Of a DNA stretch of 64,000 nucleotides, positions 1-64,000 are shown one piece after another. A program made the translations under genes and the position numbers. Each line of letters opens with the position of its first letter. The stretch's first letter is position 1. Below the pieces are notes generated by a model. That model was not told the origin of the DNA. It did not search any database and saw only the letters and a list, made by a program, of their open reading frames with translations. The stretch is from NCBI GenBank assembly GCA_023015825.1, contig JALKAW010000001.1, positions 496,001 through 560,000 of the forward strand. Direction: 5' to 3'. The DNA is from Flavobacteriaceae bacterium S0862 (GTDB lineage Bacteria > Bacteroidota > Bacteroidia > Flavobacteriales > Flavobacteriaceae).

Positions 1-629
1 AGTTGCGCTACATGATTTTCTATGTTTATAATAGCACGACCATGTCCCATGGAGATAAACCCATCGCGCATTCCTGTTTGAATTATTGGATCCAATTTCA
101 ACAATCGCAAATAGTTGGCAATGGTAGAACGCTTTTTACCAACACGTTCACTCATTTGTTCTTGTGTGAGGTTTATTTCATCAATTAAACGTTGGTAGGA
201 CAAAGCAATTTCGATTGGGTCTAAATCTTGACGTTGAATATTTTCAACCAATGCCATTTCTAACGACTCTTGGTCGTTGGCAATTCTAATATATGCTGGA
301 ATGGTTTTTAGACCAATTAAACCCGAGGCTCTAAAACGACGCTCTCCTGACACTAATTGGTATTTATTAAAAGCAATTTTACGAACCGTAATGGGTTGAA
401 TAACACCTAGCTCTTTAATTGATGAAGCCAATTCACGAAGTGATTCTTCATTGAACTTTGTTCTAGGTTGAAACGGATTGACTTCAATCCTGCTTAGTTC
501 TAATTCAACAATATTTCCAACTACTTTATCTGCGTTTTTGTCTTGAGCAGATGTTATATCGTTACTTGGGTCTTTCAACAAAGCCGAAAGTCCTCTACCT
601 AATGCTTGTTTTTTTGTTGCCTTCGCCAT
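1..629 (-). CDS. parB: ParB chromosome-partitioning protein, partial (C-terminus outside window)
   Basis: Encodes the first ~209 residues of ParB, the CTP-dependent clamp that loads on parS sites near the origin and works with ParA to segregate chromosomes. Visible are the N-terminal alanine/lysine tail with the GRGLSALL motif, the ParB/Srx nuclease-like domain with NPFQPR and the GERRFRA box, and the start of the helix-turn-helix (LTQEQMSERVGKKRST). The ATG overlaps the parA stop codon in the arrangement TAATG, so the two genes are co-transcribed and probably translationally coupled. The gene runs off the left edge. Identification is secure from motifs and partner. Confidence 0.97.
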   Translation of the reverse strand, partial: MAKATKKQALGRGLSALLKDPSNDITSAQDKNADKVVGNIVELELSRIEVNPFQPRTKFNEESLRELASSIKELGVIQPITVRKIAFNKYQLVSGERRFRASGLIGLKTIPAYIRIANDQESLEMALVENIQRQDLDPIEIALSYQRLIDEINLTQEQMSERVGKKRSTIANYLRLLKLDPIIQTGMRDGFISMGHGRAIINIENHVAQ

Positions 630-1396
630 TAATCTTCATTTTTTATAATAATTTCCTTAGCCAAACTTAAGTAATTAGTCGCTCCTTTGCTACTCACATC
701 ATAGTTAATTATACTTTCACCATAGCTTGGTGCCTCTCCTAGACGTACATTACGTTGAATAATGGTTTGAAATACCATATCGGTAAAATGTTTTTGAACT
801 TCTTCAACTACTTGATTTGATAATCGTAATCTTGAATCGTACATAGTCAATAACAAGCCTTCAATATCTAAGGCTTCATTATGTATTTTTTGAACACTTT
901 TAATGGTATTCAATAATTTTCCAAGCCCTTCTAAGGCAAAATATTCACATTGTATTGGAATAATTACTGCATCTGCTGCAGTAAGAGCATTTAATGTTAA
1001 TAAGCCTAATGAAGGTGCGCAATCTATTAGAATATAATCGTAAGCCGATTTTAAATGTGTAATTGCTTTTTTAAGCATGTATTCACGTTCTTCTTTGTCA
1101 ACCAGCTCAATCTCTATAGCCACAAGGTCTATATGTGCTGGAATAATATCTACATTTGGTGAATCGGTTGGAATGATGCATTCTTCGGCAGAACAGCTAT
1201 GTTCTAAAAGTTGATAGGTTCCTAAAGAAACATTTTCGACATCTATACCTAAACCAGAGGTTGCATTCGCTTGAGGGTCGGCATCTATAAGTAGGACTTT
1301 TTTTTCTAAAACACCAAGTGAAGCAGCTAAGTTTACCGAGGTAGTTGTTTTTCCAACACCTCCTTTTTGATTAGCGATTGCTATTATTTTACCCAT
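629..1396 (-). CDS. parA: ParA chromosome-partitioning ATPase (Soj-like)
   Basis: A 255-residue deviant Walker-A ATPase. The P-loop KGGVGKTTTSVNLAA lies at residues 11-25 with the signature lysine, the Walker A' region contains DADPQANATSGLG, and Walker B-like residues sit in DYILIDCAPSLGLLT. It drives chromosome segregation by ATP-dependent non-specific DNA binding and is stimulated by ParB. The start MGKIIAIANQKGG is the only sensible one. It lies directly upstream of parB with a one-base overlap. Length and order match chromosomal parAB of Bacteroidota, which usually lie near the replication origin. Confidence 0.97.
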   Translation of the reverse strand: MGKIIAIANQKGGVGKTTTSVNLAASLGVLEKKVLLIDADPQANATSGLGIDVENVSLGTYQLLEHSCSAEECIIPTDSPNVDIIPAHIDLVAIEIELVDKEEREYMLKKAITHLKSAYDYILIDCAPSLGLLTLNALTAADAVIIPIQCEYFALEGLGKLLNTIKSVQKIHNEALDIEGLLLTMYDSRLRLSNQVVEEVQKHFTDMVFQTIIQRNVRLGEAPSYGESIINYDVSSKGATNYLSLAKEIIIKNED

Positions 1397-1562
1397 TGAT
1401 TGATTTGGTTTTTAACAGCAGTAAAAATACAATTATTTGTGAGTTTAAGAAATTGAAGTTGTTAACAAAAGCATTGAGGTTTTTGTGATTTTTGTTGATT
1501 TAAAAACTAACAACAAATCATAAATGTGAAATCACAATTATTAGATAAGTTAATTTTTTAGA

Positions 1563-1660
1563 TTCGTTTAACGGTTTCGGCCATGAGTAGTTCCTTGGGT
1601 TAACACGAAACTTTGCAAGTACACATAAACTAGCAATTAATTATAAACCTTGTTGTGCTT
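1563..1660 (+). repeat. Palindromic intergenic element A (cassette-border-like)
   Basis: Within the 307-bp gap between parA and the first DUF6090 gene I see no coding sequence. The stretch starts with TTCGTTTAACGGTT at 1563-1576 and ends with TTATAAACCTTGTTGTGC. The same 14-mer opens the element at 37723, and an 11-base version lies inverted at 39533-39543. The start/end layout (an AACG core at one end, TTATA...TTGTTG at the other) recalls intergenic repeats common in flavobacterial genomes, and loosely recalls attC sites. The family assignment is inference. Confidence 0.4.
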
Positions 1661-1703
1661 TTGTTATTTTTAGTCATTCCATTTTATTTCCTTAATTAGA
1701 AAA

Positions 1704-2495
1704 TCAAATGTCATTGATTAATTTGAGTGTTTTATCCTTCTGTTCGTTTAATCTATTTATATGAACTAATGCAATAAAATTTCTAAAGTTTATATTATTA
1801 ATAAAGCGTAATTCATTTTCAGGATTATTTAACTGATTCTTGGTTATTTCTTTAAGTCTTTTCTCGTTTAAATCAATGAAAGATAAAGTAGCTTTTGATC
1901 CTTTAAAGACATTTAAAAGATCAAGACTTGATTTACCCTTGAATTGGAGTTCAGATAGTCCTAGAACTTCTGGAATAAATACAGTGTCGGTAAATAGATT
2001 GTTGTTTTTATTTATTATGAGTTCGTTTCTTTCAAGTTCTTGGTAATACTTAATAATATTATCTTTTAAAATGTTGTCGCTAATAATGTCAATATTACCA
2101 GAAGAAATGAGTTCGGTATAGGTTGGGTTATTTGTTACAAAAGTTTTTCTTCCTGCAAGGTATCCAATACTTTCTGTGAATTCACTATCTATTTTAAATG
2201 AATTGTAAGTTTTGTAGTATTGTATAATAGGAGTAGCTACATCATTAATTGATTTTTCATATGTAATTTGTTCATCAATAATATTCAATTGTTCGTTTAA
2301 ATCTCGTTTAATATTCGATAAATAAACACCCTCTTTCTTTTGTTTAATTTGATTTGCATTCCAATTATTAATAGAAAGCGCAATTAAAATACCAATTACC
2401 ACAAGGATTATTTCCCCGATAGCATATTTCAAGTACTTTCCAGTTTTGTTTTTTTCCATAAGGTCGTAGCGTATTTTTCTGAAGAATTTTATCAT
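1704..2495 (-). CDS. DUF6090 family membrane-anchored protein (copy 1, isolated)
   Basis: 263 residues. The N-terminus MIKFFRKIRYDLMEKNKTGK, then KYAIGEIILVVIGILIALSINNWN, is the hallmark of DUF6090: a short basic cytoplasmic segment, one transmembrane helix (about residues 25-45), then a long helical extracytoplasmic region. The family motif 'SSGNIDIISDN' is present near residues 130-140. Function is unknown. This copy stands alone between two palindromic elements, whereas six relatives lie in tandem at 42-46.8 kb. It is most like the copy at 43724 in its N-terminus. The family call is firm; no role is proposed. Confidence 0.85.
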   Translation of the reverse strand: MIKFFRKIRYDLMEKNKTGKYLKYAIGEIILVVIGILIALSINNWNANQIKQKKEGVYLSNIKRDLNEQLNIIDEQITYEKSINDVATPIIQYYKTYNSFKIDSEFTESIGYLAGRKTFVTNNPTYTELISSGNIDIISDNILKDNIIKYYQELERNELIINKNNNLFTDTVFIPEVLGLSELQFKGKSSLDLLNVFKGSKATLSFIDLNEKRLKEITKNQLNNPENELRFINNINFRNFIALVHINRLNEQKDKTLKLINDI

Positions 2496-2518
2496 TTGTT
2501 AGCGTTTTCAGATAATGA

Positions 2519-2656
2519 AGCCCAACGTTTTTGTGTATGGTTAGTTACATGATTAAGCAACTAATTTAGCAAATAAATCACAGATAGAATATTCCGCAGG
2601 AATATACTTAAGTCGACAGTTACCAAGCAATTACTTATAGCCATTGTTGGCAGGCG
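2519..2656 (+). repeat. Palindromic intergenic element B
   Basis: Starts with GCCCAACGTTTTTGTGTATGG and ends with CTTATAGCCATTGTTGGCAGG. It carries an internal perfect stem ATATTCC-GCA-GGAATAT (about 2589-2605). The two ends are imperfectly complementary. The right end overlaps the stop codon of the following lipoprotein gene, and a related motif, TATAACCAGTTGGCAG, sits inverted just before that gene's start (4218-4240, minus strand). The gene is thus bracketed by inverted copies of one motif. Function is unproven. Confidence 0.4.
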
Positions 2657-4220
2657 TAATTGTTTTTTCATCAATTTTTTTTCCGCTATGGTCTAGGGTA
2701 TATAAGTATACTTCATTATGCTTATTTACGGGCAATTCATACTCTTTTCCCGCTTTTAAAATAGTTGAGAAATAGGGCGCTCTTTTGTGATAATCATATT
2801 TTTTTTCAATTTCATTGTTGTAAAATAACAATACCTGTACGTCGTGATCAGCACTATTCTTGTAGGAATATGTTGCTTGAGATTTTACATAGTTAAGATC
2901 CCTATTGTTTAATACTAGATAATCTAAAGAATTTAATCTCTCATTATCAAAATAATTACTTTTAATGATGCCGTAATTTGAATCTATTTGTTTTCTGTAA
3001 TTATTCAGGTGTGTTTGGCTTATCGTGAGTGGATCAATACTATATTTGTTTCTAAATATTGTAGCCATCCATTTTTTTCCTCTGCTTGTTGGTTTCTCAA
3101 GAATATGGTCTAATCCGGCTAATACTATAACTTTACTATTAGGATTTATTTTAAACGTTTTATTATAAAGGTTTTCAGCTTGTCCAACTTCTCGATCTTT
3201 GTTATTGTCTTCATTTTCATAGGCTACAAATTTATATCCCAAAGCTTTTGCTTCTCTAATCAAATTTGAAAAATTCTGCTCCTTGATATAAAATCCAGAT
3301 TTTAGAGTAGGATATGCATTTTCCAGGTTAAGTAAACTATCTTGATTTTTTTCTAAGGCCTCAAGAGCCAAATAGTCATAACCTATCTCTTTTAAATTTT
3401 CTAATAAGTCCGACACTAATAAGCGATGATTAGGATAAAAGTGATTTTCATTTATCATTAGAATCCTATGTTGTTCAGCTTCGTTGATGATAGTTTTAAG
3501 GGCATTTGAATCCGATTCTAATTTGTTTTGAATTATTTTGGTAATTGCCTCATTTGGTTGAAATCTTGATTCAAGTTCAGTCAAATAGGTTTGGTAATAG
3601 TCATTCTCACCTAAAAATGAGGAAAAGGTAAGTGCCATCTGTTTTTTTAGAAGTTCTTCGTTTCTGTCGTAGGCTGGAAATTCATTAATCTCATTTAAGG
3701 CACTATAAAATTGATTTGAAGCTCCATACTTACCAACAATTTCCATCACTGAGCTAATCTCTTTTCTGAAGGAAGGCCCAATTTCTAGACTAAATAAGAT
3801 GCTTTTAAGATCAGATTCTAAATTTATTTTCCATTTATCATCGATTGGTTTACCTATAAACCGGATGGTTTGGTTATTTTGTGTAGTATCCAAAACAACA
3901 AGGTGTTTTGGGTAATTATGTTTTTTAGAATTAGATACTGTTATATAATATGAATATGAAGGTTCTTTAGCTATACCGTAAATAAGAACCTTACCTTTTA
4001 GTTGAAAATCTTCATTTCGAATTATTTCTTTTAACTTATCTCTATTCTTAGTATAGGTAATATCAGCTGGTGTTTTAAAATACAGTTGCAGTGATTCATT
4101 CACTAAGTGAATATTATATTTTCTAACATATTTATTACTTTCAAAGTGTTCGCTTATTTTTGGAGAACATCCATAGAATAATAATATTATCGATATTAAT
4201 GTAAATTTGTTTATTTTCAT
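2631..4220 (-). CDS. Predicted lipoprotein with ChaN/EreA-like domain
   Basis: About 529 residues with a lipoprotein signal peptide (MKINKFTLISIILLFYGCSP, Cys at the lipobox). The central part (about residues 245-400) contains 'RILMINENHFYPNHR', 'YDYLALEALEK', 'KFVAYENED' and 'SKVIVLAGLDHI'. This matches the E-x-H...E...H layout of the ChaN/erythromycin-esterase/TIKI-like fold, whose members bind heme or hydrolyse esters or peptides. The family link is inference from motif layout, and the substrate is unknown. I chose the ATG at 4220 over a TTG nine bases upstream because the signal peptide starts there. The N- and C-terminal parts are not recognised. It lies in an accessory patch bordered by palindromic elements. 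Confidence 0.6.
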   Translation of the reverse strand: MKINKFTLISIILLFYGCSPKISEHFESNKYVRKYNIHLVNESLQLYFKTPADITYTKNRDKLKEIIRNEDFQLKGKVLIYGIAKEPSYSYYITVSNSKKHNYPKHLVVLDTTQNNQTIRFIGKPIDDKWKINLESDLKSILFSLEIGPSFRKEISSVMEIVGKYGASNQFYSALNEINEFPAYDRNEELLKKQMALTFSSFLGENDYYQTYLTELESRFQPNEAITKIIQNKLESDSNALKTIINEAEQHRILMINENHFYPNHRLLVSDLLENLKEIGYDYLALEALEKNQDSLLNLENAYPTLKSGFYIKEQNFSNLIREAKALGYKFVAYENEDNNKDREVGQAENLYNKTFKINPNSKVIVLAGLDHILEKPTSRGKKWMATIFRNKYSIDPLTISQTHLNNYRKQIDSNYGIIKSNYFDNERLNSLDYLVLNNRDLNYVKSQATYSYKNSADHDVQVLLFYNNEIEKKYDYHKRAPYFSTILKAGKEYELPVNKHNEVYLYTLDHSGKKIDEKTITPANNGYK

Positions 4221-4261
4221 GACTGCCAACTGGTTATATGTGGATTAATATACTCAGTATA
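4218..4261 (-). promoter_or_regulatory. Upstream region of the lipoprotein gene with palindrome
   Basis: A perfect palindrome TATAC-TCA-GTATA lies at 4249-4261, about 29-41 bases before the ATG. It is followed on the minus strand by TATAACCAGTTGGCAG, which runs into the start codon. The second motif resembles the right end of element B. The palindrome could be an operator or a terminator for the upstream mutase gene; neither is shown. Confidence 0.3.
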
Positions 4262-4302
4262 CCTTTTTATTTTCCGGATAATAGGAATATTAATTCATTT
4301 TA

Positions 4303-6420
4303 TTAATCAATCAAAATCTCCAGAATCTTGATGGCTGCCTCACTAATTTTGGTGCCTGGACCAAATACAGCCACTGCACCTGCATCAAACAAATATTGAT
4401 AATCTTGTTTTGGTATCACACCACCAACAATCACCATAATATCTTCACGACCATAGCCCTTTAAGGCTTGAATTACTTTAGGCACTAAAGTTTTGTGTCC
4501 TGCAGCTAAAGAAGATACACCTAAAATATGTACATCGTTTTCAACAGCTTGTTTGGCAGCTTCTTCAGGTGTTTGAAATAATGGTCCAATGTCGACATCA
4601 AACCCAACATCAGCATAACCAGTAGCAACTACTTTGGCACCACGATCGTGACCATCTTGCCCCATTTTGGCAATCATGATACGAGGTCTACGACCATCTT
4701 GCTCAGCAAATTGGTCGGCTAATTGTTTCGCTTTTTTAAAGGATTCGTCGTCTTTTATTTCTTTACTATACACACCTGAAAATGATTTTATTTGTGCTTT
4801 AAATCTTCCAAAGACAGCTTCAAGCGCATCGCTAATTTCACCTAGGGTTGCTCTTTCTCTTGCAGCTTCTACTGCTAAAGCTAATAAATTTTCTTTACCT
4901 GTTTTAGCAGCTTCGGTTAATTTGGATAATGATTTAGCTACAGCCTCGTTATTCCTAGTTGCTTTAAGTTCCTTTAATTGTGAAATTTGTGCTTTTCTAA
5001 CCGTCTGGTTATCAACTTCTAAAGTGGTAATAGCATCTTCTTGCTCTAAGCGGTATTTGTTAACGCCAACAATAATGTCCTGACCAGAATCGATGCGTGC
5101 TTGTTTACGTGCAGCAGCTTCTTCAATTCTTATTTTAGGGATGCCAGCTTCTATGGCTTTAGTCATGCCACCAAGTTCCTCAACTTCTTCAATTAATGAC
5201 CATGCTTTTTGCGCAATATCATGCGTGAGTTTTTCAACATAATAACTTCCAGCCCAAGGGTCAACAGTTTTAGTGATATTGGTTTCTTCTTGAAGGTATA
5301 TTTGTGTGTTTCTTGCTATTCTTGCAGAAAAATCGGTTGGTAAAGCTATGGCTTCATCCAAAGCGTTGGTGTGTAAACTTTGAGTGCCACCAAATGCAGC
5401 AGCAGCAGCTTCAATTGTTGTTCTAGCGACATTATTAAAAGGATCTTGTTCGGTTAAACTCCAACCAGAAGTCTGACAATGCGTTCTTAATGCTAAGGAT
5501 TTTTGATTTTTAGGATTGAATTGATTTACCAATTTTGCCCACAACATTCTAGCAGCACGCATTTTGGCGATTTCCATAAAATGATTCATACCAATTGCCC
5601 AGAAAAAAGACAATCTAGGAGCAAAGGTGTCGATGTCCATTCCTGCTTCTAACCCTTTTCTAATATATTCTAAACCATCTGCTAAGGTGTAAGCTAATTC
5701 AATATCACACGTAGCACCAGCTTCTTGCATGTGGTATCCAGATATACTAATACTATTGAATTTTGGCATATTCTGACTGGTATATTCAAAAATATCTGAA
5801 ATGATTTTCATGGATGGTGTAGGAGGGTAGATGTAGGTATTACGTACCATAAACTCCTTAAGAATATCATTTTGGATGGTTCCTGCCAATTCTTGTGGTG
5901 TGACACCTTGTTCTTCAGCAGCCACAATATAAAATGCCATAATTGGTAATACTGCACCATTCATAGTCATAGAAACCGACATTTTATCTAACGGAATCTG
6001 GTCAAACAATACTTTCATATCTTCAACTGAATCGATAGCTACGCCAGCTTTTCCAACATCTCCAACCACACGTTCATGGTCGCTATCGTAACCACGATGT
6101 GTGGCTAAATCGAATGCTACAGAAAGTCCCTTTTGTCCAGCAGCTAAATTACGTCTGTAAAAGGCGTTGCTTTCTTCGGCAGTTGAAAACCCTGCATATT
6201 GCCTAATGGTCCAAGGTCGCCTCACATACATTGTACTATATGGTCCACGAAGGTTAGGTGCAATTCCTGCTACAAAGCCTCTGTGTTCAACAGTGTTTAA
6301 ATCGTCTTTCGTGTAAACAGACTTAACAGGAATGTCTTCAGCGGTTTTATAATTTTTAACTTCCGTATTCGTGCTTCTAGCTTCGTACTTTAATGCTATA
6401 TGTTGGACATTTTTTCTCAT
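4303..6420 (-). CDS. scpA: Methylmalonyl-CoA mutase, large (catalytic) subunit
   Basis: 705 residues. Adenosylcobalamin-dependent interconversion of succinyl-CoA and (R)-methylmalonyl-CoA, linking propionate, odd-chain and branched-chain breakdown to the TCA cycle. The TIM-barrel CoA-binding domain has '[20 protein letters not shown]' and '[18 protein letters not shown]'. The C-terminal B12 domain has the D589-G-H591-D-R-G594 signature (DxHxxG, histidine as cobalt ligand). The SxL and GG parts of the cobalamin motif follow in '[11 protein letters not shown]' and 'VIVGGVIP'. The ATG overlaps the stop of the upstream lipoprotein gene (TAATG). It forms a heterodimer with the small subunit encoded two genes upstream. 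Also known as mutB. Confidence 0.97.
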
Positions 6421-7034
6421 TATTTCAGAAGTATCTTTTCAACGTAAGGATCGAAATTAATTTCCTCTAATGTTGATAATTGTATAAAAACCGTTTGGCC
6501 TTTTGAGGAAATAATATACGACGTGTTATATACATCATTTTTCATGCTTTTTCCACTTACTTTGTAAATTGCCTTAAATAGTTGTTGGTTTTTATCACCA
6601 CCATATTTGGCAGTTATTTTGGTGAATTTTGCATCACTATTTTCTTTTACTTTATCATTATTTTCGGTTATTAAACCTAATAATTGAGGCGCATCTTCTT
6701 TTGTAAATGCAAAGTATGGTCTTGTGTTAATAGTAAAAGTAGAACCATTTTCATTATCGTAATATATATACAACGAGCCATCCATTTTACTTAATGATTC
6801 TAATCTTTCGGTTTCAATTTCGTATTCCTTTTTTGTGGTTAACGAATCTAATAATCGTTGGTATTCGGTTAACGAATATCTTTCAAACGCTTTAGGTAAG
6901 TAAATTTGAGTTCCAGTATCTTCTAAAAAATGATATTTTCCAGATAAATTTTCGGTACTCGCTTTTTTATCATTGTTACAAGACAACGTAATAAGCAAGA
7001 TGAGTATTAAGTAAAAATTAGATTTAAAATTCAT
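6420..7034 (-). CDS. Hypothetical lipoprotein between the mutase subunits
   Basis: About 204 residues with a clear lipoprotein signal ([20 protein letters not shown], Cys at the lipobox). The mature part is polar, with mixed alpha/beta character, and has no motif I recognise. I chose the ATG at 7034 because an earlier in-frame ATG at 7067 would put eleven extra residues before the signal peptide and overlap mutA. It sits in the overlapping run mutA-this gene-scpA, so it is co-expressed with the mutase. A direct role is unlikely because the mutase is cytoplasmic and this protein is exported. Confidence 0.75.
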
Positions 7035-7056
7035 AATATGTAACAGTAGGCTGTTG

Positions 7057-8430
7057 TTATTTTTCATTGTTTAGTCTCTCTTTTTCAATTTTTTCAGATA
7101 AACGATGAGGTATAATTGGTTCGATTAACGTTTTTCTTTTATTTCTTTTTAAAAACGGATAGCGTTCTATATCATTTTTCATCTTATCGTTTTTATTTAT
7201 GTACTTGTTAGTACCCAACAGTACAATTTCTTCTTTATCAAACAATTCCTGTTCTTTTGAAGCACTTTCTTTTATTTTTCTTTGAATAATACCTTCTTTT
7301 AATTGCTTTAAAAAACCACCATTAGCCTCAATATCTTTAAAAATAGCCAAGACTTTATCTGCTAATTGTGTTGTTAAAGTTTCAATATAATAAGCACCTT
7401 CAGTTGCATTGTTTACTGTATCAAAATAACTTTCGTGTTTTAAAACCAATAACTGATTTCTAGCAATACGCTCACCAAATTCATTATCGCTGTGATATAT
7501 GGCATCATATCTTAAATTACTAATAAAGTCTGCACCTCCTAAACTTGCACTCATGCTTTCCGTTGTGGTACGAAGCAAATTAGTGTTATAATCGTAAATG
7601 GTTTTGTTACGTTTTGTAGGTAACACTTTTATGATACAGGAAAGTGGATTAGAGTAATACTCTGAAGCTAATGTGTTCCATAATAATCGTAAGGCTTTTA
7701 ATTTAGCAATCTCAAAAAAGTAATTAGAACCAAGAGAGACTTTAAATAACAAATTGTTTTTAATAGTGTCGCCAAAATGGTTGAGGTACTCATTTGCATG
7801 TGCTAAAGCATAGGCTAATTGTTGGGTTATGTTTGCTCCAGAATTTTGATAAAGAGAGACATTTATAGATACTGATGATTTTAAAGACTTACAATTTGCT
7901 ATAATATGCTTTAAAACTATGTGGTCTTCTCTTAGATTTTTAAACCAATTACCACTTTTGGCTAGATGCCCAATAATATCTATTTGAAGATAAAAAATAG
8001 CATTTTCTTCTTCTGCAATATTATTTAAAGTTAATGCATAAGTAGATGAAAGAAATTCTAATTCAAAAAATATTGGAACGTTTTTTAAGTCTATGTTTTT
8101 TAAGAGTTCTGATGCGTTTATTTCTTCATTTGCAATAACGAAATTTAAACTTTCGGCACCTTTGTTTAAAACATCTAAAGCTTTTAAGTTAGCTTCTTTT
8201 GTGTTTTCAACGTGAATGGTTTGACAAATTTGCCAGTTGTGGTCTGCATTAAACAACGAAGTTGTGTTCTTTATGTCTTCTGAGCTATAGAAGGGTTTGA
8301 CGTCAATACCTTCGGGAGAATTCCAAATAAGGGTTTGGTTATAATCTGCTCCTTTTAAATCTAACTGAATTTTTTGTTTCCAAGCTTTGGCAGAAACAGG
8401 TTCGAAATCATTGAATAGCTTTTTACTCAT
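7057..8430 (-). CDS. mutA: Methylmalonyl-CoA mutase, small (non-catalytic) subunit
   Basis: About 457 residues, homologous to the mutase barrel but without the C-terminal B12 domain and without catalytic residues. Recognisable regions are 'SKKLFNDFEPVSAKAWKQKI', 'AKLKALRLLWNTLASEY', 'RTTTESMSASLGGADF' and 'ERIARNQLLVLKHESY', which mirror the equivalent helices of the large subunit. The Flavobacteriaceae small subunit is usually of this short length. The start is at 8430 (MSKKLF); an upstream in-frame ATG at 8463 lies deep inside the FtsB-like gene. It overlaps that gene by 8 bases, so translation is probably coupled. Confidence 0.93.
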   Translation of the reverse strand: MSKKLFNDFEPVSAKAWKQKIQLDLKGADYNQTLIWNSPEGIDVKPFYSSEDIKNTTSLFNADHNWQICQTIHVENTKEANLKALDVLNKGAESLNFVIANEEINASELLKNIDLKNVPIFFELEFLSSTYALTLNNIAEEENAIFYLQIDIIGHLAKSGNWFKNLREDHIVLKHIIANCKSLKSSVSINVSLYQNSGANITQQLAYALAHANEYLNHFGDTIKNNLLFKVSLGSNYFFEIAKLKALRLLWNTLASEYYSNPLSCIIKVLPTKRNKTIYDYNTNLLRTTTESMSASLGGADFISNLRYDAIYHSDNEFGERIARNQLLVLKHESYFDTVNNATEGAYYIETLTTQLADKVLAIFKDIEANGGFLKQLKEGIIQRKIKESASKEQELFDKEEIVLLGTNKYINKNDKMKNDIERYPFLKRNKRKTLIEPIIPHRLSEKIEKERLNNEK

Positions 8431-8755
8431 TCTTGTTGTGTTTAAGGCTGTCTTCGTATTCAATTATATAAATTTCTTCATTTTCTTTTTTCATATGGTA
8501 TTTTTCTCTACCGTATTTTTCAACACCTTTATCGTTACTCAGTTTTTTTATTTCTTTTTTGTCTTTTTCAATTTCGTTTTTATAATACTCTCTTTCATTT
8601 TCTAGTGCCTTAATGTCATTATTCAATTCGTTATGAATAAACCACGAATTAGAATCAAAAAAAAGCATCCAAATAGCAAATACTAAAGAAATAACAAAGA
8701 CAACATTTTTAAACGGTTTAAGAAAGCGCTTGTTTTTATTTAAAAAGTTAACCAT
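8423..8755 (-). CDS. FtsB/DivIC-like septum formation initiator
   Basis: 110 residues: a basic cytoplasmic N-terminus, one transmembrane helix (about residues 18-36), then a coiled coil (about 40-75, 'NDIKALENEREYYKNEIEKD') and a short C-terminal segment with 'EKYGREKYHMKKENEEIYII'. This is the typical FtsB/DivIC architecture (septum protein that bridges FtsL and FtsQ). The ATG overlaps the udk stop (TAATG), and the tail overlaps mutA. The genetic linkage of FtsB-like, udk and mutase genes looks like a housekeeping operon rather than a functional set. Confidence 0.88.
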   Translation of the reverse strand: MVNFLNKNKRFLKPFKNVVFVISLVFAIWMLFFDSNSWFIHNELNNDIKALENEREYYKNEIEKDKKEIKKLSNDKGVEKYGREKYHMKKENEEIYIIEYEDSLKHNKNE

Positions 8756-9360
8756 TACAATCTTTCGTTTATAATTGTTCTTACTATGTCAACTGCAACA
8801 GTATTGTACTTATTGTTTGGTATAATAATATCGGCATATTCTTTCATAGGTTCAATAAACTGTTCATGCATTGGTTTTAAAGTGTTTTGGTAACGAGAAA
8901 GTACTTCGTCTAAATCTCGCCCTCTTTCAGAAATATCACGTTTTAAGCGTCTTATAAGACGTTCGTCACTATCGGCATGAACAAATATTTTAATATCGAA
9001 CATATCTCTGAGTTCAGGATTTGTGAGTATTAAAATACCTTCTACAATCATTACTTTTCTTGGATGTGTTAAAATGGTATCACCAGTTCTATTATGCTGA
9101 ACAAATGAGTACACAGGCTGATTTATAGGTTTTTGGTTTTTTAATTCCTTTAAATGAGTCGCTAAAAGGTCAAAATCTATAGATCGCGGATGGTCAAAAT
9201 TAATTTTCACACGCTCCTCATAGCTCAAATGGGTTGTATCTTGGTAATAAGAATCTTGAGAAATCACACCAACTTCTCCTTCTGGCAATTCATTTAGTAT
9301 TTGATTAACTACCGTTGTTTTTCCGCAACCAGTTCCTCCAGCAATTCCAATTATAAGCAT
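8755..9360 (-). CDS. udk: Uridine kinase
   Basis: 201 residues. Phosphorylates uridine/cytidine to UMP/CMP in pyrimidine salvage. P-loop GGTGCGKTT at residues 8-16, then 'VISQDSYYQD' (substrate/Mg region), 'NFDHPRSIDFD', 'KVMIVEGILIL' and the lid region 'RLIRRLKRDISERGRDLDEV' are all in the canonical order. Full length for the family. First gene of the run udk-ftsB-like-mutA-lipoprotein-scpA on the minus strand. Confidence 0.96.
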   Translation of the reverse strand: MLIIGIAGGTGCGKTTVVNQILNELPEGEVGVISQDSYYQDTTHLSYEERVKINFDHPRSIDFDLLATHLKELKNQKPINQPVYSFVQHNRTGDTILTHPRKVMIVEGILILTNPELRDMFDIKIFVHADSDERLIRRLKRDISERGRDLDEVLSRYQNTLKPMHEQFIEPMKEYADIIIPNNKYNTVAVDIVRTIINERL

Positions 9361-9396
9361 GAATAGTTTATTTGATTAATCAGGGCAAATTTAAGA

Positions 9397-10530
9397 TTAT
9401 TTCTTCGGAATTATTTTAACAATACCAACATTTTCCACACCAACATAAATATAACCATCAGGTCCTTGCTCTATACTTCTTACTCGACCTAAACCTTCAA
9501 TAAGTTTCTTTTCTTCAACAATTTTATTTCCATCTAATACGCATAAGTCTAAATATTGAAATTTAAGCGAGCCAACTAATAAGTTGCCTTTAAATTCGGG
9601 ATAAATATCACTTGTTACAAATTCCATTCCACTAGGTGCAATGGATGGTGTCCATTGGTGTATAGGTTGTTCCATTCCAGCTTTTTCGGTAATTTCAGTA
9701 AATTTTGTACCACTGTAGTTAATACCATAACTTATTACTGGCCAGCCATAATTTTTCCCTGGAGCAATAATATTTATCTCATCGCCTCCTCTAGGACCAT
9801 GTTCATGCGCCCAAAGTTTTCCTGTTTTAGGGTGTTTGACCATGCCTTGTGGATTTCTATGTCCATAAGAATAAATAGCTTTTTTTGCGTTTCTATCTTT
9901 TACAAATGGATTATCAACTGGAATACGACCATCATCATGTAGCCTGTAGATTTTGCCACCATCTCGTTCAATATTTTGAGGATTTACATCTCTATTACCT
10001 CGATCTCCTATGGAAAAATATAAATAACCATCATTATCAAAAGCCAATCTAGATCCAAAATGCTGTCCACGTTTACTATCTGGTGTTGCTTTATAAAGCA
10101 CTTTTTTATTGGTTAATGTGTTATTTTCCAATTTACATCTCATTATGGTTGTATTTGCGCCATTTCCATCATCAGAAGAGGCGTAAGACAAGTATATCCA
10201 TCCATTGTTATTATAATTAGGATGCAATTCAATATCCATTAAGCCACCTTGACCTTGTACCTTTATTTCAGGCAAACCACCAATTGTTGTTTTTTTATTG
10301 TTTTTAAAATGAATTAACTCACCGCTTTTTTCATTAATTAGCATGGAGCCATCTGGCAGAAAAATAAATCCCCATGGAATATCCAAATCAGGCACAACAA
10401 CTTCATGCGAATAATTTGCTGTTTTTGTTGCTGAGTTATTTAAAGAAAGAGAATCGGTTGTTTTATTTTCTTTACATGAAAAAGTGCTAAATAATATTAG
10501 CAAGGCTAGAGGTAATTTTGATAATTTCAT
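9397..10530 (-). CDS. PQQ-dependent sugar dehydrogenase (soluble glucose/sorbosone dehydrogenase fold), lipoprotein
   Basis: About 377 residues. Signal peptide with lipobox (MKLSKLPLALLILFSTFSCK), then a six-bladed beta-propeller typical of YliI/aldose sugar dehydrogenases. Visible are 'DIPWGFIFLPDGSMLI', 'GQGGLMDIELHP', 'GQHFGSRLAFDNDGYLYFSI', 'SYGHRNPQGM', 'EHGPRGGDEINI' (catalytic/PQQ region) and 'GPDGYIYVGVEN'. These enzymes oxidise sugars in the periplasm and pass electrons to an acceptor. The true start is the ATG at 10530; the frame stays open upstream into the tRNA gene, which cannot be coding. Transcribed toward udk but separated by 36 bases. Confidence 0.88.
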   Translation of the reverse strand: MKLSKLPLALLILFSTFSCKENKTTDSLSLNNSATKTANYSHEVVVPDLDIPWGFIFLPDGSMLINEKSGELIHFKNNKKTTIGGLPEIKVQGQGGLMDIELHPNYNNNGWIYLSYASSDDGNGANTTIMRCKLENNTLTNKKVLYKATPDSKRGQHFGSRLAFDNDGYLYFSIGDRGNRDVNPQNIERDGGKIYRLHDDGRIPVDNPFVKDRNAKKAIYSYGHRNPQGMVKHPKTGKLWAHEHGPRGGDEINIIAPGKNYGWPVISYGINYSGTKFTEITEKAGMEQPIHQWTPSIAPSGMEFVTSDIYPEFKGNLLVGSLKFQYLDLCVLDGNKIVEEKKLIEGLGRVRSIEQGPDGYIYVGVENVGIVKIIPKK

Positions 10531-10623
10531 TTCATTATTATTTTGACTTGAAAATACGAATAAAAAATTATTTGTTCTTAAAAGAAAGCTATATATTTGC
10601 ACCTCTAATTTTGATAACCAATT

Positions 10624-10698
10624 CGGGGTGTAGCGTAGCCCGGTTATCGCGCCGCGTTTGGGACGCGGAGGTCGCAGGTTCGAATCCTGCCACCCCGA
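10624..10698 (+). tRNA. tRNA-Pro (anticodon TGG)
   Basis: Clear cloverleaf: acceptor CGGGGTG pairs with CACCCCG, followed by discriminator A. The anticodon stem CCGCG/CGCGG holds loop TTTGGGA, so the anticodon is TGG. The T arm is GCAGG-TTCGAAT-CCTGC. CCA is not encoded. It lies between two minus-strand genes and is followed at once by a strong terminator. Confidence 0.97.
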
Positions 10699-10700
10699 CA

Positions 10701-10730
10701 AAAAAAGCTGAACATTTGTTCAGCTTTTTT
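10701..10730. terminator. Rho-independent terminator after tRNA-Pro
   Basis: A perfect 13-bp stem, AAAAAAGCTGAAC and its complement, with loop ATTT and T/A tails on both sides. It can act in both directions: for the tRNA on the plus strand and for the DUF2807 gene on the minus strand. Confidence 0.92.
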
Positions 10731-10749
10731 GTTTTCATATATAAAATAT

Positions 10750-11598
10750 CTACTGTTTCCTCAGTTCTTTTTTATGAAGCTTAGCAGTGTCTACAAACTT
10801 ATTTAGAGTGATTTTTGGATTATCGTAGATATAAATCTCGCCACTTCCAGAAACATCTATAAATAGTTCCTCGGTCACATTTACAGTGACATTGCTGTTG
10901 TCTTCTGAAAGTATTTCACAATTTATAGATACTAACTCTTTACCTTCAACATTGGAAGAATTACTGGCTCTTATCTTTAACTTATCTAAATTCCCACGCA
11001 CTTTGGCATCAGACCTTTGATATAAATCGATAAGCATTCTGTCGGCATTTATTAAAGCATCTAGTTTACTATTGTCGCTAAGTTCAAATTTAGTTTCGTT
11101 AGCAGTTACATTAAGTTTTACTCTTGCTCTATCACTACTTGTTAGGTTAAAATTTTGTGATTTAATATTTAAAAATGCCTTTGATGTCCCACTGCTTTTT
11201 ACTGAAACATCATCTAGGTTTATAGATGTTAGCGAACTAATTTCACCTTCGTCGATTGTTTCAATGTCTTTTAAAGAGTTTGTGTAAATAACCTTTATGC
11301 TCAATTTTTTACTTGAAGTAATGCGTTTAGTTGTTTTAAAACTTAAAACACTATCTGAAACATTAAACTTAATGATATCATGTAAGTTATCATCAGCTTC
11401 TACAAATACTGATGCATTTTCGCCTTCAATAATATCTATAAAGAAGTCTTCTCCAACTAAAATTTTATTGAATGAATTTATTGGAGTTTCTTGAGTTGTT
11501 ACATTTTTATTCCCTTTTATCTTTTCTTTCTTTTGAGCAAAAACTGCTGTATTACAAAGTAATGTTAAAGCAAGTATAAATTCTTTTCTAAACATCAT
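10750..11598 (-). CDS. DUF2807 (head GIN domain) secreted protein
   Basis: About 282 residues with a Sec signal peptide ending near VFAQ. The DUF2807 pattern is plain: 'FNKILVGEDFFIDIIEGENA', 'VEADDNLHDIIKFNV', 'KLSIKVIYTNSLKDI', then a repetitive right-handed beta-helix-like part ('LNLTSSDRARVKLNV'-type repeats), ending 'VDVSGSGEIYIYDNPK'. These proteins are exported, and their function is unsettled. ATGs at 11598 and 11595 are both possible. A paralogue lies at 14681-15406, sharing 'VEADxNLHDII'. Confidence 0.85.
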   Translation of the reverse strand: MMFRKEFILALTLLCNTAVFAQKKEKIKGNKNVTTQETPINSFNKILVGEDFFIDIIEGENASVFVEADDNLHDIIKFNVSDSVLSFKTTKRITSSKKLSIKVIYTNSLKDIETIDEGEISSLTSINLDDVSVKSSGTSKAFLNIKSQNFNLTSSDRARVKLNVTANETKFELSDNSKLDALINADRMLIDLYQRSDAKVRGNLDKLKIRASNSSNVEGKELVSINCEILSEDNSNVTVNVTEELFIDVSGSGEIYIYDNPKITLNKFVDTAKLHKKELRKQ

Positions 11599-11901
11599 AA
11601 TCAAAATTTGTGTTTAACAAATATATACAAAAAACCATCCTTATCATGTTAAAAGCCATTTGAGATAGTCTGGTTTCAATTATTATAACCTGTCTTTATA
11701 AAAAAACATGCAGTAAATGGATTGTTAGACAATTTTGAGCATGCATTTTTAGCTTTAACGATTATTTTATCGAATATTAAATTTATTATATTAATATTAA
11801 ATCACCTTATATTTAAAGGATAATTGCAATTTATTTGATTTTTAATAAAAATAATTCAATGAAAATGTTAAATAATTAGTTATTTTATTTTAATTAATTA
11901 T
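11599..11901. other. AT-rich intergenic region, no gene seen
   Basis: I find no plausible reading frame or RNA here. On the minus strand, TATATTTG near 11620 fits the Bacteroidota -7 element and may serve the DUF2807 gene. The rest is low-complexity AT sequence leading to the operator at 11902. Confidence 0.5.
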
Positions 11902-11945
11902 ATGACAAAAGTCATCCATCTTGCTAAAATGTTTTAGGAACTTTA
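11902..11945 (+). promoter_or_regulatory. Crp/Fnr-type operator and -7 element of the YceI-porin operon
   Basis: A perfect 14-bp palindrome ATGAC-AAAA-GTCAT (11902-11915) has the 5-4-5 geometry of FNR/FixK-type sites. GAACTTTA at 11938-11945 fits a degenerate TAnnTTTG -7 element. If transcription starts about six bases after it, the palindrome is centred near -42, the class II activator position. No regulator gene of this family is in the window. Confidence 0.5.
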
Positions 11946-11964
11946 CAGCATAAAATTAAGCATC

Positions 11965-12012
11965 ATGAAAAAATTAAATCTTTCAAAAATGAAAAAATTA
12001 AATCTTTCAAAA
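11965..12012 (+). repeat. Exact 24-bp tandem duplication over a start codon
   Basis: Two identical 24-base units (11965-11988 and 11989-12012), each ATG plus seven codons, open the YceI gene. The lack of any mismatch suggests a recent slippage event. Confidence 0.95.
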
Positions 12013-12567
12013 GCAGTAGTATTTTTTATGCTATTGTTGAGTATTGAAGTATGCTCTCAAGATTATACATTAGATAAAAGCAACTCTTCAATCACAGTTT
12101 CTGGAACTTCAAGCTTACATGATTGGGATGTGATTTCAAATGATTTTACTGGCGATATGAAGTTAAAAGATGTTTTAAATGGTAAACTAGAATCTTTATA
12201 TGTTAACGTGAATTCAGAAACATTAAAAAGTGGTAAGAAAGCTATGGATAAAAAGACATATAAAGCTTTAAAAACTGATGAATTTCCTAATGTAACATTT
12301 AGCATTAAAAGTGTAAGGTCTGAAAAAAGAATTGATAATTCGACATTCGAATTTAAGTTAATAGGTAACATGTCACTTTGTGGAGTAACTAAGTCAGTTC
12401 CTTTAGACTTTTTGCTAACACTTAATGGAGAAAGAATAAATATTACTGGTAGCTGTATAATAAAAATGACAGATTTTGAGGTTGAGCCACCAACTGCATT
12501 ATTAGGAACTATTAAAACAGGCGACCAAATAACAGTAAAATTTAATTCAATTTTTATAAAAAAATGA
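11965..12567 (+). CDS. YceI-family periplasmic protein
   Basis: Up to 200 residues. Signal peptide, then the YceI lipocalin-like barrel: 'DKSNSSITVSGTSSLHDWD', 'DFTGDMKLKD', 'KTDEFPNVTFSIKSV', 'GNMSLCGVTKSVPLDF', 'MTDFEVEPPTALLGTIKTGD'. YceI proteins bind polyisoprenoid-type lipids in a hydrophobic cavity. The first 24 bases, including the ATG, are exactly duplicated in tandem, giving a repeated MKKLNLSK. The second ATG (11989) gives a normal-length signal peptide and may be the ancestral start. It is followed by a porin gene 33 bases downstream and by a second YceI-like gene. Confidence 0.9.
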   Translation: MKKLNLSKMKKLNLSKAVVFFMLLLSIEVCSQDYTLDKSNSSITVSGTSSLHDWDVISNDFTGDMKLKDVLNGKLESLYVNVNSETLKSGKKAMDKKTYKALKTDEFPNVTFSIKSVRSEKRIDNSTFEFKLIGNMSLCGVTKSVPLDFLLTLNGERINITGSCIIKMTDFEVEPPTALLGTIKTGDQITVKFNSIFIKK

Positions 12568-12600
12568 AACAATTAAAAACAATTATAAAACACAAACATT

Positions 12601-13878
12601 ATGAAAACACTATTTAAATACACGACATACATTGTAGCTTTAATGTTCGCCCTGAATATTTCAGCACAAAGTAGAAGCCTAGATAATTATAGGCAACCAG
12701 ATAAAAGAGGCATAAATGATTTTGAAGCAAAAAAAGATTCCACATCTACTTTTAGTGATTTGAAAGTTAGAATTGGTGGAGCTTCAACATTACAATATCA
12801 ATCTTTAGCACAAGATAACTCAAGTAGTACAATTACACTTACAGATTTAGGTAAGAATTTTAATTTAGCGACTGCTAATTTAGATTTAGATGTCGCACTT
12901 TATGATGGTGTTAGAATGCATTTGCGCACCTATTTATCATCTCAACACCATACAGAAGCCTATGTAAAAGGAGGTTATATTCAAATTGATAAACTAGACT
13001 TTATTAGTGAAGGTTTCGCAAGCGATTTGATGAAGTATATGAGAATTAAAATTGGTCATATGGAAAACAACTATGGTGATGGTCATTTTAGAAGAAGTGA
13101 TAATGCCATGGCACTTCATAATCCATTTGTTGGAAATTATATAATGGATGCTTTTACAACTGAAGTGGGTGCAGAAGTATACTACTTAAATAATGGTTGG
13201 TTAGCCATGGTTGGGGTTACTAATGGTAAATTAAATCAAAATGTAACTGATAAAGATCAAACTAGTCCATCGTTTTTAGCAAAATTTGGGTACGATAAGC
13301 AAACTAGTGATGATTTTCGTTTCCGTTTAACGGGATCACTTTTTCACAGTGCACACAATAATGCTAGAGGGATTTACCTATATAGTGGTGATAGAGCAGG
13401 TTCTCGTTACTATACTGTTATGTCAGGAAAAGACGGAACTGGAGCAACTGTTGGAGATGGATTTAGAGCTGGTAGAATTAATCCAGATTTAAAAAACGAG
13501 ATGACCGCTTTCATGATTAACCCATTCTTTAAATATCAAGGTTTAGAATTCTTTGGAATTATTGAAAAGGCAAAAGGAAAGAAACTCGGAACTGACGAAA
13601 GAACTTGGAATCAATTTTCTGGGGAATTAATTTACAGATTTGGAGATAGCGAAAATGTATACTTAGGAACTAGATATAACTCTGTGAGTGGTGAGTTAAC
13701 AACTGGTGATGATGTTAAAGTAAATAGATTTCAGTTAACAGCTGGTTGGTTTATGACAAAAAACATTTTGATGAAAGCTGAGTATGTTTCTCAAAAATAT
13801 AAAGACTATCCTATTGGTGATATTCATGAAGGTGGAGAATTTAATGGGTTAGTGTTAGAAGCAGCAATTAGTTTCTAA
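12601..13878 (+). CDS. Outer-membrane porin-like beta-barrel protein
   Basis: 425 residues with a Sec signal (cut after ALNISAQ). The rest alternates hydrophobic and polar residues as in a beta-barrel, with 'KVRIGGASTLQYQSL' early, 'MRIKIGHMENNYGDGHFRRS' (typical of phosphate-selective porin O/P-like proteins), and a C-terminal 'FNGLVLEAAISF' ending in aromatic F, the usual barrel-assembly signal. Substrate unknown. It follows the YceI gene closely and probably shares its Crp/Fnr-type promoter. Confidence 0.8.
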   Translation: MKTLFKYTTYIVALMFALNISAQSRSLDNYRQPDKRGINDFEAKKDSTSTFSDLKVRIGGASTLQYQSLAQDNSSSTITLTDLGKNFNLATANLDLDVALYDGVRMHLRTYLSSQHHTEAYVKGGYIQIDKLDFISEGFASDLMKYMRIKIGHMENNYGDGHFRRSDNAMALHNPFVGNYIMDAFTTEVGAEVYYLNNGWLAMVGVTNGKLNQNVTDKDQTSPSFLAKFGYDKQTSDDFRFRLTGSLFHSAHNNARGIYLYSGDRAGSRYYTVMSGKDGTGATVGDGFRAGRINPDLKNEMTAFMINPFFKYQGLEFFGIIEKAKGKKLGTDERTWNQFSGELIYRFGDSENVYLGTRYNSVSGELTTGDDVKVNRFQLTAGWFMTKNILMKAEYVSQKYKDYPIGDIHEGGEFNGLVLEAAISF

Positions 13879-13904
13879 AGTTAATTCATTGATTATAAAT
13901 ATAT

Positions 13905-13944
13905 AAACGAGTTTTAAATTTAGACTTATTTTTGAAACTCGTTT
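13905..13944 (+). terminator. Stem-loop after the porin gene
   Basis: A perfect 10-bp inverted repeat AAACGAGTTT...AAACTCGTTT with a 20-base loop lies 27 bases after the porin stop. It lacks a strong T-run, so it may be an attenuator-type hairpin that leaves partial read-through to the next YceI-like gene. Confidence 0.55.
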
Positions 13945-13985
13945 AGTATTATTAAATTTAAATCGAGGCACTTATTTATATTAAA

Positions 13986-14573
13986 ATGAAAAATTTAGTA
14001 ATTAGTTTTTTTTGTTTTTTAATGCTTGGTTTTACAACCAATAGTACTGATTATAAAATTGGTACATATCTCATTCAAGGAAATAGTAAACTAGGAATAA
14101 AGGGAACAACAAATATTAATCAATTTAATTGTGACTTAGCTTTTAGTGATATAAACTCAAAAGTTAAGACTTTTTATAAAAAAGAAGGGAATAAAATTAA
14201 ATTTATCGACTCGCGATTAGAGTTATCTAATTCTTGTTTCGATTGTGGGAGTAAAATGATAAATAAGGATTTTTTAGATATGCTAGATACTAAAAGTCAT
14301 CCTTATATAACTTTAGAGTTAAAAGAAATTATAATAAACCCTAAAAAAGCTAATGAAATTATTGCTTTAACAAATATTAATATTGCAGGAGCCTCAAGAT
14401 TTTATAGTATTTGGCTAGATGTTGATAATTCTAAATTATTAAACGCCACTGGATGTCTCAACTTAAAATTAAGTGATTTTAAATTGGAGCCTCCAAAGAA
14501 GGTTTTAGGATTAGTAATTGTAGAAGATGAAATTGAAATAGCACTAGACTTAAATATAACTCTTTTAAAATAG
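13986..14573 (+). CDS. Divergent YceI-like secreted protein
   Basis: 195 residues with a signal peptide. YceI landmarks remain in the C-terminal half: 'FLDMLDTKSHPYITLELKEI', 'TNINIAGASRFYSIWL' and 'KLSDFKLEPPKKVLGLVIVEDE', parallel to the first YceI protein's 'MTDFEVEPPTALLGTIKTGD'. It carries a cysteine pair in 'SNSCFDCGS' that the first copy lacks. Probably a functional partner or paralogue of the YceI-porin pair upstream. Confidence 0.75.
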   Translation: MKNLVISFFCFLMLGFTTNSTDYKIGTYLIQGNSKLGIKGTTNINQFNCDLAFSDINSKVKTFYKKEGNKIKFIDSRLELSNSCFDCGSKMINKDFLDMLDTKSHPYITLELKEIIINPKKANEIIALTNINIAGASRFYSIWLDVDNSKLLNATGCLNLKLSDFKLEPPKKVLGLVIVEDEIEIALDLNITLLK

Positions 14574-14574
14574 A

Positions 14575-14599
14575 ATGGTTTTACAGCATAAAAAACCAT
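14575..14599 (+). terminator. Stem-loop after the second YceI-like gene
   Basis: ATGGTTTT and AAAACCAT pair around a 9-base loop right after the stop codon. No long T-run follows, so termination strength is uncertain. Confidence 0.45.
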
Positions 14600-14680
14600 C
14601 CCAAAGTTATATTTTAACTATGGAATGGTTAATCATGATTGATTAGTATACTCCTTTAAGGAATATGTTTTTTGATTGGT

Positions 14681-15406
14681 TTAATGTTTACGGACACTAC
14701 CAGAAACGCCATCTTTTTTAGTGACTTTTTCTGGATTTCCGTAGTATTTTATATCTGCGCCACTTGTAGCTTTTGCATATAATTCATGTGAAGTATTTAC
14801 AGTAATATCTGAGCCACTTGTTGCTCTTGCCTCACTTATTTTAGCTTTTAAATTTCCTGCTTTTATATCACTACCACTAGTTGCACTAGCAAATAATTTA
14901 TTTGTTGTTCCAGAAACTCTAAGATCGCTTCCACTAGTAGAACTGCAATCTACAATTTGAGCCTCAACTTCTAATTCCATATCGCTACCACTAGTAGTTG
15001 ATAATTCTAAGTTATCTGCTACAATAGTGTTTGTTGAGTACACATCACTTCCGCTAGTAGCTGATATTTTTGAAATGTCTTTAAAGCTCAGTATTACTTT
15101 CTTAGCTTTTGAGTAGCTTATGTTTTCATTGGTAGTAATACGTAGGACGCCATTTTCTACTTTGGTTACGATGATGTCGTGTAAGTTTTCATCTGCTTCA
15201 ACAGTTAAACTCACTTCGTCACTTTGTGTTAAATACACATCCATTCCTCGGCTTACTTTAATTTCGGTAAAATCTTCGTCAAGAAAACGCTCAGCAGTTT
15301 CAACGTCTCCATTTCCTCTAACTCCGAAACCTCCAAAGTCGAAGTTACACGAAACCAGTAATAAACTTGTAATTAGGGCTGTTATAAATTTTGATATAGT
15401 TGTCAT
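14681..15406 (-). CDS. DUF2807 lipoprotein with six TSGSD repeats
   Basis: 241 residues, lipoprotein signal (LITSLLLVSCNF). After the DUF2807 opening ('FTEIKVSRGMDVYLTQSD', 'VEADENLHDIIV') come six copies of (A/T)TSG(S/A)D spaced 18-21 residues apart from about residue 115 on. This is consistent with stacked turns of a beta-helix. The protein is exported to an envelope membrane. A LytTR-type direct repeat and -7 element lie 66 bases upstream, so it is a predicted target of the two-component system at 55.9-59.3 kb. It lies downstream of the PadR-PspC pair, but that site gives it its own promoter. Confidence 0.87.
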   Translation of the reverse strand: MTTISKFITALITSLLLVSCNFDFGGFGVRGNGDVETAERFLDEDFTEIKVSRGMDVYLTQSDEVSLTVEADENLHDIIVTKVENGVLRITTNENISYSKAKKVILSFKDISKISATSGSDVYSTNTIVADNLELSTTSGSDMELEVEAQIVDCSSTSGSDLRVSGTTNKLFASATSGSDIKAGNLKAKISEARATSGSDITVNTSHELYAKATSGADIKYYGNPEKVTKKDGVSGSVRKH

Positions 15407-15431
15407 AATTTGATTGATTTAATATTCTTTG

Positions 15432-15502
15432 TAAATATCTATGTTGTTGTTATGTCTACAATTTGTTTTATTCTGAACTGTAGAATTTAGTTTCTGAATT
15501 GT
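15432..15502 (-). promoter_or_regulatory. LytTR-type operator and -7 element upstream of the DUF2807 lipoprotein
   Basis: On the minus strand, ACAATTCAG (15502-15494), 12 bases, ACAGTTCAG (15481-15473), 33 bases, then GATATTTA (15439-15432). Both repeats fit the published LytTR consensus [TA][AC][CA]GTTN[AG][TG], the first with one mismatch. The distal repeat overlaps the pspC-like gene's stop codon. The same layout recurs at 22066, 35458 and 55129. Confidence 0.75.
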
Positions 15503-17226
15503 TAATTATCTGTTGATTTTATGGTAATTCCACTAGAATCAATAGTGGCTTTTACTTCTCCATCTTTATATTCGATTTTTTCACTGTCTATTTCTAATGA
15601 TCCTTCATCATCTTTAATTTCAATAATTGAATCTTCTTTTTCGCAGTCTAAACACTCAATATCATTATATTTAATTTTTAAGAAATGATTTTCTTTTCCG
15701 CGTGATATAATATCTGATCCATATCTCCAACTTCTTTGGTTACGTGTGCTTTTATCGGAATAAATAACGCTTCCTTCAGGCATAAATACAGTGATTGTTA
15801 CATCTTGATCTCTAAACTTATTATCGGCATCCGTTAAGAAATAATTGTCTAATTTTAATTTCCCATCAGAATAATCAAAATTATAGTCTATTTCTTCTGC
15901 ACGATCTCTAGCATCCTGATAAGTTCTTCCTCTAGCGTCTTTTACAATTTCCATATAAGCTATAGAATCTTTTGTTGATTTCACTAAGAATCTTACGTCC
16001 GATGAGTAAATTTGCTTTTTATTATTATCATCAAATACGATGTCAAAATCATTGTTTCTGTAGTTGTTGCTAGCATATTTTTCGTTATTTACCATTTCAA
16101 CAAACAAGGTGTCGTTGGCTTTTATATTTAGCTCAATGGTATTGGTAAACTCACCTTCTCTTGAAAATTCTGCTACTTCTCTAGCTGCAAAAATGGCTAA
16201 AGTAACGATAGAAGCCAACCATAAACCAAAGAGTGTGAAATTAGCTGTTCTTCCTAAGGATTTAAGATTGTCGACCAAAATTTTCAATCCTAAAATAAAA
16301 ATGAAAAAGAATGGTATTCCAACTGCAAAAAGTACTAATAATGATACTACCCAAATTGGTAAATTGGAGGAGTAGAAAGTATGTGCCATGTCGATACCAT
16401 CAAAATTGAAAATATCTACTACGCCAACAGATAATAAGCTCACAATAAGTGAAATTAGGGTAGTAGCTCCAACAATAATTAAGATAATACCTATGAATTT
16501 GGCAAAAATCTTAAAGAAAAACATAATTACATTTCCAAGGGCATCAAAGAATGAACGTGATTTATGCTTTACCTTATTGCTAACACCGTCATAATCGGCA
16601 TTAGAAATTCGATCAGCTACACCATCAAGACTTTCTTTAACATTACTAAACCCTTCTTTTACTTTTTCTTCTATATTAGTAATGTTAACTGGCTTTCCCG
16701 ACATTGCCAGTTTTTCAGATGTTGTTTCTGCTGCTGGCATTAATATCCAAAGTAAAATATAAACAAGAATTCCTGTTCCTGCGCCAAAAAACAATAGCAC
16801 CCAAATTAGCCTAATCCATAGAGGTTCAATGCCAAAATAATGACTTAAACCAGATGAAACACCACCTATATAAGCATTTTCGGTATCTCTATATAATTTT
16901 CTTGTAGTGTCTGTTCTTGAAGATTTGTAAGATTGTTTTGGCTCGTCTTCAAATATTTCTTCATCTACTATGTAGTCCTCAGGTTGCCCCATAATAGTAA
17001 TAACTTCGTCTACTTCTTTAGTAGATACCACTTGTTTGTCGTTTTCAACTCGCTCATTGAAAAGTTCAGCGATTCGTGTTTCTATATCAGCGATTATTTC
17101 ATTTCGACCTTGGGAGTCTGTAAATGAACGTTTAATAGCCTCAAGGTAGCGTTGTAACTTTTGGTAAGCATCCTCATCTATATGAAAGAATGTACCTGCT
17201 AAATTTATATTGACTGTTTTATTCAT
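15502..17226 (-). CDS. PspC-domain membrane protein
   Basis: 574 residues. An N-terminal domain ('MNKTVNINLAGTFFHIDEDA', about 1-95) is typical of Bacteroidota PspC proteins. A PspC domain (about 105-165, 'YIGGVSSGLSHYFGIEPLWI' then 'FFGAGTGILVYILLWILMPA') follows, then further transmembrane helices (about 235-345) and a long extracytoplasmic beta-rich C-terminus. PspC relatives sense or protect the inner membrane under envelope stress. It overlaps the padR gene by 4 bases (ATGA), so PadR probably controls it. Confidence 0.88.
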   Translation of the reverse strand: MNKTVNINLAGTFFHIDEDAYQKLQRYLEAIKRSFTDSQGRNEIIADIETRIAELFNERVENDKQVVSTKEVDEVITIMGQPEDYIVDEEIFEDEPKQSYKSSRTDTTRKLYRDTENAYIGGVSSGLSHYFGIEPLWIRLIWVLLFFGAGTGILVYILLWILMPAAETTSEKLAMSGKPVNITNIEEKVKEGFSNVKESLDGVADRISNADYDGVSNKVKHKSRSFFDALGNVIMFFFKIFAKFIGIILIIVGATTLISLIVSLLSVGVVDIFNFDGIDMAHTFYSSNLPIWVVSLLVLFAVGIPFFFIFILGLKILVDNLKSLGRTANFTLFGLWLASIVTLAIFAAREVAEFSREGEFTNTIELNIKANDTLFVEMVNNEKYASNNYRNNDFDIVFDDNNKKQIYSSDVRFLVKSTKDSIAYMEIVKDARGRTYQDARDRAEEIDYNFDYSDGKLKLDNYFLTDADNKFRDQDVTITVFMPEGSVIYSDKSTRNQRSWRYGSDIISRGKENHFLKIKYNDIECLDCEKEDSIIEIKDDEGSLEIDSEKIEYKDGEVKATIDSSGITIKSTDN

Positions 17227-17564
17227 TTTTTTGTTGTTTTTTCTCTTGTTACTAGGTTAACTGCGTTTTGTAATTCGCTCCAAGTGGTATTTAATTCGTT
17301 TAAAAATAGTTTCCCCGTTTCGGTTAAGCCATAATATTTTCTTGGAGGTCCAGATGTTGATTCTTCCCAACGATAATTGAGAAGACCTGCGTTTTTTAAA
17401 CGTGTAAGCAACGGATAAATCGTGCCTTCAACAACGAGCATCTTTGCATCTTTTAAGGTGCCTAGAATCTCTGCCACATAGGCATCGTCGTCTTTTAAGA
17501 CCGATAGTATGCAGTACTCCAAAACGCCTTTACGCATTTGTGCTTTTGTGTTTTCTATCTTCAT
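17223..17564 (-). CDS. PadR-family transcriptional regulator
   Basis: 113 residues. Winged helix with 'KGVLEYCILSVLKDDDAYVA', 'LVVEGTIYPLLTRLKNAGLL' and 'SGPPRKYYGLTETGKLFL', the PadR signature. The family mostly represses its own operon and releases DNA on ligand or stress. Located immediately upstream of, and overlapping, the PspC gene. The PadR-PspC-DUF2807 arrangement is seen in other Bacteroidota. Confidence 0.92.
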   Translation of the reverse strand: MKIENTKAQMRKGVLEYCILSVLKDDDAYVAEILGTLKDAKMLVVEGTIYPLLTRLKNAGLLNYRWEESTSGPPRKYYGLTETGKLFLNELNTTWSELQNAVNLVTREKTTKK

Positions 17565-17683
17565 GTGTTCATTTTTGTTTGTGTTCTAATAGCATTTTAA
17601 AACTGATGAGGTTTTGTGATATTAGAATTAAAGTTTTTAAATAACTGTTCATTTTTTGATTGATGATCGATTGATGATTGTTT

Positions 17684-18142
17684 TTATTTTAAAAAATTGA
17701 TTGTTAATGGATATTTATAAGGTTCGCCTTGATTTGCCTTACTTGTAGCAATAATGATGAAAATGATTTCCAGTATAAAAGCTGCTATAACTAATAAGCC
17801 TGCTAAAATGGAAAATATAACCACATTATAACTATCTCTATTTGACAAATGAAAATCAAAGTCAAAATCATAAACTTGCCAAAATTCAGGAAAATTTATA
17901 TGGTTTAAAACACCAAATAAAAAAAGCGGTATTGTTATGGCTCCAATAAAAAACGTGTAAAGCAAAATACTTAACTGAAAGTTGATAGCTTGTTTACCGT
18001 GCTTATCTACAAATTCAGATTTATCCTTATTCATCGTCCAAAAAATTAATGGCATAATAAAATTTCCTAACGGAAAAATAAATTTTGATAATGCAGATAA
18101 ATGAATAATTGCTGCAACATTTTTATGGTGGTTTGATAACAT
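17684..18142 (-). CDS. DUF4870 small membrane protein
   Basis: 152 residues, about four transmembrane helices. DUF4870 landmarks are 'AAIIHLSALSKFIFPLGNFI', 'PLIFWTMNKDKSEFVDKHGK' and 'QAINFQLSILLY'. Function unknown; members are often next to PspC/PadR genes, as here. It sits 119 bases upstream of padR and may belong to the same unit. Confidence 0.85.
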   Translation of the reverse strand: MLSNHHKNVAAIIHLSALSKFIFPLGNFIMPLIFWTMNKDKSEFVDKHGKQAINFQLSILLYTFFIGAITIPLFLFGVLNHINFPEFWQVYDFDFDFHLSNRDSYNVVIFSILAGLLVIAAFILEIIFIIIATSKANQGEPYKYPLTINFLK

Positions 18143-18286
18143 GATATTAAAACATATAGTAATTTCTTATGCAAATATATGTCTAAAAAAAGGTATTATG
18201 CAATACAAAGTACTAAAATTTAACAAAAATTTAACAATTAGGATGTCACCATTTTTAAGTAACTTAGCATCAAATTACCGTTCGTA

Positions 18287-18742
18287 ATGACTATAAACCC
18301 AAGAAAACTCAATGCTTTTTTAATGTTTAAATTACCTTCAGCATATTTTACTGGAGTTAGAGCAAAGTATCTAGATAATGAAAAATGTATTGTTTCTGTA
18401 AAGCATCAATGGATAAATCAAAACCCTTTTAAATCACTTTTTTGGGCTGTACAGGGAATGGCTGCAGAGTTAACCACAGGTGCGTTAATTATAAAAAAAA
18501 TTAAGGAAACAGATAAAAATATTGCCATGTTATTAGTGAAAAATGACGCTAACTATTCAAAAAAAGCTACAGGACGTATCACTTTTGAATGTACTGAAGG
18601 AAAACTAATAGATGGTATTATTAAAAAAGTTATTGAAAGTAGGGAAGGGCAACTAGTTACTTTGAACGTTATAGGTAGAAATAGTGATAATATTGAAGTA
18701 TCTAGATTTAGTTTTACTTGGTCGATGAAAGTTAGAACCTAA
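18287..18742 (+). CDS. DUF4442 hotdog-fold (thioesterase-like) protein
   Basis: 151 residues with the hotdog pattern: 'FLMFKLPSAYFTGVRAKYLD', 'NPFKSLFWAVQGMAAELTTG' (central helix) and 'KKATGRITFECTEG'. DUF4442 proteins resemble acyl-CoA thioesterases such as YiiD/PaaI; no substrate is known. The N-terminus has no export signal, so it is cytoplasmic. It precedes the AIM24 gene in the same direction. Confidence 0.82.
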   Translation: MTINPRKLNAFLMFKLPSAYFTGVRAKYLDNEKCIVSVKHQWINQNPFKSLFWAVQGMAAELTTGALIIKKIKETDKNIAMLLVKNDANYSKKATGRITFECTEGKLIDGIIKKVIESREGQLVTLNVIGRNSDNIEVSRFSFTWSMKVRT

Positions 18743-18802
18743 TTGTAACAAAACACAAAACAAATCAACATATAAAAGAATTAACACATAAACAATATAA
18801 AA

Positions 18803-19603
18803 ATGACAGCACACGAAATTGATTACAGAATTTATGGAGAGGAAATGCAATACGTGGAAATAGAGTTAGATCCGCAAGAAGGTGTTGTAGCCGAAGCAGG
18901 AAGCTTTATGATGATGGACGATGGTATAAAGATGGAAACCATTTTTGGGGATGGCTCGCAAAAAGATTCAGGATTCTTAGGAAAGATACTAGGGGCAGGA
19001 AAGCGTATTTTAACAGGAGAAAGTCTATTTATGACTGCCTTTTATAATAATGTAAGTGGTAAAAAAAATGTATCGTTTGCGTCACCTTATCCAGGAAAAA
19101 TTGTTCCAATTGACTTATCTGAGTTTAGAGGAAAATTTGTGTGTCAAAAAGATGCGTTTTTATGTGCAGCTAAGGGTGTAAGCATTGGTATTGAATTTAG
19201 TAAAAAAATTGGTCGTGGTCTGTTTGGTGGCGAAGGTTTCATCATGCAAAAATTAGAAGGTGATGGTATGGCGTTTGTACACGCAGGAGGCACTATGTCT
19301 AAAAAAGTGTTACAATCAGGAGAAATTTTAAAAGTAGACACAGGTTGTATAGTAGGTTTTACACAAGATGTAGATTACGATATAGAATTTGTTGGAGGCA
19401 TTAAAAATACGGTCTTTGGTGGTGAAGGGTTGTTCTTTGCAAAATTGCAAGGCCCAGGTACTGTTTATATACAGTCACTACCTTTTAGTAGATTAGCAGG
19501 TAGAGTATTAGCTACTGCTCCAAGAGGAGGAGGAAAAGATAGGGGTGAAGGAAGTATTTTAGGTGGTATTGGAGATATCTTGGATGGTGATAATAGATTC
19601 TAA
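18803..19603 (+). CDS. AIM24/TIGR00266 family protein
   Basis: 266 residues, full length for the family. It has glycine-rich beta-strand repeats: '[16 protein letters not shown]', '[20 protein letters not shown]', '[20 protein letters not shown]', '[20 protein letters not shown]' and '[16 protein letters not shown]'. It is cytoplasmic and forms a beta-sandwich/trimer in known structures; physiological role is not established. Lies 60 bases after the DUF4442 gene. Confidence 0.9.
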
Positions 19604-19635
19604 GACTTTATTTTAAACTATCTGATTTTCAATAT

Positions 19636-19658
19636 TTTAACATGAATAGCATGTTAAA
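19636..19658 (+). terminator. Stem-loop after the AIM24 gene
   Basis: TTTAACATG-AATAG-CATGTTAAA, a perfect 9-bp stem 32 bases after the stop codon, followed by GTTTCT. A likely but weak terminator. Confidence 0.5.
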
Positions 19659-19780
19659 GTTTCTACAAAAACGAAATTCAATCGAATTTTTTCTTAAATT
19701 TAAAGTTAAATATTAATAAACTTTTAGCCTATAGAAACATTTCTACTTTTTATTATTTATCTATAAAACCTAAGTAAACT

Positions 19781-19978
19781 ATGGCAAGAGCAATGTTTGA
19801 GTACACTAAAACAGTACTTAAAAAAGTAAGCTTTGACGCTACATTGTTCTGTAGAGAACTAGAAAAAGCACTTCAAAGATTATTACCTTATGAAATTGAG
19901 GAGCTTAAAATTTTTATTAATTCTCTAATTCAACAGAACCCAGAATTAAATAAATGTTTAATCTATTTAAAAGCATAA
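19781..19978 (+). CDS. Small conserved Bacteroidota protein
   Basis: 65 residues, no signal peptide or membrane helix, predicted helical ('FCRELEKALQRLLPYEIEEL'). I do not recognise a named family but the size and composition match a small cytoplasmic protein often seen in Flavobacteria. It has its own upstream gap of 177 bases and a strong terminator, so it is a single-gene unit. It contains two cysteines. Confidence 0.7.
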   Translation: MARAMFEYTKTVLKKVSFDATLFCRELEKALQRLLPYEIEELKIFINSLIQQNPELNKCLIYLKA

Positions 19979-19982
19979 TTAG

Positions 19983-20010
19983 AAAGTGACTCGAAAGAGT
20001 CGCTTTTTTT
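19983..20010. terminator. Bidirectional terminator between the small gene and oxyR
   Basis: AAAGTGACTC-GAAA-GAGTCGCTTT with a T7 run. The T-run overlaps the oxyR stop codon, so it serves convergent genes. Confidence 0.88.
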
Positions 20011-20947
20011 ATTTAGGCAATGGACTAATGATATTGACGTTCTGAAAAGCAATAGCTCCTCTAATAATACTAGAAATAACAGTATGTAGGGCTTCAATAA
20101 TTTGCATTTTAAGTTCGCTTTTATGGTAAATAATACTCACTTCTCGTGCTGGGACTGGATCGTTAAAACTATGTAAGTTAGATTTCTCAGATTCTTTAAT
20201 ATCTAAAGTGTTCAAATAAGGCAATAAGGTCATGCCTAATCCTTCGTTTGATAATTTAACTAGCATTTCAATACTTCCACTTTCCAATTGAAAATTATCA
20301 TCGTCGTGCTGTTTAAAAGACTTACATAAGTTAATTACACCATCTCTAAAACAGTGACCATCTTCAAGTAACAGCATGTCTTCGATTTCTAAATCGGAAG
20401 CATCAATTTTTTTCTTGTCATGTAATCGATGTCCTTTTGGAATATAGCTTACAAAAGGTTCGTAATAAAGCGGACGTTCTTTTATGGATTCATTTTCTAA
20501 TGGTGTAGCAGCAATAGCTGCGTCTAAATGCCCATCATTAATCCGTTGTATGATTTCGTCTGTAGTTAGTTCTTCAATTTTCAATTTTACTTTAGGATAT
20601 CGCTTAATAAAAGTTTTTAAAAACATGGGTAGTAAGGTTGGCATAATGGTAGGGATAATGCCAAGCCTAAATTCACCACCAATAAACCCCTTTTGTTGGT
20701 CAACAATATCTTGTATTCTATCAGCTTCATTTACAATGTTTTTTGCCTGATTTACTATTTTTTTTCCAACCTCAGTAAGCTCAATAGGTTTTTTACTTCT
20801 ATCAAAAATTTGAATGTCTAATTGGTCTTCAAGTTTTTGAATTTGCATGCTTAACGTAGGTTGCGTCACAAAACATTTCTCAGCCGCTTTTGTGAAATTT
20901 TGATGTTCAGCAACAGCTAAAACATAATATAGTTGTGTAATTGTCAT
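20009..20947 (-). CDS. oxyR: OxyR-type peroxide-sensing LysR regulator
   Basis: 312 residues. LysR helix-turn-helix at about 18-40 ('FTKAAEKCFVTQPTLSMQIQ'). The redox pair is at C199 and C208 within 'LLEDGHCFRDGVINLCKSF', the same numbering and spacing as E. coli OxyR, so this is a true OxyR and not a generic LysR protein. H2O2 oxidises the pair to a disulfide and the protein then activates antioxidant genes. It is divergent from dps with an 86-base gap, a known OxyR target in Bacteroides. Confidence 0.94.
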   Translation of the reverse strand: MTITQLYYVLAVAEHQNFTKAAEKCFVTQPTLSMQIQKLEDQLDIQIFDRSKKPIELTEVGKKIVNQAKNIVNEADRIQDIVDQQKGFIGGEFRLGIIPTIMPTLLPMFLKTFIKRYPKVKLKIEELTTDEIIQRINDGHLDAAIAATPLENESIKERPLYYEPFVSYIPKGHRLHDKKKIDASDLEIEDMLLLEDGHCFRDGVINLCKSFKQHDDDNFQLESGSIEMLVKLSNEGLGMTLLPYLNTLDIKESEKSNLHSFNDPVPAREVSIIYHKSELKMQIIEALHTVISSIIRGAIAFQNVNIISPLPK

Positions 20948-20969
20948 GCTTATAATTTTATGCTATAAA

Positions 20970-20984
20970 GATATAAAAACTATC
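20970..20984 (+). promoter_or_regulatory. Candidate OxyR operator between oxyR and dps
   Basis: GATA-TAAAAAC-TATC is an inverted repeat with LysR-like dimensions, in the middle of the divergent gap. TAAATTTG at 21020-21027 is a perfect Bacteroidota -7 element for dps. The repeat is two bases shorter than the E. coli half-site pair, so the assignment is tentative. Confidence 0.5.
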
Positions 20985-21033
20985 AATAAAATTTATACAA
21001 AAATACCTTTTTAATAGATTAAATTTGTGGCAA

Positions 21034-21531
21034 ATGAAGAATAAAGATATGATAGCATTAAATAGTATAGGTTTAGATAGCAAAAAAACTAAATTTTTAG
21101 CAGAAGATTTAAATACATTATTAGCCAATTTTCAATTGTATTACCAAAATTTAAGAGGCATACATTGGAATATTAAGGGCCGAGCATTTTTTGATTTGCA
21201 TGTTAAATTTGAAGAGCTATATAACGATGCAAACATTAAGGTAGACCAGATTGCAGAACGTATTTTAACACTTGGTGAGACACCATTGCATACGTTTGAT
21301 GATTATACAAATTACGGAAAAGTACCAGTAGGTAAAAACGTTTCTGAAGATAGTAAAGCAGTGAAATTAATAGTAGATTCTCTAACAGAACTATTAAAAA
21401 TTGAAAGAGATATTTTATATAAGTCTGGTGAAGCGGATGATGAAGGTACCAATGCAATGATGAGCGATTTTATTTCGGAACAAGAGAAAACCGTTTGGAT
21501 GATGAAAGCTTGGTTAAATGAAACAGTATAA
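21034..21531 (+). CDS. dps: Dps family DNA-binding ferritin-like protein
   Basis: About 165 residues. The Dps ferroxidase signature is intact: 'RGIHWNIKGRAFFDLHVKFEELYND' region (His, Asp, Glu ligands, about residues 40-65), and 'DQIAERILTLGETPLHTFDD' follows. The dodecamer stores iron and detoxifies H2O2. The start is the ATG at 21034; an in-frame TTG nine bases earlier overlaps the -7 promoter element and is rejected. Divergent from oxyR, so peroxide induction is expected. Confidence 0.95.
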   Translation: MKNKDMIALNSIGLDSKKTKFLAEDLNTLLANFQLYYQNLRGIHWNIKGRAFFDLHVKFEELYNDANIKVDQIAERILTLGETPLHTFDDYTNYGKVPVGKNVSEDSKAVKLIVDSLTELLKIERDILYKSGEADDEGTNAMMSDFISEQEKTVWMMKAWLNETV

Positions 21532-21564
21532 CTATTGATTAATAGTTAGTTTTTTGATTGATTG

Positions 21565-21598
21565 AAAAAGGAGCATGTTTTTTATGTGCTCCTTTTTG
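21565..21598. terminator. Terminator between dps and the DUF2141 gene
   Basis: AAAAAGGAGCA and TGCTCCTTTTT form a perfect 11-bp stem with T/A tails; suits both convergent genes. Confidence 0.88.
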
Positions 21599-21621
21599 TT
21601 TTTGATTGATATGTTGTGTTA

Positions 21622-22041
21622 TTAGAATTTTATAGTTAACTCAATACTTTCTTTGCCTACTTCAAATTTTCCTTCTGAAAAAGTTGGCGGACCCATTAGC
21701 ATTCGGTTATTTGATATTCCAAATGACTTCATTGGCATTCCATTAGGTTCAAAGTCCATACGTTTGTTATCGTTTTCGTCATGCAATGCTAAAAGCGCAT
21801 AATTTCCAGGAGCAACATTTTTAAATGTATAGACTACTTTTCCATCTTTTACTTTTGCAGCAGTTTGTTGTAAAGGCTCAGTTTTCATAAAAGTGTCATT
21901 AGTATGAAGCCCAATAATAACGTGACCTCTTTCATTTGAAATATTTTCAATGATTACAGTTACATCTTGTGCTTTTTCTGTTTGTGCAAAGCTTAAAGTT
22001 GTGCTTAAAATTAATGTGATGATAAGAGATAAAGTTTTCAT
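21622..22041 (-). CDS. DUF2141 secreted protein
   Basis: 139 residues with a Sec signal (cut after LSFAQ). DUF2141 landmarks: 'VTVIIENISNERGHVIIGL', 'YTFKNVAPGNYALLALHDEN', 'DFEPNGMPMKSFGISNN', 'GPPTFSEGKFEV'. Predicted small beta-sandwich of unknown function. A LytTR-type direct repeat and a -7 element lie 65 bases upstream, making it a predicted target of the LytTR regulator encoded at 58.6-59.3 kb. Confidence 0.9.
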   Translation of the reverse strand: MKTLSLIITLILSTTLSFAQTEKAQDVTVIIENISNERGHVIIGLHTNDTFMKTEPLQQTAAKVKDGKVVYTFKNVAPGNYALLALHDENDNKRMDFEPNGMPMKSFGISNNRMLMGPPTFSEGKFEVGKESIELTIKF

Positions 22042-22065
22042 GATTTTTAGTTTTATTTTACACTG

Positions 22066-22136
22066 TAAAAGTCAGTTATAAAAACAAAGTATGATAATTT
22101 GAGTTACCGAACTGTAATTTTTTGCTTCTGAACTGT
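22066..22136 (-). promoter_or_regulatory. LytTR-type operator and -7 element upstream of DUF2141
   Basis: On the minus strand: ACAGTTCAG (22136-22128), 12 bases, ACAGTTCGG (22115-22107), 33 bases, GACTTTTA (22073-22066). Both 9-mers fit the LytTR consensus exactly. The distal repeat touches the stop codon of the DUF58 gene. Confidence 0.8.
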
Positions 22137-23467
22137 TAAAGAAGCCCTCTAGCTTTTATTTCTAGGTATTTATTGATGGTGTCGAGTGTTAAGTTTTCTG
22201 GTGTAGTAAGAATAGAATAGATACCATATTTTTTAAGCTCGTTGACGATAAGGCGTTTCTCAAAGGCAAATTTTTCGGCAATCACCTTGTCATATACTTG
22301 TTGGATTGTTTCAGCCTTGTTTTCGATTAAGCTGTTCAATTCAGTATTCTTAAAGAAAATGACTACTAACAAATGGTTTTTTGCCATGCCTTTTAAATAA
22401 GGTAGTTGCCTATGTAAACTATCTAGGGTTTCAAAATTTGTATATAGTAGCAATAAGCTTCTGTGAGTAATATTTCGCCTCACATCACCGTATAAACGAC
22501 CAAAATCACTCTCAAAGAAATCGGTTTTAATATTGTAAAGACCTTCAAGAATCATGTTCATTTGTGAAGTACGTTTTTCGGCAACCACCATATTTTCAAC
22601 CTTTTTCGAAAAGGTAAAAATCCCTGCCTTATCATGTTTCTTTATAGCAACATTAGATATCACTAAAGCAGCATTTATAGCATAATCCAATAAACTTAAT
22701 CCATCAAAAGGCATTTTCATTAGGCGACCTTTGTCAATAACTGAATATACAGGTTGTGACTTTTCATCCTGAAACTGATTTACCATTAATTGATTGGATT
22801 TTGCTGTAGCCTTCCAATTTATGGTTCGTAAATCGTCACCTAAAACATATTCTTTAATCTGCTCAAATTCCATGGTGTGACCAATTCGTCTAATTTTTTT
22901 AATACCATATTGATGTAAATTATTACTAATAGCCATCAAATCGTATTTACGTAATTGAATAAAACTTGGATAGGTTGGAACCATAGCATCGTCACAAAAA
23001 CTAAAGCGCCTTGCAATTAACCCAAAAACTGAAGTTGCATAAATATTTAACTTACCAAAGTGATATTCGCCTCGCTCTGTTGGTCTTAATTCGTACTGTA
23101 ATTCAGTTTTACTTGTGGCATCTAATTTTCGTTCAATACTAAAATTACGTACTTGAAACTGCCCTGGGATTTCATCGATAATCTTAATAAATATGGTGAA
23201 AGTGTAATAGTTTTCAACACTCATATTAATTGCATTTTGATCTCCATTTGAAAATTTTTCAGGAAGCATTCTTTTGCCATTCACACCTTTTTTTGCAGCA
23301 AATAATATTAAAACATCGAGCAGCGTAAATATGAGAAGTACTAAAAATAATAGCTTCACAATTACAAACCATCGTGGAAATACAAAGCTGAACACAAATA
23401 ACACCATAAGCGTTATGCATGCGTAAAAAAAGCGGTTTTGTATGTAGAAAGGTTTGAATAATTTCAT
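22136..23467 (-). CDS. DUF58 domain protein of a MoxR-associated cluster
   Basis: 443 residues. Two N-terminal membrane helices (about 14-55), then a beta region and the vWA-like DUF58 core with 'YVLGDDLRTINWKATAKSNQ' and 'PVYSVIDKGRLMKMPFDGLS'. DUF58 proteins are partners of MoxR AAA+ ATPases in Bacteroidota and other phyla. The ATG overlaps the DUF805 stop (TAATG). Last gene of the seven-gene run starting at 28763. Confidence 0.92.
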   Translation of the reverse strand: MKLFKPFYIQNRFFYACITLMVLFVFSFVFPRWFVIVKLLFLVLLIFTLLDVLILFAAKKGVNGKRMLPEKFSNGDQNAINMSVENYYTFTIFIKIIDEIPGQFQVRNFSIERKLDATSKTELQYELRPTERGEYHFGKLNIYATSVFGLIARRFSFCDDAMVPTYPSFIQLRKYDLMAISNNLHQYGIKKIRRIGHTMEFEQIKEYVLGDDLRTINWKATAKSNQLMVNQFQDEKSQPVYSVIDKGRLMKMPFDGLSLLDYAINAALVISNVAIKKHDKAGIFTFSKKVENMVVAEKRTSQMNMILEGLYNIKTDFFESDFGRLYGDVRRNITHRSLLLLYTNFETLDSLHRQLPYLKGMAKNHLLVVIFFKNTELNSLIENKAETIQQVYDKVIAEKFAFEKRLIVNELKKYGIYSILTTPENLTLDTINKYLEIKARGLL

Positions 23468-23817
23468 TAGCCTTCGTTTTGACGAATTTTTCCAGTTTCT
23501 TCTGGGCCTTTTAATCCTTTAGGATTTAAACCATATTTATTTTTTTTAGGAATACCATCTTCAACTAACAAGTAAAAAAAGTAAAAAGGGATGAATTGAT
23601 ATAAACCATTAACACCAACATCATGGCAACGTTTAAAACCTTGTGCAACCATAAAAAAAGATAATAGTATTAGAAAACCCCAAAATATTTCTTTTCCATA
23701 AGGCACACCATTAGTTAAATAAGCTAACAGGAAGTACAAGACAAAGTACAAACCTGAACTTAAAGCATATTCTTGCCTTTGTATTCTACCTTTAAAAGAA
23801 AATGGTTTTTCAAACAT
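23467..23817 (-). CDS. DUF805 membrane protein
   Basis: 116 residues, about three transmembrane helices. Typical DUF805 opening 'FSFKGRIQRQEYALSSGLYF' and the conserved 'FKRCHDVGVNGLYQFIPFY'. Unknown function. It lies between the MoxR and DUF58 genes, 4 bases after MoxR, an inserted position not seen in the minimal MoxR/DUF58 pair. Confidence 0.88.
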   Translation of the reverse strand: MFEKPFSFKGRIQRQEYALSSGLYFVLYFLLAYLTNGVPYGKEIFWGFLILLSFFMVAQGFKRCHDVGVNGLYQFIPFYFFYLLVEDGIPKKNKYGLNPKGLKGPEETGKIRQNEG

Positions 23818-23821
23818 TTTG

Positions 23822-24901
23822 TTATCTCGGAATTTCTACTGCTTCAATTATTTGGTTTATAATTTGTTTGGTAGTTACACCTTCCATTTCACGTTCTGGA
23901 GTAACAATAACTCTATGTTGTAATACAGGAATTGCCGATTGTTTAATATCTTCTGGTGTTACAAAATCTCGACCATTCATAGCTGCAAAGGCTTTACTTG
24001 CTTTTAAAATTGCTATGGACGCTCTTGGAGAAGCACCTAAATATAGAAATGGGTTATTTCTTGTATTTACAATAATATCAGCAATATATTTTACCAAATG
24101 TGATTCAATAATCACTTGATTTACCAAGCCTTGAAATTTGGCGACTTGCTCTTTGGTTAAATGCGAGGTTATTTTTGCTGTTTTGTTTTCACCTTGAAGC
24201 CCATGTTCACGATTAATAATCTCTATTTCTTCATCTAAATTTGGGTAATCAATATCTATTTTAAATAAAAACCTGTCCAATTGTGCTTCAGGTAATCTAT
24301 ATGTTCCTTCTTGTTCTACTGGGTTTTGAGTAGCTAAAACGATAAAAGGTAAATCCATTTTGTATTTATGACCATCGATGGTTATTTGACGTTCTTCCAT
24401 TACTTCAAACAAAGCAGCTTGTGTTTTAGCTGGTGCACGATTTATTTCGTCAATAAGAATCATATTAGAAAAAATAGGCCCTTGCTTAAACTCAAATTCT
24501 GAAGTTTTCATATTAAAAACCGAGGTTCCTAAAATATCACTAGGCATTAAATCGGGTGTAAATTGAATACGGCTAAAACCAACATCTAATGATTTTGCCA
24601 ACAACTTAGCAGAAATAGTTTTGGCAACTCCTGGCACACCCTCGATTAACGAATGCCCATTGGCTAGAATAGAGGCGATAAGCATGTCAATCATGCCTTT
24701 TTGGCCAACAATAACCTTGCTTATTTCATTTTTAATAAGCTCTACGCCAGCTTGTAGTTCTGATAAATCAATACGATTTTTAAAGCTCAAACTGTCTTCT
24801 TGAGACTCTTGAACCTCTTCTTGTGATTCAATCTCAATAGGTACTTGCTCTTGATTGTCTTGATTTAAGTTATTTTCCTGAGAGTCGTTTGTCTGCTCCA
24901 T
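23822..24901 (-). CDS. MoxR-family AAA+ ATPase
   Basis: 359 residues. An acidic, glutamine-rich N-terminal tail (about 1-40), Walker A 'EGVPGVAKT', Walker B 'MILIDEINRAPAKTQAALFE', sensor 1 'FIVLATQNPVEQEGTYRLPE', and the C-terminal lid 'FLYLGASPRASIAILKASKA'. MoxR ATPases act as chaperones for vWA-containing partners, here the DUF58 protein. Start separated by 3 bases from the upstream DUF4350 gene. Confidence 0.95.
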   Translation of the reverse strand: MEQTNDSQENNLNQDNQEQVPIEIESQEEVQESQEDSLSFKNRIDLSELQAGVELIKNEISKVIVGQKGMIDMLIASILANGHSLIEGVPGVAKTISAKLLAKSLDVGFSRIQFTPDLMPSDILGTSVFNMKTSEFEFKQGPIFSNMILIDEINRAPAKTQAALFEVMEERQITIDGHKYKMDLPFIVLATQNPVEQEGTYRLPEAQLDRFLFKIDIDYPNLDEEIEIINREHGLQGENKTAKITSHLTKEQVAKFQGLVNQVIIESHLVKYIADIIVNTRNNPFLYLGASPRASIAILKASKAFAAMNGRDFVTPEDIKQSAIPVLQHRVIVTPEREMEGVTTKQIINQIIEAVEIPR

Positions 24902-24904
24902 ATA

Positions 24905-26101
24905 TTAGTTGTTATAAAAGTCTTCTATTGTTTTATTTAAGTTTTTTAAATCGTCTTCATTACACATTTGTTTCGCTTTTAAATGTACAATAAGATTCAT
25001 GGTTTTTTTAGTATTCCCTAGGTCTTTTCCAGATTTTAAAACCAGATTTTTGATGAATTTCTCATCTAGTAACTGCGTATCTAGATAGTATTTACGCCTA
25101 ATGGACTCTAAAAAGTAGGTGATTTTTTTCTCTATTAAGTTATTATGGTCTTTTGTTTCGTAGTATAAATTCCCAATGGTTTTTGTAAAGGCTATGGTCG
25201 AGTTTTCTGACGGTTTTATGACCTTTACAACTCGTTGCTTTCGTTTGGCATTGAATAAAATAAATATGAGAAGCGAAACCAAACCTAATATCCAAGCCCA
25301 TTTTAAAGCGGGTTGACTTAACACAAAGCGTAATGGAGAATCACCTAATTCAGTACGCTTTTTATTACGTGAATCATAAAAAATGGTGTCATCTGGTAAA
25401 TAAGATAATATGGCTGCTGCGTATTTTTTATTGTCATTTTTTAGTAGCGAAAAATTTGTAAATGCCATTGGTTGTAAATGCAGATAAACCTCTCCATATT
25501 CATGATCGACTTTAATAAAATTTATACGCTCTTCTTTATTAAATTTTTGATAGCCCAAAACCGTTGTTCTAGTTGAGTCTAACTTAGAGAAATAAATATT
25601 ACTCAAACCTCTATCAATAGTTATAGAATCATTTTTAAAGTTAGGATTTGCCAAACTAAACTCAGCTTCACCTATAAAATCAAAATCATTTTTTATCTCT
25701 ATGCCTAAAGTATCTAAAAGCTTTTGAGGGAGATAGTTGGTTGACATAAAAAGAGTATTTCCATGTGAGGTGAAATTCAATAATTCTTCAGCAGATACAT
25801 CATCAACGTCAGCATCATCATCGATAAGCATATAGCTTCCTGAAGTTGTATAAGATGAGTCAGACCAATTGAAATACTCGTTAAAGTACTCGTAAGGAGA
25901 TACTGCAATATCTTGTACCTCACTTTCAGGGAACAAATTTGGTAACTCATTATACAACACAAACGTACCATAAGGAATGGTATGTACTTCATTAAATGTT
26001 CTTGTCCAATTAATAGGCTTTGGCTTAGAAAACTCAATGGCAATGGCTCCAACAAAAAGCAAGATTAACAACCCAACATATATTTTTATGGTTTTGTTCA
26101 T
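24905..26101 (-). CDS. DUF4350 domain membrane protein
   Basis: 398 residues. One N-terminal helix (about 7-24), an extracytoplasmic DUF4350 region ('YGTFVLYNELPNLFPESEV', 'LFMSTNYLPQKLLDTLGIE'), a second helix near 270-290, and a cytoplasmic helical tail. Regularly found in MoxR/DUF58/DUF4129 clusters; biochemical function unknown. It overlaps the DUF4129 gene by 4 bases. Confidence 0.87.
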   Translation of the reverse strand: MNKTIKIYVGLLILLFVGAIAIEFSKPKPINWTRTFNEVHTIPYGTFVLYNELPNLFPESEVQDIAVSPYEYFNEYFNWSDSSYTTSGSYMLIDDDADVDDVSAEELLNFTSHGNTLFMSTNYLPQKLLDTLGIEIKNDFDFIGEAEFSLANPNFKNDSITIDRGLSNIYFSKLDSTRTTVLGYQKFNKEERINFIKVDHEYGEVYLHLQPMAFTNFSLLKNDNKKYAAAILSYLPDDTIFYDSRNKKRTELGDSPLRFVLSQPALKWAWILGLVSLLIFILFNAKRKQRVVKVIKPSENSTIAFTKTIGNLYYETKDHNNLIEKKITYFLESIRRKYYLDTQLLDEKFIKNLVLKSGKDLGNTKKTMNLIVHLKAKQMCNEDDLKNLNKTIEDFYNN

Positions 26102-26862
26102 GCTTTAATGGATTTTATAAATGAGTCAAAAGCACGTTTTGCTTTATCGAACTGCTCATCGTTTACATCAAACTCGCCATACCAAATATAGTTGTATAGG
26201 TATGATGTGTAAGTGAATTCTTTTTTTACTTCAAGGGCTTCTATTTCGTTTCGGTAATCATTGTTTGTTTTTTCTACATCATAGTGAATGATTTCAGCAA
26301 TACTTAGTTTTTTGAGTAGCCATAAATAGTAATATCTAACAGCCAACCTATAATTAGAATTTTCTTCTGCTTCGGCTATTAAGTTTTTAAAATCGGTTGT
26401 ATGAATGTTAGCTTCAATATCAGTAACAGGAATAATACTTTTATCGGACGATTTACCAAAAACCCAAGTGCCTTCTTTATTAACAATGGCTCTAAAAATA
26501 AAGTATACAACCAACACAAAAAGAAGAATGCCACCAATTTTAATGGCTAAATCGGTCATTCTTGAAGCCTGTCCAGCATTTTTTATATTAAAAAGACTAC
26601 GAAATTTATTGCTTAACCATTTTTTAAAACGCGTCCACCAACCAGAGTTTTCAATAGTACGTTCGTAAATAAAATCATCGTCGCTATATGTTTCTTTTAA
26701 ATCATTAAAGTGTCGAGGTTTTATAGTTGAAGTGTCTATTTTAAGCGTATCGTTTTCAATTTTTACAATGGAGAATTCGTTGTAGGTATCTGCTTGAGTC
26801 TCTTGAAATGAAAAACAAACTAACATAAATAGAACGATATGTAAACTAAGGCTTTTATTCAC
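26098..26862 (-). CDS. DUF4129 domain membrane protein
   Basis: About 254 residues. Signal-like N-terminus 'MNKSLSLHIVLFMLVCF', a membrane helix near residues 105-125, and the C-terminal DUF4129 region 'NYRLAVRYYYLWLLKKLSIA' and 'YLYNYIWYGEFDVNDEQFDK'. I chose GTG at 26862 because the signal peptide begins there; a TTG at 26880 is the other option. It overlaps the preceding gene by 8 bases. Part of the MoxR cluster. Confidence 0.85.
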   Translation of the reverse strand: MNKSLSLHIVLFMLVCFSFQETQADTYNEFSIVKIENDTLKIDTSTIKPRHFNDLKETYSDDDFIYERTIENSGWWTRFKKWLSNKFRSLFNIKNAGQASRMTDLAIKIGGILLFVLVVYFIFRAIVNKEGTWVFGKSSDKSIIPVTDIEANIHTTDFKNLIAEAEENSNYRLAVRYYYLWLLKKLSIAEIIHYDVEKTNNDYRNEIEALEVKKEFTYTSYLYNYIWYGEFDVNDEQFDKAKRAFDSFIKSIKA

Positions 26863-27799
26863 CTGAACCAATTTGGTCAATCACACTTTTGGTATTAATG
26901 TTTTCGTTGTCTTCTTTTAAACTATAGAACACAATGCCTTGGTTTAATTGTGTAATATTATTTAAAATAATACCAACAATAAAAGTGATAAAAAATATGA
27001 CTAGCATCATCACCACAAGTGAGGCCCCAACTTCCTCAGGGTTTAGGTTCTCTCCTTGTTGAGCGCTTGTAAACATATCCCCTAAAAAAAATAAATAAGG
27101 AACCATGGTGATAACATTTTGAACAACATAAGCCATTAGGTAAAACAAACCAACACTACCAATTGCTGACCAAAATTTACTGGTCATAAGTGTCCAAGCA
27201 TACCCAAAACTATCCCAAACACCTCTTTCTTGACGTATGTATTCCATAAGTGTCATGTTGTAAAACAACAAAAATGCACCAGCTAAAAAAGGCAATAGTA
27301 AAATTCCAATAATGGTTATCATTAATACAAAAGCGCCAATACCTAATACAAATATCAAAGGAATCCCAAGTAAAATACCGCACAATAGAAAAATGAAAAG
27401 TTTTCCTAAGTTTTGTTTATACATCTGGATTATTTCTTTGGTCTCAAAATTTTTACCATCATTTTCGGCATACAACTTTAAATAGATAGCAGAATAGGAG
27501 TAGGAGATGAGTCCAGCGATAAGTGCTACAACTAAAAAGAATATCATTAATAGAATGAAAATTCCATAATTATCATTCATATAGTTGTCAATTTGTGTGC
27601 TACTATTGCCTTGTAGAACACCACCAAAAACAATATCTGTGTAAAATTTGGATATAAAATATCCAATGGCCATTAAAATTAACAAGAAAATACCATTGAC
27701 AATAAAAAAGTGTTTAAAGTAATGCTTTCCATTTAGTTTTATAAAGGTAAATGTATCTTGAAAGAAGTCACTAAATCCTCTTGATTTATATAACTGCAT
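26855..27799 (-). CDS. Multi-pass membrane protein of the MoxR cluster
   Basis: 314 residues with about six membrane helices and the opening 'SRGFSDFFQDTFTFIKLNGK'. It looks like the integral membrane proteins (glycerophosphoryl diester phosphodiesterase membrane-domain type) that sit beside SpoIIM-like and RDD proteins. It has a Gly/Asn-rich, poorly conserved loop near residues 235-250. Overlaps the SpoIIM-like gene by 14 bases. Function unknown. Confidence 0.75.
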   Translation of the reverse strand: MQLYKSRGFSDFFQDTFTFIKLNGKHYFKHFFIVNGIFLLILMAIGYFISKFYTDIVFGGVLQGNSSTQIDNYMNDNYGIFILLMIFFLVVALIAGLISYSYSAIYLKLYAENDGKNFETKEIIQMYKQNLGKLFIFLLCGILLGIPLIFVLGIGAFVLMITIIGILLLPFLAGAFLLFYNMTLMEYIRQERGVWDSFGYAWTLMTSKFWSAIGSVGLFYLMAYVVQNVITMVPYLFFLGDMFTSAQQGENLNPEEVGASLVVMMLVIFFITFIVGIILNNITQLNQGIVFYSLKEDNENINTKSVIDQIGSGE

Positions 27800-28763
27800 A
27801 AGTTTGTTTAAGATTTTTATGTACTAGACGAGGGTATATTAAATAGTAATATGAAATTATGCTAAGAGTAATTAAAATAATACCAACAGATAACCAATTA
27901 GGCATCGTATTGGAATAACGTGTTACATAACCTTCCAACAATCCTGCAGCAATAGTAAACGGAAAGGTGCTAATTAAAATTTTTGTACCATCTTTCACGC
28001 CTATTTTAAAAGAGGTTAATCGTGAATATGTTTTAGGAAACAAAATACTTGCTCCTAATATGAGTCCAGCTGCTCCTTCAATAACAATAGCAAAAATCTC
28101 CATTGAGCCATGAATCCAGATACCTCGTACGCTTTCCCATAGCACGCCTTCTTTGTAAAAGAAAAACTGAAACGCACCAACCATAATACCATTGAAAAGT
28201 AATACTAATCCTGTGCCTATGCCACCAAAAATGCCAAATATAAAGGACTTTATGCCAACATATAAATTGTTAAGTGTAATACCAAAAGCACTTCCCCAAT
28301 TACTGCCACTTTTGTAAACAGCTACAGGATCACCAGCTTCAATGTTTTCCAAAGTCATATTAACATAATGGTCACCTAAAATAAGCCTTACAAACGTGTC
28401 ATCGTAAGCAGCAGATAAAGCTCCAATGGCTACAAAAGATAAAAAAAGCACAAAGGCATAAAGTACATAACGCCTGTATTGATAGACTATAAGTGGAACT
28501 TCAACTTTCCAAAAATGCACAAAACGGTTGGAGTCTTCACGTTTGGTTTTATAAATTTTTTGAAAAGCTTTAGCAGCTAAGTTGTTTAAATAAAGAATTG
28601 TTTTACTTTTGGGATAATAAGTTTGTGCGTAAGACAAATCGTTTACTAAATGAATATATAAAGACGCTAATTCATCGGGATTTTTAAGTGTTTTTCCAAA
28701 AATGGCTTTTTCAAAATCTAGCCATTTTTCTTTATTTTGTTTGATAAACGCGACCTCTCTCAT
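27786..28763 (-). CDS. SpoIIM-like (stage II sporulation protein M family) membrane protein
   Basis: 325 residues, cytoplasmic N-terminal helical region (about 1-100, 'MREVAFIKQNKEKWLDFEKA') followed by five or six membrane helices with 'FGITLNNLYVGIKSFIFGIF' and 'IWIHGSMEIFAIVIEGAAGL', the SpoIIM signature. Non-sporulating bacteria carry it in MoxR clusters. First gene of the minus-strand run; its ATG lies only 23 bases from the divergent RDD gene. Confidence 0.92.
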   Translation of the reverse strand: MREVAFIKQNKEKWLDFEKAIFGKTLKNPDELASLYIHLVNDLSYAQTYYPKSKTILYLNNLAAKAFQKIYKTKREDSNRFVHFWKVEVPLIVYQYRRYVLYAFVLFLSFVAIGALSAAYDDTFVRLILGDHYVNMTLENIEAGDPVAVYKSGSNWGSAFGITLNNLYVGIKSFIFGIFGGIGTGLVLLFNGIMVGAFQFFFYKEGVLWESVRGIWIHGSMEIFAIVIEGAAGLILGASILFPKTYSRLTSFKIGVKDGTKILISTFPFTIAAGLLEGYVTRYSNTMPNWLSVGIILITLSIISYYYLIYPRLVHKNLKQTYAVI

Positions 28764-28786
28764 AGACTTTCAAATTAACAGAATAA

Positions 28787-29533
28787 ATGGTAGAGTTACA
28801 AATAAACACTACTCAAAATGTAAATATTAATTTTACCGCAGCAAGTGTTGGTGAGCGCATACTTGCATGGGGAATAGATTGGTTAATTAAAATAGCTTAT
28901 GGTATAGTGATTTACCAAATAATGTTTAAGCTGCTAACAATTGATAAATTTATTGCGGATATGGACTTTTGGTCTCAAATGGCTATTATTGCTGTATTTT
29001 ACTTACCAGTCATTTTCTATTCATTGTTATTCGAATCCTTATTGGATGGACAAACTCCTGGGAAACGTATTTTAAAGATTAAAGTAGTAAAGATTGATGG
29101 TTACCAAGCTACTTTGTCTGATTTTATAATTCGTTGGATTTTTAGAATAGTCGATTTAAATATGATGAGTGGTGTTATTGCCCTAATTACTATAATTACA
29201 AGTCCTAGAAACCAGCGACTTGGTGACATGACTGCAGGTACATCTGTGATTACTTTAAAGAATAATGTAAATATTAACCACACTATTTTAGAAGACTTAA
29301 AACGGGATTATATGCCAACATACCCTAGTGTTATCATATTATCGGATAATGATGCTAGAATTATAAAGGATACTTTTAAAACAGCAAAAAAGTCTAAAGA
29401 CTATAAAACACTTATAAAACTTAGGAGTAAAATTGTAGAGGTACTTGAATTAAAAGAAATTAAACATAGTACAGATGATGAGTTTATTGATGTGATTTTA
29501 AAAGATTATAACTACTACACACAAAACATGTAA
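28787..29533 (+). CDS. RDD-family membrane protein
   Basis: 248 residues. RDD domain near residues 20-160 with 'SVGERILAWGIDWLIKIAYG', 'LFESLLDGQTPGKRILKIKV' and 'IIRWIFRIVDLNMMSGVIAL', three membrane helices, then a cytoplasmic helical tail with 'YPSVIILSDNDARIIKDTFK'. Often adjacent to SpoIIM-type genes, as here, but transcribed the opposite way. Its stop overlaps the next start (TAATG). Confidence 0.92.
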   Translation: MVELQINTTQNVNINFTAASVGERILAWGIDWLIKIAYGIVIYQIMFKLLTIDKFIADMDFWSQMAIIAVFYLPVIFYSLLFESLLDGQTPGKRILKIKVVKIDGYQATLSDFIIRWIFRIVDLNMMSGVIALITIITSPRNQRLGDMTAGTSVITLKNNVNINHTILEDLKRDYMPTYPSVIILSDNDARIIKDTFKTAKKSKDYKTLIKLRSKIVEVLELKEIKHSTDDEFIDVILKDYNYYTQNM

Positions 29534-30138
29534 TGTTTTATACTATTGATATTTTAGGAACTATTGCCTTTGCCATTTCTGGTGTATTGGTGGCTATGAA
29601 CAAAAAAATGGATTTGTTCGGCATATTAATTATTGCATTTGTAACTGCAGTTGGTGGAGGAACGCTACGAGATGTTTTAATTGGTCAAACACCTGTAGTT
29701 TGGATGAAGGATATGACCTTTACCTATGTTATTTTAGGTTCAGCAGTATTTGCAGTTTTAGTGAGAAATAAAATCAACTACTTAAGAACTTCCTTATTTT
29801 TATTTGACACTATTGGAATTGGACTGTACACTGTTGTTGGTGTAGAAAAGGGGATTTCTGCTGGTTTGCATCCTATAATATGTATTGCCTTAGGCACAAT
29901 ATCTGCTTGTTTTGGAGGTGTAATTAGAGATATTTTGTGTAATGAAATACCAGTTATTTTTAGAAAAGAAGTTTATGCTACTGCATGTATATTAGGAGGC
30001 TTAAGTTATTTTCTAATTAGAAAGCTACCATTAGAAAGTGATTTTGTATTTATTATATCTGGAGCAATAGTTATTTTAGTGCGCTTGTTGGCTGTGAAAT
30101 TTAAAATTGCATTGCCAAATATTTATCGAGAAAGTTAA
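29533..30138 (+). CDS. TRIC-type (UPF0126) cation channel family protein
   Basis: 201 residues, six to seven membrane helices in two related halves. Each half has the conserved loop, 'VGGGTLRDVLIGQTPVVW' and 'CFGGVIRDILCNEIPVIF'. Homologous to prokaryotic trimeric intracellular cation channels that pass potassium. Co-transcribed with the RDD gene (one-base overlap) and directly abuts the convergent cyclophilin gene. Confidence 0.92.
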   Translation: MFYTIDILGTIAFAISGVLVAMNKKMDLFGILIIAFVTAVGGGTLRDVLIGQTPVVWMKDMTFTYVILGSAVFAVLVRNKINYLRTSLFLFDTIGIGLYTVVGVEKGISAGLHPIICIALGTISACFGGVIRDILCNEIPVIFRKEVYATACILGGLSYFLIRKLPLESDFVFIISGAIVILVRLLAVKFKIALPNIYRES

Positions 30139-30840
30139 TCACTCAATAATTTCCACCTTTCTAATATAAATATTTCGTAATGGCCAATCGGCCTCATCTG
30201 TATCGACTGCGGCAATTTTATCAACCACATCCATACCGCGGATTACCTTGCCAAAAATAGTGTAATCACCATCTAAAAATTTGGCACCACCACGTTGTTG
30301 CACGATAAAAAACTCAAAAGGAGATGCTAATTTATGTGGATTGTCAATCTCGCTACTTGGCATGCTTATAACACCTCTATCATGAGTATAGCCTTTTTTA
30401 GTATCAGTTGGTAATAAGTATCTACCAATGTCTGTTCTTTTTCGGGCAATTGCTCTATTGTCACTATTTCCAGCTTGTACTATAAAATTGTCTATGACCC
30501 TATAAAACTGTGTGTTCTCAAAATATTTTTGCTTAGTGAGAAAAATAAAATTAGCACGATGGAACTTTGTATTGTCGAACAGTAAAATATCAATTTCACC
30601 AAAATCGGTCGTCATTCTTACTTTATTCTCTTTGTTTTCTTTTTCATACTCTAAAAAGAAAAACATAGCATTTTTGTTGTCGAGTTTTGGAAATTCTCTT
30701 TCAGTGGTGTAAGGAACCGAGTCTTTCTTTTCGGTGTTAGATGTGGTTTCAATTGTAGGTTTTGCTACTTTTTTAGTTTCAGATTTTTTATCTTCACAGT
30801 TTAATAGCAATAAAAAGCATACAAGCAATAAGACTCTCAT
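30139..30840 (-). CDS. Cyclophilin-type peptidyl-prolyl isomerase, lipoprotein
   Basis: About 233 residues. Lipoprotein signal (MRVLLLVCFLLLLNC), a spacer, then a cyclophilin domain from about residue 70 with 'FGEIDILLFDNTKFHRANFI', 'YFENTQFYRVIDNFIVQAGN', 'HKLASPFEFFIVQQRGGAKF' and 'GMDVVDKIAAVDTDEADWPL'. It folds exported proteins in the periplasm. I use the ATG at 30840; an extension to 30912 would precede the signal peptide and overlap the Nudix gene. Related to the cyclophilin at 47719. Confidence 0.9.
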   Translation of the reverse strand: MRVLLLVCFLLLLNCEDKKSETKKVAKPTIETTSNTEKKDSVPYTTEREFPKLDNKNAMFFFLEYEKENKENKVRMTTDFGEIDILLFDNTKFHRANFIFLTKQKYFENTQFYRVIDNFIVQAGNSDNRAIARKRTDIGRYLLPTDTKKGYTHDRGVISMPSSEIDNPHKLASPFEFFIVQQRGGAKFLDGDYTIFGKVIRGMDVVDKIAAVDTDEADWPLRNIYIRKVEIIE

Positions 30841-30842
30841 AG

Positions 30843-31484
30843 ATGAATTTTGATGAATTTTCAGTTTCACTGTCAAAAATAAAAAATATACCATTGCCAG
30901 CCGAAGCATCACAGTTTAAAATGTCGCCACCTTTTAGAAGAGAGCTTATAGAAGAGTATAAAGAGCGAATTAAAGATGCTAAACGAGCAGGAGTGATGGC
31001 CTTATTTTATCCAGGTAATGCAATGGAGACTCATTTAGCGTTAATACTACGAAAAACCTATAGAGGTGTGCATTCGGCTCAAATTGGTTTTCCTGGAGGT
31101 AAATATGAAGCAATAGACAAAACATTAAAAGATACAGCAATTAGAGAAACTTGGGAAGAAATAGGAGTACCTAATCATCAAATACAAGTGATTAGGCAAA
31201 TGACAGAGGTTTATATACCACCAAGTAATTTTTATGTGCAACCTTTTATTGGAATTGCTGCCCAAACTCCTAAATTTATAAAACAAGACGAAGAAGTTGA
31301 AGGTATTATAGAGGTGTCTTTAGCCCATTTTTTAGATGAAACTAATGTGGTAACTAAATCTGTGACAACATCTTACACAACCAAAATTGAAGTCCCTGCA
31401 TTTGAGCTTAATGGACACATAGTTTGGGGAGCTACAGCTATGATGCTAAGCGAAATAAAAGATATTTTAAAAAAAGTATTATAA
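30843..31484 (+). CDS. Nudix hydrolase, CoA pyrophosphatase type
   Basis: 213 residues, no signal. Nudix box at 'FPGGKYEAIDKTLKDTAIRE' then 'TWEEIGVPNHQI'; the NudL-type extra residue before RE is present. The UPF0035-like motif 'RGVHSAQIGFPGGKYE' precedes it. Members hydrolyse CoA and CoA esters to 4'-phosphopantetheine derivatives and 3',5'-ADP. Its ATG is only two bases from the start of the divergent cyclophilin gene. Confidence 0.9.
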   Translation: MNFDEFSVSLSKIKNIPLPAEASQFKMSPPFRRELIEEYKERIKDAKRAGVMALFYPGNAMETHLALILRKTYRGVHSAQIGFPGGKYEAIDKTLKDTAIRETWEEIGVPNHQIQVIRQMTEVYIPPSNFYVQPFIGIAAQTPKFIKQDEEVEGIIEVSLAHFLDETNVVTKSVTTSYTTKIEVPAFELNGHIVWGATAMMLSEIKDILKKVL

Positions 31485-31598
31485 TATTAGATGTTTTTAT
31501 GTGTGCTATAATTTGTTAATTAGGATTAGTTCACGACCTAAAACAGAAAAAATATGTACGTTTGCATTCACTAACTAATAGAATCGACTAATTAATTT

Positions 31599-32396
31599 AT
31601 GGGATTATTTAAGAAAAATCCTTTTGGGCATATAATATTCGTAAAAAAATGGTTGATTAGAATCTTAGGAGCCATTACCCACAGACGATTTAGAGGATTT
31701 AACGAATTACAAATTGAAGGTTCTGAAGTTTTAAAACGATTACCAGAAACCAATGTGCTATTTATTTCGAATCATCAAACATATTTTGCTGATGTTGTTG
31801 CCATGTTTCATGTGTTTAATGCGAGTTTAAGCGGTCGTGATGATTCTATAAAGAATGTTGGTTACTTATGGAATCCAAAGCTTAATATTTATTACGTTGC
31901 TGCGAAGGAAACCATGAAAGCTGGTTTGCTTCCTAAAATTTTGGCATATGTAGGTTCGGTTAGTATTGAGCGTACATGGAGAGCCGAAGGGCAAGATGTA
32001 AACAGACAAGTAAAAATGAGTGATATTTCCAATATTGCCAAAGCGTTGGATGATGGTTGGGTTATTACATTTCCGCAAGGAACAACAACACCTTTTAAAC
32101 CAATTAGAAAAGGAACAGCACATATTATTAAGCGTTATAAGCCAACTGTAGTACCTATAGTTATTGATGGTTTTAGGCGTTCGTTTGATAAAAAGGGCTT
32201 ACGCATTAAAAAGAAAAACATTCTTCAATCTATGGAAATTAAAGAGCCTTTGGATATAGATTATGAAAATGAAACAATTCCTGAAATTGTTGAGAAAATT
32301 GAATATGCTATAGAGCAACATCCATCATTTTTAAAAGTAATTCCAAAAGAAGAATTATTAGCTAAGGAAGAGCTTAATAAGAAACGAGAGTGGTAA
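31599..32396 (+). CDS. PlsC-like 1-acyl-glycerol-3-phosphate acyltransferase, divergent subfamily
   Basis: 265 residues. PlsC fold motifs in order: 'NVLFISNHQTYFADVVAMFH' (motif I), 'YVGSVSIERTWRAEG' (motif II), 'VITFPQGTTTPFKPIRKGTA' (motif III), 'PTVVPIVIDGFRRSF' (motif IV). Two oddities: the catalytic His and Asp are five residues apart (HX5D) rather than the usual HX4D, and motif III reads FPQGT rather than FPEGT. It probably acylates lysophospholipid, but substrate is not proven. It follows the Nudix gene. Confidence 0.85.
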   Translation: MGLFKKNPFGHIIFVKKWLIRILGAITHRRFRGFNELQIEGSEVLKRLPETNVLFISNHQTYFADVVAMFHVFNASLSGRDDSIKNVGYLWNPKLNIYYVAAKETMKAGLLPKILAYVGSVSIERTWRAEGQDVNRQVKMSDISNIAKALDDGWVITFPQGTTTPFKPIRKGTAHIIKRYKPTVVPIVIDGFRRSFDKKGLRIKKKNILQSMEIKEPLDIDYENETIPEIVEKIEYAIEQHPSFLKVIPKEELLAKEELNKKREW

Positions 32397-32410
32397 GTGA
32401 TTAGATTGAG

Positions 32411-32572
32411 TTACTGTTTAGATTTTTCTGACGACTCATCTTTGTTTCTTGAGAATGAAAGTAATATAAAAATTAATCCAATAAACTTAAAGTAATTTGA
32501 CCAATCAAATAGAATTGTACAAAGTATTAATCCCAAACCAACAAGCAATTTTTCTTTATTTCCAATATCCAT
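32411..32572 (-). CDS. Small two-helix membrane protein (53 aa) ending the sigma-factor operon
   Basis: A short frame, MDIGNKEKLLVGLGLILCTI onward, with two predicted membrane helices (about residues 8-22 and 28-41) and a charged C-terminal tail (RNKDESSEKSKQ). Its ATG lies 4 bases after the stop of the membrane gene at 32577, which supports real translation within the operon. No family recognised. Confidence 0.6.
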   Translation of the reverse strand: MDIGNKEKLLVGLGLILCTILFDWSNYFKFIGLIFILLSFSRNKDESSEKSKQ

Positions 32573-32576
32573 TTTT

Positions 32577-33218
32577 TTAAACCTCTAATTTTTTAAGTTC
32601 TCGATAATTCTTATTTAAACGTTTTAAAAGCAAGCCATAAATTAGCCAATAAAACAATAATAAAATCAATATAACTGCTGCAAGCATTAGTAATGTAACA
32701 ATGATGATTCCTGCGTAAAACTTAAATAACTCTCCATTTGCAGTAGCATTTTCTATAATTGTCTGTGCTTCTGGGTCTTGATTTATAAAATAGGGTAGTA
32801 AAACACCAACACTAACTACTATGGCAATCAAGTTAAAACCAACATATTGTTTAACGGTTCTTCTAGTCTTTAATATGTTTTCCATTAATGTCGTTGCATT
32901 ATCGGTAGTGTTAATCGTTCTATAATTTATATAAAACCTATAAAAAAAGTAGGCTAAAATAAGGTACGAAATGATACTCATGACAATAAAAGAGGTATTG
33001 GATTCAACATTGGCAATGTCATCACTAAATCCAGTATATTTTAGAGTAAATGAAATAGCAACCCAAAACACAAATTCTAGGATACTTATTATGAAAATCC
33101 ATTTTACAATGGACGATGACTTTTTGAGTATCATCTTATAAATTTCATTATAAGACAATTTTGGGAAGTTTTTGTCTTCCTTTTTCCAGTCTTTTTTTAA
33201 TAATTCTAATTCATCCAT
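32577..33218 (-). CDS. Membrane protein in an ECF sigma operon (putative anti-sigma role)
   Basis: 213 residues. An N-terminal cytoplasmic segment ('LELLKKDWKKEDKNFPKLSY', about 1-38) and four membrane helices (two near 40-95, two near 120-205). It is directly downstream of a sigma-70-family gene (4-base gap), the usual place for an anti-sigma factor, but I see no zinc-finger or FecR motif. Name 'anti-sigma' is inference from position. Confidence 0.7.
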   Translation of the reverse strand: MDELELLKKDWKKEDKNFPKLSYNEIYKMILKKSSSIVKWIFIISILEFVFWVAISFTLKYTGFSDDIANVESNTSFIVMSIISYLILAYFFYRFYINYRTINTTDNATTLMENILKTRRTVKQYVGFNLIAIVVSVGVLLPYFINQDPEAQTIIENATANGELFKFYAGIIIVTLLMLAAVILILLLFYWLIYGLLLKRLNKNYRELKKLEV

Positions 33219-33222
33219 AGTA

Positions 33223-33717
33223 TTACGGATTTAAAATAGTTCTAAGTTTTGTTTTCACGCGATTCATTTTCACTCTTGCATTTACTTCACTAATCCCCAT
33301 TGTTTCACTTATTTCTCTATAATTCTTGTCTTCTAAGTACAAGAATACTAATGCTTTTTCAATATCATTTAACTGCCTTACAGCATTATATAATAGTTTT
33401 AGTTGTTGCTCTTCAGTATCGTCGTATTCTTCTGCCGAAATTTTAAACTGCACATCATTAAAATCTTGTGTACTAATTCGTCGTTTCGACTTCCTGTAGA
33501 GCGTAATTGCTGTATTTAACCCAACACGATACATCCAAGTACTAAACTTTGCATCACCACGAAATTTTGGATATGCTTTCCAAAGTTGAATGGTAATTTC
33601 TTGAAATAAATCGTTGTGTGCATCATAATCATACGTATACAGTCTGCATACTTTATGTATGATGTTTTGATGCTTCTCCAGCAATCCAACAAAACTATGT
33701 TCTAGTTCTTTGTGCAA
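33223..33717 (-). CDS. ECF-type RNA polymerase sigma factor
   Basis: 164 residues. Region 2 'DYDAHNDLFQEITIQLWKAY' and 'FRGDAKFSTWMYRVGLNTAI', region 4 'LNDIEKALVFLYLEDKNYRE' and 'ISETMGISEVNARVKMNRVK'. Typical ECF length. It heads an operon with a four-helix membrane protein and the 53-residue protein. Its promoter lies in the 87-base gap to the M55 peptidase gene. Confidence 0.94.
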   Translation of the reverse strand: MHKELEHSFVGLLEKHQNIIHKVCRLYTYDYDAHNDLFQEITIQLWKAYPKFRGDAKFSTWMYRVGLNTAITLYRKSKRRISTQDFNDVQFKISAEEYDDTEEQQLKLLYNAVRQLNDIEKALVFLYLEDKNYREISETMGISEVNARVKMNRVKTKLRTILNP

Positions 33718-33804
33718 TTTGATAAGTTAGTTACTTTGTAAGTAGCTATAAGTTTCAATTTGTTACAGCTGTATTAAATTAATATTCAATAATAGGTTTA
33801 TTTT

Positions 33805-34701
33805 TTACCAAGAAATATATTTATACATCACCCTAATTAGTCGATAGGCTTCATCCATAGATTTTGCTGTGTACTCAACAGTAGTGCCATCAATTCGTTT
33901 CATTCCTGGAATACTCATTATCACATCGGCTCTTGTAGTTGTTGAAGATTTGAATCTCACTGTTACAGGTTCAGATATATTTAAAGGTTTTGCAGATTTT
34001 AAATTTTCAAGAGCTTCAATGGTTTTGTTTTTTAGCATTTCTTTCACCTTATCTGGATGAATTAATTTTGCAGCACTTGAGCCAACTGCTGTTTTAGTAA
34101 TAACGGTTCTTGTTTTAACTGTTTTAGTGAATTCTTCCGAGAATTTGTCATCACCACTTGCAAGAACCACAGGGACGTCTAGCGCTCCAGCATAAAGTGC
34201 GTTTAGCTCACCTTCGCCAACTTCAAGAGCATTTATCCATAAGCCTTTTACTGAGCCTGAACCTGTGTGAGCTAAAAACCCTCCTAAATTACCCGCTTTT
34301 GCATGGTAGCCAATAAAAATTGCGGCATCGAAACTACTGTCTAGACCTTGAACCATTCCCAAAGGTTTAATATTGCTTTGTAAATAGGATACTCTAGGAT
34401 CTAATTGAAGATGTAAGAGGTTCTGCATATCTCCATGACTGTCATTTACTAAAATATCGGCATCACCAAATTCAAAAATAGCAGCTATCACTGTATTTAT
34501 TTCATCAGTCATTAATTGTCTAGCTGTAGCATAATCCTTTCCAGAACTACTTGTCATTTTTGGAGTGCCAACACCTCCAATACCTTCCATATCGACGGAG
34601 ATAAATATTTTTAGTTTTTTTTGAGTGTAGGCTTCAGGTGAGAAAGCAAATGCAAATATTAAAAGGATGATTTTTAAAATGTTAGAGTCGAATAATTTCA
34701 T
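33805..34701 (-). CDS. M55-family (DppA-like) D-aminopeptidase, secreted
   Basis: About 298 residues with a signal peptide. The M55 fold is clear: 'FISVDMEGIGGVGTPKM' (Asp-x-Glu zinc ligands), 'DILVNDSHGDMQNL' (His), 'AAIFIGYHAKAGNLGGFLAH' (His) and 'INALEVGEGELNALYAGALD' (Glu). B. subtilis DppA is a zinc D-aminopeptidase used for peptidoglycan-derived peptides; an exported form here probably acts in the periplasm. Start is ATG at 34701 (a TTG six bases earlier is out of line with the signal). Confidence 0.9.
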   Translation of the reverse strand: MKLFDSNILKIILLIFAFAFSPEAYTQKKLKIFISVDMEGIGGVGTPKMTSSSGKDYATARQLMTDEINTVIAAIFEFGDADILVNDSHGDMQNLLHLQLDPRVSYLQSNIKPLGMVQGLDSSFDAAIFIGYHAKAGNLGGFLAHTGSGSVKGLWINALEVGEGELNALYAGALDVPVVLASGDDKFSEEFTKTVKTRTVITKTAVGSSAAKLIHPDKVKEMLKNKTIEALENLKSAKPLNISEPVTVRFKSSTTTRADVIMSIPGMKRIDGTTVEYTAKSMDEAYRLIRVMYKYISW

Positions 34702-34752
34702 AATCAAAGAGTATTAGATGCAATTAAAATTACTTAAAAATACAATATGTAT

Positions 34753-35433
34753 TTAAAAGGATTCATTTTGCCTTAAAACACCCAAAACAATACAGTACTG
34801 AGCTAAGGCATAGGTGCTCATAATAATTATATGCGATTGTGGCACAGTTTGGTAAAACTTATTTAAAGCAAGAGTACTATCTGACGCTACAAATAAAAGT
34901 GCACCAACAAAAACTAGCAGATGACTTAATTTGGAAACAGTCCCTTTTCTTAACCATGCAGTTATTGCCATAGACAGTATAATTAGTATATAGAATATCA
35001 CAGGAATTAGCATATCTCCCAAGCCATTCCTTAAAAGATAAAATATAACTAGGGCATATATTAATAACACAACTAAAATTCCTAATATGGAATTATCTTT
35101 ATTTCTTTTATCTAGAAATACCTTGATATACATTATATGTGCTATTAAAAAAGCAATTAAGCCACCTATAAAATAGTTTGGAGAAGAATCAACGAACATT
35201 AATAAAACATCACCAGTTAAAGAAAAAGTAAGACCAAGAGTCATAAACAATTTTATGGTTGAGGTTAAGTGTTTACTCTGTGTTAAGAAAAAGATAATAA
35301 GAGATAATAATATTAATGGTTTAGGTGAAAATCTAACTGAAAGAATCTCTAATGTACTTTCAGAAAAAAGCTCTAACAATACTATTATTAGAAAAATGAG
35401 CGTGAAGATTTTTTCAGCCTTGGTAAAACGCAT
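34753..35433 (-). CDS. YhhN/TMEM86-type lysoplasmalogenase family protein
   Basis: About 226 residues with seven to eight membrane helices. Family landmarks 'LTFSLTGDVLLMFVDSSPNY', 'GGLIAFLIAHIMYIKVFLD' and 'LLFVASDSTLALNKFYQTVP' (the conserved Asp residues) are present. Members hydrolyse or transport lysoplasmalogen-like ether lipids. The start is ATG at 35433 (MRFTKAEKIF). TATATTTG, about 20 bases upstream on the minus strand, is a good -7 element. Divergent from the TonB-dependent receptor. Confidence 0.87.
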   Translation of the reverse strand: MRFTKAEKIFTLIFLIIVLLELFSESTLEILSVRFSPKPLILLSLIIFFLTQSKHLTSTIKLFMTLGLTFSLTGDVLLMFVDSSPNYFIGGLIAFLIAHIMYIKVFLDKRNKDNSILGILVVLLIYALVIFYLLRNGLGDMLIPVIFYILIILSMAITAWLRKGTVSKLSHLLVFVGALLFVASDSTLALNKFYQTVPQSHIIIMSTYALAQYCIVLGVLRQNESF

Positions 35434-35457
35434 CTCGGTGGTTTTTTTCAAATATAT

Positions 35458-35528
35458 TCAATTCATCATTAAAATTTTACAGTTCAGTCATTTTAAGTTT
35501 CGTTGGCATTGCTAATGCCGCAATTTTG
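35458..35528 (+). promoter_or_regulatory. LytTR-type operator and -7 element upstream of the TonB-dependent receptor
   Basis: TCAATTCAT (35458-35466), 12 bases, ACAGTTCAG (35479-35487), 33 bases, CAATTTTG (35521-35528). Second repeat fits the LytTR consensus exactly; the first is a weaker match, as in the other sites. Spacing is identical to sites at 15432, 22066 and 55129. Confidence 0.72.
35505..35519 (+). promoter_or_regulatory. Small palindrome just before the receptor -7 element
   Basis: GGCATT-GCT-AATGCC, a perfect 6-bp stem with a three-base loop, lies directly upstream of the predicted -7 element. It could bind a repressor. The other three LytTR-type promoters do not have it. Confidence 0.4.
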
Positions 35529-35562
35529 TCTCATCAATTAAAAACGAACAATTAGATATAAG

Positions 35563-37716
35563 ATGAGAACACTAATCACCTCACTATTAATTTTACTAAG
35601 TTTAAGTTTATCTGCTCAATCTGTTATTAGCGGAAAGGTCACCAATAATAAGGGTGTCCCAATCGAAGGTGCCAATGTATACCTTGAAGGTACTTACGAT
35701 GGAACCACTACAGATAAAGAAGGGAAATTTAGTTTCACTACTGCTGAAACTGGTTCGCAAACCTTAATAGTGTCATTTATTTCTTATGAAAAATTTACAA
35801 TGATAGGCGACATATCATACATGAAAAATATTGATATTAAACTTCGTGAGGATGTTAGTGCTCTTGATGCTGTAGTATTGTCTGCAGGAACTTTTGAAGC
35901 TGGAGATAACAGTAAAGTCAATGCACTAAAACCATTAGATGTAGTCACTACAGCAAGTGCATTAGGTGATTTTGTAGGGGCTTTACAAACCTTACCGGGA
36001 ACAGCAACCGTTGCCGAAGATGGTCGTTTGTTTGTGCGCGGTGGAGAAGCTGAAGAAACTCAAATTTTTATCGATGGTATTCGCGTGTTTACACCTTATT
36101 CTCCAACAACCAATAACACACCAACAAGAGGTCGTTATTCACCATTTTTATTTGATGGAATTACGTTCTCAACTGGTGGATATTCAGCAGAATATGGTCA
36201 AGCCTTATCGTCTGTATTGCTTTTAAATACTATTGACGAGCCAGATCAAGAGAAAACAGATATTGGTATTATGACGGTTGGTGGTACGCTTGGAAACACT
36301 CAGAAATGGGATAAAACCTCGTTGAGTATTAATGCCTCATATATTAATTTAGCACCTTATATTGGTTTGTTTCCAGATAGAAACGATTGGGGAAAACCTT
36401 ATGAAGGGCTTGCTGGCGAAACTGTTTTTAGACAGAAGTTTGACAACGGTTTGTTAAAGCTTTACGCTGCTTTTGATACGTCTAATTTTGAATTAACTCA
36501 AGAAGATATTAATTATGATGAAGGTGTGTATTTTAAAATAAAAAATAACAACCTTTATGTTAATAGCTCATACCAAGGCATGCTTAACGATACATGGACT
36601 GTTTTTGGAGGTATGAGTTATACGTACGCCGATGAAAATATTAATATTATTGATAGCGATATTCGTGACCAAGAGCACTCAGCACATTTTAAATTCAAAC
36701 TAAAAAACAGAGTTAGTAATCGACTTAAATTATATTTTGGAAGTGAATATTTCACAACAAATTTTAGTGAGGAGTATGCTTCTGATTTTGTTGCAAAAAC
36801 AGATTACGGATTTAACAACAACGTTTTTGCAAGTTATGCTGAAGCTGATATTATTTTCTCAAAAGCATTTGCTATAAAAGTAGGATTGCGAGCAGAACAC
36901 ACATCTTTATTTAATGAGTTTACCATATCTCCACGAGTATCCTTGGCTTATAAAACATCACCGAAAAGTCAAGTGTCTTTTGCTTATGGAAACTTTTATC
37001 AAAATCCGCAGAGCAATGTGTTGAAGTTCACTAAAAATATTGAATCACAACAAACAGATCATTATATATTAAACTACCAGTTCAATTCCGAAGGACGTAT
37101 TTTTAGAGCTGAAGCTTACTATAAAGATTATGATAATTTGTTAAAGTATGATGATGAGTTTATCGATTTTGATACCAATTTTTCAAACGATGGTTATGGT
37201 TTTGCTAATGGGATTGACTTATTTTGGAGAGATAATAAAAGTATTAAAAGCACCGATTATTGGGTGAGTTACTCTTATTTAGATTCTGAGAGAGATTATC
37301 GCAATTATCCAACTAAAGCACAGCCAAACTTTGCAAATACACACAACCTATCGGTTGTTGGAAAATACTTTATAGAAGATTGGAAAAGTCAAGTAGGTTT
37401 TAGTTATGCCTATGGTTCAGGACGTACCTACACCAACCCAAATATGGATGGGTTTTTAAACCAAAAAACAAAAGCTTATAATAACTTAAGCTTAAATTGG
37501 GCTTACTTGCTGAGCTCGCAAAAAATACTTTATTTCTCTATAAACAACGTAACAGGTTTTAAAAATGTAAACGGTTACCAATATGCAAACATACCAGATA
37601 TTAATGGCAATTTTGCTAGTAGAGCCTTAAAACCTGCTGCTGACCAGTTCTTTTTTGTTGGCTTCTTTTGGACGATTAGTGAGGATAATACGAGTAACCA
37701 GTTGGATAAGTTATAA
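35563..37716 (+). CDS. TonB-dependent outer-membrane receptor with carboxypeptidase-like N-domain
   Basis: 717 residues. Signal peptide (cut after SLSAQ), a CarboxypepD-reg-like beta-sandwich (about 20-105, 'GTYDGTTTDKEGKFSFTT'), a plug (about 120-230, 'VVTTASALGDFVGALQTLPG', 'RLFVRGGEAEETQIFIDGIR'), then a 22-strand-type barrel to the end. Ligand unknown; no SusD partner lies nearby, so this is not a classical SusCD pair. It has a LytTR-type promoter site 75 bases upstream, which links it to the two-component operon at 55 kb. Full length. Confidence 0.93.
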   Translation: MRTLITSLLILLSLSLSAQSVISGKVTNNKGVPIEGANVYLEGTYDGTTTDKEGKFSFTTAETGSQTLIVSFISYEKFTMIGDISYMKNIDIKLREDVSALDAVVLSAGTFEAGDNSKVNALKPLDVVTTASALGDFVGALQTLPGTATVAEDGRLFVRGGEAEETQIFIDGIRVFTPYSPTTNNTPTRGRYSPFLFDGITFSTGGYSAEYGQALSSVLLLNTIDEPDQEKTDIGIMTVGGTLGNTQKWDKTSLSINASYINLAPYIGLFPDRNDWGKPYEGLAGETVFRQKFDNGLLKLYAAFDTSNFELTQEDINYDEGVYFKIKNNNLYVNSSYQGMLNDTWTVFGGMSYTYADENINIIDSDIRDQEHSAHFKFKLKNRVSNRLKLYFGSEYFTTNFSEEYASDFVAKTDYGFNNNVFASYAEADIIFSKAFAIKVGLRAEHTSLFNEFTISPRVSLAYKTSPKSQVSFAYGNFYQNPQSNVLKFTKNIESQQTDHYILNYQFNSEGRIFRAEAYYKDYDNLLKYDDEFIDFDTNFSNDGYGFANGIDLFWRDNKSIKSTDYWVSYSYLDSERDYRNYPTKAQPNFANTHNLSVVGKYFIEDWKSQVGFSYAYGSGRTYTNPNMDGFLNQKTKAYNNLSLNWAYLLSSQKILYFSINNVTGFKNVNGYQYANIPDINGNFASRALKPAADQFFFVGFFWTISEDNTSNQLDKL

Positions 37717-37722
37717 AAGACT

Positions 37723-37880
37723 TTCGTTTAACGGTTCTCAGCTAAGAAGTCGTAAGGACTTTTTAATGAGATTGTGTTTTAAAGTTAAGAATGATTTTCT
37801 ACCATGATTTAACTTTCGAGGCATAACCCCTTATGCTTTTTAGGTGGTGTTATACGTGTACTAGCCATTGTAGCACAGAT
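37723..37880 (+). repeat. Palindromic intergenic element C
   Basis: Begins with TTCGTTTAACGGTT (shared with element A at 1563) and ends with GTTATACGTGTACTAGCCATTGTAGC (shortened: GTTATACG...TAGCCATTGT), close to the right end of element B. Internal hairpins are AAGTC-GTAAG-GACTT and GCATAA-CCCC-TTATGC. Noncoding. Confidence 0.4.
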
Positions 37881-37908
37881 TAGGAGCAATTAAATTTTAC
37901 AGTTTATC

Positions 37909-38043
37909 TTATTCAAATAATTCAGCATAACGTTCAAGACTATCCATTCTATGGATTATAACTTTTACTGAATCATTCTTTGTTCTTCCGTTAAGACTTG
38001 ACGAAGTTAGTAAAACTATTAGCAGTGTGATTAAAGTTTTCAT
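37909..38043 (-). CDS. Small secreted peptide (44 aa), divergent from the thioredoxin-fold gene
   Basis: A short frame of 44 residues starting MKTLITLLIVLLTSSSLNG, an excellent Sec signal peptide, followed by about 25 polar residues (TKNDSVKVIIHRMDSLERYA, then ELFE). Upstream on the minus strand, TACATTTG (38068-38061) fits a -7 element 17 bases before the ATG, and one arm of a perfect 22-bp inverted repeat lies 22 bases before that. No family recognised. The signal peptide and promoter layout argue for a real gene, but the short length keeps confidence moderate. Confidence 0.5.
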   Translation of the reverse strand: MKTLITLLIVLLTSSSLNGRTKNDSVKVIIHRMDSLERYAELFE

Positions 38044-38090
38044 AAGTGAAAAGGTTTATTCAAATGTAGATGAGTTGATGCTGAGAAACA

Positions 38091-38313
38091 TACCCACAAA
38101 GGAGGATATTCTGAAAGGAACCTTTACAGCGCTGATGTAAAAAAAAACGGTCTAAACTGACTCAAAAGTCGGTTCTAAAAGAGTTCGGATCGTTCAATAA
38201 AACGCTCTTATAGGTCAATGATTATAGGGTGTTTTGCTTTTCAGCAGAACCAAAGGTTGAGAATTTGATCATTTATATATCTTTACCTGAAAGAATATCC
38301 TCCTTTGTGGGTA
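38091..38313. promoter_or_regulatory. Divergent control region with a perfect 22-bp inverted repeat
   Basis: Arms at 38091-38112 and 38292-38313 are exact reverse complements (core ACAAAGGAGGATATTC and its complement). Each arm lies 22-23 bases upstream of a -7-like element: TACATTTG at 38068-38061 for the minus-strand peptide and GATATTTG at 38337-38344 for the plus-strand thioredoxin-fold gene. The 179 bases between the arms have no reading frame of note. This fits paired operators; a small mobile element with terminal repeats is the alternative, but I see no target duplication. Confidence 0.6.
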
Positions 38314-38423
38314 AATCTCTTTTTTATATCTTGTTGGATATTTGAATGAACAAATTAAATAATGCTTCTATTTATTGTAGAGAAGCATAACTTAAAACAA
38401 ATAAATAATCAAAATTTTGCCCT

Positions 38424-39296
38424 ATGAGTTTTACAAAGCTCATTTTTTTAAATTTTTGTTTGCTTTTCGCCATCGCGAGCCATGGACAAGAAGGCATTAT
38501 TTTTTCTGATATCACTCTGGATAAAGCCTTGGAGTTGAGCGCAGATCAAAATAAACCAGTTTTTTTATTTGCTACTTGGAAGGGGTGTGGTTTGTGCGAG
38601 CATCTAGTTTCAAAAGAATTCTCGAATAATGAACTGGGAAAATATTACAATAATAAATTTATTAATATCCGAGTAGATTACGACACTGATCAATTTAAAA
38701 AAGTTACCGATAAATATGGAGAGATAAAAGATTTCCCGGCAGTGTTGTATATAAATACAGATGGATCGCTTCTTACGACAAAAATTGGATATGTTAGTTA
38801 CACAGAGTACTTATCGATTGGGAAACAAATATATGGAGAAGAAGAGATTGTGAACACTAAAATACCACCTCCTTCCATCAATGAATTTGTTAGTTGGAGT
38901 AAGTTGAACGATTCTGAATTGAGTCAAAGAATGTCTGAAATGGAAATGAAGGATAAATCGACCGAAGAATGTTTAAAATTTACTCCAAATGGAGAAGACG
39001 AAATTTTTTATACCATTGAAAGATGTTCCAATAATTCTATGACCATAGATTACGGTGTAAAAGTGAAAAAAGGATCCTCAACTTACCAGAAATTCACAAC
39101 CAATGTTGCTGAGTTTTTCAACGAATTAAAACCACATTATAGTGAGAAAAAATCATTAATGGGTCAAGAAGTTAATTACTATAAGTTTGTGAAAAATGGA
39201 ACACACTATCTTCTTTATGTGCTCGACTGGCCTCCTATTTATTGTCCTGAAACTAGTATTTGTGGAGGAAAAAAAATATTCCTTAAATGGGAATAA
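38424..39296 (+). CDS. Secreted thioredoxin-fold protein
   Basis: 290 residues. Signal peptide (cut after ASHGQ), then a thioredoxin-like domain (about 25-130) with the CxxC motif in 'FLFATWKGCGLCEHLVSKEF', 'NIRVDYDTDQFKKVTDKYGE' and the cis-Pro region 'IKDFPAVLYINTDGSL'. The C-terminal 150 residues are not recognised and carry four further cysteines, three in 'PPIYCPETSICGGKK'-like context. Likely a periplasmic or surface disulfide or thiol protein. It is divergent from the 44-residue peptide gene. Confidence 0.78.
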   Translation: MSFTKLIFLNFCLLFAIASHGQEGIIFSDITLDKALELSADQNKPVFLFATWKGCGLCEHLVSKEFSNNELGKYYNNKFINIRVDYDTDQFKKVTDKYGEIKDFPAVLYINTDGSLLTTKIGYVSYTEYLSIGKQIYGEEEIVNTKIPPPSINEFVSWSKLNDSELSQRMSEMEMKDKSTEECLKFTPNGEDEIFYTIERCSNNSMTIDYGVKVKKGSSTYQKFTTNVAEFFNELKPHYSEKKSLMGQEVNYYKFVKNGTHYLLYVLDWPPIYCPETSICGGKKIFLKWE

Positions 39297-39468
39297 CACA
39301 TTTATAGGTGAAAGAAAATGAATTTGTATTTAGTATAAGCTCTCGCCAGTTTATTGCAATGTGTCTGATTTTTCCAGTTCTTACAAGTTTGATTCGATTG
39401 TTCATCGTGCAACAATAAGACAAGATAGAGGTTAGTGAGATCAAAACTATTGCAACGTGGTTTTTCAT
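39283..39468 (-). CDS. Possible small lipoprotein (61 aa), doubtful
   Basis: Signal-like N-terminus MKNHVAIVLISLTSILSYCC with a cysteine at a plausible lipobox, then a short basic and hydrophobic tail. It overlaps the end of the convergent thioredoxin-fold gene by 14 bases. It could be a decayed or truncated gene next to the repeat element at 39533. Real status is uncertain. Confidence 0.3.
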   Translation of the reverse strand: MKNHVAIVLISLTSILSYCCTMNNRIKLVRTGKIRHIAINWRELILNTNSFSFTYKCVIPI

Positions 39469-39532
39469 GTGTTATTTATGATTACGTTTAACTTTTAATG
39501 TGTATTGGTTCGTTTTAATGACTTATACACAA

Positions 39533-39587
39533 CGTTAAACGAAGTTAGCTTTTAAAAATAACAAAATCAATACGTAAAACTACGTAT
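39533..39587 (-). repeat. Palindromic intergenic element D
   Basis: TTCGTTTAACG (minus strand, 39543-39533) is shared with elements A and C but inverted. Next to it, ATACGTA-AAAC-TACGTAT (39570-39587) is a perfect 7-bp inverted repeat. Together with element C it brackets the peptide and thioredoxin-fold genes. Noncoding. Confidence 0.35.
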
Positions 39588-39653
39588 GCAGTGTTTGTTT
39601 TTTACATACCGCCTTTTAGTTGATTTCTTCTCTTGATAATCAAAATTAAATTA

Positions 39654-41075
39654 TTATGACGATGCCCACAAAATCCAAGGTGTTGCAAGTAAAAAGATTA
39701 TTACATTCAATACTGTAACGACAGCACCTTGTTTATAGATGTCTCTTGAGGGTAAAAAGCCACTTCCGACAAATAAAACATTGGAACTGGAAGCCTGAGG
39801 TGTAATTGCAGCAAATAAATTCGTGGCGAACGAGAGCATAAAAGCCATTAAGGCTGCTGGTACTCCAGCATTGACAGCCACTTGTAAAAAAACAGCATAC
39901 AAAGCCAGCAAATGTGCTGTCTGACTGACAAATAAATAGTGTATGATTATATAAAGCACTGTCAACAGAACGTAAACAGTAACCCAACTATATTCACTAA
40001 TGTAGGTAGCTAACTGTGCACCCATAATCTTCATAAATCCCATTTCATTTAATGCAGTACTCATCATGTATAAAATAGCAAACCAAATATAGGTTTCGAG
40101 GGCATCTCCACCACCTTGTCGGATGTCTTCTATAGTATAAACGTTTGCCAATATTAGAATCGATAAACCCAAAAAAGCAACAATAGCCAAATTGATATCT
40201 AAAACTGGGGAAAAAGCCCAAAGGAGTATCATGCCAACAAATGTACTTCCCATAATCCATTCCTGCCTGCTCATTGGACCCATTTCTAGTAATCCTTTCC
40301 TTGCTATTTTTGGTGCTTCAGGAGTGTATTTGTTTCCAGGTGGAAATAGTTTATATAATACGTAGGGAATGGCAATAAGGGCTACAATACATGGAACCGA
40401 AGCTACGAAAAGCCAATTTCCAAAATTTATGTCTACACCAAATTGAGCAGCAATTCCAACGCCTACAGGATTGGCAGCCATTCCAGTTAACCATAAAGCA
40501 GAACTTATCGTTTGACCTGCTATGTAAGTCATCATGAGATAAGTTCCTGTTCGCTTTCTTCCTTCAGGTGTGGGCAGTGATCCAGTGTCTAAGGACAAAG
40601 CATGGGTTATAGGATACATAATTCCAGAGCGAGCCGTGTTGCTAGGGATAGAAGGACCAAGAATGGTATCAGTAACCACAAGACAATAGCCAAGGTTTAA
40701 TGTAGACTTTCCAAACCGCCTAATGAGCAGAAAAGCAATCCGCCTTCCCAATCCAGATTTAATAACTCCTTTTGCGACCAAAAAAGCAGCCAATATTAGA
40801 AGAATAAAACTTTCAGAAAAACCAGAAAAAGCTTTTTCGGGTATAAGGACTCGCAATAGGACAACGGCTACTAAGGCAATTACTGATGCCGTAAAAATTG
40901 AAAGAGCTTCAAGTAAAACGCCTAGGATAGCTGTAATAAAGATGGTAAACAAATGCCATGCATCTGGAGTAATATCCCAAGGAATGGGAAGATGCCAGAT
41001 TATTATACCAAATGCTAGTGTAATAATTCTTTTTATCCAACGTAATTTCTGATAGTTATGTGATAGTTCTTCCAC
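39654..41075 (-). CDS. DASS-family (SLC13-like) dicarboxylate/anion transporter
   Basis: 473 residues with about 12 membrane helices. The first substrate/sodium site 'TILGPSIPSNTARSGIMYP' holds the SNT motif, and the second hairpin 'AAITPQASSSNVLFVGSG' is the repeat-related counterpart. The SNTAR context is typical of the plastid 2-oxoglutarate/malate translocator (SodiT/DiT1) branch, so a C4/C5-dicarboxylate is the likely substrate. Substrate class is inference; family is firm. A perfect palindrome lies about 118 bases upstream. Confidence 0.92.
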   Translation of the reverse strand: MEELSHNYQKLRWIKRIITLAFGIIIWHLPIPWDITPDAWHLFTIFITAILGVLLEALSIFTASVIALVAVVLLRVLIPEKAFSGFSESFILLILAAFLVAKGVIKSGLGRRIAFLLIRRFGKSTLNLGYCLVVTDTILGPSIPSNTARSGIMYPITHALSLDTGSLPTPEGRKRTGTYLMMTYIAGQTISSALWLTGMAANPVGVGIAAQFGVDINFGNWLFVASVPCIVALIAIPYVLYKLFPPGNKYTPEAPKIARKGLLEMGPMSRQEWIMGSTFVGMILLWAFSPVLDINLAIVAFLGLSILILANVYTIEDIRQGGGDALETYIWFAILYMMSTALNEMGFMKIMGAQLATYISEYSWVTVYVLLTVLYIIIHYLFVSQTAHLLALYAVFLQVAVNAGVPAALMAFMLSFATNLFAAITPQASSSNVLFVGSGFLPSRDIYKQGAVVTVLNVIIFLLATPWILWASS

Positions 41076-41192
41076 TTCTGTTGAGCTTATTTGGTTTAAC
41101 TAAATCCCAAATTTTAATTAATTGGCTTATTATTTTATTATAATTTTTTTGTTAAAGCTCATGTCCTTTTTAAAGGGTTTCTAGGATCTACA

Positions 41193-41220
41193 ACTTAAAT
41201 GATTAGAGCATCATTTAAGT
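41193..41220. promoter_or_regulatory. Perfect 11-bp inverted repeat between DUF3667 and the DASS gene
   Basis: ACTTAAATGAT-TAGAGC-ATCATTTAAGT. There is no T-run on either side, so an operator is as likely as a terminator. It lies 118 bases upstream of the transporter start and 57 bases after the DUF3667 stop. Confidence 0.5.
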
Positions 41221-41276
41221 GATTAATATCCTAACTTAACGAAGGTCGCCTTTTTTTGTAACAAATTCAAGCTAGT

Positions 41277-42041
41277 TTATTGATTTATTGGAAATAGCAC
41301 ACTAAGGATATACACCATAAAAAAGACTCTAAATAATATAAAAAATAACATCGCAGTTAGTACTTTTAATAAACGTTTTAAGAATTTCTCATTATTAAAG
41401 AAACTCATGTTACTCCATATAACATAAGACATAGTCACTAAAATAATTACAGGAACTGGTATGTTATTTCCAGTGATTCCATAAAAAACAGTAATTGCAA
41501 ATAAGGTAAGGATAAGACCTGTAGAAAAATAGTAGAAGTTGACTGTTAAAAGCTCCGTAAAATTGTATTTAAGTTTTTTAAATAGTACTAAAAAAGCCGC
41601 TGGATAAATTAGTATCATAGAAAGATTATGAATCAATGAATATTGCGTAGCTAAAATATGATTCCAATTTGCCATACTATTATTAACATTTTCGGATAGA
41701 AAAGGGAAACTTATAAAATCTGGTTGCTCTGTAAGTTCAGGGTTTAAAAACCAATAATCCATAAATGCTTGTATAGCAACTGCAATGATGAGGTATCTTA
41801 CAGGGTTTGTAAACCGTTTTCTTTGTCCAGAAACAAAGGCTCTACCAACTATTCCTGGTTTGATAATTAAATTCCAAAACGTGTAAAATAAACCTTTGTG
41901 AATGTTAAAGGCGTTGTCTACAAAGTCGTTTACAATGTCTTTAAATTTCAACCTTTTGTTTGCAATGACTCTTTGTCCACAGTTGGAACAATAGCTATCA
42001 GAGAATTGGTTATTGCAGTTTTTACAGATTGAATTTTTCAC
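41277..42041 (-). CDS. DUF3667 zinc-ribbon membrane protein
   Basis: 254 residues. N-terminal zinc ribbon 'ICKNCNNQFSDSYCSNCGQR' (two CxxC pairs), then 'RLKFKDIVNDFVDNAFNIHK' and 'FVSGQRKRFTNPVRYLIIAV', then about five membrane helices. DUF3667 is a Bacteroidota family without known function. The start is GTG; no ATG precedes the zinc ribbon. Last gene of the long minus-strand run. Confidence 0.9.
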   Translation of the reverse strand: MKNSICKNCNNQFSDSYCSNCGQRVIANKRLKFKDIVNDFVDNAFNIHKGLFYTFWNLIIKPGIVGRAFVSGQRKRFTNPVRYLIIAVAIQAFMDYWFLNPELTEQPDFISFPFLSENVNNSMANWNHILATQYSLIHNLSMILIYPAAFLVLFKKLKYNFTELLTVNFYYFSTGLILTLFAITVFYGITGNNIPVPVIILVTMSYVIWSNMSFFNNEKFLKRLLKVLTAMLFFILFRVFFMVYILSVLFPINQ

Positions 42042-42076
42042 TTATTATATATGTAATTTGAAGAATTTAATCATGA

Positions 42077-42865
42077 TTATTCTTTAATTTCGGCTTCTAT
42101 CAAATCTAATATTTCTTGAATTCTGTTCCGTAAAGCCTCTGATTGCAGATTTGCAGCTTTATTTAAAGTAATAGCGCTTCCAAGCATAGCCTCTAACTTT
42201 CTATTGGTTAATATTTCATCCAAAGGAGCAGCGAGTTTCGAGGTTCCAATTTCTATTTTGTATAAATCCTCGTTATTATCTAATAGCCACAGATGTTTAG
42301 AATCGTTCATAAAACTATGTGAGACATCTCTACCCAAACCTAATTCTGCTAAAATTAAACGAAATTCACCATTTACAGTCTTAGACCATGTCACTTCAAT
42401 TTCTTGGACTCCAACGACATCTGACGACCAATTTGAAAGCAAGCGTTTTAATTTGTGGTTGCTAATTAGAATTAAATTACCTGAACTGGTTAAATCATTT
42501 TGTATAGGATCGTATGTTGGATCATGGAAAGTGTTAGCAATGTCTTTAACAAGACTGTCACGAATAACTTCAATGGGTTGGTCAAAAGCTTTTAATAATT
42601 TAATTGCCGAAAGAACTATGTTGTCTCTAGTCGCCATTTTTTCTTCTAATTGTATAAGATTGCCTTGATAATCTTCTTGCAGTTGTTTAAGGACAACTTG
42701 TTCTTTTATTCGGTCCTTTCTTTGTTCATTCCAATTATTTACTTGTAATGCAAGGAGGATACCAACCATAACAAGTAGTATTTCGCCAATGGCATATTTA
42801 AAGTATTTGCCCATTTTATTTTCACTCATATAGTTATATCTAATTCGTCTAAAAAACTTAATCAT
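42077..42865 (-). CDS. DUF6090 family protein (array copy 6)
   Basis: 262 residues, opening 'MIKFFRRIRYNYMSENKMGK', one membrane helix (about 25-45), then a helical extracytoplasmic region. Contains 'PIQNDLTSSGNLILISNHKL' and 'LKRLLSNWSSDV', the family's most conserved block. Closest to array copy 3 (44505), with shared 'LLKQL', 'NWSS' or 'RWSS' and 'NxQSxxLRxRIxEIxxLIExEI' patterns. It is separated from the next copy by 101 bases, the only large gap in the array. Confidence 0.85.
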   Translation of the reverse strand: MIKFFRRIRYNYMSENKMGKYFKYAIGEILLVMVGILLALQVNNWNEQRKDRIKEQVVLKQLQEDYQGNLIQLEEKMATRDNIVLSAIKLLKAFDQPIEVIRDSLVKDIANTFHDPTYDPIQNDLTSSGNLILISNHKLKRLLSNWSSDVVGVQEIEVTWSKTVNGEFRLILAELGLGRDVSHSFMNDSKHLWLLDNNEDLYKIEIGTSKLAAPLDEILTNRKLEAMLGSAITLNKAANLQSEALRNRIQEILDLIEAEIKE

Positions 42866-42966
42866 ATTTTTAGTTTCTATTTTTTCCGCAAGCGTCTATC
42901 TTCACCAAATGTCTACAGGACATTCGATTTTGTTTCACAAAATTCTGTTTTTATAATCTAAAGAAT

Positions 42967-43713
42967 TTAATCATCAATTTCAGTTTCAGACAGTTCAATA
43001 ATTCGGTTAATTGTATTAAGAACTAAATCCATCTCACCCGTTTCACTACCTAAAATTTCTTTAAGATCAAAATGTCTGTCACGTACATAATTTTCAAATT
43101 CCAAAGTTTCAAGAAAACGAATATCTATTCGTTGGTCATTAAAAAAGTCTTTATAATTATTCCAACCAAAAACCATGTGTTTTTTTTCATAAGGTTTTAA
43201 GTGGTTTTTATAATTAGATACAGCTAATATTTCTTCTTCTTGATAATCTTTAAGGATATCATTCCAACTTATTAGTGTTTTACGTAAATCATTATTTGAG
43301 ATAAGATCATATGAGGAACTGCTCGATAACGCATTTGTAATACCTTCTGATGGATTAAATGTGTAATACCAACGCATATAATGGCTATGTAAACCTAAAG
43401 AGTCAAAATTAATTGTTTTTACATCAATTGGAAATTTTGATATTATGTATTCTGCTGAATTTAATGCCCTTTTGTGATAATATCGCGCCGAATCAAATTC
43501 AATTTTGTTCTGTTTAAATTCAGTATTTAATTCTTTTAAAAGCAACTTTTCTTTGTTTCTTGCAATTCGGTTTTCATTCCAATTGTTAATACTCAAGGCA
43601 ATAAGAATTCCAATGACCACTAAAACTATTTCGCCAATAGCGTATTTTAGGTATTTACTTGTTTTGTTTTGTTCCATGAGGTCGTATCGTATTTTTCTGA
43701 AGAATTTAATCAT
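42967..43713 (-). CDS. DUF6090 family protein (array copy 5)
   Basis: 248 residues, opening 'MIKFFRKIRYDLMEQNKTSK', then a membrane helix. Family block 'SSSSYDLISNNDLRKTLISW'. Closest to array copy 2 (45301): both have 'LISWNDxxKDYQEEE' and a conserved 'NPSxxxxNAL' upstream of it. Ends ten bases before copy 4's... reading on the minus strand it follows copy 4 by 10 bases. Unknown function. Confidence 0.85.
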   Translation of the reverse strand: MIKFFRKIRYDLMEQNKTSKYLKYAIGEIVLVVIGILIALSINNWNENRIARNKEKLLLKELNTEFKQNKIEFDSARYYHKRALNSAEYIISKFPIDVKTINFDSLGLHSHYMRWYYTFNPSEGITNALSSSSSYDLISNNDLRKTLISWNDILKDYQEEEILAVSNYKNHLKPYEKKHMVFGWNNYKDFFNDQRIDIRFLETLEFENYVRDRHFDLKEILGSETGEMDLVLNTINRIIELSETEIDD

Positions 43714-43723
43714 TGATTAGTTG

Positions 43724-44512
43724 TTAATTAACGCTATTGGCTTCTAAATTGGCATTGATAATATCGAGTGTTTCTACAAAAAAAGTTCTCAGTTCAGATT
43801 CATTTAGATTAACAAAGTCATTATTCAATTTATGGATTGCAATATAATTTTCAAATTGAAGTAAATCAATTTCTTCATATTTAGCTTTAAAAGGAGATTC
43901 CGTTAATTTTTTTGTTTTGTACGTGTCAGACCAACTTGAAAAATCCATATACTGATCTTGGTTAGCTTGTGCAAAGTATTTGCTTATGTATGGAGTAATT
44001 TGATTCATGTAATAATCCGCACGGATTTTATAATCTTCCTCAGCATTTTCCAATATACCTGAAAAACTTGTTAACCTGTCTCGAAGCTCTGAATCATTAA
44101 TAATTGATAATTTTCCGGAGCTAATTACTTCATCAATGAGTCCTGATTGCGCATCAAAAGAACCAAACATATAGGCTAAATATAAAAGGCTATCAACATA
44201 GCGCGTATTAGAGAAAGGGTTCTCGCCACGAATTAAATAAATGAGGTCACTTGTAGATTTTACAGCCGCAGTGTTTAATTTTATGTTTCTGTTAAGTTCA
44301 GAGAGATTAGCTTCAAACTCTTGTTTTAAACCACTAAGTATTCTATTTTCTTCGCCTCGGTTATCGAGATCTTCTTTCCAATTGTTAAGAGAAAGCGCTA
44401 TTAAAATACCAATTACTACAAGGATTATTTCACCAATAGCGTATTTAAGGTATTTACCCGTTTTGTTTTGTTCCATGAGGTTGTATCTAATTCGTCTAAA
44501 AAATTTAATCAT
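43724..44512 (-). CDS. DUF6090 family protein (array copy 4)
   Basis: 262 residues, opening 'MIKFFRRIRYNLMEQNKTGK', membrane helix, then helical region with 'QSGLIDEVISSGKLSIINDS' and 'ELRDRLTSFSGILENAEEDY'. Its N-terminus and block resemble the isolated copy at 1704. Its start overlaps the stop of copy 3 by 8 bases (ATGATTAA serves both). Confidence 0.85.
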   Translation of the reverse strand: MIKFFRRIRYNLMEQNKTGKYLKYAIGEIILVVIGILIALSLNNWKEDLDNRGEENRILSGLKQEFEANLSELNRNIKLNTAAVKSTSDLIYLIRGENPFSNTRYVDSLLYLAYMFGSFDAQSGLIDEVISSGKLSIINDSELRDRLTSFSGILENAEEDYKIRADYYMNQITPYISKYFAQANQDQYMDFSSWSDTYKTKKLTESPFKAKYEEIDLLQFENYIAIHKLNNDFVNLNESELRTFFVETLDIINANLEANSVN

Positions 44513-45308
44513 TGGTTATTTCATTTTCAATTAACGCTATAATTTCCTCAATGCGCTTACGTAAAACATCTGATTGCACATTTGCCCAACTGTTAATAGT
44601 ATAGCATCTTGTTAAATGATCTTCTAGATCTGGATGATTTAAAAGCGCGTTGAAATCTTCTTTATGGTTAGATACTCCAATATCATCTTTAGAATAGGCT
44701 TCATTATTTTCTCCTATTTTAAGAGAATATAAACCTAAAATATTAGCTTTATAGGCGTTGCTTCGGATGGTTCTTAATTGATAATGTTTAATTAAAAAGG
44801 GAAAATATTGTTCATTTCTGTATTTTTTCCAAATGGTTTCATCTTCAATAACATCATTAATTTCTGAAGACCAACGCGAAAGAGCATGCTTTAAATTGGT
44901 GTTTTTAATTAGATTTAATTCTCCAGAACTTGCTAAATCATTAATAATTGGATCGAATGTAGCGTAAGGCATTGTTTTGGCAATATGAATATCGATACTG
45001 TCTTTGTCTCTTAAATTTGGATCGTCAATATATTTAAACAGCTGTTTAGAAGAATTCATGAAGTCCTTTCTAAAAGAAATTTTCTGATCTAATTGTTTTA
45101 AATTACTATTAAAATCGGTTAACAATTGTTTTAATAAGATTGTTTCTTGTGCTCTTTCTTTTCGACTTTCATTCCAATTATTAACTTGTAAGGCTAGAAG
45201 GATCCCAACCATAACAAGAATAATTTCACCAATGGCATATTTAAGGTATTTGCCTGTTTTGTTTTCACTCATAAGGTTGTATCTGATTTTCCGAAAGAAT
45301 TTAATCAT
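44505..45308 (-). CDS. DUF6090 family protein (array copy 3)
   Basis: 267 residues, the longest copy. Opening 'MIKFFRKIRYNLMSENKTGK', membrane helix 'EIILVMVGILLALQVNNWNE', family block 'IINDLASSGELNLIKNTNLK' and 'HALSRWSSEI'. Related to copy 6. Both flanking junctions are 8-base ATGATTAA overlaps. Confidence 0.85.
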   Translation of the reverse strand: MIKFFRKIRYNLMSENKTGKYLKYAIGEIILVMVGILLALQVNNWNESRKERAQETILLKQLLTDFNSNLKQLDQKISFRKDFMNSSKQLFKYIDDPNLRDKDSIDIHIAKTMPYATFDPIINDLASSGELNLIKNTNLKHALSRWSSEINDVIEDETIWKKYRNEQYFPFLIKHYQLRTIRSNAYKANILGLYSLKIGENNEAYSKDDIGVSNHKEDFNALLNHPDLEDHLTRCYTINSWANVQSDVLRKRIEEIIALIENEITND

Positions 45309-46038
45309 ATTTTTTAGGATCTGATAGTTGAATTATTTTATCTAATGTCTCTACAAGGACTTTTAGTTCACCACTAGTATTTAAAATTTGATCGAGTAAA
45401 TCGTAATTATTATGTATTAAGTAGTCAAATTCCACACTCAGTAAGGCATTAAGATCATTTCGAGAATCCTTATTAAAATTTAAATTCCATGTAAAATGTT
45501 TAGAGAAAAAAACCTCATATTGATTTACAGCAAAGTCTTTGGCAAATTTCTCTTCTTCTTGGTAATCTTTTACCAAATCGTTCCAAGAGATTAATAGATT
45601 GCTTAGTTCGTCGTTACTAATTATATCAAAAGAAGATGTATTTATTAGCGCATTAATACTTGTTTGAGAAGGATTGAAAGTATATCCTCCAAATGAGTTC
45701 CACATATAATGAGATAATGAATCTAAAACTCCTGGTTGAGGTATTGATGTTAAAGGGAAAAGATTGATGATTTTAGCAGTATTACTATGTGCGTCTTGAT
45801 GCGTTTTAACAACTCTTTCTAATTGAATTTTGTTTGCCTTAAACTCCTCATGAATATTTGCTAAAATGGTTGCTTCTTTATTGGAATTAATGCGATCTAT
45901 ATTCCAATTATTAACTTGTAAGGCTAGAAGGATACCAATCATAACAAGTATAATCTCTCCAATAGCATACTTAAGGTATTTACCTGTTTTACCTGTTTCC
46001 ATAAGATTGTAGCGTATTTTACTAAAGAATTTAATCAT
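45301..46038 (-). CDS. DUF6090 family protein (array copy 2)
   Basis: 245 residues, opening 'MIKFFSKIRYNLMETGKTGK', membrane helix, family block 'INTSSFDIISNDELSNLLIS' then 'WNDLVKDYQEEE'. Related to copy 5. It is coupled to copies 1 and 3 by 8-base overlaps. Confidence 0.85.
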   Translation of the reverse strand: MIKFFSKIRYNLMETGKTGKYLKYAIGEIILVMIGILLALQVNNWNIDRINSNKEATILANIHEEFKANKIQLERVVKTHQDAHSNTAKIINLFPLTSIPQPGVLDSLSHYMWNSFGGYTFNPSQTSINALINTSSFDIISNDELSNLLISWNDLVKDYQEEEKFAKDFAVNQYEVFFSKHFTWNLNFNKDSRNDLNALLSVEFDYLIHNNYDLLDQILNTSGELKVLVETLDKIIQLSDPKKYD

Positions 46039-46789
46039 TGGTATTAGTGGTTGACGTTAGTTTTATTATTTCATCAGCCAAGTTAATTGCGTCAGAATTT
46101 CTTTTTAGGCATTGGTTAATAAGGTATATATGATTTTCTAAAAGGTTTTCAAATTCTAGATCAGTTAAAATATGTCTATGGTTTGTAGGTAATTTTCCTT
46201 TTGTTGCCCAACTTGCATTGTCAATTACGCCGCCGTCTCGCCAAGAAATATATTTGTTTAGATAAGGTACAAGATCTCGCCAAACAAAATCATCTAATTT
46301 CTTGTCTCTTGCAGATATGGTGTAGACTAAACTTTTCCAATCTTCTAATTTATTTGAAAGCTCAGAGCTATTAAGTGACGTTAATTTTCCAGATTGTATA
46401 ATATCATTAATCGCATTATTTGAAGGTAAATAATCGGTACTAGGAAATATGTCATTTAATAAAGAATCAATCCTTTTTGTGCTTATATTATCTAAATTAT
46501 CTAACCCAATATGACTCATTAATTCTATAGCTCTTTTTTCAGCAAGATCATATACATTGAAAAATTTTAGAAATTGTTGTTTATTCTGTATGAACTCGGC
46601 ATTGAGGTTAGCAACAATTTTATTTCGTTCAATGGTATCTATTCTTTGTTGATTCCAACTATTAATCTGCAATGCAATGAGAATACCAATTACAACTAAC
46701 GCAATCTCACCAATAGCGTATTTAAAGTATTTGCCTGTTTTGTTTTCCATAAGGAGTGATTTTCGAATATGTCTAAAAAATTTAATCAT
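46031..46789 (-). CDS. DUF6090 family protein (array copy 1)
   Basis: 252 residues, opening 'MIKFFRHIRKSLLMENKTGK', membrane helix 'EIALVVIGILIALQINSWNQ', family block 'NAINDIIQSGKLTSLNSSEL'. First DUF6090 gene after the nitrilase gene (3-base gap). Its tail ends Asn-Asp-stop so that ATGATTAA also starts copy 2. Confidence 0.85.
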   Translation of the reverse strand: MIKFFRHIRKSLLMENKTGKYFKYAIGEIALVVIGILIALQINSWNQQRIDTIERNKIVANLNAEFIQNKQQFLKFFNVYDLAEKRAIELMSHIGLDNLDNISTKRIDSLLNDIFPSTDYLPSNNAINDIIQSGKLTSLNSSELSNKLEDWKSLVYTISARDKKLDDFVWRDLVPYLNKYISWRDGGVIDNASWATKGKLPTNHRHILTDLEFENLLENHIYLINQCLKRNSDAINLADEIIKLTSTTNTND

Positions 46790-46792
46790 AGA

Positions 46793-47713
46793 CTATTCTT
46801 TCTTAATATCTGGTTGGCCTTTCACGTTAAACTCAAAAATATCATTACGCGCATAATGCCCAATTACATCAAAGTCTAGCTTACTTCTTTTAATATCTTC
46901 TAAATCTAACTCAGTCACCAACACGCCAGCTTCATTAAATAAAGGACCTTCGATGATTTTACCTAGCGGAGACACAATTACGGATCCTCCTGGACAAAAG
47001 TTTTCTTGTTGGTTAGCTACTTCATTTTTATACTTGTCTGGATACATTGACGTGGTCATGTATTGATTACAACCTATAACAAAACAACGACCTTCTAAGG
47101 CAATTTGCTGCATGGTGGCTGTCCATTGCTCACGCGAGTCTGCTGTTGGTGCAATATAAATTTCTACACCTTTTAAATACATGCTCATTCGTGCTAATGG
47201 CATATAGTTTTCCCAGCAAATAAGTCCTCCAAGTTTTCCTATTTTGGTGTCAAATGTTGTTAATGTTTCGGCTCCAGCTTCAGCCCAAACTAAGCGTTCG
47301 GTTCCAGTTGGTTTTATTTTTCGGTGCACACCTAATAAACCCTCAGTAGGAGAGAGGTACAACATAGAGCAATACAAACTGCCATTGGTTTGTTGTTTTT
47401 CGGTTACACCAATAACAATATAAATGTTCTGCTCTTTGGATAAGGTTTCCAATCGAGTAAGATCGTTACTCTCAAGATCAAAACTATTATTATAATAATC
47501 GGCATAATGTTGTCTACCTTCTTCTGTGCGGCTTCCAATGGTTGCACCAAAAGAAAATCCACGAGGATAGCCAGGAATAAACGATTCAGGGAATACAATT
47601 AAATCGCAGCCTTGTTCTGCGTACTTCTTAGTGATAGACTCAACTTTTTGCAGTGTTTTTTCTTTATCGAAAAACACAGGTGCATCTTGAACTACAGCAA
47701 CTTTTATTATCAT
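46793..47713 (-). CDS. Nitrilase (carbon-nitrogen hydrolase, branch 1)
   Basis: 306 residues, cytoplasmic. Catalytic triad Glu43 ('FPESFIPGYPRGF'), Lys132 ('HRKIKPTGTERLVW') and Cys166 ('GGLICWENYMP'). The 'PGYPRG' and 'TERLVW' patterns place it with true nitrilases/cyanide-type enzymes rather than amidases, so it probably hydrolyses an organic nitrile to the acid. Substrate is not known. It follows the cyclophilin gene by 5 bases and precedes the DUF6090 array by 3 bases. Confidence 0.9.
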   Translation of the reverse strand: MIIKVAVVQDAPVFFDKEKTLQKVESITKKYAEQGCDLIVFPESFIPGYPRGFSFGATIGSRTEEGRQHYADYYNNSFDLESNDLTRLETLSKEQNIYIVIGVTEKQQTNGSLYCSMLYLSPTEGLLGVHRKIKPTGTERLVWAEAGAETLTTFDTKIGKLGGLICWENYMPLARMSMYLKGVEIYIAPTADSREQWTATMQQIALEGRCFVIGCNQYMTTSMYPDKYKNEVANQQENFCPGGSVIVSPLGKIIEGPLFNEAGVLVTELDLEDIKRSKLDFDVIGHYARNDIFEFNVKGQPDIKKE

Positions 47714-47718
47714 TTGTA

Positions 47719-48579
47719 TTATTGACGTTTTATCATTCTAGAAGAAATAATTCGCACATCTTTAATAGGTTTATCACGATCATTTGTTGATACTGCTGCA
47801 ATGCTATCTACTACATCCATGCCTTGAACAACTTCACCAAAGACAGTATAGTTTCGGTCTAAGTGAGCTGCACCACCAATAGTTTTATAGGCTTCACGAT
47901 GTGCATCTGGATATGTATATTTAGTCATAGAAGCTTCTTCTATTTCGGTTAAAGAGTCTAACTCTTTTTTTATTTGATTGTAAGCATCAATTTTTGTTGA
48001 ATCCCAATTTTTAAAAAGATTTTGAAGTTCATCTAACTTACTTTTATGCTCAACCTTTTTAATTACTTTGTTGTAAGCCAGCCAATTATTAATTCTACCT
48101 TCTGCAACTTTTAGAGTACTATCATTATAAACACGGCCTTGAACTATTGTAAATTGAGTGCTACTAGATGCCTGTTCTGGATTATTGTCATCACCTTCGC
48201 GAGCAGCATTGAGGGAACCACGTTTATGAAAAAGATTATCAGTTACTTCTGCTGGAATTCGATAAGGCAAATCACTTGCTCCTAAATCTTTATCTGAATT
48301 AGCATTTTTACTTTCTGGATCACCCGTTTGAATAATGAAGTTTTCAATGACACGATGAAAAAGCAAACTATCGTAAAACTTTTGGTTAACAAGTTTGATA
48401 AAATTGTTTCTATGTTTTGGTGTGTCATCAGATAGACGCATCACAATAGTTCCTAGATCTGTAACCATCTCCACATCTTTAGAGAGGTCACTTTTCATAA
48501 CGCCTTCTTCAATTTGTTTATCACAACCTAGGAGAATAAATAGAAAACAACCAGTAATAAGTTTTTGATATAATTTCAT
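47719..48579 (-). CDS. Cyclophilin-type peptidyl-prolyl isomerase lipoprotein with inserted helical segment
   Basis: About 286 residues. Lipoprotein signal (MKLYQKLITGCFLFILLGC). The cyclophilin core is split: 'LGTIVMRLSDDTPKHRNNFI', 'FYDSLLFHRVIENFIIQTGD' and 'EQASSSTQFTIVQGRVYN', then about 60 residues of charged helix ('KVEHKSKLDELQNLFKNWDS'), then the final part 'LDRNYTVFGEVVQGMDVVDS'. The insertion is a Bacteroidota feature. The ATG at 48579 is four bases after the RidA stop. Confidence 0.9.
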   Translation of the reverse strand: MKLYQKLITGCFLFILLGCDKQIEEGVMKSDLSKDVEMVTDLGTIVMRLSDDTPKHRNNFIKLVNQKFYDSLLFHRVIENFIIQTGDPESKNANSDKDLGASDLPYRIPAEVTDNLFHKRGSLNAAREGDDNNPEQASSSTQFTIVQGRVYNDSTLKVAEGRINNWLAYNKVIKKVEHKSKLDELQNLFKNWDSTKIDAYNQIKKELDSLTEIEEASMTKYTYPDAHREAYKTIGGAAHLDRNYTVFGEVVQGMDVVDSIAAVSTNDRDKPIKDVRIISSRMIKRQ

Positions 48580-48583
48580 AATA

Positions 48584-49135
48584 TTAATCTTGAATTTCAA
48601 CAATCATTTCAATTTCAACCGCAATGTTTCTTGGCAAAGAACCCATACCAACAGCAGCACGTGCATGTTTTGCTCGCTCGCCAAATACGTCTACCATCAA
48701 ATCTGAAAAGCCATTAATAACTTCTGGATGATTTGTAAATGAGCTATCAGCATTCACCATACCTAACACTTTTACAATGCGCACCACTTTGTTGAGGTCA
48801 CCTAGTTCATGTTTTAATACAGATAGTTGAGCTATGGCAGTTAGCCTTGCAGCTTCGTAGCCTTCTTCAATTGATAAGTCTACACCAACTTTTCCAGTTA
48901 TATATCCACCTTCTGGTTTTGTTGGACCTTTCCCTGCCATAAACATTAAGTTACCAGTTTTAACAGCATTTACATAGTTTGCAACTGGTGGAGGTGCATC
49001 TTTTAAAGTAATATTTAATTCTGCCAAGCGTTCTTCTACATCGTAATCATATAAAGTTTCTGGCGCTTCTATTTCTGGTGTATTTTGATTGCATGCAGAT
49101 AAAATTATCATACACAAAATGAGTAATCGTTTCAT
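48584..49135 (-). CDS. RidA-family protein with lipoprotein signal
   Basis: 183 residues: MKRLLILCMIILSAC is a lipobox signal, followed by a linker and a RidA fold (about 45-180) with 'LMFMAGKGPTKPEGGYITGK', 'HARAAVGMGSLPRNIAVEIE' (the active-site arginine region is kept). RidA deaminates reactive enamines/imines in the cytoplasm; here the export signal would place it in the periplasm, which is unusual. First gene of the long minus-strand run. Confidence 0.88.
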   Translation of the reverse strand: MKRLLILCMIILSACNQNTPEIEAPETLYDYDVEERLAELNITLKDAPPPVANYVNAVKTGNLMFMAGKGPTKPEGGYITGKVGVDLSIEEGYEAARLTAIAQLSVLKHELGDLNKVVRIVKVLGMVNADSSFTNHPEVINGFSDLMVDVFGERAKHARAAVGMGSLPRNIAVEIEMIVEIQD

Positions 49136-49147
49136 AATTTAAGAGAT

Positions 49148-49179
49148 AAAAAAACCTGCTCAAGTTTTAATTGAGCAGG
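49148..49179 (-). terminator. Terminator after the M28 peptidase gene
   Basis: On the minus strand CCTGCTCAA-loop-TTGAGCAGG then T7. A strong terminator that separates the peptidase from the RidA operon. Confidence 0.93.
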
Positions 49180-49192
49180 CTTGTAATAATAA

Positions 49193-50761
49193 TTAGTTGT
49201 ACTTTAAATTTGTAGCCTTACGAGGTAGTTTTTCATCACGTTGTGATGTTTGCCAAATAAAATAAGCAATAATTGTAGCTGCTTGCTTTAAATCGTCTGC
49301 CACGAGATGATCAAAATTATCCATATTCGAATGGTGTGTTTTTGTAGAATAGGATATTGGTTCTTGTATAAATTGGAATCCAGGAATTCCTGCTGCATCA
49401 AAAGCCAAATGGTCTGTTCCACCAGTATTGCCCAAACTTAAAGTAGACGCACCCATTTCATGGAAAGGTTTTAACCACTCTCTAAAAATTGGAGATACTC
49501 CTTGATTGCCTTGCAAATAAACACCTCTTAATTTTCCAGTTCCATTATCCATATTAAAATAACCGGAGATATTTTTTTGTGCAGGTTTTAACGAAGCAAT
49601 ACTTCTACTATTTTGACCTGCATTGGCGAATTCCTGCGCAATGTAATTTCGTGAACCATGTAAGCCCTGTTCTTCACCTGACCAGAGGGCAATTCTTAAG
49701 GTTCGTCTTGGTTTTATGCCAGTTTCCTTAATGGTTTCAATAAGTATCCTAGCAACTTCCATCATAACTGCCGATCCAGACCCATTATCTGTCGCTCCAG
49801 TTCCTGCATGCCAAGAATCGTAATGTGCACCAAACATCACTACTTCATCTTTTAAATCGGTTCCTGGAATCTCTGCTATTACGTTGTTTTCCATGCCGTT
49901 AGGATTCGTATATTTAGATTGATTATCTAGACTCAAGGTTACAGGAAGTCCCTTTTCTAGCATTCTAAAAATACGATTGTAATGCTCAATTGCTACTGTT
50001 ATTTGTGGAACTACATATTTACCATTATCGCGAGCGCTTCCTTCTGCAGTTCTAGCTCCTGACACAAATACAGTTCCTAAATCTCCTTTGCGACTTCTAT
50101 CCAGTACTGCTAATGGTTTTTCGCTTTCAAGAAGCTTCCATGTGGCAGCTCTAAGTTCTGCAGCAGAAGCATTACCTCCAAATCGTCTACCACCTTGTCT
50201 AGGGACTGGTTGTGTTGCATTTGCTAAACTTAAAAGGCTCTCTGCATCATGACGTTTCGCTGTAGGCTCAAAGGCTTCGTTTACTTCACGGATACCCTCA
50301 ATCATTACAAATTTCCCAGATAGTTTTCCTTTATAATTATTAAGTTCATCGAGGTTTGTTGCATTTAAATAAATAACCTCTCCAGATCCTTTGGACGACG
50401 ACGACCAAGCTTTTGGATAGGCAATTATTGGCCAATAGGTTGGTGACTCGGCATGCATCTCAAAATGAGTCATATCCCAACCACGACCAAATGGTCCCCA
50501 TTGTTGTAAGTGGGAATTTTTCATTCCCATATCTGTTAGCTTGTTTTTTGCCCAATCGTTGGCATTTTTTAATCCTGTAGATCCAGTAAGTCGCTGTCCA
50601 AGTACATCGGTAATATAACTTGCAATATCCATAACTTGGCTATTCTCTAAGCCATGTTTTTTAATTACATCTGCTATGTCTTTATCGGTAGTGGTAGCAT
50701 TTTGTGCTGTAAGAGTAAGTGATAAGCTTACAAATACAAATAGTGAAAAAAAATGTTTCAT
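49193..50761 (-). CDS. M28-family zinc metallopeptidase, secreted
   Basis: 522 residues with a signal peptide (cut after LTLTAQ). PA-like insert near 140-190, then the M28 catalytic part: 'VVMFGAHYDSWHAGTGATDN' (His, Asp), 'IALWSGEEQGLHGSRNYIAQ' (Glu), 'TGGTDHLAFDAAGIPGFQFI' (Asp/His). It is an exported aminopeptidase or carboxypeptidase. It has its own terminator and is not part of the RidA run. Confidence 0.93.
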   Translation of the reverse strand: MKHFFSLFVFVSLSLTLTAQNATTTDKDIADVIKKHGLENSQVMDIASYITDVLGQRLTGSTGLKNANDWAKNKLTDMGMKNSHLQQWGPFGRGWDMTHFEMHAESPTYWPIIAYPKAWSSSSKGSGEVIYLNATNLDELNNYKGKLSGKFVMIEGIREVNEAFEPTAKRHDAESLLSLANATQPVPRQGGRRFGGNASAAELRAATWKLLESEKPLAVLDRSRKGDLGTVFVSGARTAEGSARDNGKYVVPQITVAIEHYNRIFRMLEKGLPVTLSLDNQSKYTNPNGMENNVIAEIPGTDLKDEVVMFGAHYDSWHAGTGATDNGSGSAVMMEVARILIETIKETGIKPRRTLRIALWSGEEQGLHGSRNYIAQEFANAGQNSRSIASLKPAQKNISGYFNMDNGTGKLRGVYLQGNQGVSPIFREWLKPFHEMGASTLSLGNTGGTDHLAFDAAGIPGFQFIQEPISYSTKTHHSNMDNFDHLVADDLKQAATIIAYFIWQTSQRDEKLPRKATNLKYN

Positions 50762-50925
50762 TTTGTGGTTGGTTTTTAGTTGTTTACTAAAATAGTAGAA
50801 TTAAAGTTACCCATCAACTTTTTTTAAGTATTTAATATTCAGTTGTTAACTGATTTTTGTCATGTTTTTTGATATTAGATAATCGTAATTTCATACTTAT
50901 ATTATAATTATTAAAACTAAGAGTC

Positions 50926-51651
50926 ATGCAAGTAAAGAAAAACCCAGAAGTGGATGTAAATAGAAATAGCGGTTTATATTTCGCTATAGGACTTTGTTTG
51001 ATGTTATTAACTACTAATGGACTGCTTAATTATAAGACCTACGACAAACAAGATATTGCACTAGAAATTCTTCAAATGGGAGAGTTAGAAGTAGAAGAAG
51101 ATATTCCAATAGTAGATGTTAATATTCCACCTCCACCACCTCCACCACAAGCTGCGCCAGAGATAATTACAATCGTTGAAGATGTTGAAGAAGTAGAGGA
51201 AACTGTTATAGAAAGTACTGAAACAAGTATGGAAGAGGCTATTGAAGAACGCGTTGATGTAAGCGATGTTGATGTTGATGAAATAGAAGAAGATGTTAGT
51301 GTGCCTTTTTCAGTAGTTGAAAAAGTTCCAATTTGGCCTGGGTGTACTGGAAATAATAATGCCGAATTAAAAAAGTGCTTTCAAGATCAAATGGTTAAGC
51401 ATGTAAATAAGAATTTTAAATACCCACAACAAGCACTAGAATTACAAATTAGAGGTAAAGTATTTGTTATGTTTGTAATTGACTCAAAAGGATATGTTGC
51501 AGATGTTCAAGTACGAGGACCTGATAAAATTTTAGAAAGAGAAGCTTCTAGAATCATTGGATTAATGCCAAAAATGGAACCTGGTAAGCAGCGAGGGAAA
51601 CCAGTAACTATCCCTTACAGTCTTCCAATTAATTTTGTATTGGCTGATTAA
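50926..51651 (+). CDS. TonB energy transducer
   Basis: 241 residues. One N-terminal membrane helix (about 18-36), a proline-rich then acidic periplasmic linker ('NIPPPPPPPQAAPE', followed by many Glu/Val), and a TonB C-terminal domain (about 155-240) with 'NFKYPQQALELQIRGKVFVM', 'FVIDSKGYVADVQVRGPDKI' and 'GKPVTIPYSLPINFVL'. It couples the proton-motive force to outer-membrane receptors. It converges with the DUF1684 gene with a 23-base overlap. Confidence 0.93.
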   Translation: MQVKKNPEVDVNRNSGLYFAIGLCLMLLTTNGLLNYKTYDKQDIALEILQMGELEVEEDIPIVDVNIPPPPPPPQAAPEIITIVEDVEEVEETVIESTETSMEEAIEERVDVSDVDVDEIEEDVSVPFSVVEKVPIWPGCTGNNNAELKKCFQDQMVKHVNKNFKYPQQALELQIRGKVFVMFVIDSKGYVADVQVRGPDKILEREASRIIGLMPKMEPGKQRGKPVTIPYSLPINFVLAD

Positions 51652-52528
51652 GAAGTGATATAGTTTCTCCAGCCAAGACTTTAACAGGCAATTGGTTTTG
51701 TCTAGGAGGATATAAACAGGTTGTAAACTCACTAAAAGCACACGGCGGATTATAAAGTTTGTTAAAATCAATCTTTACTAATCCGTTTTGTTTTGGTAGA
51801 TCTAAATAGAAATATCTACCACCTCCATATGTTGTATCTCCATTTGTAATATCACCTACCATTGTAAAACCATCTGCGCCAACTTCAAGCATATAAGTTT
51901 CGTTTTGATAGTTAAAACTTACTTTTCCAATAAAGTTTATACTTCGTTTGCCATCAACTTTTGCTTTTACAACTTCAGATTTTTCTTTGTCGTAATAGCT
52001 AAACTCACCTTCAAGAATAAAGTTGCTATTTAGGTCAAATTTTTCAAATCCTTTAAATGCTTCTATACCTGGATTTTTTGAATCCCAAACTCTTAGGTAT
52101 TGTTGGTTGGATCTTGTTATGATTTGCCAACTTAATCTATCATGATAGAGTTTTAAAGAACTTCCATATTGGTTTAATGCTAATGGTGTTTTTGTTATAA
52201 TGGAATCTCCTTTCGTTTTTATTATTACATCTTGATTAGCAACTAAGCTTAAAGAATCTCCTTTCATTATCATGTTTCCAATGGTTTCAGGTAGAGCATC
52301 AATTTTTAGAACAAGGCTATTTTTTTCGTTTTTTCCAAAAGTATTTTCCCCAGTATCTAATTTATATAAAGCAATTAATTGTAAATAATCTCCTTTTCGC
52401 TCTTCCATTTTAGTATCAAAAAAGGTTTTTATTTCTGAACGATAATTATCGTCTATAACAAACCTGTTGTCGTTATTTTTACAGCTCGTAAGAACTATTA
52501 CTATTATCAAAACTTGAAGGATTCTCAT
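51629..52528 (-). CDS. DUF1684 lipoprotein
   Basis: 299 residues. Lipoprotein signal (MRILQVLIIVIVLTSCKN). DUF1684 core with 'FFDTKMEERKGDYLQLIALY', 'GGGRYFYLDLPKQNGLVKID' and the C-terminal signature 'FNKLYNPPCAFSEFTTCLYP' then 'PRQNQLPVKVLAGE'. Exported to the envelope; function unknown. It overlaps the end of the convergent tonB gene. Confidence 0.92.
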   Translation of the reverse strand: MRILQVLIIVIVLTSCKNNDNRFVIDDNYRSEIKTFFDTKMEERKGDYLQLIALYKLDTGENTFGKNEKNSLVLKIDALPETIGNMIMKGDSLSLVANQDVIIKTKGDSIITKTPLALNQYGSSLKLYHDRLSWQIITRSNQQYLRVWDSKNPGIEAFKGFEKFDLNSNFILEGEFSYYDKEKSEVVKAKVDGKRSINFIGKVSFNYQNETYMLEVGADGFTMVGDITNGDTTYGGGRYFYLDLPKQNGLVKIDFNKLYNPPCAFSEFTTCLYPPRQNQLPVKVLAGETISLLNQPIQN

Positions 52529-52675
52529 TGAGATATATTTAGATTAGAAAGTTAAAGAATTTTCAATTAAGGATTTTAATTTATTTGATTTGATTAAAAT
52601 TATGTTCATATTCGTAACTTTATGCAAAGTATATCGTCTTATTAATATTAATTTATATCGAAATAAAGTCGTTAA

Positions 52676-53224
52676 ATGAAATTATTTGTAAAGGAAGTTG
52701 TCAATTCGATGAAGTACATTGGAGCTATTGCGCCTAGTTCTAAATACTTAGCAAATAACATTATTAAGCATATAGATTTTGATGAAAACCAAATTATTTT
52801 AGAGTTTGGCTGTGGAAATGGAGCAATTACTAAACGAATTTTAAAGCAAATGTCAACTTGTTCAAGGTTAATTTCATTAGAAATTAATGACCCTTTTATG
52901 AAGCATTGTCAAGATAAATTTAAGGTGTATAATAATTTTGAAATTTATAATCACTCAGCTATTGACTTTGATTTGCTTTTAAATGAGTTAGAAATTGAAA
53001 AAGTAGATTATTTGGTTTCTAGCTTACCACTTGCTATTTTGCCAAAAGCAGATTTAGATATCTTATTTAAGAAAATACCACAATACTTAATTAATGATGG
53101 TAGTTTTGTGCAATACCAATACAGTTTGAATAAATACAAGTTTCTAAAAACTGTTTTCGACTCAGTAAAACTTGGTTTCACTCCAATAAATTTACCTCCA
53201 GCGTTTATTTATAGGTGCTCTTAA
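52676..53224 (+). CDS. PmtA-like class I SAM-dependent methyltransferase
   Basis: 182 residues. Motif I 'IILEFGCGNGAITKRIL', then 'LISLEINDPFMKHCQDKF', 'VDYLVSSLPLAILPKADLDI' and 'GSFVQYQYSLNKYKFLKTVF'. The N-terminus 'MKYIGAIAPSSKYLA' and 'SSLPLA' context match bacterial phosphatidylethanolamine N-methyltransferases/rRNA-dimethylase-like proteins. Lipid or RNA target is not decided. Confidence 0.82.
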   Translation: MKLFVKEVVNSMKYIGAIAPSSKYLANNIIKHIDFDENQIILEFGCGNGAITKRILKQMSTCSRLISLEINDPFMKHCQDKFKVYNNFEIYNHSAIDFDLLLNELEIEKVDYLVSSLPLAILPKADLDILFKKIPQYLINDGSFVQYQYSLNKYKFLKTVFDSVKLGFTPINLPPAFIYRCS

Positions 53225-53233
53225 TACTACTTT

Positions 53234-55039
53234 CTATTGTTTACGTTTTGCGGTAAATGTTCCATTTGGCTGTATAAAGTTTGCCTCAATAATATTACCA
53301 TTATCATCTTCAATAAACTCTACTTTAAAGCCATCAAGAATTTTTAAGCTAAATTTATGTTTAGCAAGTGCCAATAATTCGTATTCTGGCTGACCAGCTA
53401 CGAACATATAAAGTACATTTTTATTTTTAATATAAATTTTTATTGTTGTACCTGCTAATTCATACTCACCTATATAATTATTTAAATCTTCTGCTGTTAC
53501 ATCTATAGTCTTTGGAGTACGCTTAAAAGAAATTGGATCTGGTAAAGCAGGTTCTATTTGTGCTTCCATACCAGAAATATCTCCGCTTGTATTCATTATG
53601 AATTTAAATCGTAACGGACCATAATCTGTTGTGTCAATTCCCTCTTCTTCTACTTGAAAAGGCTCAAACACATCATAATGCTCATGTTTTAACCACATTT
53701 TAATTAATTTAAAATTAACAAATAATGAATCTCGTTCTACATTTACATTAAATTTACCATAAGCAGGATGTGAATACGTTCCAGTATATTCTTGTTTAAT
53801 ATGTGATGGTTTTGTGTTTTTTACTTGAGTAGATGTTTGTTTGTCTTTAGCTTCGGACTGAGTCTTTTTTGCTTTTTCTAAATCATCAATAAATCGTTGG
53901 GTCCAATCAGTTTTATTAACATTTAACATACGATCTGCTATTGTGTTTCTAACTAAACTTGGTACTTGTGAGCCATTTTGATTGGTTAATACCACAATAC
54001 CTAGACTATCACTTGGATAAAAGGCTGCATTAGCCGAAAAACCATCAATATTACCTCCATGTTCAACACGATAATGACCTTTATATGAAGACATCATCCA
54101 CCCATAACCATAACTTGATAAATGTAAACCAGGCGTTTCTTTCGATGGAAGGTTGGCATTAATTATCATTTGAGAACTCATTGCTTCATTAATATATGTC
54201 TCGGGAATAATTTCTTTATCATTAAATTTTCCTTTGTTTGTCCAGGTAACTAACCACCTAGACATATCATTTACGCTACTGTTTATGCTACCAGCTGGTG
54301 ACATAGCAGCAATATCGTAATATTCCATTTTTGAGTTAGAATTATCCTTTTTGGTTTCATATCCAAAGGCAGCATTACTCGCAGTTTTCATTTCGTCTAT
54401 TGTAACGTTTGTCCTAGACATTCCTAACGGTTGTAGAAAGCGTTCTCTAATGTTATCTTCCCAACTTTTTCCAGTAATCTTTTCAGCAATAACCCCTTGT
54501 GCTAAAAACATAAAATTGTTATAATACCATTGCTGTCTAATACCTGTAAAAGGTTCTTGGTATTTTATACGTTGAATTAAGCTGTCTCTATCGAAAGTAG
54601 GAAACAAGTACCAAGAATAATCATGACGAGGAAGCCCTGTTCGATGGCTCATTAAATCTTTAATAATGATATTATTATTCATGTCATCGTTGTAAAATTC
54701 CAATTCAGGAATATATTTTCTTGGACTATCATCAAAAGACAATTTGTCTTCTGATCTTAATTGCCCTAAAACGGCTGAAGTAAAAGCCTTAGAGCTTGAT
54801 CCTATAGCAAATAATGTATTGGCATCTACTGGAAACTTGTTTTCAACATCACGATAACCAAACCCTTTAGCATAAACAATCTTACTACCTTCAACTACTG
54901 CTACAGCAAAGCCTGCAGCGTTTGTAGCTTCAAGAACCTTGTTTAGTTCTTTATCAATGTTTTTTAAGCGTTTATCTGTTTGACTTATTGTTGGAAGAAT
55001 AAAACAAATGCTTAATACTGCAAAAAATAACTTTTTCAT
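53234..55039 (-). CDS. Secreted beta-lactamase-fold serine hydrolase with DUF3471
   Basis: 601 residues, signal peptide (cut near TISQ). Class C-type core: Ser81-x-x-Lys84 ('FAIGSSSKAFTSAVL'), Tyr173-x-Asn175 in 'QWYYNNFMFLAQGV', and 'YRVEHGGNIDGFSANAAFY' as the third motif (HxG). A DUF3471 beta-rich C-terminal region follows (about 410-600). Such proteins are D-aminopeptidase/esterase-like, and true beta-lactamase activity is not implied. Divergent from the operon at 55225. Confidence 0.92.
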   Translation of the reverse strand: MKKLFFAVLSICFILPTISQTDKRLKNIDKELNKVLEATNAAGFAVAVVEGSKIVYAKGFGYRDVENKFPVDANTLFAIGSSSKAFTSAVLGQLRSEDKLSFDDSPRKYIPELEFYNDDMNNNIIIKDLMSHRTGLPRHDYSWYLFPTFDRDSLIQRIKYQEPFTGIRQQWYYNNFMFLAQGVIAEKITGKSWEDNIRERFLQPLGMSRTNVTIDEMKTASNAAFGYETKKDNSNSKMEYYDIAAMSPAGSINSSVNDMSRWLVTWTNKGKFNDKEIIPETYINEAMSSQMIINANLPSKETPGLHLSSYGYGWMMSSYKGHYRVEHGGNIDGFSANAAFYPSDSLGIVVLTNQNGSQVPSLVRNTIADRMLNVNKTDWTQRFIDDLEKAKKTQSEAKDKQTSTQVKNTKPSHIKQEYTGTYSHPAYGKFNVNVERDSLFVNFKLIKMWLKHEHYDVFEPFQVEEEGIDTTDYGPLRFKFIMNTSGDISGMEAQIEPALPDPISFKRTPKTIDVTAEDLNNYIGEYELAGTTIKIYIKNKNVLYMFVAGQPEYELLALAKHKFSLKILDGFKVEFIEDDNGNIIEANFIQPNGTFTAKRKQ

Positions 55040-55128
55040 TGTAGTTGGTTTAAAGATTTATGTATAGTTGGTTAGTCAAGAAAAGAGTTATAAAGTTACT
55101 GTTTTTTGATGAATTTTATTAAAAACCT

Positions 55129-55199
55129 ACAATTCATCTAATTATTATTACAGTTCGGTAATTCCATTTATTATAAATGAGTTTTTGAATAGATATTTG
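55129..55199 (+). promoter_or_regulatory. LytTR-type operator and -7 element of the two-component operon
   Basis: ACAATTCAT (55129-55137), 12 bases, ACAGTTCGG (55150-55158), 33 bases, GATATTTG (55192-55199). It precedes the operon that encodes a LytTR response regulator, so autoregulation is likely. The layout equals the three other sites. Confidence 0.8.
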
Positions 55200-55224
55200 T
55201 CTTATAATTAAAAATCGAACTATT

Positions 55225-55845
55225 ATGCAAAAATTAGCACTCTTAATTGCTTTTATAATTTCAGGAATTATATCTGCTCAATCAAATTACGAAAAAGGTA
55301 TGAATAAGGCCTTTGAGCTTTGGGGAACTAATCCAACGGAAGCTTCAAATTTATTTGAACGTATTGCTGCAGCCGAAAAAGATAATTGGCTGCCATCATA
55401 TTATGCAGCCCAAGTTTTAGTTTTGCAAGGTTTTGAAATTAAGGACAAAGATGTTCTTTCAGCTCATTTAAGCAAAGCTCAAAACCTTATAAACGATGCT
55501 ACTACTATTTCAAAAGATAATTCTGAAATTATGATTTTACAAGCATTGCTACATACTGTTTGGGTAGCTTATGATGGTGCAACTTATGGTATGCAATTAT
55601 CACCAAAAATTGCTGCTATTTATGGAAAAGCAAGTGCAATAGACCCCAACAATCCGAGAGTTGTATTGCAAAAAGCTGAATGGGATATGGGAAGTGCACA
55701 ATTTTTTGGACAAGATACTGCTCCATTTTGTAAAGATATAGAAAGAGCCTTAGAACTTTTTGCTAACTTTAAACCAGAATCATCTTTTCATCCTCAATGG
55801 GGAAAGGAGAGGGCAGAACAGGTTCTTGCTGCTTGTAAAGAATAA
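55225..55845 (+). CDS. Secreted helical-repeat (TPR-like) protein
   Basis: 206 residues with a signal peptide (cut after GIISAQ). Helical with TPR-like repeats ('GMNKAFELWGTNPTEASNLF', 'AAIYGKASAIDPNNPRVVLQ'). No further domain. It is the first gene of the LytTR operon, 25 bases before the histidine-kinase gene and behind the LytTR-type operator. A sensing accessory role is possible but unproven. Confidence 0.82.
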   Translation: MQKLALLIAFIISGIISAQSNYEKGMNKAFELWGTNPTEASNLFERIAAAEKDNWLPSYYAAQVLVLQGFEIKDKDVLSAHLSKAQNLINDATTISKDNSEIMILQALLHTVWVAYDGATYGMQLSPKIAAIYGKASAIDPNNPRVVLQKAEWDMGSAQFFGQDTAPFCKDIERALELFANFKPESSFHPQWGKERAEQVLAACKE

Positions 55846-55870
55846 GTGAATTAAGATTAACAGAAAAAAC

Positions 55871-57261
55871 ATGAAGAAGTTTATAAAAATATTATCTATT
55901 AGTTCATTAATTGCATTTGTATTGTTTGTGATAGAATTTGCTTTTGATTACGCATCGAATGTAGATATTGACTATAACTGGGAATCGGTTAATATTTTTG
56001 GGCTTAATGTTACCTATAGTAAAATGTTATTTGTAACATATGGATATTATGTGATGTATAGTATACCCTTGACAATAGTAAACTCCTCATTTTTTGATTA
56101 TTTAAATAAGCGTGTAGTTTGGAATCGTTATAAAAGTACCGACTTTCAATTGGTTTTATCGGATCTATAATTTTAACAATAGGAACACTTTTCTTAGTGA
56201 GATTGTTCCATAGAATGGTGTTAGATGGTGTAAGTTATAATGAATTTTTGAGTACGGAAACAACGACTTTTTATTATACAGCATTGATAATAACTATTGC
56301 TGTGTCAATGTTCTTTCATGCATTTTATTTCTATCAACAATTACAAAAAAATAAAATTAAAGAGCAAAAAGTTATTGCAGGAACAGCAAGTGCAAAGTTT
56401 GATGCTTTAAAAAATCAACTAGACCCACATTTTTTATTTAATAGTCTAAATGTGTTAACCAGTTTAATAGATGAAAATCCAGATAGCGCACAAAAATTCA
56501 CTACTGCATTATCAAAAGTATATCGCTATGTATTGGAACAAAAAAGCAAGGCTTTGGTAACGGTTGATGAAGAATTGGAATTTGCAAAAACATACATGTC
56601 ATTATTAAAAATGCGGTTTGAAGACAGTATCATTTTCGAGATTCCTGAAAAAGCATCAAACCCTGAAGCTAAGGTTGTACCATTGTCGTTGCAATTATTA
56701 TTAGAGAATGCGGTAAAGCATAACATGGTAACAAGTAGTAAACCATTACATATTAAGATATACGAATCCAATGGAATGTTGGTGGTTAAAAACAATTTAC
56801 AGCCAAAGCAAATAGTAAAAAAGAGTAGTTGTGTTGGATTGGATAATATACGCCAACGCTACAATTTATTAACCGATAAAAAAGTAAACATCGATCAAGA
56901 AGCAGGAAGTTTTGCAGTTGCAATACCTATGCTTACAAAACAAATATCAGTCATGAGAACACAAACAAAAGGTCAGTTTGACGACAGTTACGTTCGAGCA
57001 CGTAAACATGTCGAGGAAGTAAAAGAGTTTTATTATGGAGTCATATCATACATTGTTGTAATTCCGTTCTTAATATTTATTAATTACTGGACATTTTGGG
57101 GATTTCAATGGTTTTGGTTTCCAATGTTTGGTTGGGGAATAGGAATCGCATTTCACGCTTATAAAGTATATGTAAATGATGGTGTATTAGGGCGCAATTG
57201 GGAACGCAATAAAATTGAAAAATTTATGCGTGAAGAAGAAGAAAAAAACCGTTGGAACTAA
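55871..57261 (+). pseudogene. LytS-like histidine kinase with C-terminal 2TM domain, frameshifted
   Basis: The N-terminal 99 residues (two to three membrane helices) read in one frame up to 'STDFQLVLSDL' then stop. The rest reads from about 56158 in the -1 frame, beginning IGSIILTIGTLFLVRLFHRM. Joined, they give a normal LytS-type kinase: membrane region, dimerisation/phospho-acceptor 'NQLDPHFLFNSLNVLTSLID', N-box 'LLLENAVKHNM', then a C-terminal 2TM segment (VRARKHVEEVKEFYYGVISY...). One missing T in the TTTT run at 56154-56157 would explain the break. Either a real inactivation or a sequence error. Partner regulator is at 58562. Confidence 0.85.
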
Positions 57262-57272
57262 AATTGAATATT

Positions 57273-57599
57273 ATGAATTATTCCGATAAAGAGCGTGCAT
57301 TTTTGAACGCAAAAAGACGTGTTGAAAAACTAAGAGCGTTTTATACACATCTTGGAGTTTATATTGTAGTAAATTGCCTTATTTCAGCATTTAAAATTGT
57401 TAGAAATCTAAGAAATGGAGAGTCATTTGAAGAGGCTTTTTTTGATTTTAGTTTTTCTGCAAGTTGGTTGCTTTGGGGTGTTGGTTTAGCCATACATGCA
57501 TTTGCAGTATTTGGTTTGCCATTAATACTTGGAAACAATTGGGAAGAGGAAAAAATTAAACAATATATGGAAGAAGATAAACACAATAATTATAATTAA
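57273..57599 (+). CDS. 2TM-domain protein (copy 1)
   Basis: About 108 residues. 2TM family pattern: 'FLNAKRRVEKLRAFYTHLGV' then 'YIVVNCLISAFKI', second helix 'WLLWGVGLAIHAFAVFGL', ending 'NNWEEEKIKQYMEED'. Two membrane helices with a conserved NWE(E/K)xKI tail. It is homologous to the kinase's C-terminal segment. The start is ATG at 57273. Nested in the operon, 11 bases after the kinase. Confidence 0.88.
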   Translation: MNYSDKERAFLNAKRRVEKLRAFYTHLGVYIVVNCLISAFKIVRNLRNGESFEEAFFDFSFSASWLLWGVGLAIHAFAVFGLPLILGNNWEEEKIKQYMEEDKHNNYN

Positions 57600-57604
57600 A
57601 AATC

Positions 57605-57958
57605 ATGGAAAAATATAATATAGCGCCTTACAACGATAATCAATCAAAGCACGACTTTGGAAAAGAAGAGGCTTATATAAGAGCAAAAAAGAAATTAGAT
57701 AAACTAGTGGGATTTTATTGGCATTTAGCTGTTTATATAGTTGTAAATTTATTTTTAATCATTCTAATAGGAGTTAATTCGGGTGATGGCTTTTGGAGTT
57801 TTGGCACTTTCGCTACACCAATTTTTTGGGGAATAGGGTTGTTGTTCCATTTTTTAGGGGTATTTGGACCTGGGTTTATGTTTGGTAAAAACTGGGAAGA
57901 AAAAAAGATTAAAGAGTATATGGATAAAGACAAGGAAGAACACCAACGCTTTCAATAA
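57605..57958 (+). CDS. 2TM-domain protein (copy 2)
   Basis: 117 residues with a polar N-terminal extension, then 'AYIRAKKKLDKLVGFYWHLA', 'VYIVVNLFLIILIGVNS', 'FWGIGLLFHFLGVFGP' and tail 'GKNWEEKKIKEYMDKD'. Second stand-alone copy of the family. Confidence 0.88.
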   Translation: MEKYNIAPYNDNQSKHDFGKEEAYIRAKKKLDKLVGFYWHLAVYIVVNLFLIILIGVNSGDGFWSFGTFATPIFWGIGLLFHFLGVFGPGFMFGKNWEEKKIKEYMDKDKEEHQRFQ

Positions 57959-57964
57959 ACTATT

Positions 57965-58234
57965 ATGAATAAAAAGTACCTACAAGCCATAAAAAGAGTC
58001 AAGTCACTTAGAAGGTTTTATATCCATTTGTTTTTCTTTTTAGTAGTAAATGTAGCGCTGATGTTTAACCTAATTATGCTAGAGAAAGACGAAAGCTTAA
58101 ACTTTTTTGTTTGGGTAATTCTAAATATTATGATAACATGGAGTATAAGTGTGTTTATCCATGCTTGGGTCGTTTTTAGAGGAAAAATATTGTTTAGCAA
58201 AGCATATAAAGATAGAAGATTGAAGAATTTATGA
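57965..58234 (+). CDS. 2TM-domain protein (copy 3, divergent)
   Basis: 89 residues: 'YLQAIKRVKSLRRFYIHLFF' then 'FLVVNVALMFNLIMLEK', 'SVFIHAWVVFRGKILF' and basic tail KAYKDRRLKNL. Lacks the NWEE tail of the other copies. Six bases after copy 2. Confidence 0.82.
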   Translation: MNKKYLQAIKRVKSLRRFYIHLFFFLVVNVALMFNLIMLEKDESLNFFVWVILNIMITWSISVFIHAWVVFRGKILFSKAYKDRRLKNL

Positions 58235-58256
58235 AGGAAGAACAAAATCTCTAACA

Positions 58257-58562
58257 ATGCTCAACGACAATATACATGGTAATATTGGCTGGTTTCATTT
58301 CTTTGCCATAGTGAGTTTACTTACCGTTATAGGAGGGATGTATGCAGCATGGAGAAGACATAAAAACTGGCTGACTGCACATTACTATTTTATGAGTTGG
58401 TCTGTTGTTGGTTTGTATGCAGCACTTTGGTCAGAAATTGGAACTCGTTTTGTGGATAATATGAAAGATTTTTGGTGGATGGTAGCTTTGGCAACATTTA
58501 TGACTATCGCGATAGGCGCAAGAATTATTAATAAGAATGCTAAAAAATTAAACTTAAAATAA
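58257..58562 (+). CDS. DUF2306-like small membrane protein
   Basis: 101 residues with three membrane helices. 'IGWFHFFAIVSLLTVIGGMY' and 'RHKNWLTAHYYFMSWSVVGL' match the conserved half of DUF2306-type proteins, which are usually longer. Its stop overlaps the response-regulator start (TAATG), so the two are coupled. Confidence 0.7.
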   Translation: MLNDNIHGNIGWFHFFAIVSLLTVIGGMYAAWRRHKNWLTAHYYFMSWSVVGLYAALWSEIGTRFVDNMKDFWWMVALATFMTIAIGARIINKNAKKLNLK

Positions 58563-59317
58563 TGCAAGTAATTATTATAGAAGATGAAAAGCCTTCAGCA
58601 AGACGCTTACAACGTATGTTAAGCAGTTTAGATATAGAAGCTGAGGTAATGTTACATTCGGTTGAAGAATCTATTGATTGGTTTCAAAATAATACACATC
58701 CAGATTTGATTTTTTTGGATATCCAGTTAAGCGATGGCTTATCTTTTGAGATTTTTGAAAGCATTGACATAGAATCTGCTGTTATTTTCACCACAGCTTA
58801 TGATGAATATGCATTACAAGCCTTTAAACTTAATAGTATTGACTATTTATTGAAGCCAATAGATGAAGACGATTTAAAAAAGGCAGTATCAAAATTTAAA
58901 GAGCGTTTACCCAAGCAACAAGCCGTTACTTTAGATTTTAATGATATTAAGAACCTATTGGTGAATCCAATAGAACGCGAATACAAAAAGCGTTTTTCAG
59001 TAAAAGTTGGTCAACATTTAAAACTTATCAATGTTGATGATATTGAGTGTGTGTATAGCGAAAACAAGGGTACTTATGTATTTACTTCTGAGGGTAGGAA
59101 CTATTTATTGGATACTACTTTAGAAAATCTTGAAAATGAATTAGAACCTCACACATTTTTTAGAATAAACCGAAAGTTTTTCGTTAATATAAATGCTATT
59201 AAGGATATGGTAAGCTATACCAATTCGCGATTACAAATAAAACTTAACAATTATAACGAACAGGATGTTATTGTAGCACGTGAGCGTGTAAAAGATTTTA
59301 AGGATTGGTTGGAATAA
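58562..59317 (+). CDS. LytTR-family response regulator
   Basis: 251 residues. REC domain with acidic pocket Glu7/Asp8, phospho-acceptor Asp53 ('DLIFLDIQLSDG') and switch region 'VIFTTAYDEYALQAFKLNSI', then the LytTR DNA-binding domain (about 145-250, 'VKVGQHLKLINVDDIECVYS', 'NLENELEPHTFFRINRKFFV'). It should bind pairs of 9-bp direct repeats with 12-13 bp between; four such sites occur in this window, one ahead of its own operon. Cognate kinase is the frameshifted gene at 55871. Confidence 0.96.
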   Translation: MQVIIIEDEKPSARRLQRMLSSLDIEAEVMLHSVEESIDWFQNNTHPDLIFLDIQLSDGLSFEIFESIDIESAVIFTTAYDEYALQAFKLNSIDYLLKPIDEDDLKKAVSKFKERLPKQQAVTLDFNDIKNLLVNPIEREYKKRFSVKVGQHLKLINVDDIECVYSENKGTYVFTSEGRNYLLDTTLENLENELEPHTFFRINRKFFVNINAIKDMVSYTNSRLQIKLNNYNEQDVIVARERVKDFKDWLE

Positions 59318-59321
59318 CTAA

Positions 59322-60236
59322 TTATTGTTTAAAAAAATCTTTTTTGTAAAATAGTCCAAGCTCTTGAGTTAATAACAAGATTTCTGGTTTGTCTTTACGC
59401 AATCCAATTTTCCAATTATCAAAAACTTCCCATGCTTCATCTACAAAAATTGGTTTGCCATAATATTTAATTAATTCTTGTCTTATTCTATTTTCTTCAC
59501 CTTTAGCAGTTAATATCCAAACTGTATTTAATTGATTGTCACCAAAGCGTGCTTCAATTTTTCTAGGAAAGCCAAAATATTTTACACCAAAGCAGTTTAT
59601 TTGAACTTGTGCATTTGGGTCTGTTCCATCTAACTCTTCGATATTTGTAAAAGCACTATTTGCTTCTAGAATTGGTTTAAGAGTGTTAATATTTGCTCCC
59701 ATCGTTATAAAATCTGGAATTTTTCCAGAAATATCTATACTGGGCTTGTAACTGCTTTTAAAATATGGATTCTCCCAAGTAAAAAGGTTGAGGTGCATAC
59801 CTTCTTCATTTAAGATCCAAGCAACATCTTTCTTTTCGTTTAAAAACAGCTTATTTTTTATATAAACTTTATAATCTAAATAAGTTCTTGCAGTATCTTT
59901 TTGTTTGCTCTCAAAGATTTTGACTGCATTTCCTCTTGCTTCAATATGACTAAGTTTATCATCGGCAAAAGTGAATATTGCTTTTTCAATAGTTTTGTTT
60001 TCAATACTGATATTAGTGCAAATTAGATGGGATTCAGTGTTTTTAGCTAACGGAAATCTAACAACTCTAGGTGTTACAATGTTAACGGTTGCAGAAATTA
60101 AACTCATCTTTTGTATTACCTCCTTGCTGGTATTTTCTAGAGTTACACCATTAAAAATAGTTTCAGCTTGTGAGAAGGAGGTTAAGGGTAATAATAAAAT
60201 TGTAAGGATAAATAATTCCTTGATTGTGATTTTCAT
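59322..60236 (-). CDS. Hypothetical secreted protein
   Basis: 304 residues, signal peptide (cut after LTSFSQ). Beta-rich mature part with 'IFTFADDKLSHIEARGNAVK' and 'PRKIEARFGDNQLNTVWILT', which look like two related segments (internal repeat is inference). No family recognised. It is convergent with the response regulator, 4 bases apart. Confidence 0.7.
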   Translation of the reverse strand: MKITIKELFILTILLLPLTSFSQAETIFNGVTLENTSKEVIQKMSLISATVNIVTPRVVRFPLAKNTESHLICTNISIENKTIEKAIFTFADDKLSHIEARGNAVKIFESKQKDTARTYLDYKVYIKNKLFLNEKKDVAWILNEEGMHLNLFTWENPYFKSSYKPSIDISGKIPDFITMGANINTLKPILEANSAFTNIEELDGTDPNAQVQINCFGVKYFGFPRKIEARFGDNQLNTVWILTAKGEENRIRQELIKYYGKPIFVDEAWEVFDNWKIGLRKDKPEILLLTQELGLFYKKDFFKQ

Positions 60237-60290
60237 GTGTGATTTTTGATTGATTTATATATAGATGAAAATTTTAAATCAATGTTACAG

Positions 60291-60692
60291 TTATTCAAAA
60301 TTTTCAGATAATAAAGTTAAAACTCTCATAGCTTTATCAGCATCCTTTTTATCTACAAAAATATGGTCGTGGTAATAACCAGCAATAACATTACAACTTA
60401 TGCTAAATTTTGCTAACTCATTCGAAAATAATGCTGTTAAACCTACAACTTCTAGAGATGAGTAAACCATTAAAGTAATCCAAGAAGCAACGTATTCGTA
60501 TTGCAGGTTTAATATATCTGCCTTTTTTTGTTCTATAATAATGGTAATGTCTTTATTTTCCTTAAACTCACAAATAGTATCTTTTCTATCAATACCATCC
60601 AAACTCTTTAGGCTACAAAATACATAGGCTCCTTTGTTTAGTTTAGGAGACATTTCTTTTATTAATTTGGATAAGTCTTTTTCTCCTGACAT
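60291..60692 (-). CDS. ACT_3-type (DUF2241-like) ACT-domain protein
   Basis: 133 residues, cytoplasmic. '[20 protein letters not shown]' and '[13 protein letters not shown]' form the first ACT-like part, then '[20 protein letters not shown]' and '[20 protein letters not shown]' the second. Such proteins are predicted ligand-binding ACT dimers of unknown ligand. Confidence 0.85.
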
Positions 60693-60745
60693 ATTTGCTG
60701 GGTTATTAAAGATTAATTGAAGGAGTTAAATTGAATTCTTATGAG

Positions 60746-61190
60746 TTAAAAGATATCAAAAATATCCCCAATTGCATCTCCAATTCCATCAATTAAATCA
60801 TCAGAACCATTAAATAAACCATCAATAAGAGCTATATCAAGTAATAAATCGAGTGCCAAAACATCTGTGAGGGTAGTTTCTCGATATTTTTTAGATTTCT
60901 TTTTAGCCTCTTTTTTGCCATTCTTTATATTGTTCTTCTTGCTTTTTCTCTAAAACTACTGGTATATTTTTCTTTTGATTGTTGAGTATCTCATCAAATG
61001 CTTTTCGTTTTTCAGTTTTAGAAAGCACATCAAAAGCTTCTATAATATCATCAAATTTGCTTTTAGCCTCCTCGGTTTTATTGTTTTCAGGATGATATAT
61101 GGCTATTTCTTTCCGAAAAGCTTTTTTGATAGTTTCAAGGTCGCTATTTGGTTCAACCTTGAGAATGTCGTAGTAGTTTTTGATGGTCAT
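60746..61190 (-). pseudogene. DnaJ-domain protein, frameshifted
   Basis: The N-terminal J-domain is clear: 'NYYDILKVEPNSDLETIKKA', then 'FRKEIAIYHPENNKTEEAKS' with HPE in place of HPD. The frame stops after 'EEQYKEWQKRG'. From 60910 down, another frame gives KEAKKKSKKYRETTLTDVLA and continues to a stop at 60746, ending in Asp/Ile/Gly-rich turns ('DGIGDAIGDIFDIF'). One extra A in the AAAAAA run (60911-60916) would account for this; programmed -1 slippage would go the wrong way. The HPE motif may mean no DnaK stimulation. Confidence 0.8.
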
Positions 61191-61240
61191 AATTAAAGTA
61201 TTAATAACCTATAAGTATGTCATGATAAAGAATTGTTACA

Positions 61241-62692
61241 TTACCCTAATTCATTTCCCAATCTTAAAACATTGTCAATAAGCACATCAAAATCTTCGTT
61301 GGTTACACGGTGGCTCGAAATAGCGCAACGTATACAGTAGGCACCATCTAAAGTGGTGTATCCAGGCAATGCAATAGCTTGCTCTTCTAATTGTAATTTT
61401 ATTTCTTTATTAATGGCGTTTAATTCCTTAAGAGTTTTTCCTCCAGGGTTATATCTAAAACAAACAATGTCCATGCCAATAGGCGCTAACAATTCTAAGT
61501 CATTGTGATTATTGACTAAATCGCCTAAATAATGAGCCTGTTCCACATTACGAGTTATCATTCTACCAAAACGTTGGCTACCATGTTCTTTAAGTGACAT
61601 CCATATTTTTAATGCGCGAAAACGTCTTGAGAGTTGTAAGCCATATTCACTAAACCAATTTTCACCAGAGGCTAAACCACGTGTATTTTTTTCTAAATAT
61701 TCAGGAATAAGAGAGAAGGTTTTTTTATGACTCTCATTGTCTTTAATAATCACACAACCAGCTTCAAAAGGCATGTGTAACCATTTGTGTAAATCTAAGG
61801 CCACAGAATCTGCTCGTTCAATACCCTTAAGTTGTGGTTTTAAAGTATTAGATAACATGGCAATAGCACCAATAGCACCATCTACATGAAACCAAAGGTT
61901 TTCATTTTCGCAAATATCAGCAATGGTATTTAAATTGTCAACAGCTCCAGTATTTACAGTTCCCGAAGTACCTATAACACAAACAGGTTGTAAGCCATTA
62001 GCTTTATCTTCAGTTATTTGGTTTTTTAGGGCTTTAATATTTATGGTGTAATCTTTATTTACAGCAATTTTTTTAAGCCCTTTAGTTCCTAAGCCTAAAA
62101 GTTCAACAGCTTTCGTATTGCAGCTATGCACTTCTGTTGAGGCATAAAACACTAAATTATTTTCTCTTAAGCCTTCTGTACGAATATCGTAACCAGCTTT
62201 TACATTTCGCGCAACTGCTAAAGCTGCATAGTTAGCCATAGAGCCTCCACTTACTAATAGTCCACTTGAAGATTTTGGAAACTCAACAATGTCTTTAATC
62301 CAATTTACAACTTGTTCTTCTACTTTGTGTCCAGCATGATTTCCGCCGCCTAAATTAGGATTGATGATAGATGCCCAAAAATCACCCATAACACCAGAGA
62401 TAGTTCCATTTCCCATATACCAAGCCCAAAAACGAGGATGTACATTTCCCATGGGATAAGGCAATACGTTTTTTTGTAAATCTTGATATACGCTTTCGGC
62501 ATCACTAGGTTGCTGAGGTATGTGAGACTCAAATGTTTTAAGAACATCATTAGGCATTTCTTGCCAAATTTTTCTGTCTCTAATGTTCTTCACATAGTCA
62601 AAGGCATCTTCAACCATTTGGTGCATTAAAGCTTTTGATTGCTCCCAATCTTGTGGGTCTAGCGTCTCAAAGCTATCCGTATCTTTACTCAT
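61241..62692 (-). CDS. Group II PLP-dependent decarboxylase (aromatic-L-amino-acid decarboxylase-like)
   Basis: About 483 residues. PLP Lys303 in 'DSVALDLHKWLHMPFEAGC', Asp271 in 'WFHVDGAIGAIAML', stacking His189 in 'YASTEVHSCNTKAVELLG', and 'LLVSGGSMANYAALAVARN' are all in order. It could decarboxylate an aromatic or acidic amino acid; I cannot choose. The start is ATG at 62692. It overlaps nothing and lies 10 bases after the DUF1456 gene. Confidence 0.94.
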   Translation of the reverse strand: MSKDTDSFETLDPQDWEQSKALMHQMVEDAFDYVKNIRDRKIWQEMPNDVLKTFESHIPQQPSDAESVYQDLQKNVLPYPMGNVHPRFWAWYMGNGTISGVMGDFWASIINPNLGGGNHAGHKVEEQVVNWIKDIVEFPKSSSGLLVSGGSMANYAALAVARNVKAGYDIRTEGLRENNLVFYASTEVHSCNTKAVELLGLGTKGLKKIAVNKDYTINIKALKNQITEDKANGLQPVCVIGTSGTVNTGAVDNLNTIADICENENLWFHVDGAIGAIAMLSNTLKPQLKGIERADSVALDLHKWLHMPFEAGCVIIKDNESHKKTFSLIPEYLEKNTRGLASGENWFSEYGLQLSRRFRALKIWMSLKEHGSQRFGRMITRNVEQAHYLGDLVNNHNDLELLAPIGMDIVCFRYNPGGKTLKELNAINKEIKLQLEEQAIALPGYTTLDGAYCIRCAISSHRVTNEDFDVLIDNVLRLGNELG

Positions 62693-62702
62693 ATTTGCAA
62701 AA

Positions 62703-62960
62703 CTATTTGTTGGTTGGTTTCTTTTCTTGTTTTGGAGGCATAGGGCCACGTAAATGAATGATTAGCCCATCAAGAAAATTGCGTAAAAACTGGTCGCCAC
62801 ATTCCATGTATTTAGGATGGTTTTCATTTCTAAAAATGGCTCCTAGTTCACTTTTAGTAACTTTAAAATCTTTTAAAGCGCAAATTTTTACAATATCGTC
62901 GTCACGTAGTTTATGCGCTACACGAAGTTTTTTAAAAATGTCGTTGTTTGTAAGTGCCAT
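62703..62960 (-). CDS. DUF1456 (YehS-like) single-repeat protein
   Basis: 85 residues. Matches the DUF1456 repeat: 'TNNDIFKKLRVAHKLRDDDI', 'VTKSELGAIFRNENHPKYME', 'CGDQFLRNFLDGLIIHLRG'. E. coli YehS has two such repeats in about 155 residues; here only one is present, like its second repeat. Charged lysine tail. Function unknown. Confidence 0.87.
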   Translation of the reverse strand: MALTNNDIFKKLRVAHKLRDDDIVKICALKDFKVTKSELGAIFRNENHPKYMECGDQFLRNFLDGLIIHLRGPMPPKQEKKPTNK

Positions 62961-62993
62961 AAAGTAAAGGTAAGTATTTTTTAATGTATATAA

Positions 62994-64000
62994 TTAAGAT
63001 TCGTCAATCCTGTTATCATCAAAAGCAGATGGCAAAAGTTTTGGAATAAATTTAATAAAAAGCGGCAGTAATAAAGCACCACCAGGAAGCATAAAAATTG
63101 CTAAACTTGGTATGGATTTAATAACGTCTATAAGTTGTTCTTGTAATTGTTTTTGCTCTTCTTTGCTTAAATCTCTTATAGTGGATTGACCAATTAGTTT
63201 TACAAGTTCTTTGCTTTGAAGCAATTCCTTTTTTAAGCGTTTTTTATTACGAGAAATAAGCTTAGAAACCATTTTGCTTGAGTTGTCATAGAAATTCTTG
63301 ACAATGTTACTAGAACTTAAAAGACTAATATTATCTTTGTTTTTTGTGTAAAAAGCATTTACTGTAGTAATAGCATTATTAACAGTAGAGATTTCAAGTT
63401 TTAAATCCTTACCCAGCTTATGCAAAAATTGTTGTTCTTTTTGGTCAATAATTCGATCACTCCAAGTTGCCATGCATGCTATATCTAACAAATACCATTT
63501 TTCGTAATTGGTTACTAGATTATTTATAGCTTCTTCGTAAGTAATATTTATGCTGTCACTAAATCGTAATGATGCCTCTAAGAGCTTTATTAAACTTTGG
63601 TCATGCTTTGTTTTAAATGTTTTTGAATTAAGTACATCTAATACTATAGTTTCAATTGAGGCTTCTAACTTTCTAACATAGTCACTAGATATGTGTCCTT
63701 TAGTTAAATATTCATGATAAGCTAAAGCATCTACAAATAATAATGCGTTTATTATAAAATAGTTGAAATTTCTGGTAAGAATGTTATCATCAATTTGAAC
63801 ACGCTTATGTATAATTCTTTCAAGAGTATTTAATGAATATTTGCTATTTACCAAGCTACCAAAAAAAGATAGTTTGTATATCTTGATTTCTTTGTAGAAG
63901 TTGATAAGACTTTCTAGAATAGGGACTGTAGATCCACTCTTTATATATACATGTTGCAAAGTAAGGAATAGATTAATCTTGCTTAGTTCTTCGTTAGAAA
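62994..64000 (-). CDS. LETM1-related biofilm-associated protein, partial (N-terminus outside window)
   Basis: Reading is open to the right edge, so the N-terminal part is missing. Visible: helical segments with 'YEKWYLLDIACMATWSDRII', 'EQQFLHKLGKDLKLEISTVN', then the LETM1-like 'IKSIPSLAIFMLPGGALLLP' and 'LFIKFIPKLLPSAFDDN' at the C-terminus. The hydrophobic helix in the end region is the LETM1 membrane segment. The Bacteroidota form is annotated as biofilm-associated. A TTG at 63959 is not a credible start because the frame continues upstream. Confidence 0.85.
   Translation of the reverse strand, partial: SNEELSKINLFLTLQHVYIKSGSTVPILESLINFYKEIKIYKLSFFGSLVNSKYSLNTLERIIHKRVQIDDNILTRNFNYFIINALLFVDALAYHEYLTKGHISSDYVRKLEASIETIVLDVLNSKTFKTKHDQSLIKLLEASLRFSDSINITYEEAINNLVTNYEKWYLLDIACMATWSDRIIDQKEQQFLHKLGKDLKLEISTVNNAITTVNAFYTKNKDNISLLSSSNIVKNFYDNSSKMVSKLISRNKKRLKKELLQSKELVKLIGQSTIRDLSKEEQKQLQEQLIDVIKSIPSLAIFMLPGGALLLPLFIKFIPKLLPSAFDDNRIDES

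What the first reader, a model, noticed from the sequence alone, without database searches (positions are those of the whole stretch)
15432..55199. Candidate LytTR regulon: four promoters share one rigid composite signal
Upstream of four genes I find a 9-bp direct repeat, exactly 12 bp, a second 9-bp repeat, exactly 33 bp, then a -7-like element of the form SAnnTTTR. Sites: 15502-15432 (minus, DUF2807 lipoprotein), 22136-22066 (minus, DUF2141), 35458-35528 (plus, TonB-dependent receptor), 55129-55199 (plus, two-component operon). Proximal repeats are ACAGTTCAG or ACAGTTCGG, exact matches to the LytTR consensus [TA][AC][CA]GTTN[AG][TG]; distal repeats are ACARTTCAK or one base off. Distances from site to start codon are 66, 65, 75 and 66 bases. 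The -7 elements lack the first T of TAnnTTTG, as expected for activator-dependent promoters. The only LytTR regulator in the window lies in the operon behind one site. Linking a DUF2807 lipoprotein, DUF2141, a TonB receptor and the TPR/2TM operon in one regulon would give these unknown families a shared context.
Basis: partly seen in the sequence, partly recalled or inferred. Interest (0 to 1): 0.88.

Follow-up and report, generated by a model that had tools for sequence, protein, structure and literature searches.

The report
Family-wide LytTR regulon with HusA-like module
A rigid DNA signal found before four genes in this marine bacterium recurs before the same kinds of genes across the family Flavobacteriaceae, almost only where one particular two-component regulator is present, and it ties several genes of unknown function to a protein related to a known haem/porphyrin-binding protein.

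Summary
The four composite sites (9-bp repeat, N12, 9-bp repeat, N33, NAnnTTTR) are as described and are the only sites with 2 or fewer mismatches in the 3.35-Mb genome. Across 199 genomes, one per genus, the paired repeat occurs in 123, all with an orthologue of the window's LytTR regulator (E 1e-30). In 128 sites found without reference to the -7 element, NAnnTTTR stands exactly 33 bp downstream in 118. Most targets are the window's own families: DUF2141, the TPR gene of the regulator operon, one TonB receptor, DUF2807, or the kinase gene. Unselected features fit an activated promoter: a T-rich -33 element and an initiator putting the -7 box at -12 to -5. The TPR protein is a homologue of HusA, a haem/porphyrin-binding protein of Porphyromonas (phmmer 1.3e-11; Foldseek TM 0.79); all 104 genomes with the TonB receptor also have it. 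Best reading: an autoregulated LytTR two-component regulon controlling a HusA/HusB-like uptake module. Binding, activation and ligand are untested.

The parts
15432..15502 (-). Composite site 1: distal repeat 15502-15494, proximal repeat 15481-15473, -7 element GATATTTA 15439-15432; starts on the last base of the PspC gene stop codon
14681..15406 (-). Target: DUF2807 (head GIN / Toastrack) lipoprotein
   Evidence: Pfam PF10988 E 1.4e-45; orthologues carry the site directly upstream in 44 of 56 regulator-positive genomes examined
22066..22136 (-). Composite site 2: distal repeat 22136-22128, proximal 22115-22107, -7 element GACTTTTA 22073-22066; starts on the last base of the DUF58 gene stop codon
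21622..22041 (-). Target: DUF2141 protein with a signal-peptide-like start and conserved residues in an EF-hand-like HDENDNxxMD stretch
   Evidence: Pfam PF09912 E 9.5e-28; 30 of 30 top orthologues carry the site; alignment
35458..35528 (+). Composite site 3: distal repeat 35458-35466, proximal 35479-35487, -7 element CAATTTTG 35521-35528
35563..37716 (+). Target: TonB-dependent receptor with CarboxypepD_reg domain (candidate HusB counterpart)
   Evidence: 30 of 30 top orthologues carry the site; found only in genomes that also have a TPR match, 104 of 104
55129..55199 (+). Composite site 4 (autoregulatory): distal repeat 55129-55137, proximal 55150-55158, -7 element GATATTTG 55192-55199
   Evidence: composite within 7 kb upstream of the regulator in 63 of 64 named relatives
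55225..55845 (+). Target and first gene of the regulator operon: TPR-fold protein with signal-peptide-like start, homologue of the HusA haemophore
   Evidence: phmmer to 6bqs/PG_2227 E 1.3e-11, profile 4.1e-15, Foldseek E 8e-7, TM 0.79/0.80
55871..56170 (+). N-terminal membrane part of the histidine kinase; out of frame with the next ORF in this assembly
   Evidence: same frame as the C-part in 20 of 20 loci where both parts were found
56197..57261 (+). Histidine kinase (His_kinase PF06580) with C-terminal 2TM domain (PF13239)
57252..57599 (+). Stand-alone 2TM-domain protein a
   Evidence: PF13239 E 1e-20
57605..57958 (+). Stand-alone 2TM-domain protein b
   Evidence: PF13239 E 7.7e-25
57965..58234 (+). 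Stand-alone 2TM-domain protein c
   Evidence: PF13239 E 7.7e-14
58257..58562 (+). Small protein of the operon, no family above cut-off
58562..59317 (+). LytTR response regulator (receiver + LytTR DNA-binding domain), the proposed activator
   Evidence: PF04397 E 1.4e-22 and PF00072 E 2.7e-14; co-occurrence

Best explanation
The four sites are activator-type promoters of one regulon, bound by the LytTR response regulator encoded at 58562-59317. Two regulator subunits sit on two 9-bp direct repeats 21 bp apart (two helical turns), about -75 to -67 and -54 to -46, nine bases upstream of a T-rich -33 element. They recruit sigma-A RNA polymerase to a promoter that is weak because its -7 box (-12 to -5) lacks the first T of TAnnTTTG. 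The regulator, its 2TM-domain kinase and one or more stand-alone 2TM proteins lie in an operon that carries the same signal, so the system is positively autoregulated. The conserved output is an envelope module: a HusA-like TPR protein and the TonB-dependent receptor that accompanies it, DUF2141 proteins (sometimes fused to the HusA-like protein) and a DUF2807 lipoprotein; the most likely job is capture and uptake of haem/porphyrin or a similar hydrophobic ligand. Shown here: the signal, its geometry, its conservation, its co-occurrence with the regulator, the target set, and HusA homology. Inferred: binding, activation, phosphorylation, the start point, and the ligand.
For: Sites real and genome-specific. 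Family scan: 123 of 199 genomes with the paired repeat at 1 mismatch or less, reversed control 6 of 199; all 123 have the regulator at E 1e-30, and 0 of the 44 regulator-less genomes have the signal at that strictness, Fisher 8.7e-24. Thirteen of the 32 regulator-positive genomes without a strict match were re-read around the operon with a slightly looser pattern; all 13 carry the composite with 2 or fewer mismatches. Named relatives: composite within 7 kb upstream of the regulator in 63 of 64 (62 with 2 or fewer mismatches), reversed control 0; the exception is a contig with 1.7 kb upstream. NAnnTTTR at exactly +33 in 118 of 128 sites found without reference to it, next best offset 8. Distal repeat at spacer 12 in 173 of 188 anchors, next best 4. 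Unselected elements: T in 99% at position 41 and an initiator-like YR at 75-76. Of 197 sites 186 have the -7 element; 174 of 195 with a readable ORF precede DUF2141, TPR, TonB receptor, DUF2807 or kinase. Sites cluster near the regulator: 44 of 58 within 50 kb on contigs of 500 kb or more, 4.4 expected. TonB receptor and TPR: 104 genomes with both, 5 TPR only, 0 receptor only. HusA homology. LytTR promoters elsewhere: 9-bp repeats, mostly 12-bp spacer, bias to 10 bp upstream of -35 (PMC6193735, passages).
Against: No binding, expression or start-site data. The own genome has ten LytTR domains and only two paralogues were tested as controls, one of them only at the strict E 1e-85. DUF2807 orthologues lack a site directly upstream in 12 of 56 regulator-positive genomes; in 5 of these (G024, G029, G130, G140, G175) a site lies about 0.6 kb upstream, room for one small gene; the other 7 are unexplained. 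Two of 10 regulator-less genomes keep a composite ahead of DUF2807: G006 (1 mismatch; apparent recent loss) and G159 (4 mismatches; decayed); some of these 10 are distant homologues (36-62% identical), so that control is weak. Nineteen of the 32 regulator-positive genomes without a strict match were not re-read. The kinase frame is broken in this assembly, so the pathway may be impaired in this strain. Two HusA groove aromatics, W130 and Y164, are not kept at the aligned positions, so the ligand may differ. Related genomes are not independent observations.
Confidence: 0.85

Rival explanations
1. The same promoters form a regulon, but another LytTR-family regulator of the genome binds them; the operon is only a target.
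For: Ten LytTR domains in the genome; LytTR sites of different members look alike.
Against: Signal without this regulator in 0 of 123 genomes at E 1e-30 (1 of 123 at 1e-80). The closest of the eight own paralogues compared (L209, 41.5% identical) is found in only 1 of 199 genomes at E 1e-85, the own one. Orthologues of paralogue L208 (E 3e-60 or better) are in only 35 of 123 signal-positive genomes. Sites cluster at the regulator gene. Seven other LytTR domains were not tested.
Confidence: 0.07
2. The regulator binds these sites mainly to repress, or to modulate an otherwise independent promoter, rather than as an obligate activator.
For: The direction of regulation cannot be read from sequence; 13% of the 283 sites have T at the first -7 position.
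Against: Sites lie upstream of the -33 element at one fixed distance, do not overlap the core promoter, and the -7 box is systematically off consensus (at offset 33: SAnnTTTG 88, TAnnTTTG 6, of 128). LytTR promoters with this geometry in Streptococcus are activated (PMC6193735, passages).
Confidence: 0.08
3. The HusA-like module serves a ligand other than haem/porphyrin, or the regulon is chiefly an envelope-stress response in which DUF2807 and the PspC/Toastrack gene beside it are the key outputs.
For: DUF2807 is unified with Toastrack and linked to PSP/Lia systems (PMC11237479, passages); site 1 sits directly behind a PspC-LiaI-LiaF-TM-Toastrack gene; HusA groove residues W130 and Y164 are not conserved (my reading of the alignment).
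Against: The most tightly co-occurring outputs are the HusA-like protein and the TonB receptor, not DUF2807, which also persists in regulator-less genomes.
Confidence: 0.4
4. The similarity is chance or copy-number spread of a repeat element.
For: None found; the reversed-pattern control gives 2 hits in the own genome at 2 mismatches.
Against: The reversed-pattern control is low or zero elsewhere (6 of 199 genomes; 0; one 4-mismatch hit in 13 stretches). Spacer sequences differ between sites while repeats and spacings are fixed; sites sit ahead of the same genes in other genera.
Confidence: 0.01

Closest known systems
LytTR-family two-component systems and LytTR promoters (AgrA and ComE recalled; HdrR/BrsR in PMC6193735)
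   Same: Receiver-LytTR regulator; two 9-bp direct repeats with a 12-bp spacer; repeats about 10 bp upstream of the -35 (here -33) element; repeats ahead of the regulator's own operon.
   Different: Bacteroidota-type promoter (-33 T-rich / -7 NAnnTTTG); kinase carries its own 2TM domain and the operon encodes free 2TM proteins; regulon of envelope genes, in the window spread over 40 kb.
LytTR Regulatory Systems (LRS; HdrRM, BrsRM)
   Same: Autoregulatory repeats and small membrane proteins encoded with the regulator.
   Different: Here the regulator has a receiver domain and a histidine kinase partner; inhibition by the membrane proteins is untested.
HusA/HusB haem-porphyrin uptake of Porphyromonas gingivalis (PMC6173696, PDB 6bqs/6crl)
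   Same: TPR-like exported protein, homologous in sequence and predicted fold, accompanied by a TonB-dependent receptor.
   Different: Two of the docked groove aromatics are not conserved; homology of the receptor to HusB was not tested; coupled here to a LytTR system, DUF2141 and DUF2807.
PSP/Lia envelope-stress systems with Toastrack domains (PMC11237479)
   Same: DUF2807/Toastrack and PspC-LiaI-LiaF-TM-Toastrack genes next to a regulon promoter.
   Different: LytTR regulator instead of the wHTH LiaR; only the DUF2807 gene carries the site; PspA was not searched for.

Membership tests
LytTR-type activated promoter / regulon | Two 9-bp direct repeats with 12-bp (11-13) spacer | tested here: met
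   4 of 4 sites; 173 of 188 anchors at spacer 12
   In the window all proximal repeats match exactly; distal repeats mostly have A at position 4 (73% A in 283 sites)
LytTR-type activated promoter / regulon | Repeats about 10 bp upstream of the -35 class element | tested here: met
   T-rich element at positions 40-43, 9 bp after the proximal repeat; PMC6193735 passages
LytTR-type activated promoter / regulon | Regulator with LytTR DNA-binding domain, signal ahead of its own operon | tested here: met
LytTR-type activated promoter / regulon | Direct binding and activation | not testable with these tools
   needs EMSA/DAP-seq and expression
LytTR Regulatory System (LRS) | LytTR regulator controlled by a membrane inhibitor instead of a kinase/receiver pair (definition partly recalled) | tested here: not met
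   Response_reg and His_kinase domains present
HusA haemophore family | Sequence and fold homology to HusA | tested here: met
   phmmer 1.3e-11, profile 4.1e-15, Foldseek TM 0.79/0.80
HusA haemophore family | Porphyrin groove residues F80, W130, Y164 | tested here: inconclusive
   By hand from the alignment, with paper numbering taken as chain + 21: F80 aligns with F70; W130 and Y164 align with glycines
HusA haemophore family | Binds haem/porphyrin | not testable with these tools
   needs purified protein
HusAB uptake system | Partner TonB-dependent receptor | tested here: met
   104 genomes with both, 0 receptor only
HusAB uptake system | Receptor homologous to HusB | not tested
   no HusB sequence was reached
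Lia/PSP envelope-stress system | LiaRS-type kinase and HTH regulator controlling PspC/Toastrack genes | tested here: not met
   Regulator is LytTR; no site ahead of the PspC or PadR genes at 2 mismatches

The most novel reading that the evidence does not exclude
A Flavobacteriaceae-wide, positively autoregulated LytTR two-component regulon is the dedicated control of a HusA-like/TonB-receptor tetrapyrrole capture module. The free 2TM proteins encoded between kinase and regulator copy the kinase's own C-terminal 2TM domain and act as built-in titratable brakes or sensors of the kinase, giving a new feedback design for two-component systems.
Probability: 0.3. Interest if true: 0.85.

Novelty: new member of a known kind. 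Interest (0 to 1): 0.72.

Why it matters
Few transcription-factor regulons are described in Flavobacteriaceae (recalled), a major marine and soil family. This one is readable from sequence alone with base-pair rigidity and gives a promoter template for activator-dependent transcription in Bacteroidota. It ties DUF2141, DUF2807, an orphan TonB receptor and 2TM proteins to a HusA homologue, which turns several unknown families into testable parts of one uptake or envelope module and makes the ligand and signal directly testable. My ten paper searches showed no description of it in the open-access library; I saw listings for most hits and passages of five papers. Subscription papers were not searchable.

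Tried and rejected
Chance or repeat-element origin: rejected by reversed-pattern controls and divergent spacers. Paralogue L209 as the binder: rejected, found in 1 of 199 genomes at E 1e-85 (orthologues under about 55% identity could escape that limit). SusC/RagA identity of the TonB receptor: only the N-terminal carboxypeptidase-like domain matches, far below cut-off (58 of 368 bits). A weak NCBIfam match of the TPR protein to LcrH/SycD (22.7 of 104.8 bits) is taken as generic TPR similarity. A LytTR/histidine-kinase pair mutated in a Flavobacterium johnsoniae coevolution study (PMC10197871, passages) was not matched to this regulator by sequence. The Flavobacterium psychrophilum start-site study (PMC9723704, outline and passages) gave the -12 to -5 position of the TAnnTTTG box; no 'LytT' or 'ACAGTTC' occurs in its main text; supplements were not readable here. 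DUF2141 fold search gave no match at E 0.001 or better (model pLDDT 81). The solved-structure search for the TonB receptor found nothing at E 0.001.

Rows and limits: the listing was cut ('more matches are not listed'); I fetched 100 regions of it plus its 30 loci, giving 128 distinct sites with the own four. One search kept only sites with the -7 element at 33, so -7 and repeat conservation there are partly by construction; positions 10, 41 and 75-76 are not. One search read minus-strand loci in the wrong orientation; its site counts are replaced, and misplaced one locus cut by a contig end (L238), corrected. The 104 receptor genomes include one weak pair (G030, receptor 34% and TPR 26% identical) and one interrupted receptor (G072). 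One search used 68 of the listed DUF2807 hits (56 regulator-positive, 2 weak, 10 without). One search found both kinase parts in 20 of the 64 named loci searched. The genome lists were typed in from the tables; no-match genomes that the tables did not print follow by subtraction. One search used 134 of the listed sites. The DUF2141 row of alignment A2 lacks its start methionine (I gave 21622-22038).
Full report
CHECK OF THE OBSERVATION. All four sites are present exactly as described. The pattern ACARTTCRK-N12-ACAGTTCRG with up to 3 mismatches hits the window four times, at these places only; shuffles average 0.33, largest 3. In the 3.35-Mb genome, up to 2 mismatches give only these four (reversed control 2), all within 40 kb of contig C11. 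The composite with 3 mismatches adds one weak hit elsewhere (reversed control 0).

FAMILY-WIDE TEST. In 199 genomes of the family, one per genus, the paired repeat with at most one mismatch occurs in 123; the reversed pattern in 6. The regulator (58562-59317) has a match at E 1e-30 in 155. Signal with regulator 123, regulator without strict signal 32, signal without regulator 0, neither 44. At E 1e-80 one signal-positive genome (G079, 610 contigs) drops out. Of the 32, thirteen were re-read around the operon with a slightly looser pattern and all 13 carry the composite with two or fewer mismatches; the other 19 were not re-read. In 64 named relatives the composite lies within 7 kb upstream of the regulator in 62 with two or fewer mismatches and in one with three; the exception, L053, has only 1.7 kb upstream on its contig; reversed control 0. 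In a class-wide draw 8 of 9 family members and 8 of 286 others match, control 0.

GEOMETRY. Taking sites found only by their repeats, NAnnTTTR stands exactly 33 bp downstream in 118 of 128, against a mean of 1.1 at other offsets and at most 8; SAnnTTTG 88 and TAnnTTTG 6. Starting instead from proximal repeat plus -7 element, the distal repeat is at spacer 12 in 173 of 188. In 283 composite sites, elements that were not selected for appear: T in 99% at position 41 within a T-rich stretch 40-43 (3 of the window's 4 sites have T at 41), C in 78% just after the distal repeat, and C/T then A/G at 75-76. With +1 at 76 the -7 box occupies -12 to -5, the position reported for sigma-A boxes in Flavobacterium psychrophilum (PMC9723704, passages), and the T-rich element is at -36 to -33. 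Streptococcal LytTR promoters have 9-bp repeats, 12-bp spacers, and LRS operons in general a strong bias to 10 bp upstream of -35 (PMC6193735, passages); here the gap is 9 bp. The architecture is thus that of a LytTR-activated promoter fitted to a Bacteroidota core promoter.

TARGETS. Of 195 with a readable ORF, 51 precede DUF2141, 49 TPR, 40 the TonB receptor, 18 DUF2807 and 16 the kinase; the other 21 are small groups or singletons, 7 of them in groups with no -7 element at all. For the top 30 orthologues of each target the composite is upstream of 30 of 30 DUF2141 (3 or fewer mismatches of 23), 30 of 30 TonB receptors (one with 4) and 25 of 30 TPR genes (3 or fewer); the other five TPR genes follow a DUF2141 copy that has the composite ahead of it. 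Reversed controls start at 5 mismatches. DUF2807 orthologues carry it directly upstream in 44 of 56 regulator-positive genomes; in 5 of the 12 others a site lies about 0.6 kb upstream, 7 are unexplained. It is there in only 2 of 10 genomes without the regulator and 0 of 2 with a doubtful one. The two exceptions look like loss: G006 has no regulator match, a TPR gene with internal stops and a fragment of the TonB receptor in the stretch read, and the G159 site is decayed. Sites cluster near the regulator: 44 of 58 on contigs of 500 kb or more are within 50 kb, 4.4 expected.

WHAT THE MODULE IS. The operon in named relatives reads (TonB receptor)-(DUF2141)-TPR-kinase-2TM proteins-regulator; the parts in brackets, and in some loci TPR, can be missing. 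At least one free 2TM protein lies between kinase and regulator in 63 of 64 loci (my count). The TonB receptor and TPR gene co-occur: both in 104 genomes, receptor only in none, TPR only in 5: G006 (degraded), G037 (fragment), G023 (28% identical), G089 (41%) and G193 (36%). The 104 include one weak pair (G030) and one interrupted receptor (G072). DUF2141 is fused to TPR in four genomes (G016, G033, G119, G186; shared open frames). The TPR protein has no Pfam family, but its model (pLDDT 92) matches HusA of Porphyromonas gingivalis (Foldseek E 8e-7, TM 0.79/0.80; next best 2.3e-3), and sequence search agrees (1.3e-11 and 4.1e-15). HusA binds haem and other porphyrins in a hydrophobic groove, with uptake attributed to the TonB-dependent receptor HusB, and its authors report HusA homologues only in Bacteroidetes (PMC6173696, abstract and passages). 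Of three groove aromatics, F80 is kept; W130 and Y164 align with glycines (my reading). So HusA membership by homology is met, while ligand identity is open.

MECHANISM. Shown by sequence: signal, spacing, target set, co-occurrence. Inferred: the kinase senses an envelope or ligand cue, phosphorylates the regulator, which binds both repeats on one DNA face and activates a promoter with a defective -7 box, including its own operon. Two paralogues were tested as alternatives and do not fit; seven LytTR domains were not tested. In this strain's assembly the kinase reading frame is broken between 56170 and 56197, whereas both parts share a frame in the 20 of 64 named loci in which both were found; this may be a sequencing error or a real defect.

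NOVELTY. The regulator family and site architecture are known; the regulon, its promoter grammar in Flavobacteriaceae and its link to a HusA-like module were not found in the papers I could search.

Noticed in passing
window 55871-57261: The histidine kinase is split into two ORFs in different frames, although both parts share a frame in the 20 named loci where both were found: assembly error or real defect in this strain.
   Followed up: partly
window 57252-58234; L005-L068: Between kinase and regulator lie free proteins with the same 2TM domain (PF13239) that the kinase carries at its C-terminus; at least one in 63 of 64 named loci. A possible built-in brake or sensor.
   Followed up: partly
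window 15494-15502 and 22128-22136: Two of the four sites begin on the last base of the upstream gene's stop codon (PspC-Toastrack gene; DUF58 gene of a MoxR cluster), so they are internal promoters of gene clusters.
   Followed up: no
L312 (G006:C8:40000-52000), L361: Apparent natural loss of the system: no regulator match, TPR gene with stops, TonB-receptor fragment, yet DUF2141 readable and a composite site still ahead of DUF2807.
   Followed up: partly
G072:C47:39802-41759: TonB-receptor orthologue interrupted by stops in a genome that keeps regulator, TPR gene and a composite site.
   Followed up: no
window 21622-22041 and alignment A2: DUF2141 proteins share an EF-hand-like stretch (HDENDNGKMD in the consensus; several residues invariant in 22 sequences), suggesting metal binding.
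   Followed up: no
L173 position 629; G024, G029, G130, G140, G175: In five genomes a site lies about 0.6 kb ahead of DUF2807, with room for one small gene; in G029 a 169-aa protein with a signal-peptide-like start (a group of four) begins there.
   Followed up: partly
class-wide scan, G237, G276, G310: Three genomes of one genus in another family share a variant site (ACCRTTCATG...ACAGTTCRGG) with the same spacings; may be a related but distinct LytTR regulon.
   Followed up: no
window 42077-46789 and 1704-2495: A run of six tandem ORFs with a shared N-terminus (MIKFF..IR...KYAIGEI) at 42077-46789, plus one more such ORF at 1704-2495; only the last was scanned and it matches DUF6090.
   Followed up: no
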